Position numbers and translations under genes: made by a program. The notes beneath the pieces were generated by a model that saw only the letters and a list, made by a program, of their open reading frames with translations, ran no database searches and was not told where the DNA came from. Below, piece by piece: positions 1 through 29,457 of a stretch of 29,457 nucleotides of DNA. This stretch comes from a virus: the IMG/VR virus record IMGVR_UViG_3300042691_042741, positions 1 through 29,457 of that record. One strand, given 5' to 3'. Positions within the stretch are counted from its first letter, which is position 1, and every line of letters begins with the position of its first letter.

Positions 1-33
1 AATTTTAAACCTTCTTTTAGAATATTGTTTGCT
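1..33. repeat. Terminal direct repeat, left copy
   Basis: The first 33 bases are identical to the last 33 (29425-29457). The repeat lies inside tnpB, and removing one copy leaves the reading frame intact (1106 + 121 nt = 409 codons). It is best read as the overlap of a circularised contig, not as a biological terminal repeat. Confidence 0.9.
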
Positions 34-1106
34 GCATTAATATCTCGATCATGTTCAGAACCACAACTTAAGCATGTCCAAAAACGATCATTTAATTTCA
101 AATCATCGTTTTTTGCACCGCAACAGCCGCATTGTTTGCTTGAAGGAAAGAATCGGTTTATTTCAATCACTTCTTTATTATTCCAAATTGCTTTGTATTG
201 AAGTATCGATTTAAACCTATACCAACTAACGTCTTGTATTGATGCAGCTAATTTATGGTTTTTCATCATTCCCTTAACGTTGAGGTTTTCAATTACAATA
301 ATTTGGTTTTCATTAAGCAACTGATTTACAACGCTATGCAAATAATATTCTTTTTTATTAGTTATTTTTTCAAAATGTTTTGCCAGCTTTACTCTTGCCT
401 TTTCGCGGCCTTTAGAACCTTTTTTCGTTCTACTTAGCCACCGTTGCAAACGAGCTGTCTTATTCTTATTTTTTTTATTCAGTTTTAAATTATCAAACTT
501 TTGGCCATCAGATGTTATGACAAAATCTTTTATCCCCAGATCAATCCCAATAGCGCTATCCGTTTCAGGGAATGATTTGATAAGTTCGGTGTCAATCAAA
601 ACAGAGATAAAATATTTACCCGTTCTTGTTTTGGATAAGGTTAATGATTTAACATTGTTTTGATTCTCGTTTAAGATCCTTTCATCCCTTACAGAGCATT
701 TAAAATGAATATCTTTCAAGACCTTTATCAAAGATATCCTGTTACCTTTAATGCCCATAAAAGCATCATTAGGGAACCTACAAGAGCTTTTAGTATCCCT
801 TTTTGATTTGAATTTGGGTTTATCCGATATCTTTTTGAAAAAGTTATTAAAGGCTTTATCCAAATCAATAGCACTTTGTTGAAGAACCTTTGAATGAACC
901 TCTTTCAAAAAAGGAAAATCAGATTTTAAAGAGGTTAGATACTTACCAGCTTCCGCAAAAGAAATCGATTTTTTTGAGCTTTCATAACTTTCATTTTTGT
1001 AATGTAGCAATTTGTTATAAACAAAACGACAAGACCCCAACAGGTTTGCAATATAGTGCTCCTGTTCATTATTTGGGTAAATTCTTATCTTAATTGCTTT
1101 TAACAT
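1..1106 (-). CDS. tnpB: TnpB RNA-guided nuclease (N-terminal 368 residues; continues at the other contig end)
   Basis: TnpB of IS200/IS605-type elements is a Cas12-like nuclease guided by an omega RNA. The frame opens at ATG 1104-1106 (MLKAIKIRIY) and runs off the left end. Through the 33-bp terminal overlap it continues in frame to a stop at 29304-29306, giving 408 residues, the usual TnpB size. RuvC motifs are visible: IGIDLG (D189), IVIENL (E273) and HDRDINAA (D353/D355). The zinc finger is C326/C329 and C345/C348. All catalytic positions are present, so the enzyme looks intact. No TnpA transposase is next to it, so this is either an IS1341-like solo tnpB or an element dependent on TnpA elsewhere. 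GMP reductase lies upstream and the tail-fibre gene downstream once the ends are joined. The small plus-strand ORFs in this stretch are shadows. Confidence 0.93.
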   Translation of the reverse strand, partial: MLKAIKIRIYPNNEQEHYIANLLGSCRFVYNKLLHYKNESYESSKKSISFAEAGKYLTSLKSDFPFLKEVHSKVLQQSAIDLDKAFNNFFKKISDKPKFKSKRDTKSSCRFPNDAFMGIKGNRISLIKVLKDIHFKCSVRDERILNENQNNVKSLTLSKTRTGKYFISVLIDTELIKSFPETDSAIGIDLGIKDFVITSDGQKFDNLKLNKKNKNKTARLQRWLSRTKKGSKGREKARVKLAKHFEKITNKKEYYLHSVVNQLLNENQIIVIENLNVKGMMKNHKLAASIQDVSWYRFKSILQYKAIWNNKEVIEINRFFPSSKQCGCCGAKNDDLKLNDRFWTCLSCGSEHDRDINAANNILKEGLK

Positions 1107-1137
1107 AAAATTAATTTTATTATTAATTAATTGCCAT

Positions 1138-1182
1138 TCTCGTTTTTGTTTAAAAAACAAAAAATCAATGAAATTAACGAGA
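1138..1182. other. Nested inverted repeat between tnpB and GMP reductase (possible transposon left end)
   Basis: A 7-bp inverted repeat, TCTCGTT (1138-1144) and AACGAGA (1176-1182), encloses an AT-rich palindrome around 1143-1163 (TTTTTGTTT paired with AAACAAAAA). It sits upstream of tnpB and just past the GMP reductase stop. It could be the subterminal hairpin of an IS200/IS605-type left end or a stem-loop at the end of the reductase transcript. No clear U-run follows on the minus strand, so a classical terminator is less likely. Confidence 0.4.
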
Positions 1183-1185
1183 TGA

Positions 1186-2274
1186 TTACTTGTTAAATCT
1201 ATCGAATGTGTTTTTTGATATATGGTCCACTGTTGCAGTTTTTTTGAATTCTGCTATTGTTTTACAACCTGAATAAGACATAGCTGATTTCAAATAGTCT
1301 TGAAAATTTTCAATCCAACCAGCCAAGGTATATTCAACATAATTAATCTTTTCGATACCTTCTGATGATCTGAATTCAGTTTTACCCCAATCCTTTTGGA
1401 CTGATTTTGTAGACATGCCTCTGAACGTAGAGGTTATCATTCTATATTTAATTAGTGAGCTAACATCTGTATCTAATATAAATTCATAAGATGTATTAGT
1501 TAAATCGGATGTAAATTCCAAAGTACCGTCTTCTTTCACCCTAAGAATATCAGTTACCTTACTTTGATCCTCATCATCATACATAACGATGCTTTTTTGG
1601 GAGCAAGATTCTAAAGTTTTGTTGAGTATACCCCCTAACATTACATAATCTGCTCCGAGGGCTAGTGCTAATATAACGTCCCTATATGTTCTAAATCCTC
1701 CGTCTGCAACGATTTGGGTGTTTATATGGGGTTTAACCATTTTTAAAGCACTCAAAGAGCTTTTGCAATCTGCTATAAGAGTTGCCATACCTTGACCAAC
1801 AGCAGTATGAACACTCGTAAGACATCCAGATCCAGATCCAACTCCTGCTCTGATATAATCACAACCAGTGCTAGCTAATGCTACAAATGCTTCTTTAGAA
1901 GCGATATTCCCTGACATTATGATTACATTTGGGTATTTTGATTTTGCATTACGGATAGCGTTATGTAGTGCAGGCATATTACCGTTTGCAACATCAATAC
2001 AAATTTTTTTGTGGTTCAAATCAATTGATTTGATCATTTCTTCGAATTCTACTAATCCAACAGAAATGAAATCTTCTTCATTAACTTCTACACCAGCATT
2101 TCTGGGAAAACATAAATTAATTCCCGCATTTTTAAAAACTTGTGCGTTGTCTTTTGACAGGACAGTGTCCATAGGGGCATTAAAAATTGGAAAGTATTCC
2201 AAATTAACTTCTGAACGACTGTTCAAACCGACTGGTTTTTGAACCAGTACCAAATCATTAAAATCTAATTGCAT
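1186..2274 (-). CDS. guaC: GMP reductase (IMPDH/GMPR family)
   Basis: GMP reductase converts GMP to IMP with NADPH in purine salvage. Family motifs appear in order: NAPMDTV (32-38), DVANGN (94-99), IMSGN (119-123), the catalytic loop GVGSGSGC with Cys151, DGGFRTYRDV (191-200) and VMLGGIL (211-217). The late FRGMS flap and a following SSEG segment match GMP reductase better than IMP dehydrogenase, and no CBS domains are present. Length 362 is near the usual ~350. The frame can be extended to a GTG at 2292, but a TACCTTTG promoter box covers that position, so I chose ATG 2272-2274. It is the last gene before tnpB. Metabolic genes of this sort in phages normally adjust host nucleotide pools; the exact purpose here is unknown. 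Confidence 0.85.
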   Translation of the reverse strand: MQLDFNDLVLVQKPVGLNSRSEVNLEYFPIFNAPMDTVLSKDNAQVFKNAGINLCFPRNAGVEVNEEDFISVGLVEFEEMIKSIDLNHKKICIDVANGNMPALHNAIRNAKSKYPNVIIMSGNIASKEAFVALASTGCDYIRAGVGSGSGCLTSVHTAVGQGMATLIADCKSSLSALKMVKPHINTQIVADGGFRTYRDVILALALGADYVMLGGILNKTLESCSQKSIVMYDDEDQSKVTDILRVKEDGTLEFTSDLTNTSYEFILDTDVSSLIKYRMITSTFRGMSTKSVQKDWGKTEFRSSEGIEKINYVEYTLAGWIENFQDYLKSAMSYSGCKTIAEFKKTATVDHISKNTFDRFNK

Positions 2275-2291
2275 ATTATTGTTATTTTCCA

Positions 2292-2299
2292 CAAAGGTA
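2292..2299 (-). promoter_or_regulatory. Bacteroidetes-type -7 box (TACCTTTG) before GMP reductase
   Basis: On the minus strand the sequence reads TACCTTTG, matching TAnnTTTG, with 17 nt to ATG 2274. A start about 7 nt downstream would give a short A-rich leader and excludes the GTG at 2292 as a start. No convincing -33 element was seen. Confidence 0.55.
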
Positions 2300-2332
2300 A
2301 TGAAAAAAACAATATGGTTAAAATTTTTTTAA

Positions 2333-2857
2333 TTAAAATTCAAACTTTAATTCATTTTTATCAACTGGAGTACAAATTAGTGTTTTAAAGTGTGATTTAA
2401 AACCTCCCCAGCTTCTAACGTTTTCATAAGTTTTAATTGAATCGTCTGCTATTTGATACACCAAAGGGAACGGCGCTTTTAACCCATCATCTATCATATA
2501 TACAATATAGTCACCGTATTTAGGTATAGCATTTTTAAATTTGAGTTCTGGTATTAAAACGTGTATTAATAGATTACCTAATTCTTTTAATCTAAAACTG
2601 TTGTCATCGTTGTAGGATTGATTCTTAGGCTCTACTACATCTACCATTGCATATAGTTCAATTGGATCATTTAAGTAAACTTCATTAGATTCATTTTCGT
2701 GGTATAAAGAATCTCTGTTATTATTATTAAAATCAACTGTATATAGATACACTTTTTGATTAATATCTGATAAATATTCATAAGCCATTCTGACTTCTAA
2801 ATCATATTCGTTTTCATCAAAAAATTTATCTATCCTATTGTTTGTAATTTGGTCCAT
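2333..2857 (-). CDS. Possible neck/head-completion protein
   Basis: This 174-residue acidic soluble protein has no signal peptide or membrane segment. Its middle and C-terminal parts alternate short beta-like runs (KVYLYTVDF, IELYAMVDV, GNLLIHVLIPEL, YGDYIVYMID), a pattern reminiscent of T4-like neck (gp13/gp14-type) proteins, but I see no decisive motif. It lies in a tight run of small genes downstream of the caspase gene, with about 58 bp to the GMP reductase start. If it is a neck protein, the tail-connection genes would be expected nearby on the intact genome. The functional call is inference; that it is a real gene is well supported by length, gene packing and codon use. Confidence 0.35.
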   Translation of the reverse strand: MDQITNNRIDKFFDENEYDLEVRMAYEYLSDINQKVYLYTVDFNNNNRDSLYHENESNEVYLNDPIELYAMVDVVEPKNQSYNDDNSFRLKELGNLLIHVLIPELKFKNAIPKYGDYIVYMIDDGLKAPFPLVYQIADDSIKTYENVRSWGGFKSHFKTLICTPVDKNELKFEF

Positions 2858-2862
2858 TTATT

Positions 2863-2940
2863 TTATTCTGGGTCTTTTTTTATTTTTTGAATTTCGATTA
2901 ATGGTAACTCTTTTGCTAAAATGATAGCTTTCTTTTTCAT
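2863..2940 (-). CDS. Possible 25-residue small protein
   Basis: A short frame (starts MKKKAIILAKELP, ends KKDPE) fills the gap between two genes almost exactly: its ATG is 1 nt after the upstream stop and its stop is 5 nt before the next ATG. It is lysine-rich with a short hydrophobic segment. The tight packing suggests translation, but a frame this short could arise by chance. Function unknown. Confidence 0.35.
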   Translation of the reverse strand: MKKKAIILAKELPLIEIQKIKKDPE

Positions 2941-2941
2941 A

Positions 2942-3352
2942 TTAATAAAGCAATTGTTTAAGTTTAATATTAATCAACTTTAAATTGTCAATCTCCTCCT
3001 TTAGATAATCAACTCTATTAGCTAGCAATTTTAATAGACCATCATCATCATATTTAAAGCTCCTTTGTTCATATTCTGTCAAAGGCCCTCCTATAATTAA
3101 AGATTCAAAATGTAATAAAGAACTGTTGTTTTCACGTATATCAGAAATACAATCATCTAATTTATTAACGATATACGTGAAACTCAACTGTTCTTGACTT
3201 TCGTTATTTTGTGCTATTGTTTCTTTTTCCATGTTTACTTCTAATCTATCAATGTAATTTGTTTCAGAGCTTTGATAAAAGGAATCAGAAAATAAACTGT
3301 CTAAGTTTCTTCTAGCTAATTCGGAATCAAATTTATGTTTATTCTTACTCAT
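2942..3352 (-). CDS. Hypothetical protein with C-terminal coiled coil
   Basis: A 136-residue hydrophilic protein that I do not recognise. The N-terminal half is polar and rich in Ser, Asn and Glu. The last ~35 residues (from LLKLLANRVDYLKEEIDNL to the end) show a leucine/isoleucine heptad pattern suggesting a coiled coil and oligomerisation. It follows the caspase-like gene by about 30 nt and precedes the 25-residue frame by 1 nt, so it is probably cotranscribed with them. A TATATTTG box lies 5 nt upstream of the ATG, close enough that a transcript from it would be leaderless or nearly so. Confidence 0.6.
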   Translation of the reverse strand: MSKNKHKFDSELARRNLDSLFSDSFYQSSETNYIDRLEVNMEKETIAQNNESQEQLSFTYIVNKLDDCISDIRENNSSLLHFESLIIGGPLTEYEQRSFKYDDDGLLKLLANRVDYLKEEIDNLKLINIKLKQLLY

Positions 3353-3357
3353 ATAAT

Positions 3358-3365
3358 CAAATATA
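3358..3365 (-). promoter_or_regulatory. TAnnTTTG box (TATATTTG) upstream of the 136-residue protein gene
   Basis: The minus strand reads TATATTTG, 5 nt from the ATG at 3352. The flanking TTTTACTTATATTTG is repeated upstream of the gene at 13549, which supports it as a real element. The very short distance would imply a leaderless message. Confidence 0.4.
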
Positions 3366-3382
3366 AGTAAAAATAAAGAAAA

Positions 3383-4195
3383 TTAAAGCAAAAATTCTTT
3401 GTAAGTATTTTTCTCTTTATGTCCGTTCACCACTTGGAAATTAGGTGTTTGTGGATAACCTGCCTTAGAAACTTGTTCGTGGATTCTTTTAAACATCTGA
3501 TAGTAATTCAAAGCTTTATTAGAATCATTAGCTAAAACTTTTTCTAGGCTAGCTGTGAAGAGGCCCATAGGTCTTTTATCTATAAAAGATTTTAGGTCAT
3601 AAGAAACTTGGAATTCAGTAGAAGAAGAATAAGCTATAATATTACAAGCTAAATCACTTTCTTCAATTAGATTTGTTGGTAATTCCAATTCCTTTTTTAG
3701 ACCTGCAACTTTAAGAATATCAGAGAAATCCAGTGATCTAACTTGTGCATCATCATTTTCGCCGTCCAAATCAATCGACTTAAAATTATCTCTTGCATGA
3801 CAGCAATCTGATACCCATACAATATTAACACCTTCTTTAAACTTCTTTAAAAATTCCTTGGTTTCATAATCCCAAACTATTCTATCATATAGGCATAAAG
3901 CAGTTCTTCTTTTTTCTTTACCTCCACCTTCATAGTCTTCGTAAGTACCATGACAAGAGATATTAAAAAAGAAAGTGTCACCAGCTTCCAATTCTTCTGA
4001 AAGTTTGTTTAAAAAATCGACATATACTTGGTAAGTAGCTTTCTCGGATAAGAAAACATTAGTTTCAAATCCTTTTTCTTTTGCTAAGCTTTCCATAAAA
4101 ATAATGTCGTTTTCACAACCTCTCAAATCATTACCTGAACCGTAATAATTTGGATCAAATTTGTTAATACCAAAATGCAATGATACTTTTTTCAT
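3383..4195 (-). CDS. Caspase-like cysteine protease (peptidase C14, metacaspase-type)
   Basis: Caspase-fold proteases cleave after specific residues using a His-Cys dyad. The 270-residue protein follows the fold in order: first strand VSLHFGIN (4-11), NDLRGCENDI helix region (22-31), FFFNISCHG with His82 and SCHG in place of the usual SGHG (75-83), and VNIVWVSDCCHAR with the DCCH signature and probable nucleophile Cys132 (123-135). The C-terminal part (MGLFTASLEKVL, then a helix and GYPQTPNF) matches the small-subunit half. No extra sensor or death domain is fused. It has its own TATATTTATA element 14 nt upstream and sits among late phage genes. Roles in virion maturation, host-cell killing or interference with host defence are all possible; none is shown. 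The family call is firm. Confidence 0.85.
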   Translation of the reverse strand: MKKVSLHFGINKFDPNYYGSGNDLRGCENDIIFMESLAKEKGFETNVFLSEKATYQVYVDFLNKLSEELEAGDTFFFNISCHGTYEDYEGGGKEKRRTALCLYDRIVWDYETKEFLKKFKEGVNIVWVSDCCHARDNFKSIDLDGENDDAQVRSLDFSDILKVAGLKKELELPTNLIEESDLACNIIAYSSSTEFQVSYDLKSFIDKRPMGLFTASLEKVLANDSNKALNYYQMFKRIHEQVSKAGYPQTPNFQVVNGHKEKNTYKEFLL

Positions 4196-4207
4196 ATTTT
4201 GTTTTTT

Positions 4208-4220
4208 TATATAAATATAT
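4208..4220 (-). promoter_or_regulatory. TATATTTATA-type upstream element of the caspase-like gene
   Basis: The minus strand reads ATATATTTATATA, with 14 nt from the TATTTATA core (4210-4217) to ATG 4195. The same core and spacing recur before the large tail-fibre, terminase, portal and protease genes. Confidence 0.5.
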
Positions 4221-4230
4221 TTTTTTGTAA

Positions 4231-5322
4231 TTAATAGAGTAAATTTTCGGCTAATTGAATAATTAAATCTGTAACTTGGTCTACTTTATTGGAATCTTTA
4301 TCACAGGCGTTATAAATCATATCGCGTTCATTTTTAGCGATATTTTTATAATTAACCGTTGCACTTTTAGGTTTTGCGATTTCGCCGTCCACCTCCCAAT
4401 ACTGATCCATAACAAAATCAGAAACCAATAAAAGCCCATCATTATTATAAACAAAACTTTCCACGAACTTATTTAATAAATTCTTATAAGTACCAGATTT
4501 AGAATAATAATTCTCAATGAAATAATCAAGATCATCTCTATCAGATTCAGCTATTTTAACATAACCAAAAATACCTTTCAGTAAATGTGTATCGTACCTA
4601 TCATCATCTTGGAGCAATATTGGAATTATTTTTCTGTTATAAACTAAAAAATCAGAATCTCCAACCATCATAACAAAAACGTCATTCTTGTTATTAAAAT
4701 CCAAATCAACTGATGCCTTCTCTCCCTTTTTAGGCTCTTCTTTCAATTGAGCTAAAATCTCATTTACCTTCTCTTTTGAAATAACCCCCTTTCTAACTAA
4801 ATCACTGTATAGACCCTTAGCTAAAAAGTCTTTTACAGTACTTAGATAATAATCCTTGGTTAATTTATACCCAGCAGGAGAAAAGCCACCAGAATCACTA
4901 TCAGGATTCCTCTTCAAATATTCTCTCAAAACAATCTTACCGAATCCCCAACCCTTATATTCATTTACAGTAGTAACCAACACTGATCCTAAAAAATCCA
5001 TAGCAACTGATACCCTCACATCATCTTCATCAAAGATACCAATATTGCCTTTATCAGACATTTTAACTTTAAAGTCAGCATTGTTGACTTTAATATTATT
5101 TATCAGCTTTGGATATGCCTTGTATCCAATATTAGGATTTTCTTTATAACTTAATTCTTCAGCGTAGGAAGAGTTATAAAGTTCTGGGGAATGTGACTTA
5201 CCGCTTTTATTAATATATTTATCACGATATTCCTCCCAAGTCATTAAAGCAGGTTCAACAGATTTGTTTTCAAATTCGTTAGTTGCTTCATTGATTGTTG
5301 CTTCACTGATAATAATTTTCAT
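4231..5322 (-). CDS. GNAT-like acetyltransferase domain protein with prohead-type leader
   Basis: A 363-residue protein. Residues ~88-150 resemble a GNAT core: a beta-rich stretch (IGIFDEDDVRVSVAM, then SVLVTTV) followed by EYKGWGFGKIVLREYL, which resembles the acetyl-CoA-binding (R/Q)xxGxG/A loop and helix. The SGGFSPAGYKL segment after it is often seen in phage proteins of this sort. The rest (from ~200) is unrecognised and acidic. The first residues, MKIIISEATINEATNE, are like those of the adjacent CCA enzyme and contain IxE sites (ISE-A, INE-A) that a T4-like prohead protease could cut. Its start lies 2 nt from the CCA gene stop, so the two are cotranscribed. The target of acetylation is unknown and catalysis is unproven. 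Confidence 0.5.
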   Translation of the reverse strand: MKIIISEATINEATNEFENKSVEPALMTWEEYRDKYINKSGKSHSPELYNSSYAEELSYKENPNIGYKAYPKLINNIKVNNADFKVKMSDKGNIGIFDEDDVRVSVAMDFLGSVLVTTVNEYKGWGFGKIVLREYLKRNPDSDSGGFSPAGYKLTKDYYLSTVKDFLAKGLYSDLVRKGVISKEKVNEILAQLKEEPKKGEKASVDLDFNNKNDVFVMMVGDSDFLVYNRKIIPILLQDDDRYDTHLLKGIFGYVKIAESDRDDLDYFIENYYSKSGTYKNLLNKFVESFVYNNDGLLLVSDFVMDQYWEVDGEIAKPKSATVNYKNIAKNERDMIYNACDKDSNKVDQVTDLIIQLAENLLY

Positions 5323-5324
5323 AA

Positions 5325-6488
5325 TTATTTAATTAATTTTAAAAAGTTTTCTGTTTCTAATTGGTTGATTTTCTCACCTAATTCTTTACCTTTGACGTTA
5401 TATTCTTTAGCAACATCATCTCCACTTAAAGATAGTTGAAATTTTATAAAAGCGTCGGAGAAGCTTTCATTAAATCCTAAAATTTCATTTAAGAAATATC
5501 TCAAATCATTATCAGAAATAATCACCTTAGAGATTTTTCTTTTTAAGATTGGGGCATTTTCAGCACTTAAATTCTTCAAGGAAATTAAAGTAGATATATT
5601 ATAGGCTTCTTTACTTGTGTATTTATAATTGTTTAATTTAGAGCTTACCAATTCAGGACTGTTGTTTAACAATAAGGTAGCTATTATTATTTCAGGGTTT
5701 TTATATTCAATAAAATCGTAATTGACTTTCAAATCAGGGAATATTTGAGGGAATAAATCCAAGTCTTTTATCATGTTTAAATAAAACACTGTGGATTTAG
5801 CTTTACTTAAGCCCTTTAAAAATTCATCTCTAATTCTTTCAAATGATACTCCTTTTAGAGAGTTGTTGGATTGGACGGCGGATTTAATATCTGGGTTCAA
5901 ATCAGAATTAGTTATTGCCGCAAATCTTATAGCTCTCAATATTCTAATTCTATCTTCATTGAATCTATCCTCTGCATTGCCCACAGTTCTTATCTGACCG
6001 CTTTTTATGTCATCAACGCCTCCAACTAAGTCAATTACTTTATCCTTCGTTATATCGTAATATAGAGCGTTTATAGTTAAATCACGTCTTTTAACGTCTG
6101 AATCAATATTCGCAAATTTAATAGATTCTGGTCTTCTACCATCTTTATATTCACCATCTTCTCTGAAGGTAGCTATTTCATATTCTTCACCGTTTATGAT
6201 AACAGAAATTACGCCAAAAGATTTGCCCTTTGGAATTATGGTATCATAACCTTCTTTTTCCAATATTTCAATTACTCTATCTGGGTTAGCATCAGTAGCT
6301 AAATCGTAATCTTTTGGTTCTTTACCGTAAAATAAGTCCCTGACAGCTCCACCCACAATGAATAAATCGTGCCCATTTCTATTAAATTGTTTTGCTAAAA
6401 CTTTAATGTCACTTGGAACATTCATTTTTAAGTTTTCAGATTCTTCGTTTAGTCTTCTAATTATAGACTCATTTATTAAAATTTTCAT
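5325..6488 (-). CDS. cca: CCA-adding tRNA nucleotidyltransferase
   Basis: Adds or repairs the 3' CCA end of tRNAs. Class II nucleotidyltransferase motifs are clear: FIVGGAVRD (43-51), catalytic DYD (60-62), the YEIATFRED beta region (103-111), KRRDLTINALYYD (133-145) and NEDRIRILRAIRFA (177-190), which forms the nucleotide-recognition site. Length 387 is normal. Unlike bacterial homologues, the protein begins with a ~20-residue leader, MKILINESIIRRLNEESENL, resembling that of its neighbour and containing IxE/LxE sites (INE-S, LNE-E). That suggests incorporation in the prohead or a shared leader of other function. A TATTTATTG-type element lies 21 nt upstream. A phage CCA enzyme usually accompanies phage tRNA genes, but I see none in this window. 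Confidence 0.9.
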   Translation of the reverse strand: MKILINESIIRRLNEESENLKMNVPSDIKVLAKQFNRNGHDLFIVGGAVRDLFYGKEPKDYDLATDANPDRVIEILEKEGYDTIIPKGKSFGVISVIINGEEYEIATFREDGEYKDGRRPESIKFANIDSDVKRRDLTINALYYDITKDKVIDLVGGVDDIKSGQIRTVGNAEDRFNEDRIRILRAIRFAAITNSDLNPDIKSAVQSNNSLKGVSFERIRDEFLKGLSKAKSTVFYLNMIKDLDLFPQIFPDLKVNYDFIEYKNPEIIIATLLLNNSPELVSSKLNNYKYTSKEAYNISTLISLKNLSAENAPILKRKISKVIISDNDLRYFLNEILGFNESFSDAFIKFQLSLSGDDVAKEYNVKGKELGEKINQLETENFLKLIK

Positions 6489-6508
6489 ATTTTAACCTTT
6501 ATTGTTTA

Positions 6509-6518
6509 CAATAAATAT
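6509..6518 (-). promoter_or_regulatory. TATTTATT-type upstream element of the CCA gene
   Basis: The minus strand reads ATATTTATTG, 21 nt from ATG 6488. It differs from the main element only at the end and lies almost back to back with the plus-strand copy at 6529-6540, giving a divergent promoter pair. Confidence 0.4.
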
Positions 6519-6528
6519 GTAATTTTGA

Positions 6529-6540
6529 TATATTTATAAT
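6529..6540 (+). promoter_or_regulatory. TATATTTATA-type upstream element of the plus-strand gene
   Basis: The plus strand reads TATATTTATAAT, 21 nt (from the TATTTATA core) before ATG 6560. This is the only copy on this strand and it precedes the only plus-strand gene, which supports a directional promoter rather than random AT richness. Confidence 0.55.
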
Positions 6541-6559
6541 AAAATATTATATATAAACT

Positions 6560-7363
6560 ATGAAAATGACCGTTAAAGAATTCAAAGAATTAATGTCAAC
6601 TGACGATAATGAATTATTAGATGAAGGATTATTAGATTTCTTCAGAAAGAAAAAACCAGCTGAAGCAGAACAAGAACCATCAGGAGAGGAACCATCAAAC
6701 AATACATCGCAACAAACGATTGCTATGTTAGAAGATTTCAGGGATTTATACGATGATATGAAATCTTTTGCAGCAATTGTAAAAATCAATAGAGATGAAG
6801 TATATGATCTATCAGTTATTGAAACTAAATTAGATTTAATTGATGATATTAAAGCTAATAGAGGGATGAGCGAAAGCGAGAAACAAAACAGAATTAAGAA
6901 ACATGTTGACATGTTGAGAAATAAACTTATCCCTGAATTGTTGCAATCATTAGCTAATAACTACGGAAAATCAGGAACGTTTAAAAAATCATTTGATGAT
7001 AGAATATTAATGTTGTATGGTATTAAAATACCAGAGGTAAAGATGACTTCCACTAAATACCCATTAAGTTCGTTACCAGAAATAGTTGATTCAATGATTG
7101 AATTTGCTTCATCAAAAGGGTATAAAAAGACATATATGAATAAATTAAACTTGTTAAAGAGAAGAGCTATACATCTTAGTTCACTTGAAAAACAAGGCCC
7201 TGAAGCGTTAAGCCAAAATGCCGATGTAGTTGAAAATTTAGTTACAATACTAAAAAATACATTAAGAGCATGGAGAAGAAAATTTGATGAAACTATTTAC
7301 AATGAGTTACCTTACAACGTTAAAAAGTTTGCATTAAACGAAAATAAAAAGAGAAGAGGATAA
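6560..7363 (+). CDS. Probable head-internal or assembly protein, unassigned (only plus-strand gene)
   Basis: A 267-residue, mostly helical, charged protein with no recognised domain. The N-terminus MKMTVKEFKELMSTDD is followed by NELLDE-GLLDFF. This resembles T4 capsid-targeting leaders, where a short amphipathic helix ends at an (L/I)xE cut followed by a small residue. A Pro/Glu/Ser-rich linker (~34-54) then joins a helical body (55-267) rich in Lys and Arg, which would suit contact with DNA inside a head. The gene is divergent from the CCA operon and convergent with the homing endonuclease, sharing its terminator. It has its own TATATTTATA element, implying expression with the structural genes. 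The internal-protein role is inference; that it is a gene is very likely. Confidence 0.5.
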   Translation: MKMTVKEFKELMSTDDNELLDEGLLDFFRKKKPAEAEQEPSGEEPSNNTSQQTIAMLEDFRDLYDDMKSFAAIVKINRDEVYDLSVIETKLDLIDDIKANRGMSESEKQNRIKKHVDMLRNKLIPELLQSLANNYGKSGTFKKSFDDRILMLYGIKIPEVKMTSTKYPLSSLPEIVDSMIEFASSKGYKKTYMNKLNLLKRRAIHLSSLEKQGPEALSQNADVVENLVTILKNTLRAWRRKFDETIYNELPYNVKKFALNENKKRRG

Positions 7364-7364
7364 C

Positions 7365-7396
7365 AAAAAAGGGGACCAAATGGGTCCCCTTTTTTT
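7365..7396. terminator. Bidirectional intrinsic terminator
   Basis: GGGGACC (7371-7377), loop AAATG, GGTCCCC (7383-7389), flanked by an A-run and a T-run. It ends the plus-strand gene (stop 7361-7363) and, on the other strand, lies directly beyond the endonuclease stop at 7395-7397, so one hairpin serves both converging transcripts. Confidence 0.9.
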
Positions 7397-9269
7397 ATTC
7401 GTATGTTTTTTCAAATTTCCAATTGCCACAATCCCAAACCCTATCAAAACCCAAATAAATCATCATTTCTTTTTCCGTCATTGAGCTATCCAATTCAGGA
7501 TATTCTTTAAGGATTTTATGTTTTTGGTACCGCATTCTATTGAATAGCTTTGCACCGTATTTTTTATTATAATAATGGTACACTGGAGGTTGCTGTTCAA
7601 TTAGTTTGAAACCTAGTTTTGTATATAGGTTATTTTCTCCATCTGGTGTCCATCTTATATCTGCGAATGTTTTTATTTTGGACGGCGAAAAATCTCGCTC
7701 AAATTTTCTTAACATTTTTGATGCCAAACCCCGAATATGATAATTGTAGTTTGTGGCATATCTGTTCAAATCATATACACCTGCTTCACTTGTCCTTTTA
7801 AAAGTCATAACCCCCACCATTTCGCCGTCCAACACCGCACCATACCGTATAGGAGAAGTATCACCCCCCTGTATATGATATTTCTCTAAAAAATCAAAAC
7901 TCTCATTGTGAGAAATCTCAATTATTTCACACGACCTAGCGTGCCCCTTCTTACCTAAATTTAAACCACAAGCATTTAATATCTTATTCCTTAATAAATC
8001 TGGTTTCTCAAGATACTCATTCTCAAATATATGATACAATTTAATTCCATCTTCCTTGGCTTGATTTGTCTTATCTAAATGATAATATCTATCCTTACCA
8101 CCATTATTCAAACTGCCATTAACCAAACCCTCACAATGATAAAGCAAACCGTTAGCCTCAAAACCAATGTTGCCATAAACAACATCCACCTCCTTATTAT
8201 TAGATAATTTTTTCTTGGAAATCTTCTCACCCGTAACCTCCGTTATCACTTCTCCTACCCATTGCTCGAACTTAGAAAAAGTACTTGCACAACTAGGACA
8301 ACCAGACTTTAATGTCATATGTTCATTCTGCGACTTCTTGAAAACCCCATGTTTAGGACATATAATATCCATCTTCGTTTTACTATTTACATTCTCCGTA
8401 CATAAAGAATAATCATATTTATCCTTATGTATTTTTCGAGATTTTTCGATAAATTCATTTAAACAAAATCTACTAGCCTCTAATGAACATTCAGGACAAC
8501 CACTACCTCCAACATGATTATCAAATCTTTGATGAAACCATCCGTGTTTATTGCATTTTATTTTAATTTTACTGCCAATATTAGTATATTCTGTAAAATC
8601 ATATTCGTATTTATCAGAATGAACAGCTATAACTTTCAATAAAAGTTCCTCATCAGTAAAACGTTGGAGTTCAGCTCCTTCTATTTTAGCACATACAGGG
8701 CATTTTTGCCCCTGTAAATGAGCTGAAACTACCTGTGAAAATTCACCATGTGTAGGGCATATTATCGTTATTTTATCAGTGTTAATTTTAAAAGAAGCTT
8801 TACTATAATCATAACCCCTATCTTTATGAATAATTTTACATTTCTCTAAAAATGCGGTTAATTTTTCTTCAGGAGTACCACCATACTTACAAACAGGACA
8901 TTTATACCCCTTTTTATGAACAGCAGGGATAGTTTGAAATTCACCGTGTTTTCTACAAATAATAGTTACAGGTGTTTTGTCATTTATATATTCAACCTTA
9001 GAATAATCGAATTCATCACCGTGAATAGTTTTTGCCCTTTCTATAAATTCATTGGTTTTAGATAAATCAACAACAGGGATTTTCTTACACTCCCTGCATT
9101 TAGCACCCCTCAAATGAACGCTTGCTATAACCTCAAAATCACCATGTTTTGAACAAGTAATAATAACAGGTTTTTTGGTGTTAATAAAATTAACTTTTTC
9201 GTAGGAATATTCATCCCCATGAACCTTTCGCGCCATTTCAATAAATTCTTCTTGCGTAGTTTTTTTCAT
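7395..9269 (-). CDS. Free-standing homing endonuclease (EDxHD/PD-(D/E)XK type) with five zinc-ribbon repeats
   Basis: Residues ~1-330 hold five copies of a ~65-residue unit (FIExARKIHGDxYDYSKV, then IICxxHGxF and KCPxC), each with a Cys-x2-His plus Cys-x2-Cys set likely to bind zinc and DNA. A nuclease domain follows (~335-440): FEQW, EVDVVYG, GFEANGLLYH, HLDKTNQAKEDG and HIFENEYLEK match the I-Bth0305I-like EDxHD fold. The last ~180 residues (from SCEIIEISHNES) form a domain common in phage homing nucleases, of unknown function. An upstream TTG at 9287 would add six residues, but it lies inside a TACCTTTG promoter box, so ATG 9269 is preferred. The gene sits beyond the capsid-gene terminator, a typical landing place for selfish nucleases that spread into related phages. 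Confidence 0.85.
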   Translation of the reverse strand: MKKTTQEEFIEMARKVHGDEYSYEKVNFINTKKPVIITCSKHGDFEVIASVHLRGAKCRECKKIPVVDLSKTNEFIERAKTIHGDEFDYSKVEYINDKTPVTIICRKHGEFQTIPAVHKKGYKCPVCKYGGTPEEKLTAFLEKCKIIHKDRGYDYSKASFKINTDKITIICPTHGEFSQVVSAHLQGQKCPVCAKIEGAELQRFTDEELLLKVIAVHSDKYEYDFTEYTNIGSKIKIKCNKHGWFHQRFDNHVGGSGCPECSLEASRFCLNEFIEKSRKIHKDKYDYSLCTENVNSKTKMDIICPKHGVFKKSQNEHMTLKSGCPSCASTFSKFEQWVGEVITEVTGEKISKKKLSNNKEVDVVYGNIGFEANGLLYHCEGLVNGSLNNGGKDRYYHLDKTNQAKEDGIKLYHIFENEYLEKPDLLRNKILNACGLNLGKKGHARSCEIIEISHNESFDFLEKYHIQGGDTSPIRYGAVLDGEMVGVMTFKRTSEAGVYDLNRYATNYNYHIRGLASKMLRKFERDFSPSKIKTFADIRWTPDGENNLYTKLGFKLIEQQPPVYHYYNKKYGAKLFNRMRYQKHKILKEYPELDSSMTEKEMMIYLGFDRVWDCGNWKFEKTYE

Positions 9270-9284
9270 ATTCGTTATTTTACG

Positions 9285-9292
9285 CAAAGGTA
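9285..9292 (-). promoter_or_regulatory. Bacteroidetes-type -7 box (TACCTTTG) before the homing endonuclease
   Basis: The minus strand reads TTACCTTTGCG, with 15 nt to ATG 9269. The octamer is the same as before GMP reductase (2292-2299). This suggests host-polymerase-type expression of both genes, different from the TATATTTATA set. Confidence 0.55.
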
Positions 9293-9308
9293 AGAAAATT
9301 ATATTAAT

Positions 9309-9348
9309 AAAAAAAGGCCCATGAAAAAAATTCCATGGACCTTTTTTA
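9309..9348 (-). terminator. Intrinsic terminator of the capsid transcription unit
   Basis: Read on the minus strand, GGUCCAUG (9334-9341) pairs with CAUGGGCC (9316-9323) through one U-G wobble, followed by a U-run (A-run 9309-9315). On the plus strand the same position is a mismatch, so the hairpin is built for the minus strand. It insulates the endonuclease from the head operon. Confidence 0.85.
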
Positions 9349-9368
9349 TAATTCGTTGATAATCAATA

Positions 9369-11195
9369 TTATCTCAATTCGATTGGATCGAAGGTCTGGA
9401 TATTATCAACCTTGATGTAGCCATAGTAACGGTTATTCACCATCTTCGTAGCGTAACGAGTAGCAATACCTTTTACCATAGTCAAGCTATCTGGATCTGT
9501 GATAGTTGGGGTAAGTTGCAATGGAAGATATGGTGCATAAATGTAACCAGTATCCAACAAAGAAGTACCTTTGTGACCGATAAGAACGTCAAATGCAGAA
9601 GCATAAGGATCTACATATACTTTGTAACGGCCATTAACAGTACCTACCTGCTTCATACCAAGATTGTAAGAGTAATCCTCTAAATCATGGCTAGTTGGTA
9701 AGAACGCATCCAAATCATCGAAAATTGCACTTACTTCAGAAGATACAACGATAAAGTTAGCACCTCCGCGCAAAGTTGATTTGTGGATTTGAGCAGAAAT
9801 CTGGTTGATACGAGTGATAAGAGTCTGGTTCCACTCTTTTTGAGTGTACTTTTGAGCACCAGTACCTTTCCATCCGTAGTAGTTCCAACGGAGTTTCCAA
9901 GCTGCACCGCGCTTCAATTCGCGCAATACTTGACGGTCAATTTCCATTGCAATCTGTTCAGACAACAATGCTGTCAATTCCGCTTCTGCTTCAATGTTGT
10001 GGTATGCTTGAATATCAGTTGCCAATTCTGGAGTCCAACGAGCGCGAAGCTTACGAGATTCAACAGAAACAGTTACTTTCTTAATTTCGAAAGTTACTTC
10101 ACCGATTTCAGTTTCGTTTTCAAGAGTGTCATAGCGTCTCCAAGCGAATGCCAAGTCAGCAGCAGCGAAGGTAGTACCAGAAGCAGCACCAACGTATCCG
10201 TCGTAGCTATCGCATGTAGCGCAATTCAATGGGTGAGTCAAGTCGATTTCAACGTACAATGTACCGTTTTGATCGCAGATGTCAGAAATATCTGTCAAAC
10301 CTTTACCGTAAGCCTGTGCAGGGAAACGGAAGTTAACTGCATCACCAGTCTTGTAGATAACGTTACCTTGTGGGTCAAGGATGTCAGAACCAGCGTTGAT
10401 AACACTGAAAGAAGCCAAGAACTCTTCTGTATCAACTTCCAAACCATTACCTTTGTACATACGTGCAGTAAAGTTGTTCAAGTTGGTAGAATTACGTCCC
10501 AAGAATCCATCGATTCCGAACTTAGCGTAACGGATAGAACCGTCTTGTGCCAATTTCAAAGTGTTAGTTGCTGTCCAGCAGCTATTTTCATCCAATTCAA
10601 CAGGAGAACCTGATGCAGTGATGATTGTGAAGTTACCCTTGCTGTGATCGTACAATTCATCGTTGTAGAAACGATCGTACAAAGAACGGCATCCTTCGTA
10701 AGTCACATCAGGACAGTTAGAACCTACCAATAAACAAGCAGGCTTTTTGCCGATAGATGGAGCATGTGAAGATGTAGTCTGACCAGCTTGGTTAGTATCT
10801 TCGATTCTTTCAGAAATGTTCGGATAGAAGAAGAACAAAGCACCAGTTGGCTGTGTCATTGCTTGTACAGAAACGATGTCGTTAGCCAACAAACGGCTAT
10901 AAATACGACGAATCATTGGGAAAGCCTGTGCTTCAAAACCACCAGAAGAACCTGAATTAGTTTCTTCGTTAAGTACGTTTTTGAAGTATTTAGCTTGATT
11001 CTCATAAAGAAGAGCTACGTTATCACGAACGTGACCTTCCAAATTACGAAGCCAGTTTTGGCCTTCGTTTACCCACTCACCACCGTTTGTTCTTTTACCT
11101 CCTACGTGCTGATAACGCTCGATGATTTCTTCACGTAAAAGTTGTTCGCGGTTGGTTTGGATATCTCCTAATTTACCAGATTTTACAAAACTCAT
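9369..11195 (-). CDS. Major capsid protein, T4 gp23-like
   Basis: Forms the head shell. The 608-residue protein aligns by eye with gp23: LLYENQAKYF (62-71) corresponds to the FENQEKDF region, and AFPMIRRIYSRLLANDIVSVQAMTQPTGALFFF (from ~91) is the conserved core start of HK97-fold T4-like capsids. A likely prohead-protease cut lies after VLNE (E77), equivalent to the gp23 cut before the mature N-terminus. The gene is visibly richer in G+C and C-ending codons than its neighbours, fitting very high expression. It follows the scaffold gene by about 33 nt and ends just before a strong terminator. A CATTTATA stretch abuts the start codon, but transcription probably comes from upstream as well. Confidence 0.93.
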   Translation of the reverse strand: MSFVKSGKLGDIQTNREQLLREEIIERYQHVGGKRTNGGEWVNEGQNWLRNLEGHVRDNVALLYENQAKYFKNVLNEETNSGSSGGFEAQAFPMIRRIYSRLLANDIVSVQAMTQPTGALFFFYPNISERIEDTNQAGQTTSSHAPSIGKKPACLLVGSNCPDVTYEGCRSLYDRFYNDELYDHSKGNFTIITASGSPVELDENSCWTATNTLKLAQDGSIRYAKFGIDGFLGRNSTNLNNFTARMYKGNGLEVDTEEFLASFSVINAGSDILDPQGNVIYKTGDAVNFRFPAQAYGKGLTDISDICDQNGTLYVEIDLTHPLNCATCDSYDGYVGAASGTTFAAADLAFAWRRYDTLENETEIGEVTFEIKKVTVSVESRKLRARWTPELATDIQAYHNIEAEAELTALLSEQIAMEIDRQVLRELKRGAAWKLRWNYYGWKGTGAQKYTQKEWNQTLITRINQISAQIHKSTLRGGANFIVVSSEVSAIFDDLDAFLPTSHDLEDYSYNLGMKQVGTVNGRYKVYVDPYASAFDVLIGHKGTSLLDTGYIYAPYLPLQLTPTITDPDSLTMVKGIATRYATKMVNNRYYGYIKVDNIQTFDPIELR

Positions 11196-11228
11196 TTTAT
11201 AAATGTTTTTTAATTTTTTTGTGTGTTT

Positions 11229-12371
11229 TTAGATTTTATAATTTACTAATTTATTAAACTTATCAAAGTCGGGATCATTAAATGTTTTTTCTTCTTTAAT
11301 AATGTCCTTCTTTGAAGACTCGTTAATGCTATCTTTCAAGTCCTTCAATTCATTCTTTCCAGAAATAGTTTTTTTAGGAAGAGTCTTAGAAAGAGCCTCG
11401 AAAAGAATTTTTGATTCATTAATTGTTGTTACAGAATCAAATTGTTCAGCAATTTGAACTTTCTCATCTCTGCTAACAGTTTGTTCAGTAAACAATTTTG
11501 TTATATGTAAAAGATTAGTGTTGTGAACAGCCAATTGGTCTAACATATTCTTAGATTCAGTTAAAGCTTGATCGTATTTAGCTTTCTGATTTTTCAATCT
11601 AAGATTTTCTGCTACCTTGGTAGAAACTTCCTCCTTCAAGACTTTAATTTTCTCATTATAAGCCTTTTGCATTCTGTTTAATTTCTGTTCGTACTGTTCA
11701 ACGATGACTTTGTACTCATTAATACGAGCCTCCATTTTGCTTTCTTGTAGAGCTTCTTTGATCCACTCGTCAAGCTTTTCCTCTTCATCTTCCATATCAT
11801 CATCGTCACCCATTTCAATTTCCATATCGTCGTCCATGTCCATATCTTCATCATCCATGTTCATGTCGTCTTCCATGTCCATATCTTGATCGTCGATGTC
11901 CAATTCTAATTCATCATCGTCGTCCAAGCTTTTCAAGTCGAAAACTTCTTCGCCGTCTTCGTCTTCGCTTTTTTCAATTTGAAATTCGATAACTTCATCG
12001 TCAGGCAATGAACTTAAAAAATCCATAATCTCTTCTTTAGATTTACCTCTAAGGTCTATAACCTTATCTTCAGTATCATCAGCTGTTTCTTCTGAATCAT
12101 CTGACATTTCATCATCTCCATCTTCTTCATCTAATTTAGTTAGAAGATCAGATAATTCCTCGTCGCCAAATTCATTATTTACAACTTCTTCTTCATAATC
12201 CAAAGGCATATTATCATCAGAATCTTCAATCATATCATTTTTATCCAATGATTCTTTAACAAAAGATTTAACTTCTGTTTGCAACACTGTCTTTAGTGTT
12301 TCATTAGTTTGTGATTCTGTAAGAGTTTTTACTTCCGATACTTTTAATAAAAGTTCCTCTATGTTTTTCAT
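11229..12371 (-). CDS. Prohead core scaffolding protein, T4 gp22-like
   Basis: Scaffold that directs prohead assembly and is degraded by the protease. The 380-residue protein is extremely acidic. The N-terminal third is helical. Residues ~48-195 form an Asp/Glu-rich region ending in a low-complexity Met-Asp tract (repeated DMD and DDM units, ~155-195). A long coiled coil follows (~200-300, KVIVEQYEQKLNRMQKAYNE onward). Its place between protease and capsid genes and its composition match gp22; sequence identity itself is weak. The Met-Asp tract is unusually regular. The short plus-strand frame opposite it is only the complement of this repeat. Confidence 0.8.
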   Translation of the reverse strand: MKNIEELLLKVSEVKTLTESQTNETLKTVLQTEVKSFVKESLDKNDMIEDSDDNMPLDYEEEVVNNEFGDEELSDLLTKLDEEDGDDEMSDDSEETADDTEDKVIDLRGKSKEEIMDFLSSLPDDEVIEFQIEKSEDEDGEEVFDLKSLDDDDELELDIDDQDMDMEDDMNMDDEDMDMDDDMEIEMGDDDDMEDEEEKLDEWIKEALQESKMEARINEYKVIVEQYEQKLNRMQKAYNEKIKVLKEEVSTKVAENLRLKNQKAKYDQALTESKNMLDQLAVHNTNLLHITKLFTEQTVSRDEKVQIAEQFDSVTTINESKILFEALSKTLPKKTISGKNELKDLKDSINESSKKDIIKEEKTFNDPDFDKFNKLVNYKI

Positions 12372-12392
12372 ACAAGTTTTTTCAATTTATTT

Positions 12393-12402
12393 AATAAATA
12401 TG
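12393..12402 (-). promoter_or_regulatory. TATTTATT-type upstream element of the scaffold gene
   Basis: The minus strand reads CATATTTATT, with the core 21 nt before ATG 12371, between the protease stop and scaffold start. It may give separate high expression of scaffold and capsid. Confidence 0.4.
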
Positions 12403-12417
12403 CTTCAATATTAAAAA

Positions 12418-13113
12418 TTACGTAAATTTTGAAAGATACTCTGATAATTTATCATTGAAGGAGTATTTTTCGGTAGATTTATATTCTTCTTTCACTGTTT
12501 TATCGATATACGGTGTTAAATTTTTCATATCAGTTGATACCCAACTACCTTTCGAAGAAGGCTTGTTAACAAAGTCCCAACAAATTAATTCATAATCATC
12601 TTCGACATGATTAACGCCATTAACCTTTTTTAAAGAGCCTACGCCCCTTGAAGAAACACCAACAACAACTCCATTCATCATCAAATTTGAAATATGATCA
12701 CCAGATGTGGTTACAATACCTTTTTCAACAAATCCCCTAGAAACATTCAATTTAATTTTTCCTAAAAGTGTGATACCGTCCCACCAAACATCGGTTAATA
12801 AACCAGCGCCATTTAAAATATTAATCTGTGTACTTTCGGGGTGGTTGGCTTCAAGTAAAGTATTTTTTTGTGGGATACATTCTTTTAAATATCTGTCAGC
12901 CTCTCTCTTCAATAGCTTTTCGCTATATATTCTGTTATTTTCATTTAACACACCGTATTTTTGCAAAACGGCGAAGACAACGGTAGGTACTCCATTACGA
13001 GCAACATCTTCATTTGAAGATAATTTATTTTCCACTATGAAATCCTTGGATATACTCTCAATAGTTTGAGCATACCCAGCATCATATTCTAATAATAGCA
13101 TTTTTTTACTCAT
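12418..13113 (-). CDS. Prohead maturation protease, T4 gp21-like
   Basis: Serine protease that cleaves scaffold and capsid proteins during head maturation. The motifs are NNRIYSEKLL (59-68), the phage-protease NGRIYP-like signature; EANHPES with catalytic His91; and GVVVGVSSRGVGS with Ser154/Ser155 (148-160). Length 231 is typical. The frame can be read from 13140, but a TATTTATA element occupies 13129-13136, so the start is ATG 13113 (MSKKMLLLEY). The order portal, small proteins, protease, scaffold, capsid is as in T4. Its preferred cut site, (L/I)xE, also occurs in the leaders of three non-capsid proteins of this window. Confidence 0.9.
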   Translation of the reverse strand: MSKKMLLLEYDAGYAQTIESISKDFIVENKLSSNEDVARNGVPTVVFAVLQKYGVLNENNRIYSEKLLKREADRYLKECIPQKNTLLEANHPESTQINILNGAGLLTDVWWDGITLLGKIKLNVSRGFVEKGIVTTSGDHISNLMMNGVVVGVSSRGVGSLKKVNGVNHVEDDYELICWDFVNKPSSKGSWVSTDMKNLTPYIDKTVKEEYKSTEKYSFNDKLSEYLSKFT

Positions 13114-13126
13114 GTAAAATGATTTT

Positions 13127-13138
13127 ATTATAAATATC
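13127..13138 (-). promoter_or_regulatory. TATTTATA-type upstream element of the protease gene
   Basis: The minus strand reads TGATATTTATAA, with the core 15 nt from ATG 13113. It lies inside the longer open frame and therefore decides the start codon. Confidence 0.5.
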
Positions 13139-13148
13139 AATTAATTAC

Positions 13149-13187
13149 AAAAAAAAACGGCGATGGACTAACCATCACCGCTTTTTT
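13149..13187 (-). terminator. Intrinsic terminator overlapping a stop codon
   Basis: On the minus strand CGGUGAUGG (13172-13180) pairs with CCAUCGCCG (13158-13166), nine pairs with one U-G wobble, then a run of U. The stop codon of the 124-residue gene (13175-13177) lies inside the stem, so a ribosome reaching the end of the gene would cover the hairpin. Confidence 0.85.
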
Positions 13188-13549
13188 TTATTTATATTTT
13201 TAAAAACCTTGAATTTAGGGTAATTACTTATTATATTTTTTAGTATATCTGGATATTCTTTTAAACTATTTATTGTGTTATCTTTTATTAGTGAAAGTTC
13301 AACTGAAAGGTATGCGGTGGTGGACGGCGAATCTCTTATGTCAACATCAATAAAATATTCGTAATTGTCCTTAAAATTTTGCTTTAATTCAAAAACCTTT
13401 TTCCTTATAGCCTTTGTAAAATTGCAAATTTCCCTTTTGTAATCAACAGCGCTCAATTGTCCCTGTAATTCAACCCAACATTGTAATTCAACTTTCGTAA
13501 TACCGTTTTTCTTAATAATCTTGCTCTGAAAATTATCATCTATTGTCAT
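13175..13549 (-). CDS. Hypothetical protein between head genes
   Basis: A 124-residue protein with a mix of predicted strands and helices (VELQCWVELQGQ, YEYFIDVDIRD, AYLSVELSLI) and a lysine-rich C-terminus. I do not recognise it. It has its own TATATTTG box 20 nt upstream and its own terminator, so it forms a single-gene unit inserted between the gp67/68-position gene and the protease. That makes it a likely late addition or a differently timed gene, not part of the core head machinery. One copy of the 9-mer TGGACGGCG lies inside it (13321-13329), encoding the DSPSTT segment. Confidence 0.6.
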   Translation of the reverse strand: MTIDDNFQSKIIKKNGITKVELQCWVELQGQLSAVDYKREICNFTKAIRKKVFELKQNFKDNYEYFIDVDIRDSPSTTAYLSVELSLIKDNTINSLKEYPDILKNIISNYPKFKVFKNINKKKR

Positions 13550-13569
13550 ATAAATAATTGTTATATAAA

Positions 13570-13577
13570 CAAATATA
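13570..13577 (-). promoter_or_regulatory. TAnnTTTG box (TATATTTG) of the 124-residue protein gene
   Basis: The minus strand reads TTTTACTTATATTTG, with 20 nt to ATG 13549. The 15-nt sequence is identical to that before the gene at 3352, supporting a shared promoter type. Confidence 0.5.
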
Positions 13578-13584
13578 AGTAAAA

Positions 13585-14247
13585 CTATTCGTTTATTAAA
13601 CTATTTTTCAAACTAATTAAATTAATTAAATTATCAACTTCATATTGATTCTTTAATTGTGTTTCATAGATTTTTTCCTTCGTCTTATAAATTAACATTT
13701 TAGTTTCATCGTCCGAAGCCTCGTTTAATTTATTGTCAAGGACACTTAAACATTCTTCGCTAATCTGCTTGAAAACTGTTTCGGGGTTATCTATGAAGTT
13801 TTTAGCCAAAGAAAGCTCTTCTTCTGAAAATTGAGATAAATCTAAATTGTTTTTTACATTTTTAGATTTGATGTGCTCATAAATCATTTTCTTGCTTTCA
13901 TTGTACTCGACAAAATTCAAAGCATTGCGCTCTTCAAATAAAACGATACTGATACTTTTTTCTAAATCAGTAAGTTCCAAATTATTTAATTTAGAAGATA
14001 AACCCTTCAAATCACTTTTATCTATGGAATTAGAAAATTTAATATTTTCATTTATAAAATCTTCGATTTCAGATTCCTGTAAAGCAGGAGGGTTTTCCAA
14101 ATTATTAACCGTATAGTATAATATTTGAAGATTTTTATTATTAGCTATTTCTTCAAGAATTAATTTTGAACTATTTGATTCCTTGTTCAAATATGATTCT
14201 TGAAGTAAATTATCAATACCTTTTTTTATTTTTATGATTTGATTCAT
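13585..14247 (-). CDS. Unassigned head-assembly protein in the gp67/gp68 position
   Basis: A 220-residue, almost entirely helical, Glu/Lys/Asn-rich protein without cysteine clusters or membrane segments. It follows the portal gene by about 46 nt and precedes the protease region, where T4 carries the prohead-core genes 67 and 68. Gene position and helical, charged composition are the only support for a core or portal-assembly role. The regular LNNLELTDLEKSI-type pattern suggests helical bundles. Confidence 0.5.
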   Translation of the reverse strand: MNQIIKIKKGIDNLLQESYLNKESNSSKLILEEIANNKNLQILYYTVNNLENPPALQESEIEDFINENIKFSNSIDKSDLKGLSSKLNNLELTDLEKSISIVLFEERNALNFVEYNESKKMIYEHIKSKNVKNNLDLSQFSEEELSLAKNFIDNPETVFKQISEECLSVLDNKLNEASDDETKMLIYKTKEKIYETQLKNQYEVDNLINLISLKNSLINE

Positions 14248-14293
14248 CTTATTTAAAAGTTTATTATATAATTATGTCAATTTATTATTTTTT

Positions 14294-16093
14294 TTATTCT
14301 TCTGGTGGGGTTCCACCTGTTACTTCTTCACCACCTGCTTCAGGTGCTTCTGCTCCACCACCCTCTTCACCACCTAATTCACCACCACCTTCTCCACCTA
14401 ATTCACCTCCACCAGCTTCACCTTCCATTTCTCCGCCTAATCCACCTCCTAAATCGCTGAAATCACCACCGCCTGCACCGCCACCACCTTCTGCTCCACC
14501 AACAGTTGTTCCGTCAGTGTTTTGAGTGTATTCTGCATTTGGCATCCCATAAATCTTATCCACTTCATCGAACAATTTAGTATTTTGAATGATTTGTTCC
14601 GTTTTTTGTAATTCGATACCAATAGCTCTTTCAACTCTTTGTTGTAACAAATCTTCTTTGATTTCATTGTCAGTGAAATTAAGAATTAATTTCTTCGCTC
14701 TTGCATGTGACATAGGTGCGATACCATCAGCAGCTATTTCCACAGCCGCCTTGTAAGTATCTAATTTTTGAGTTAATAACTCCATCCTTAAAACTTCTGC
14801 TTGTATAGATGGATTATTTAAACTTAAAACAAAATTACCACATTCTTCCTCTAAACCCAAAGCGATTAGATGAACCATCGCAATTTTATTTAACTCTTGT
14901 AAACAACATAATTGGATCCTATTAACAGTTTTAGCAAATCTAATATCCTGCATTGCCAAAGATTTTCCTTCAGCAACAGATTCCTCGAAATTCAAATATG
15001 TTTTGGGTACCCTTAAAGCAGTTACCAATAGTTTCAAATCATACTCAATATCAGCAATATCTAAATTAGTTTGACCCTGTATTGTATCAATTTTTGAACC
15101 ATCATTGGCATCACGAATTGGAATAAAATAATCTTGGTCAATACCCAAAACATTCATCTTTAAATCTTCCTGCCCTGTTTCTGGGTCAACTGTTTTCTTC
15201 CTTTTATATCTATCGGCAATGCTGTTAATATATTGACCAACATCGTTAGGGTCAATATTACCTATATTAATGTAAAATACCCTTCTATCGCTCGCTCTTA
15301 TTAAACGGATGGTTCTCATAGCATCCTCTGTTAAAAGAAGATTACGCCAAAATCTACGTGCCTTTTCTAAGATGGATACACCATAAGGGATTCTTCTATC
15401 ATCAATCAAAAGTCTAAAATGTGCAATTTGCCAATCTTTAAATTCAACGGTTCTAGATGTTCTCCATTTAAAAATAGTACCACTTTTTTTCTCTGAAATG
15501 ATATAATCTAATAAATCATTATCTTCCCTTTCGATTTCAATGGTGGGCAACTGTTTACAATTTATAATACCTAAATCTGAATCTACATCTAAATAAACAA
15601 AATTATCGCCATACTTGCACATATTCCTCATCCACATGCCAATATTCATATTGATATTTAATTTATCGTAGAACATTGATTCCAATTCTTTTTTTACCCT
15701 TTCACTCTCTGAATAAATGTTCAATACATTACCCTTCTCATTCGGCTGGGTGCATTCTTCCATAAAAATATCTAATGCAGCACCTATAATAGGATACTCC
15801 TCCATTTTTTCATAATCGTAATAAGAAGGAATCCTACGGGCTTCATTTTGAAGAACTTGATACTTTATTAAAGAAGTAGCTTTATTCCACAAACTTCTTA
15901 TATATGAAGACTGTTGCTTCTCTAATTTTTTTACTTCAATATCTTTACTGTCTTTACTTCTTAACAGTTCTCTATCTACACCTACCGTTTGAGTATTAAA
16001 ACTTTGACCTCCTACTACGGGATTTTCTTTACCTCCAGAAAAGAAGCTAGTTAATTTTTGATATACTGTTTGCCTTGAATTATTTTCAGCCAT
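14294..16093 (-). CDS. Portal protein, T4 gp20-like
   Basis: Twelve-fold ring at the head vertex through which DNA is packaged. The 599-residue protein has the gp20 pattern: RRIPSYYDYEKMEEYPIIGAALDIFMEECTQ early on (~85-115), CKYGDNFVYLDVD (~160), the wing region with KIDTIQGQTNLDIADIEY (~333), then VPKTYLNFEESVAEGKSLAMQDIRFAKTVNRIQ (~365-395). The last ~70 residues are a Gly/Glu low-complexity tail (GGGELGGEGGG-type), longer and more repetitive than I would expect for this family and probably flexible. Its complement reads as a proline-rich frame that is not a gene. A TATATTTATA element lies 16 nt upstream. Confidence 0.92.
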   Translation of the reverse strand: MAENNSRQTVYQKLTSFFSGGKENPVVGGQSFNTQTVGVDRELLRSKDSKDIEVKKLEKQQSSYIRSLWNKATSLIKYQVLQNEARRIPSYYDYEKMEEYPIIGAALDIFMEECTQPNEKGNVLNIYSESERVKKELESMFYDKLNINMNIGMWMRNMCKYGDNFVYLDVDSDLGIINCKQLPTIEIEREDNDLLDYIISEKKSGTIFKWRTSRTVEFKDWQIAHFRLLIDDRRIPYGVSILEKARRFWRNLLLTEDAMRTIRLIRASDRRVFYINIGNIDPNDVGQYINSIADRYKRKKTVDPETGQEDLKMNVLGIDQDYFIPIRDANDGSKIDTIQGQTNLDIADIEYDLKLLVTALRVPKTYLNFEESVAEGKSLAMQDIRFAKTVNRIQLCCLQELNKIAMVHLIALGLEEECGNFVLSLNNPSIQAEVLRMELLTQKLDTYKAAVEIAADGIAPMSHARAKKLILNFTDNEIKEDLLQQRVERAIGIELQKTEQIIQNTKLFDEVDKIYGMPNAEYTQNTDGTTVGGAEGGGGAGGGDFSDLGGGLGGEMEGEAGGGELGGEGGGELGGEEGGGAEAPEAGGEEVTGGTPPEE

Positions 16094-16107
16094 TATTTGC
16101 TATTTTT

Positions 16108-16120
16108 TATATAAATATAA
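16108..16120 (-). promoter_or_regulatory. TATATTTATA-type upstream element of the portal gene
   Basis: The minus strand reads TTATATTTATATA, with 16 nt from core to ATG 16093, between the terminase stop and portal start. Confidence 0.5.
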
Positions 16121-16124
16121 GAAG

Positions 16125-17825
16125 TTATTTTAAAAGCCAACCATAATTGGATATATCCACACCATCCTGTCTTAAATATTTATTATTTCTTGATCTGACA
16201 GCTTCTTTCGTATTTGTTGAATTGTCTACTCCCAACCAAGCATTTAACATTTGTTTGGATTGTTCTTGTGCTGATTCCATTTGTTTAAAGGAAGTTTCAA
16301 ACAACCAAAGTGCTCCTGCTACTGCTGTTATACAATCATCGTTGAAACCTCTCATGTGGTCAGGTCTTCCGTTTAACCAAACATAAGTTTTAAGTTCACC
16401 TATTAATCTAATAGATTTAATTTTAAATGTGTCTGTCTCAACATAATTTACAAAACGTTGAATGATTTTGGGTCTACTCATCCCACTAAATTTCAACCCC
16501 TTTGCTTCACCTTTTTCATCTTTTTTCAGCAACTTAAAATTTAAACGTTCCAAATCTGTTATTAAATTTTCACCGTAACCGCCTGTAGTATCAACATCCG
16601 TAATTGCATTGAACATTTCACACCAGCGTTTCACAATAGGTGCAAAAAATTCAGATTTTAATTTACCTTTATATTCAGCAGCTTGTACACCTGTTGTTGT
16701 ATTTACTATTTCAAGTGAAGAATAATCATCGCCACTACCCGTAGAAACATCTGCAAAGGCACAATAATTATGCCCTTCCTTGGGATATTCAAATATCCAC
16801 ATATTTTCTTTTTCTTCAGCTTTCTCAATTGGATCGCAAACATATTTTTCTTCATGTCTTTTTATGTGTTCAACATCTATCACGTTATGCCCTGACCCAT
16901 CGAATTTACATAAAAGCTCTTGGTTAATTAATCGTTTATCATTATGTAGAATAGCACATTGTTGTTTGTACCAATCTGATTCTGGAATCCATCCTTTTTT
17001 GAACTTAATAACCATCTTTTCATTGTCGTATTCTATTTCCTTTTCTTCGATTAAATTCCCGTCTTCATCTTTATATTTCCAAACCAAATTTTTATTATAC
17101 CTCGGATCTTGGAAATAATACATTTCATGGACTGTAAAATTATTGGTCCCGTTACTAGAAATTGTTTCAGAATATGTTTTAAAGAAAATAGGGTCAGTAC
17201 CCATCGGGGTTGAAATCAAAAACATTTGTCCTGCGACGTTTGAAGATAACGCCATCATTGCAGAACCATACATTAATTCACCATCTGTCTTATCAATGTG
17301 TGCGGCCTCATCAATAACAATTATTCTAGGCGACGATTGTCCCCTGACAGCATCTTTACTTGTTGCAACTGCTGATAAGTGACAACCATTTTTTAATTTA
17401 ATTGATTTTACAGACCCCTTACCTATAATATGGCCGTCCAACTCCTTACTGTTATCATAATTTTCTCCCCAAACCCATCTTGGAACCTGTGATAAAAACT
17501 CTTTTATCTTTGCTAAAAAATCTTCAGCCTGCTTTCCTTTGTTAGCAACAATGATTACCCTAAAAGGGTTATCCGAAGAGGTTAAAGCACAAATAGCCGC
17601 AATATAAGCAGCTGTAACAGTAGAGATACCAGCTTGACGAGATTTATTTACAAGAACATGCTTTTTATTTCTATATATGTCTATTAATTCTTGTTGCTTT
17701 GGGAATAATTCAAACTTAACAAATTTTTCTTGACTAGCATCAAATGTCTGAAAACAATCTTGGATTAAATTAACAGGATCCTCTAAATAACTTATATATT
17801 TTATAGCTAACGACTTCTTATCCAT
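16125..17825 (-). CDS. Terminase large subunit, T4 gp17-like
   Basis: ATP-driven DNA-packaging motor and headful nuclease. The 566-residue protein has an ATPase with the deviant Walker A KSRQAGIST (61-69), Walker B IIVIDEAAH (168-176) and coupling motif STPMG (205-209). An RNase H-like nuclease domain begins at CAFADVSTGSGDD (Asp359) and includes VDTTGGYGE (~411-419, with Asp410/Asp412) and a late FNDDCITAVAGALW helix. All catalytic positions are present. Downstream is the portal gene with only ~31 nt between; the sheath and tube genes that separate these two in T4 are missing. No small terminase subunit is recognisable, though one of the small upstream genes could fill that role. Confidence 0.95.
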   Translation of the reverse strand: MDKKSLAIKYISYLEDPVNLIQDCFQTFDASQEKFVKFELFPKQQELIDIYRNKKHVLVNKSRQAGISTVTAAYIAAICALTSSDNPFRVIIVANKGKQAEDFLAKIKEFLSQVPRWVWGENYDNSKELDGHIIGKGSVKSIKLKNGCHLSAVATSKDAVRGQSSPRIIVIDEAAHIDKTDGELMYGSAMMALSSNVAGQMFLISTPMGTDPIFFKTYSETISSNGTNNFTVHEMYYFQDPRYNKNLVWKYKDEDGNLIEEKEIEYDNEKMVIKFKKGWIPESDWYKQQCAILHNDKRLINQELLCKFDGSGHNVIDVEHIKRHEEKYVCDPIEKAEEKENMWIFEYPKEGHNYCAFADVSTGSGDDYSSLEIVNTTTGVQAAEYKGKLKSEFFAPIVKRWCEMFNAITDVDTTGGYGENLITDLERLNFKLLKKDEKGEAKGLKFSGMSRPKIIQRFVNYVETDTFKIKSIRLIGELKTYVWLNGRPDHMRGFNDDCITAVAGALWLFETSFKQMESAQEQSKQMLNAWLGVDNSTNTKEAVRSRNNKYLRQDGVDISNYGWLLK

Positions 17826-17838
17826 ATTTTTATACTTT

Positions 17839-17850
17839 GCTATAAATATA
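17839..17850 (-). promoter_or_regulatory. TATATTTATA-type upstream element of the terminase gene
   Basis: The minus strand reads TATATTTATAGC, with 15 nt from core to ATG 17825. It lies just after the terminator of the preceding gene. Confidence 0.5.
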
Positions 17851-17852
17851 GG

Positions 17853-17895
17853 TTAAAAAAGAAATGTTCGGCAAACACAAGGTTCACCGAACATT
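17853..17895 (-). terminator. Intrinsic terminator before the terminase gene
   Basis: On the minus strand AATGTTCGG (17887-17895) pairs perfectly with CCGAACATT (17863-17871), with a 15-nt loop, followed by TTCTTTTTT. It separates the 119-residue gene from the packaging block. Confidence 0.85.
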
Positions 17896-17921
17896 ATTAT
17901 CATTATGGTTTTAAAATCTTT

Positions 17922-18281
17922 TTATGCTCCTGCAACGATAGTTGAAGTGAATGTGATTGAAGGATTCAATGTTGACAATTCAGCAATGTAAAGGTTGTGA
18001 AGCTCTGTAAGAATATCTTTTCCTGTAAATTCTACATCAGCATAATTTTTAGGCATAACAGCAAAACCCACAAAATTATATGTTTCAGGGTGTTGAACTG
18101 CATCTGTTCCTGTTTCTGGATCAGCAGGTGTTTCGTGTGCAGGGTTAATTGTTACAGGCTGCAACCAAGAATTTAATGCGCCTTTTGATGGGGTTGAGAA
18201 ATAAATGATAAAGCCTTCAACCTTGTTTGATGTGATTTGATCTTCACCTAGTACGATGTTATTTTTATCGAATTTAATCAT
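17922..18281 (-). CDS. Hypothetical protein upstream of terminase
   Basis: A 119-residue soluble protein that I do not recognise. It contains beta-like segments (KVEGFIIYFSTP, YNFVGFAVMP) and a C-terminal helix (KDILTELHNLYIAELSTL) ending in a Thr/Ser-rich tail. It has its own TATATTTATA element (18 nt upstream) and terminator, so it is a separate unit. In size and position next to the terminase it could be a small terminase subunit or a minor virion protein, but no DNA-binding helix-turn-helix is evident. One of three identical intergenic 17-mers lies upstream of its promoter. Confidence 0.55.
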   Translation of the reverse strand: MIKFDKNNIVLGEDQITSNKVEGFIIYFSTPSKGALNSWLQPVTINPAHETPADPETGTDAVQHPETYNFVGFAVMPKNYADVEFTGKDILTELHNLYIAELSTLNPSITFTSTIVAGA

Positions 18282-18297
18282 GGTTTATTTTTTTTAT

Positions 18298-18310
18298 TAT
18301 ATAAATATAT
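18298..18310 (-). promoter_or_regulatory. TATATTTATA-type upstream element of the 119-residue protein gene
   Basis: The minus strand reads ATATATTTATATA, with 18 nt from core to ATG 18281. The GC-rich repeat at 18332-18348 lies about 22 nt upstream of it. Confidence 0.5.
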
Positions 18311-18331
18311 CTGTTTTTTGTTTTTTGGAGG

Positions 18332-18348
18332 GTTGGACGGCGAAAATG
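18332..18348 (+). repeat. Intergenic copy of the GTTGGACGGCGAAAATG repeat
   Basis: Identical over 17 nt to the two copies at 29222-29238 and 29249-29265. Like those, it is non-coding, lies upstream of a TATATTTATA element and points away from the gene. It is part of the dispersed TGGACGGCG family. Confidence 0.85.
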
Positions 18349-18349
18349 A

Positions 18350-18727
18350 TTAAATTGTTGGATTATTTAACATATATTCGCTTTCATATAATTCGTCCAT
18401 ACCAAAAATGGTGTGCTTTTTTGTGTCAGGCTTTGGCCATACAATATAAGGGGCATAATTGGGATTCGGTTCATCTTCCCATAGAATGTCGACGGCGAAT
18501 TTATCTGATAAAACAGCTTCTTGGATGATTGTACCATCTTCACCAATAATTGCTGGTGTCAACTCCAAATGACCAAGTGGAATTACTGCGACCTTATTGT
18601 ACGATGGAATTGGTGAGGGGATTTCCACGCCGTTTTCATCAAATGTAGGCAGTGGGGGTGGCACAATTCCGCCGTCCACCCCTACCATCTCATCATAACT
18701 ATTAAATTCGTATTTTAAATACCTCAT
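18350..18727 (-). CDS. Hypothetical proline-rich protein of the fibre region
   Basis: A 125-residue protein, unrecognised. The N-terminal part has a Pro-rich linker (DGGIVPPPLPTFDENG and PSPIPSY) and the C-terminal part is acidic with many aromatics. It is tightly packed: its ATG is 1 nt past the stop of the upstream 78-residue gene. Small proteins directly after fibre genes are often fibre-assembly or virion decoration factors, but nothing here shows that. Two family members of the 9-mer lie in it (18670-18678 exact; 18489-18497 one mismatch). Confidence 0.6.
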   Translation of the reverse strand: MRYLKYEFNSYDEMVGVDGGIVPPPLPTFDENGVEIPSPIPSYNKVAVIPLGHLELTPAIIGEDGTIIQEAVLSDKFAVDILWEDEPNPNYAPYIVWPKPDTKKHTIFGMDELYESEYMLNNPTI

Positions 18728-18728
18728 T

Positions 18729-18965
18729 CTAATTAGGCTCTAAATTTTCTGGTTGTGCTGGTAAAATCTCATATTCAATAGGCTCTCCTAAAATTGGAGT
18801 TAAAGTGTCATTGAATACGATGTAATAAATGTTGTCTGTTTCATAATAACTGTAATCCACCCAAGAAGATGTTACACAACCTTCCTTGGGATACCCATAA
18901 TAAGAATCACAGCTTTGCTTTGCGTTAATCGCATCTTGTTCGGTTTCAAATTTGTATATAAGCAT
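18729..18965 (-). CDS. Hypothetical small protein of the fibre region
   Basis: A 78-residue acidic, tyrosine-rich protein (SYYGYPKEG, DYSYYETDNIYYIVF). Unrecognised. It starts about 21 nt after the 1035-residue fibre gene and its stop is 1 nt before the next start, so it is cotranscribed with both. The beginning MLIYKFETEQDAINAKQSCDS is a pattern often seen in small phage proteins encoded beside tail fibres; its role is unknown. Confidence 0.6.
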   Translation of the reverse strand: MLIYKFETEQDAINAKQSCDSYYGYPKEGCVTSSWVDYSYYETDNIYYIVFNDTLTPILGEPIEYEILPAQPENLEPN

Positions 18966-18986
18966 AATTTATAAATTTATGTTTTT

Positions 18987-21900
18987 TTAATATATTCTGT
19001 AATAGTTGTTTATGTTGTTTGAAATTGCATCTTTATTTGTTGAATTTACATCTGTAAACCAGATAATTATTTCTTGTGAGTAACCACCTAAGTTAAAACC
19101 ACCGATAGAATAATCGAATAAAGTCAAATTTAACCAAGGGCTAAGATTTATTGAACCTTGTAAAAAAGATAAATGAGTTATGTTATCACCAAAAGCTGTA
19201 AAATACTGATCTCTTGTACTTAGTGATTGTATGTTATTATTTTTAAAAATATTGTTTATAGTAAAACTATTAGAAGTACTTGAAGTAGAACCACTTTGAA
19301 GGATAAAAACCCATCTAGCTGCACTTGAATTATCAGAATATAATATACCTTGAGTATCATTAGTTTTTAATACAGAGAATGATTGAAAAGGCTGACTAAG
19401 AGGCATGGTTACAGGTGTTGAAAACCCATCGTCAGTGCCATCTAATAGAATAGCAGGTCTATTATTATCAGGGTTTAGAATAATCTTTGAAATACTATCG
19501 TATATTTTAGGTTGTTTTGAAGCAGTTGATTGCACTTGATGTCTCCCATTCCCACTCTGATCATACCATGTTGTGACAAATCCATTTCCGCTTCCACAGA
19601 AAATTGATAATGTTGATGTATCCAAATCCCCATTACGATTTGCAAAAATATCGGTTTCGGCATTATCGGAAGATCTTCTGACACGAACCAAAGGTCCCGT
19701 GTATGCCGTATTCAACGACCTAACGGAATAGGCTGCTGCGGCACCTGAAAAATTATTTAATAAAAATTGTCGTGATCCATCGGCATACAAGTTATAATAT
19801 GAATTTGTATTTGTTCTGATCAAATTCATATTCGATTCCAAATTGCCATTCCAATACACCACTTCTGCAACTGTGTATGACCATTCTGGTGAATTGGTTG
19901 TTGGTGTAGGTGAAAATAAAACATTAGTACTCCAACCATCTCTATTGATATTAATAGAATTAGGTAATAGGTTGTTTCTTCTATAGCTTATAAGTTGTGA
20001 TACATTGTCATCTATAACACCACCAAAAGTATGTACTTGAGTGATATTGTGTAATTGTAATGATGGAGAAGATGAAGAAAAGGCGACATACTGATTCGTA
20101 GCAGCAGGAGCATAATGTCTAAAATTATCAGTGTAATATTGTGCTCTAACACTTCCATTATTAGTCCAAGTAGACTCATATAAAAAAACAGAACCAGAAC
20201 CAATATATTTACTAACCGTTGATTTCGAAAAAACATTTGCAGAAAATGTATAAGGGGTTGCCAAATTCAAAGCGATCGTTGTTCCTGTTCCGAACAAAAT
20301 AACAGGCTTTCCCAATTCCTTTTGTGTCACACCGCTAACAACGATAAGGGGTTGATTTGCGGCGGTTGTTTGCCTTAAATGTATCCCATTTATTGATTGG
20401 TTATACCATGTTACAACGTGACCGTTTGATGCCCCGACAAATGTTGTTAGGGCTGCTTCATCCAATACATCGTTTACAAACCCTATATCTTGTTCTGTGC
20501 TATCCGATGATCTTCTTACCCTTATACAAGGCCCTGTATAGGAATATCTCAATTTTCTAAATGAAAATGCCAAAGCAGCATTTTGAAAGCTATCTATAAA
20601 CAACGCTGGTGATGTTTCGCTTAACAAATCCGAATCTGGTAATGGTACGGGTGCCAACCACATTCCACGGATATATTTTGGTGTATCCCTGACCGTTGTT
20701 CCCATAAATTCCAAGGTGGTTCCTGTAAATGTTGTTCCGCTAACAACCTTTGCGCCATTAACAAAAACATCCGCCGTCGAACCGTTCCATTTTATTGCCG
20801 CTTTAACCCTATCGGTGGTGGTATTAAATAATGGGGTTGCAACACCGCCCACATATTTATCAATTTCCAAACGGGATGATCCGCTTGGGGTATTGAATGC
20901 AAAGGAATTTGTGGTCCCTGTTGTGGTGTCCCCCAAAAATAATCCCACATCGGAATTATCCCTGACATAAGGCAAATTATTATCCAAATCAACAAACCAT
21001 GTTCCACCAGCAGATGTAACCGTTTCATTGGTAAATAAAAAATCGCTTAAAAAACTATCTGCAAGCCTTGTTGCTGAAGCGTTTGTTGTTGGTATATAAG
21101 AGGTCGCATACGAACCCACCTCCAATTGGGCATTACTAACTGTTCCATTAACCGTCAATGTTAATGTGCCACCCGTGGGCGTAAATGTTAATTGGCTGCG
21201 GTTGTTTATTCCTGTGCCTATTAAAACATCTGAAAAGGCACCCGATAATGTGGTGGAACCTGTCCCATAAAAAGAAAATGTATGTGGAACATTTGTTACC
21301 GTTATGTTCTGTGTGGGTAATGTACCCCCGCTTAATGCCAAATTTGTTCTTTGGGGTTCCAATAATAAAACGGGTTTATTTGTTGTTCCCAAGGAATAAT
21401 CTATTGATGGTACATTTAATCTATCTGTGGTTCTTATGTAGGGTTGGACGGCGGAACCTTCAACTAATTGTGCTCCCCAAATATAATAAAATGAACCAAC
21501 ACCTATGCCAGATCCACCAGTGCCACCAGCATAAACATTAAAAGAACTTGCTTGTGTTGTATTCATTGTTACGGTAAGATAAATTCGAACCCAACCGTCT
21601 TTATATAATATCGAACCATGTCTGTCAACTGTACCATTAATAACAGATGTGGTATCTGTTAGAAAATTATATGTTATATTACCTATATTACCAGCACCAA
21701 AAAAACCAAACTGAAAACCACTACTAGAATCAAAATTACCTTTTTTTATAAAAAAAGACAAAGTATATTTGCCAGCATTACCTCTTAATGCACTTCTTAC
21801 AATAATAAATGGACTACCTACACATTCAACTTTATCTGCATATTGTGTTCCGTAAGGATCTTGTATGTTTTCAGTTGTAATTACAACACCTGAACCTTTA

Positions 21901-22094
21901 CTCCAATTATTAATATCTTCACTGTTTATTAATAAATTATACGGCACACTCTCCACCAAACCCTCATTATTTATTCTTGTTTTTGTTGATGCTCTTGTGA
22001 ATGTTGTATCTGTATTTATTGAAGGGGTGGACGGCGAAATGCCATAAATTTTTCCCTCCCCGTATGATGATGGTGATATTACTTTTATTGCCAT
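18987..22094 (-). CDS. Modular tail-fibre/adhesin protein, 1035 residues
   Basis: Probable receptor-binding structure. Order by eye: N-terminal segment with GKIYGISPSTPS (15-25); a carbohydrate-binding-like jelly-roll (~53-220, from NLLINSED to WGAQLVEGSAVQPYI); a second, shorter one ending YIPTTNASATR (~245-340); a concanavalin-like region (~345-500); then two tandem modules (~505-775 and ~783-1035). Each module has the signature YSVRxLxxAYTGPxxRVRRSSD, then FVG..NGFVTTWYDQSGNGRH, then a LamG-like fold ending NNYYxIY. The modules resemble arabinofuranosidase-type (ArabFuran-catal) sequence but probably act as lectins. The gene starts 3 nt after the stop of the 1088-residue fibre. Base composition shifts along it (20220-21450 is clearly richer in GC), which suggests mosaic assembly. 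Confidence 0.75.
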   Translation of the reverse strand: MAIKVISPSSYGEGKIYGISPSTPSINTDTTFTRASTKTRINNEGLVESVPYNLLINSEDINNWSKGSGVVITTENIQDPYGTQYADKVECVGSPFIIVRSALRGNAGKYTLSFFIKKGNFDSSSGFQFGFFGAGNIGNITYNFLTDTTSVINGTVDRHGSILYKDGWVRIYLTVTMNTTQASSFNVYAGGTGGSGIGVGSFYYIWGAQLVEGSAVQPYIRTTDRLNVPSIDYSLGTTNKPVLLLEPQRTNLALSGGTLPTQNITVTNVPHTFSFYGTGSTTLSGAFSDVLIGTGINNRSQLTFTPTGGTLTLTVNGTVSNAQLEVGSYATSYIPTTNASATRLADSFLSDFLFTNETVTSAGGTWFVDLDNNLPYVRDNSDVGLFLGDTTTGTTNSFAFNTPSGSSRLEIDKYVGGVATPLFNTTTDRVKAAIKWNGSTADVFVNGAKVVSGTTFTGTTLEFMGTTVRDTPKYIRGMWLAPVPLPDSDLLSETSPALFIDSFQNAALAFSFRKLRYSYTGPCIRVRRSSDSTEQDIGFVNDVLDEAALTTFVGASNGHVVTWYNQSINGIHLRQTTAANQPLIVVSGVTQKELGKPVILFGTGTTIALNLATPYTFSANVFSKSTVSKYIGSGSVFLYESTWTNNGSVRAQYYTDNFRHYAPAATNQYVAFSSSSPSLQLHNITQVHTFGGVIDDNVSQLISYRRNNLLPNSININRDGWSTNVLFSPTPTTNSPEWSYTVAEVVYWNGNLESNMNLIRTNTNSYYNLYADGSRQFLLNNFSGAAAAYSVRSLNTAYTGPLVRVRRSSDNAETDIFANRNGDLDTSTLSIFCGSGNGFVTTWYDQSGNGRHQVQSTASKQPKIYDSISKIILNPDNNRPAILLDGTDDGFSTPVTMPLSQPFQSFSVLKTNDTQGILYSDNSSAARWVFILQSGSTSSTSNSFTINNIFKNNNIQSLSTRDQYFTAFGDNITHLSFLQGSINLSPWLNLTLFDYSIGGFNLGGYSQEIIIWFTDVNSTNKDAISNNINNYYRIY

Positions 22095-22097
22095 AAA

Positions 22098-25000
22098 TTA
22101 AAATTTATTTAAAAATCTTGAAAGGGGTATGTTATTGTCCAAACCTGTCACGGGTGATAAGATTTCAAGAACTGTTGTGGAATTTAATGGAATGCCATAT
22201 ATCTCGCCATTTGTTCCCAAAACACCACCATACCATTTAACTGATCCAGTTAAATCCCCAAAAGTAGTTGTTGCATTTATTCTTGGATCTATTTCTAAAA
22301 CAGTGGTAGAATTAGAAGGTATTCCATAGATTTTTCCATTTGGTGCTAAAACACCCCCAACCCATTTACCCGTCCCAGTTAAGTTTCCAAAAGTTGCTAT
22401 AGTTTGTGTTATAGGGTTTATTTCTAAAACAGTAGTCGAATTATTTGGTATTCCATAGATTTTTCCATTTGGTGCTAGAACACCACCATACCAATTAGTA
22501 CTTCCAGTTACACTACCAAAAGTAATCGTTGTTTTTGTAACAGGGTCTATTTCTAAGATAGAAGTTGCATTAAAAGGTATACAATAAATTTTACCATTTG
22601 CACCCAAAACACCACCATAATATTTACCTGTTCCTATTATATCACCAAAAGTTGTTGTTGTTTTTGTATTAGGGTCTATTTCTAAAACAGTAGTTGAATT
22701 ATTTGGTATTCCATAAATTTTTCCATTTGGGGCTAAAACACCGCCACCCCATTTATTCGTCCCAGTTAAGTTTCCAAAAGTAGTTGTTGTTCTTTTAATT
22801 GGATCAATTTCTAAAACACTAGTAGAATTAAAAGGTATCCCATAAATTTTCCCATTTGGAGCTAAAACACCTCCAACCCAACCAGCGGGAGTTGTTAGAT
22901 TTCCAAAAGTTGTTGTTGTTTTTGTCAGAGGATTTATTTCTAATATTGTAGTTGAATTATAAGGTATTCCATAAATTTTACCATTCGGTGCTAAAACGCC
23001 TCCAATCCACTTAAGGGTACCACTTAAATTCCCAAAAGTATTCACGTCCAAACTCTGATCATAATTGAAATTGGTAGATATATTGCTCATAAACTGCGAC
23101 ATATCATCGGTGGTATAAGGTTGCTTGTTATACACCGAAACGTTTGCTGTTGGACGGTAAATGTTATAATATTTGTTGATTTCCGATTCCAAAAGTTTTC
23201 TTTTTGAGGTTTGGTTTGATTGATAAATTATCCATTCCTGTAATGTTCCACTATAGGCGTATGACGCAAACCAAAAACCAAAACCAATATCTACCCAAGC
23301 TGATGTATTGGCATTTACATCAGCACGTAATATTTGACCTTTATTGTTTGATAATGCGTTATAGGCTTGAAGCCTAGTTGTTACAGGTGTTAATGTGCCG
23401 TTGACATATAATGAAGGGGTACCATAAACTCCTGTTGCTGGACTTACACTCGATGCAACATAATAAGAATATCTACTTGAATTATTGGAATATAAATCAT
23501 ACATACTCATAGCGTCTACATCATTCCTATAATTCATCACAAAAAAGGTAGTTTGGGTGGAGCTACCACTTATACTAGTTGAAAATATTTCATCATCCAC
23601 CCCATCAAACTTCACAGCAACCCTACCATTCTCAAATATTGTATTACCCGAAGAAACTATTTGGGGCTGACTTGAAGCGGTTGGTTGGACGGCGTTATTG
23701 TTGCTCCCACTCTGATCATACCATGTTGTAACAAAACCATCCTTTGAAACCGAATAAATATTGTAAAAATTGTTTATCCCAAATTCAATATTGGCTCTGT
23801 TTGAAGACTCATTAGATGAAAAAATAACTATTTCTTGGATATTACCATTTAAGAATGTTGAAGTACCAACATTACCAGCCGCACCTATTATTAAACCGCT
23901 TGTATTAATACCATTTCCAGAATCACCCGTTATTAATGCACCGTTAGATAATTTAATTTCACTGTTAGTAGAATTAAATAAACCATAAAGAAACTCTTGT
24001 TTATTTAAAGTAGCTGTACTATCATCAAGTAAATTAATGCCAGAAAAAACTCTATATAAATTAATATTACTTGTGCCAATAAAGCCTAACACCTTAATTG
24101 GATTAGTATTATAAGGCTGTGATACTATATACGGATTATTTGTAGCTAAACTTAAAATATTAAATACAGTAAATACACTTACCATATTAAGTGTATTAGC
24201 ATTTATTAAATTATCATTCACCCCGTCAAATTTAATTGTCGGTTTTCCATTATCCAATATCAACGCCCCCTTATCAACTATTTTTGGTTGATTTGCTGCG
24301 GTTGATTGGACGGCGTTATTGCCCCCCCTTTGATCATACCATGTTGTTACATAACCTTCACCACCTATTCCTGTTGTAGTTCTATTATATGGTAAAACAG
24401 ATAAGCCAGAGTAAAGCTGTCTTCCCCATACACTTACACCTTTTGTTACATCTCCAGCAAAAGTATTGTTACCACCTTCAATAGAATATATTAATATTCT
24501 TAAAGTCGATGTAGTAGCAGAACCACTAATAGAAACTCTATACCACCCATCAACAGACGTTTCGACAGACCCAATCCCAGTTAAACTTAAAATATTACCA
24601 TTTGGGTCTATAGTTATTCTTCCACCTGCAAAACCAGAACTAGAAAATACACTTATGTTTCTACCTCCAACAGATTTCACATAAACAGAATAAGTAAAAT
24701 TTTGGCCTATCACTGCACTAGTATAATCATGAAAAAGAATGTGAATATCATTAGTTACAGTTTCAAAAATTGTATCACCTGTTGTTGTACCGTCAGGTGC
24801 AAGTAGATTATTTTCAGTTCTTGTAGTACCCACAAGAATAACGTCACTTAATGATTCAGAATTAGTTACTAAATTCTCCGAACCCACAAAAGAGGTTAAT
24901 GTTCCATCGGTAATTTCCGTTGGGGTAAAATTTTGTTCCGTGTTATCGGATGATCGTCTTACCCTAACAACGGGTCCGCTATATGTTGATGAAACGTATC

Positions 25001-25364
25001 GCAATGAATATGCCGCAACAGCGCCGCTTCCATAATCAGCTGGAAGGGTGCTTTCGCCATTTACAAAATTGGTTAAGGCGGTTGTATTCAAATTTCCATT
25101 TGCATCGAACCCTATATCTTGTTCTGTATTATCGAAGGCACGTCTCACACGAATTGCTGAACCCGTATAAGCGGACCTTAATTTCCTAACAGAGTATGCA
25201 GCAGCAGCATTTGGGACATAATCTAAAAGAAGGGGCTGGTTTATTGACCGTGTGACCTCCGAAAAATCATTCAAATTTTCGAGGGATTCCACAGTTCCGC
25301 CGTCCAACCCCACCCTTGAATTGTGGGCTATTACATCTCCATTGTATTTTACTGATTGAAGCAT
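22098..25364 (-). CDS. Modular tail-fibre protein with nested lectin modules and seven propeller-like repeats, 1088 residues
   Basis: Probable adhesin. It shares the YSVRKLRSAYTG / VTTWYDQ / LamG-like modules with the next fibre gene, but here they are nested. The head half of an outer module (51-103) is followed by a complete inner module (~104-539), then the outer tail half (GFVTTWYDQSG, 543-553) and its LamG-like part to INKYYNIY (~736). The inner module itself is split by a carbohydrate-binding-like domain (163-334, NLVTNSESLSD to GLSVLPYNRTTTG). Residues ~774-1070 are seven 43-residue repeats (GGVLAPNGKIYGIP, STTVLEIDP, TTTFG), probably a beta-propeller. The C-terminus is short. It lies about 21 nt after the 1270-residue fibre gene, forming a fibre operon. 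Confidence 0.75.
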   Translation of the reverse strand: MLQSVKYNGDVIAHNSRVGLDGGTVESLENLNDFSEVTRSINQPLLLDYVPNAAAAYSVRKLRSAYTGSAIRVRRAFDNTEQDIGFDANGNLNTTALTNFVNGESTLPADYGSGAVAAYSLRYVSSTYSGPVVRVRRSSDNTEQNFTPTEITDGTLTSFVGSENLVTNSESLSDVILVGTTRTENNLLAPDGTTTGDTIFETVTNDIHILFHDYTSAVIGQNFTYSVYVKSVGGRNISVFSSSGFAGGRITIDPNGNILSLTGIGSVETSVDGWYRVSISGSATTSTLRILIYSIEGGNNTFAGDVTKGVSVWGRQLYSGLSVLPYNRTTTGIGGEGYVTTWYDQRGGNNAVQSTAANQPKIVDKGALILDNGKPTIKFDGVNDNLINANTLNMVSVFTVFNILSLATNNPYIVSQPYNTNPIKVLGFIGTSNINLYRVFSGINLLDDSTATLNKQEFLYGLFNSTNSEIKLSNGALITGDSGNGINTSGLIIGAAGNVGTSTFLNGNIQEIVIFSSNESSNRANIEFGINNFYNIYSVSKDGFVTTWYDQSGSNNNAVQPTASSQPQIVSSGNTIFENGRVAVKFDGVDDEIFSTSISGSSTQTTFFVMNYRNDVDAMSMYDLYSNNSSRYSYYVASSVSPATGVYGTPSLYVNGTLTPVTTRLQAYNALSNNKGQILRADVNANTSAWVDIGFGFWFASYAYSGTLQEWIIYQSNQTSKRKLLESEINKYYNIYRPTANVSVYNKQPYTTDDMSQFMSNISTNFNYDQSLDVNTFGNLSGTLKWIGGVLAPNGKIYGIPYNSTTILEINPLTKTTTTFGNLTTPAGWVGGVLAPNGKIYGIPFNSTSVLEIDPIKRTTTTFGNLTGTNKWGGGVLAPNGKIYGIPNNSTTVLEIDPNTKTTTTFGDIIGTGKYYGGVLGANGKIYCIPFNATSILEIDPVTKTTITFGSVTGSTNWYGGVLAPNGKIYGIPNNSTTVLEINPITQTIATFGNLTGTGKWVGGVLAPNGKIYGIPSNSTTVLEIDPRINATTTFGDLTGSVKWYGGVLGTNGEIYGIPLNSTTVLEILSPVTGLDNNIPLSRFLNKF
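22157..23046 (-). repeat. Seven tandem 129-bp repeats (43-residue units) in the fibre gene
   Basis: Seven consecutive units, each with GGVLxxNGKIYGIP, NSTTVLEI(D/N)P and TTTFG(N/D)LTG, identical in length except for minor changes in the last. The DNA repeats are close enough that copy number could change by recombination. Seven blades of ~43 residues is a common beta-propeller size. Confidence 0.85.
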
Positions 25365-25385
25365 AGATTAATTATAAGTTTTTTT

Positions 25386-28300
25386 TTAATAGTTTAAAGC
25401 ATAAGACCCATAATAATTGGTTGAATCATATACAAATGTAAAAATGTCCGTTTTTCCAACAGCAGTTGTTAAGGTTGGAATAATACCACCAGACCATAAA
25501 ACATTTGCAGGCCATGATACCAAATTAAAACCGCTTCCTCCTTGTGTTATTTTAACAATATACGTTCCAACAGCAGCATTTGAAAATGTTAATGTTGTTG
25601 AAGATGAAAGAACAATATCCGCTATATTACCGTTTCTAAATACAACAGATGTGGTACTAGATGAAGCAGTAATAGCCTGTCTCGCACCATTCAATATTTC
25701 CCATTCAGTTCCATTATAAACCTGCTTTGAACCAATACTTGTATTGAATAACTCCAACCCTGTTGCTGGTGAAACAATCGCATCACGCTGTGCAGTGGTC
25801 ATTCTGGGGGATAAGAAACCTTGGGTGGTAGAAGATAATTCTAATATTGATGATGCGTTAGGAGCTGTTGTACCTACACCTATATTACCAGAAAAAGTGA
25901 TTGTTAGTCTTGGAATGTTGTTTGTTGTAAGAGCTAAGTCACCTACACTATTTCCAGCTAAACCACTAGTTAAACCTTGAGCTGTTAACCTATAACCACC
26001 CAATTTAGGTATATTTAAACTGTTAACACCGCTAGTAGTGTTAACATAAACACTATTTCCGATAAAACCGCTTGAATCAAAACCTCCACCAAAATTACCA
26101 TTAGCTACAACAAATAATCTATTATTATCAGTATAAAAGCCGTTAGCATTTGTACCTATTCTTAGAGCAGGAGTAGAAATAACTCCAACAGATGAACCAG
26201 TACCTATTTGAAGTAAACTTTGAGGTGTATTAGTTCCAATCCCCACATTTCCGTCGTCTCTGATCATCAAAGAGTTGCTGTTTCCAAGGGCATTATGGAA
26301 TTGTGCCGTCCATGTTGTCGTTCCACTTGGTTGAGAACCAACCACCACCAATCTAGCTGTTGACCCTGTTGTACCAACACTCAAGTTACCAGCTAAATAG
26401 TTATTTGCTGTACCTGCTCCATAAAGACCCCAGCCGCTACTATTACTCCATTCAATTGATCTCCAGTCAAAAGCAGATGTTAACGTGGGATTTACATGAA
26501 GACCACGTGTTGTTCCACTTGCACCCCCTGTTTGATTAATTGAATTACTTACTAAAATCTGATTAAAAGCCGCTGCGCCACTTGTAGGTGCAAATGCTTG
26601 ATCGAATGTTGCATTAGTTTGAGTACCTGATGTTGCATTTAATACGTTTGCTCCTCTAAAAACAAAACCAGCCTGATTTTGAGAACTAACTGAATGTGAG
26701 AACCTTAAAGAAGCTCCTGCCAAATCGGGAATATTACTTCCGTCGTTGTTTACCCAAAAACCTCTATTTAATTGAGTGCCAAAATTTACAACTCCATTGT
26801 CAAACACTCTGAAAAGTGCATTACCGTCACTGTTTTGTACCGAAAGTGATACACTCGATGATGTAGTTCCTGTACCCCTAACAACCAATCTAGCTGTTGA
26901 TCCTGTTGTACCAACACTCAAGTTACCAGCTAAATAGTTGTTTGCTGTACCTGAACCGTACAAACCCCAACCAGTATTATTACTCCATTCAATTGATCTC
27001 CAGTCAAAAGCAGATGTTAAAACAGGATCAACAAACAAACCTCTTGTTGTTCCACTTGCACCGCCTGTTTGGTTGATTGTAGTTGTAACCCAAAGTCCAG
27101 AGTATGTTGCTGCACCTGATGTCGGTATAAAAGTTGAACGTCCTCTAAAAGTGTATGTATCGCCAGATGATGGACTTATAGATCCAGTAATTGTAAATTC
27201 GCCGATATTCGTTGCTGATCCAATCAGTGAGTCTAACAACAAACCCCTACCTGTAATCCCCACAGATGAACCGTTACCTGTAGACATTAATCTTACAGAT
27301 TCACTTCCAAATTGCAATCGTCCACTATTATCTACTAATAATAATTGGCTTCCACCGCTATTTTGCACAAGTAATGCTGCTGCTGCTGACGTTGTGCCAC
27401 TTCCCCTAACAACCAATCTCGCTGTTGTTCCTGTGGTACCAATCCCCACATTTCCGTCGTTTCTGATCATCAAGGAATTGCTATTTCCAAGGGAGTTATG
27501 GAATTGCGCTGTCCAATTCGAATCGCTTGTATCAGTACCATGCACTTGTAATCTTGCGGTTGGTGTACCTACATTTATACCTGTGTTACCGTTTTGTAAT
27601 ATTTTAAATTGTTCTGTTAAGACACCACTCGGATACGTCCAAAATTGAAAGCCAGTATTAGTGTAAAAAATAGTATTTGTTGTATTAAATTGAGTACCAT
27701 AAGCTAAATTATTACTGTTATCAATTCGCATCAGATTCACAGTTGACCCACCAGTACTAATTCCTTGTAATGCTTCCGCATTTACACCTAATAAAATTGA
27801 TCCTTGTACTTGTAACGCTCGTTGTGGTGTTGACGTACCCACACCCAACCTTGTATTTACATTATCCCAATACAAATTGGAATTTCCCTGTAATTCGTTT
27901 GTGGATCCGCTTTTCCAAAATGCCACTTGTGTTGCAGTACCACTTCCGCTAACCAAATTAGCAGCAGCAGCAGTTTTGTTTTCCCAAACCTTAAGTACAG
28001 AATTGTAGAATAACATTTCTTGATTTGTTATTCCAGATGAAATTAAAACATTATGTAATTCATCTAACTCATATCCGTTTTGGATGGAAACAAATATTGC
28101 TCCTTCAGTTGCATGTTGTCTTATACAGAAACCTACTTGAACACCGTGGCTGGGTTGTGTAGGTCTTGTTGTGGTCATACCACCTAATTCTGTATCTGAT
28201 AACCAAACAATTTTTCCTTCTTCTAATGTGCTGGTATCAATATCTCTAACGTAACCAAAAGTGGTGCAAAGAGCTTTATTTCCGCCACTAGCATCTTCTG

Positions 28301-29198
28301 TCATTAAACCAAAAACACCTGCTGATTCAGATTCACCTGAAGCTATAGCATATCTAACTAATTTATTTGTACCATCTGAACTAACATAATAAACTACTTT
28401 ACCATTTTGTAACCCTGCATTATCAACATGTTTTACTGGAACAGGTAATTCTTGACCAATTTGTTGTAACACATTCCCTCCCCCCATCATAAATTCATAC
28501 GTTCTGTCAGTATCATTCCATCTCAACATACCTTCTTGCATAGGTGTTGATGAACCAGCAGTACTTATTTGTAAATAAGGGGTTGTAACACCACTAGAAG
28601 CCAAAGAAAAAGACCCTAAATTAACATTTTGTGTGGCACCAGTATAAGGTACATATCCGCTAACTGTTACACCAGAAAGTGATAATGTTCCACCGCTAAG
28701 TAAGAAATTAGACCCTAAAGCAACATTTGATATATCTCCATTAGCATCTCTACCTAAAATAGATACAGGTGTACCAGTAGACCCTGTTAAACGCATTGTA
28801 CCAGCTACTTCAAGGGTTTGGTTGGGTGTAGCTGTACCTATTCCCAAACGGCTGTTTAAATCATTCCAATAAAGAATAGAAGCACCACCAAATGAACCCC
28901 CGTTATTATATTGGATATACCCGTCAATACCTGCGGGTGTTCCACCGCCGCCACCACCGCTAACAGTGGTCCAGCTTAGGTTATTATTACCATCCGTTGT
29001 GAGGACTTGTCCAGTTGTACCGCTTGTAGTAGGAAGCGTATAAATAATATTATAAGTTAAGTTACCAGCTACGAATCCAGTATAAGGAGTATTAGAATCG
29101 GTGCAACAGCTACCAGATGATGCTAAATAAATTGATTCGAGTAAAGTAGGGCAACAAGGGATTTTTATACCCTCATTGAAATATACCACATTGGCCAT
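25386..29198 (-). CDS. Large tail-fibre protein, 1270 residues
   Basis: Probable trimeric fibre. The N-terminus (MANVVYFNEGIKIPCCPTLL, with a second Cys pair at SGSCCTDSN) is followed by a linker and a poly-Gly stretch (~79-84). The body has many GIGTxTPxxxLxVxGT and NVGIGTT motifs, the triple-beta shaft repeat common in Bacteroidetes phage fibres. The C-terminal region contains the LSSTTQGFLSPRMTTAQRDAI segment and KQVYNGTEWEIL (~1140-1185), then a ~90-residue beta domain ending NYYGSYALNY. No S74 autocleaving chaperone motif was found. A TATTTATA element lies 14 nt upstream. It is the first gene of the fibre block and, on the closed circle, follows tnpB. Confidence 0.8.
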   Translation of the reverse strand: MANVVYFNEGIKIPCCPTLLESIYLASSGSCCTDSNTPYTGFVAGNLTYNIIYTLPTTSGTTGQVLTTDGNNNLSWTTVSGGGGGGTPAGIDGYIQYNNGGSFGGASILYWNDLNSRLGIGTATPNQTLEVAGTMRLTGSTGTPVSILGRDANGDISNVALGSNFLLSGGTLSLSGVTVSGYVPYTGATQNVNLGSFSLASSGVTTPYLQISTAGSSTPMQEGMLRWNDTDRTYEFMMGGGNVLQQIGQELPVPVKHVDNAGLQNGKVVYYVSSDGTNKLVRYAIASGESESAGVFGLMTEDASGGNKALCTTFGYVRDIDTSTLEEGKIVWLSDTELGGMTTTRPTQPSHGVQVGFCIRQHATEGAIFVSIQNGYELDELHNVLISSGITNQEMLFYNSVLKVWENKTAAAANLVSGSGTATQVAFWKSGSTNELQGNSNLYWDNVNTRLGVGTSTPQRALQVQGSILLGVNAEALQGISTGGSTVNLMRIDNSNNLAYGTQFNTTNTIFYTNTGFQFWTYPSGVLTEQFKILQNGNTGINVGTPTARLQVHGTDTSDSNWTAQFHNSLGNSNSLMIRNDGNVGIGTTGTTARLVVRGSGTTSAAAALLVQNSGGSQLLLVDNSGRLQFGSESVRLMSTGNGSSVGITGRGLLLDSLIGSATNIGEFTITGSISPSSGDTYTFRGRSTFIPTSGAATYSGLWVTTTINQTGGASGTTRGLFVDPVLTSAFDWRSIEWSNNTGWGLYGSGTANNYLAGNLSVGTTGSTARLVVRGTGTTSSSVSLSVQNSDGNALFRVFDNGVVNFGTQLNRGFWVNNDGSNIPDLAGASLRFSHSVSSQNQAGFVFRGANVLNATSGTQTNATFDQAFAPTSGAAAFNQILVSNSINQTGGASGTTRGLHVNPTLTSAFDWRSIEWSNSSGWGLYGAGTANNYLAGNLSVGTTGSTARLVVVGSQPSGTTTWTAQFHNALGNSNSLMIRDDGNVGIGTNTPQSLLQIGTGSSVGVISTPALRIGTNANGFYTDNNRLFVVANGNFGGGFDSSGFIGNSVYVNTTSGVNSLNIPKLGGYRLTAQGLTSGLAGNSVGDLALTTNNIPRLTITFSGNIGVGTTAPNASSILELSSTTQGFLSPRMTTAQRDAIVSPATGLELFNTSIGSKQVYNGTEWEILNGARQAITASSSTTSVVFRNGNIADIVLSSSTTLTFSNAAVGTYIVKITQGGSGFNLVSWPANVLWSGGIIPTLTTAVGKTDIFTFVYDSTNYYGSYALNY
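26347..27080. repeat. Pair of ~195-bp near-identical direct repeats inside the fibre gene
   Basis: The segment 26347-26543 and the segment 26884-27080 (offset 537) share long identical runs, for example TACCAACACTCAAGTTACC and CCAGTCAAAAGCAGATGTTA, both encoding NYLAGNLSVGTTGSTARLVV-type shaft and DWRSIEWSN. A shorter pair (26241-26310 and 27444-27513) encodes NSLMIR..GNVGIGT. These point to internal duplication of shaft units and allow recombination that changes fibre length. Confidence 0.75.
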
Positions 29199-29210
29199 AT
29201 TTAGTTTTTT

Positions 29211-29222
29211 ATTATAAATATG
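29211..29222 (-). promoter_or_regulatory. TATTTATA-type upstream element of the 1270-residue fibre gene
   Basis: The minus strand reads CATATTTATAAT, with 14 nt from core (29213-29220) to ATG 29198. The GC-rich 17-mer ends directly next to it, so the repeat would lie at about the -15 to -35 region of any promoter here. Confidence 0.5.
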
Positions 29223-29265
29223 TTGGACGGCGAAAATGGTGGATTTTTGTTGGACGGCGAAAATG
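29222..29265 (+). repeat. Two tandem copies of GTTGGACGGCGAAAATG between tnpB and the fibre gene
   Basis: Copies at 29222-29238 and 29249-29265 are identical and 27 nt apart; the preceding TTT/TG context is also shared. They fill most of the 105-bp gap between the tnpB stop and the fibre start. Confidence 0.9.
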
Positions 29266-29303
29266 ACCGTTTTATATCATATGGTTCCGTAAAATTATGA
29301 AAT

Positions 29304-29415
29304 TTAATGAATCTCAACAACTTTACATTCTTTTCCAATTTCTTTCCCTCTTTTCAGGGGTTTTCCAGAGCCTAGTGGCTTACTGTTCATTGGCGTTGAT
29401 TCGGGCGAACTCAAC
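29304..29415 (-). ncRNA. Candidate omega RNA (TnpB guide scaffold) overlapping the tnpB 3' end
   Basis: TnpB guide RNAs normally come from the 3' end of tnpB plus downstream flank. Three consecutive hairpins occur here on the minus strand: GTTGA(G)TTC/GAATCAAC with one bulged G (29395-29415), AGCC-ACTA-GGCT (29369-29380), and CCCT-GAAAAG-AGGG (29346-29359). The exact 3' end of the scaffold and the guide start are not determined; the guide would lie somewhere in 29199-29303. Confidence 0.4.
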
Positions 29416-29457
29416 CCTATTTTTAATTTTAAACCTTCTTTTAGAATATTGTTTGCT
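29304..29457 (-). CDS. tnpB: TnpB, C-terminal end (continues from the left contig end)
   Basis: Reading on the minus strand, residues from NNILKEGLKLKIGLSSPEST to the final ECKVVEIH and the stop at 29304-29306. The last 33 bases duplicate the window start. GLSSPES is the usual TnpB C-terminal signature after the third RuvC motif, followed by a basic tail (GKPLKRGKEIGK). Joined with 1-1106 it makes an intact 408-residue protein. Only 105 bp separate it from the tail-fibre start. Confidence 0.92.
   Translation of the reverse strand, partial: ANNILKEGLKLKIGLSSPESTPMNSKPLGSGKPLKRGKEIGKECKVVEIH
29425..29457. repeat. Terminal direct repeat, right copy
   Basis: Identical to bases 1-33; see the left copy. 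Removing it gives a 29,424-bp circle. Confidence 0.9.

Follow-up and report, generated by a model that had tools for sequence, protein, structure and literature searches.

The window, by which we mean the whole stretch of 29,457 nt analysed here, encodes a large terminase, a portal, a prohead protease and a major head protein, and by its predicted gene content it is a fragment of a T4-like phage. Window positions 1-20109 overlap the IMG/VR contig 3300032116_000031 (G001; 136,214 bp) at practically 100%. The best cultured relative by TerL is Flavobacterium phage immuto (25%), which, together with a BT4734-like protein that the phage encodes (in G001), suggests a host among the Bacteroidota. All contigs used here are fragments of uncultured viruses. 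About 70 ORFs of G001 were checked for domains, and its recombination and replication genes encode a RecA-like protein, a 5'-3' exonuclease, a UvrD/Dda-like helicase, an SNF2 helicase, PolB and a DnaB-like helicase. The ORFs checked included no nuclease-helicase of the AddAB/RecBCD type, just the UvrD/Dda-type helicase; no methyltransferase was found among the genes scanned, and no RNA families or tRNAs were found in the window.

On its minus strand the window also carries an IMP dehydrogenase/GMP reductase-type enzyme (1186-2292; Pfam IMPDH, E=4e-37), a caspase-domain gene (3383-4195; Pfam Peptidase_C14, E=1e-19) with apparent catalytic His (SCHGTY) and Cys (SDCCHA) motifs, which is kept in the relative L002 (4400-5209), and a 630-aa protein (7395-9287) with repeated treble-clef/DUF723-type domains that matches homing/HNH endonuclease PHROGs and, weakly near its C-terminus, acetyltransferases. 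Elsewhere in the phage, a large-chain ribonucleotide reductase is split across ORFs (G001 74639-76851; L013:14639-16851). A HINT/intein domain and an ORF with a weak match to HNH endonuclease accompany it, and together they probably make up an intein that carries a homing endonuclease. At its end the window continues into the sequence with which it begins, the contig L004 going on from 29457 into 1-235. This ~380-bp stretch (window 29279-29457 plus 1-235) has a duplicate, 95-97% identical, at G001 115960-116340; as a dispersed repeat it interrupts assemblies or closes them wrongly.

A short word, TGGACGGCG, recurs throughout the window. A sequence-only reading had reported 15 exact copies, 10 on the plus and 5 on the minus strand, and our recount gave the same figures. 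The copies are:

3760..3768, minus strand, read in sense as LDGE in the caspase-domain (Peptidase_C14) gene 3383-4195
4383..4391, minus strand, sense, VDGE, gene 4231-5322
5872..5880, plus strand, antisense, AVQ, tRNA nucleotidyltransferase/poly(A) polymerase-head gene 5325-6488
7679..7687, plus strand, antisense, SPS, homing-endonuclease-like gene 7395-9287
7823..7831, minus strand, sense, LDGE, gene 7395-9287
13321..13329, plus strand, antisense, SPST, gene 13175-13549
18334..18342, plus strand, intergenic (18281/18350)
18670..18678, minus strand, sense, VDGG, gene 18350-18727
21445..21453, plus strand, antisense, AVQ, tail/virion gene 18987-22094
22028..22036, plus strand, antisense, SPST, tail/virion gene 18987-22094
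23686..23694, plus strand (core), antisense, in an NNAVQ repeat, gene 22098-25364
24307..24315, plus strand (core), antisense, in an NNAVQ repeat, gene 22098-25364
25298..25306, minus strand, sense, LDGG, gene 22098-25364
29224..29232, plus strand, intergenic, upstream of gene 25386-29198 and on the strand opposite to that gene
29251..29259, plus strand, intergenic, forming a direct pair with 29224

As had been described, copies lie in genes (12) and in non-coding gaps (3 of 15), in several frames and both senses. Those at 23686 and 24307 are not independent, since both lie inside repeats of one tail protein, and one core is probably a duplicate of the other. The site at 13321 is kept at orthologous positions in L008 (4557) and L019 (4780), and the intergenic copy at 18334 has an ortholog in L007 at 880.

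This abundance far exceeds chance expectation. An order-3 Markov model of both strands predicts 0.15 copies in the window, and codon shuffling that preserves proteins and codon usage gives 0.04 (maximum 2) against 12 in window genes, in line with the earlier hand estimate of well under one copy. Counting copies with 0-1 mismatches gave 22, against 1.0 in dinucleotide shuffles; seven of these carry one mismatch, not three as first claimed. The reversed pattern, our control, does not occur in the window. Duplicated modules of tail proteins do contain repeated copies (WTAQF in G001 and NNAVQ in the window), as they would if the abundance came from chance, codon usage or a protein-motif coincidence. 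Such an origin is nevertheless refuted, with next to no probability left to it, by the codon-shuffled expectation of 0.04-0.5 per genome against 12-58 found and by the reading of TGGACGGCG in several frames and both senses.

The copies pooled from ten contigs number 268, and 262 of them fit K-TGGACGGCG-N-W; many are common to close relatives, so that not all are independent. The usual form is G-K-TGGACGGCG-A-W-W-W. Among the 186 exact cores of four contigs (G001, G015, G018 and G019), position -1 is G or T (no C, five A), position +10 is A or T in 186/186 with no G or C, G predominates at position -2, and A/T at +9 to +12; no sequence is conserved outside about -5 to +12. The match is all-or-none: each single-mismatch variant occurs at most 11 times, and most 0-5 times, which is near background, the commonest (11) being a change at the last base. 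The word is asymmetric and non-palindromic. The conserved stretch of ~14 nt described earlier stood in part, since all 15 window copies fit KTGGACGGCGNW while the full GKTGGACGGCGRAA is present in just nine.

Counting in the fuller genome and in related phages, a check proposed along with the first reading, bore out the pattern. G001 carries 67 copies in 136 kb (39 plus, 28 minus), G015 has 49 in 66 kb, G018 has 42 in 44.7 kb, G019 has 28 in 39.7 kb and G016 has 34 in 71.8 kb, while L239 and L281 carry 12 each and L019 and L002 seven each. Copy density in the diverged relatives is 0.5-0.9 per kb, further strand counts from these relatives are 21/21 and 16/18, and the reversed control pattern is absent from G001, G015, G018, G019 and G016. 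These contigs share 67-78% DNA identity with G001; G015 is 96-98% identical to G018 or G019 where they overlap, so the copies in these three are not independent. The clade contigs come from pattern and protein searches of viral sequence, which gave at least the carriers named; more are likely. More distant relatives with 33-35% identical TerL have no copies (G010, 8 kb; G011, 17 kb; G012, 91 kb), and no other comparable word was found in the 91-kb fragment G012 or in immuto. Two candidate parallels, CTGCGTGAG in L136 and TGTGCCCGA in Microcystis phage Mel-JY01, were rejected as tandem coding repeats, each inside a single tail or collagen-like gene, and L017 (2 copies) and the GC-rich contigs from the pattern scans were discarded as chance matches.

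A further phage-like contig, L229 (8.3 kb), has 10 copies, of which nine are intergenic and eight form four inverted pairs that could fold as hairpins. Similarity to the compared clade contigs was not detected, and L229 may come from a variable region of a related phage or may be a distinct element served by the same reader. Its DUF932-like protein, assigned from the immuto annotation, had no IMG/VR relatives by the patterns used. Inverted pairs follow stop codons at G001 7890-7944 and at L229 63-104, 537-573, 4716-4748 and 5950-5995, where they would form terminator-like hairpins, as Neisseria uptake sequences do.

We then compared orthologous sites, as the sequence-only reading had proposed. 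In blocks of G001 and G015 aligned at 67.7% identity, 14 of 20 sites are exact; among aligned 9-mers as a whole 4.5% are, and among GC-rich ones 10.6%. The corresponding fractions are 9/12 in G018, 10/15 in G019 and, at 77.6% identity, 29/37 in G016, where 15.8% of aligned 9-mers are exact; overall, 67-78% of sites are conserved, compared with 4-16% for aligned 9-mers in general. At residues whose amino acid does not change, the codon within the motif is identical at 30/33 positions in G015, 19/21 in G018, 20/24 in G019 and 56/69 in G016, against 43-57% for comparable residues outside it (45% for G015). Because synonymous codons inside the motif are frozen, protein constraint does not explain the conservation. 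More than 90% of clade copies lie inside genes, 121 in sense and 112 in antisense and in several frames, so neither transcript orientation nor the encoded peptide is the target. Copies are spaced at random or slightly more evenly than that (CV 0.74-0.89 in four genomes and 1.08 in G018; random ~0.96), and neighbouring sites do not alternate significantly in orientation. These comparisons agree with the DNA-level signal first suggested, and they show a signal in double-stranded DNA that purifying selection maintains, as opposed to an effect of coding, RNA or a mobile repeat.

Two of the functions first listed for the word found no support. A single packaging or replication origin site does not accord with 67 copies per 136 kb. 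A miniature mobile repeat is contradicted by flanks that are not conserved beyond about 15 bp and by lost sites that, except in poorly aligned stretches, align without insertions and differ mostly by substitutions. Among diverged relatives lost or gained sites usually differ at two or more positions, and among close relatives most differences are single substitutions. At one site (G015 20784 and G019 23543) four changes are clustered within 6 bp (GTGGGGTGCAAAT versus GTGGACGGCGAAT) in a context that is 98% identical, much as in the origin by recombination that has been proposed for the uptake sequences of Neisseria (PMC2397512). In L002 (8024-8055), the reading frame shifts between an HD-domain ORF and the one after it, and the shift falls exactly within a motif copy, GGCGGAAAT; this is either an assembly error or a motif-associated indel.

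To look for the word in hosts, we scanned a collection of 84,980 bacterial and archaeal species, about half of GTDB species, for the 16-mer GGTTGGACGGCGAAAT. The 109 stretches found are about the chance number, and among the 80 of them listed with titles each genome had one match, except for one (Rubripirellula) with two. Neither 20 matched genomes nor 248 Bacteroidota genomes were enriched, the word being no commoner there than its reversed control. From how often the extended word occurs among the phage copies, we estimate that a host with even a few hundred sites should have given several matches. A host uptake or Chi signal, as first considered, has no counterpart in any genome searched (~85,000 species), and since no such genome shows the word, it does not qualify as a host Chi as these are known; either the word is the phages' own or their host comes from an unsampled lineage. 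As the earlier reading had it, no described motif in the literature searched matches.

We tentatively favor a DNA-processing signal of this phage clade, serving replication and recombination and Chi-like in behavior. A sequence-specific protein from the phage, or from an unsampled host, would read the word anywhere on replicating phage DNA. A helicase/nuclease or a recombination-replication complex would enter at DNA ends or forks and be switched at the nearest correctly oriented copy, which would spare phage DNA and start strand exchange and recombination-dependent replication. Since such complexes would run both ways from many ends, the phage would need copies every 1-2 kb and on both strands, without set positions. 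Among the known uses of scattered asymmetric words, a Chi-like signal is by analogy most likely the best fit for a recombination-dependent T4-like phage. The density, strand balance, all-or-none match, independence of transcription, random to slightly even spacing, conservation and recombination-replication genes favor it; the lack of an AddAB/RecBCD-type nuclease-helicase among the phage genes checked and of the word in any host genome searched counts against it, as does a length of 12-15 bp, since known Chi sites have 5-8 nt. The word is also far more enriched than E. coli Chi, whether in the bacterium or in its phages (O/E ~2.3, 0.2/kb; PMC3784561), which again speaks against a Chi-like role. 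In its favor is a published suggestion that phages which package concatemers, including virulent phages, commonly undergo Chi-dependent recombination (PMC3784561).

The main rival within the phage is site-specific priming, which we regard as unlikely. A 1367-aa protein (G001 104973-109076), a BT4734-like domain fused to a helicase, would initiate primers at motif copies, every 1-2 kb and on both strands. Copies do stand 1-2 kb apart on both strands, a spacing that resembles the length of Okazaki fragments, but known primase sites have just 2-5 nt, and the motif-free relative G012 is just a 91-kb fragment. The protein matches BT4734-like_N (E=6e-11) and, weakly, DEAD/ResIII, had no solved-structure match by sequence, and its gene is 58% identical in G015 and G018; the BT4734-like family is listed among archaeo-eukaryotic primases (PMC5862659). 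We consider it similarly improbable that phages have accumulated the Chi or DNA-uptake word of an unsampled host. The collection covers about half of GTDB species, the invariant 9-bp core with its A/T tail, on both strands and in genes, has an uptake-like architecture, and L229, with no detectable similarity to the clade, bears 10 copies in 8.3 kb with four inverted pairs, as in Neisseria uptake sequences (PMC2397512). An uptake-like density would, however, give dozens of matches; the extended word never exceeds two per genome among the 80 of 109 chance-level matches listed from ~85,000 species, and the 248 Bacteroidota genomes are not enriched.

Less probable than either is a recognition site at which a nickase or a modifying enzyme would mark virion DNA, like the localized single-strand interruptions of T5, phiKMV and tf-like phages, whose 9-mer is conserved across the family even without nucleotide similarity (PMC11780129, PMC3517423). 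In tf and its relatives the reported motifs occupy a single strand, whereas ours divide 39/28, 21/21 and 16/18, the clade density is higher, and no methyltransferase is among the genes scanned. We hold it equally doubtful that the word spreads by itself, through short-patch recombination or template switching, as molecular drive and not selection for function. The clustered changes between G015 and G019 would suit this, and Neisseria uptake sites that occur singly have likewise diverged too far for point mutation to explain (PMC2397512); yet most of the remaining differences between close relatives are single substitutions, and sites kept over ~32% DNA divergence with frozen codons need selection or continual repair. 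A transcriptional element (a stoperator-like repressor site, a terminator or part of a promoter) is very unlikely. Inverted pairs in L229 and at G001 7890/7918 can form hairpins, and three copies follow TATAAATA against 0.9 expected, too few for us to accept a link to these late-promoter boxes. Stoperators are oriented with transcription and occupy promoters and short gaps between genes (PMC9283540), while the word, as noted, is overwhelmingly intragenic and indifferent to gene direction.

Whether the machine is its own Chi system or a site-specific primase, there is a real prospect, if short of an even chance, that the clade has its own self-recognition word, read by a phage-encoded machine without host counterpart. 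Known genome-wide selected DNA words are bacterial traits (Chi, uptake sequences) or weak or strand-bound phage traits. A dense, strand-balanced, clade-wide word without a host carrier would, if true, mean that a virus evolved its own sequence-specific DNA handling, adding a new layer to phage replication and self/non-self discrimination. In practice, the word can also serve as a marker for finding fragments of these uncultured phages in metagenomes.

Altogether, the sequence comparisons mark K-TGGACGGCG-N-W as a genome-wide, asymmetric signal of one T4-like phage clade, which can be set beside several known systems. Like Chi (E. coli RecBCD, lambdoid phage), it is a short, asymmetric, G-rich word, genome-wide, mostly genic and all-or-none; unlike Chi, it spans 12-15 bp, is balanced between strands and is ~180-fold enriched, against ~2-fold, and no over-representation was seen in the genomes searched (~85,000 species by the 16-mer, among the 80 of 109 matches listed with titles; 248 Bacteroidota), an unsampled host being possible. 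With Neisseria DUS and Haemophilus USS it shares an exact core of 9-12 bp on both strands and in genes, an A/T tail, about one copy per kb, conservation far above background and flanks, and, in L229, inverted pairs at gene ends; it differs in its letters and in being carried by a lytic-type phage clade, and in the genomes searched no naturally competent bacterium has it at ~1/kb, though the host may be unsampled. The nick motifs of T5, phiKMV, tf and Rembedalsseter are likewise 9-mers conserved across a phage family and spread through coding sequence, and in tf and relatives they are confined to one strand (PMC3517423, PMC11780129), which the word is not. Stoperators of cluster A mycobacteriophages are asymmetric, phage-specific 13-mers in more than 20 copies; the word, in a T4-like phage, is mostly intragenic and lacks their orientation along transcription (121/112) and their place in promoters and short gaps (>90% intragenic). 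Cyanobacterial HIP1, GCGATCGC, is similarly highly iterated genome-wide, as a palindromic, host-wide octamer, while the clade word is non-palindromic and has different letters, and no conserved element longer than the word, present or absent as an insertion, marks it as a mobile repeat. On the defining features tested, the word is not a member of the Chi, uptake-sequence, stoperator or nick-motif classes, but it may work like any one of them.
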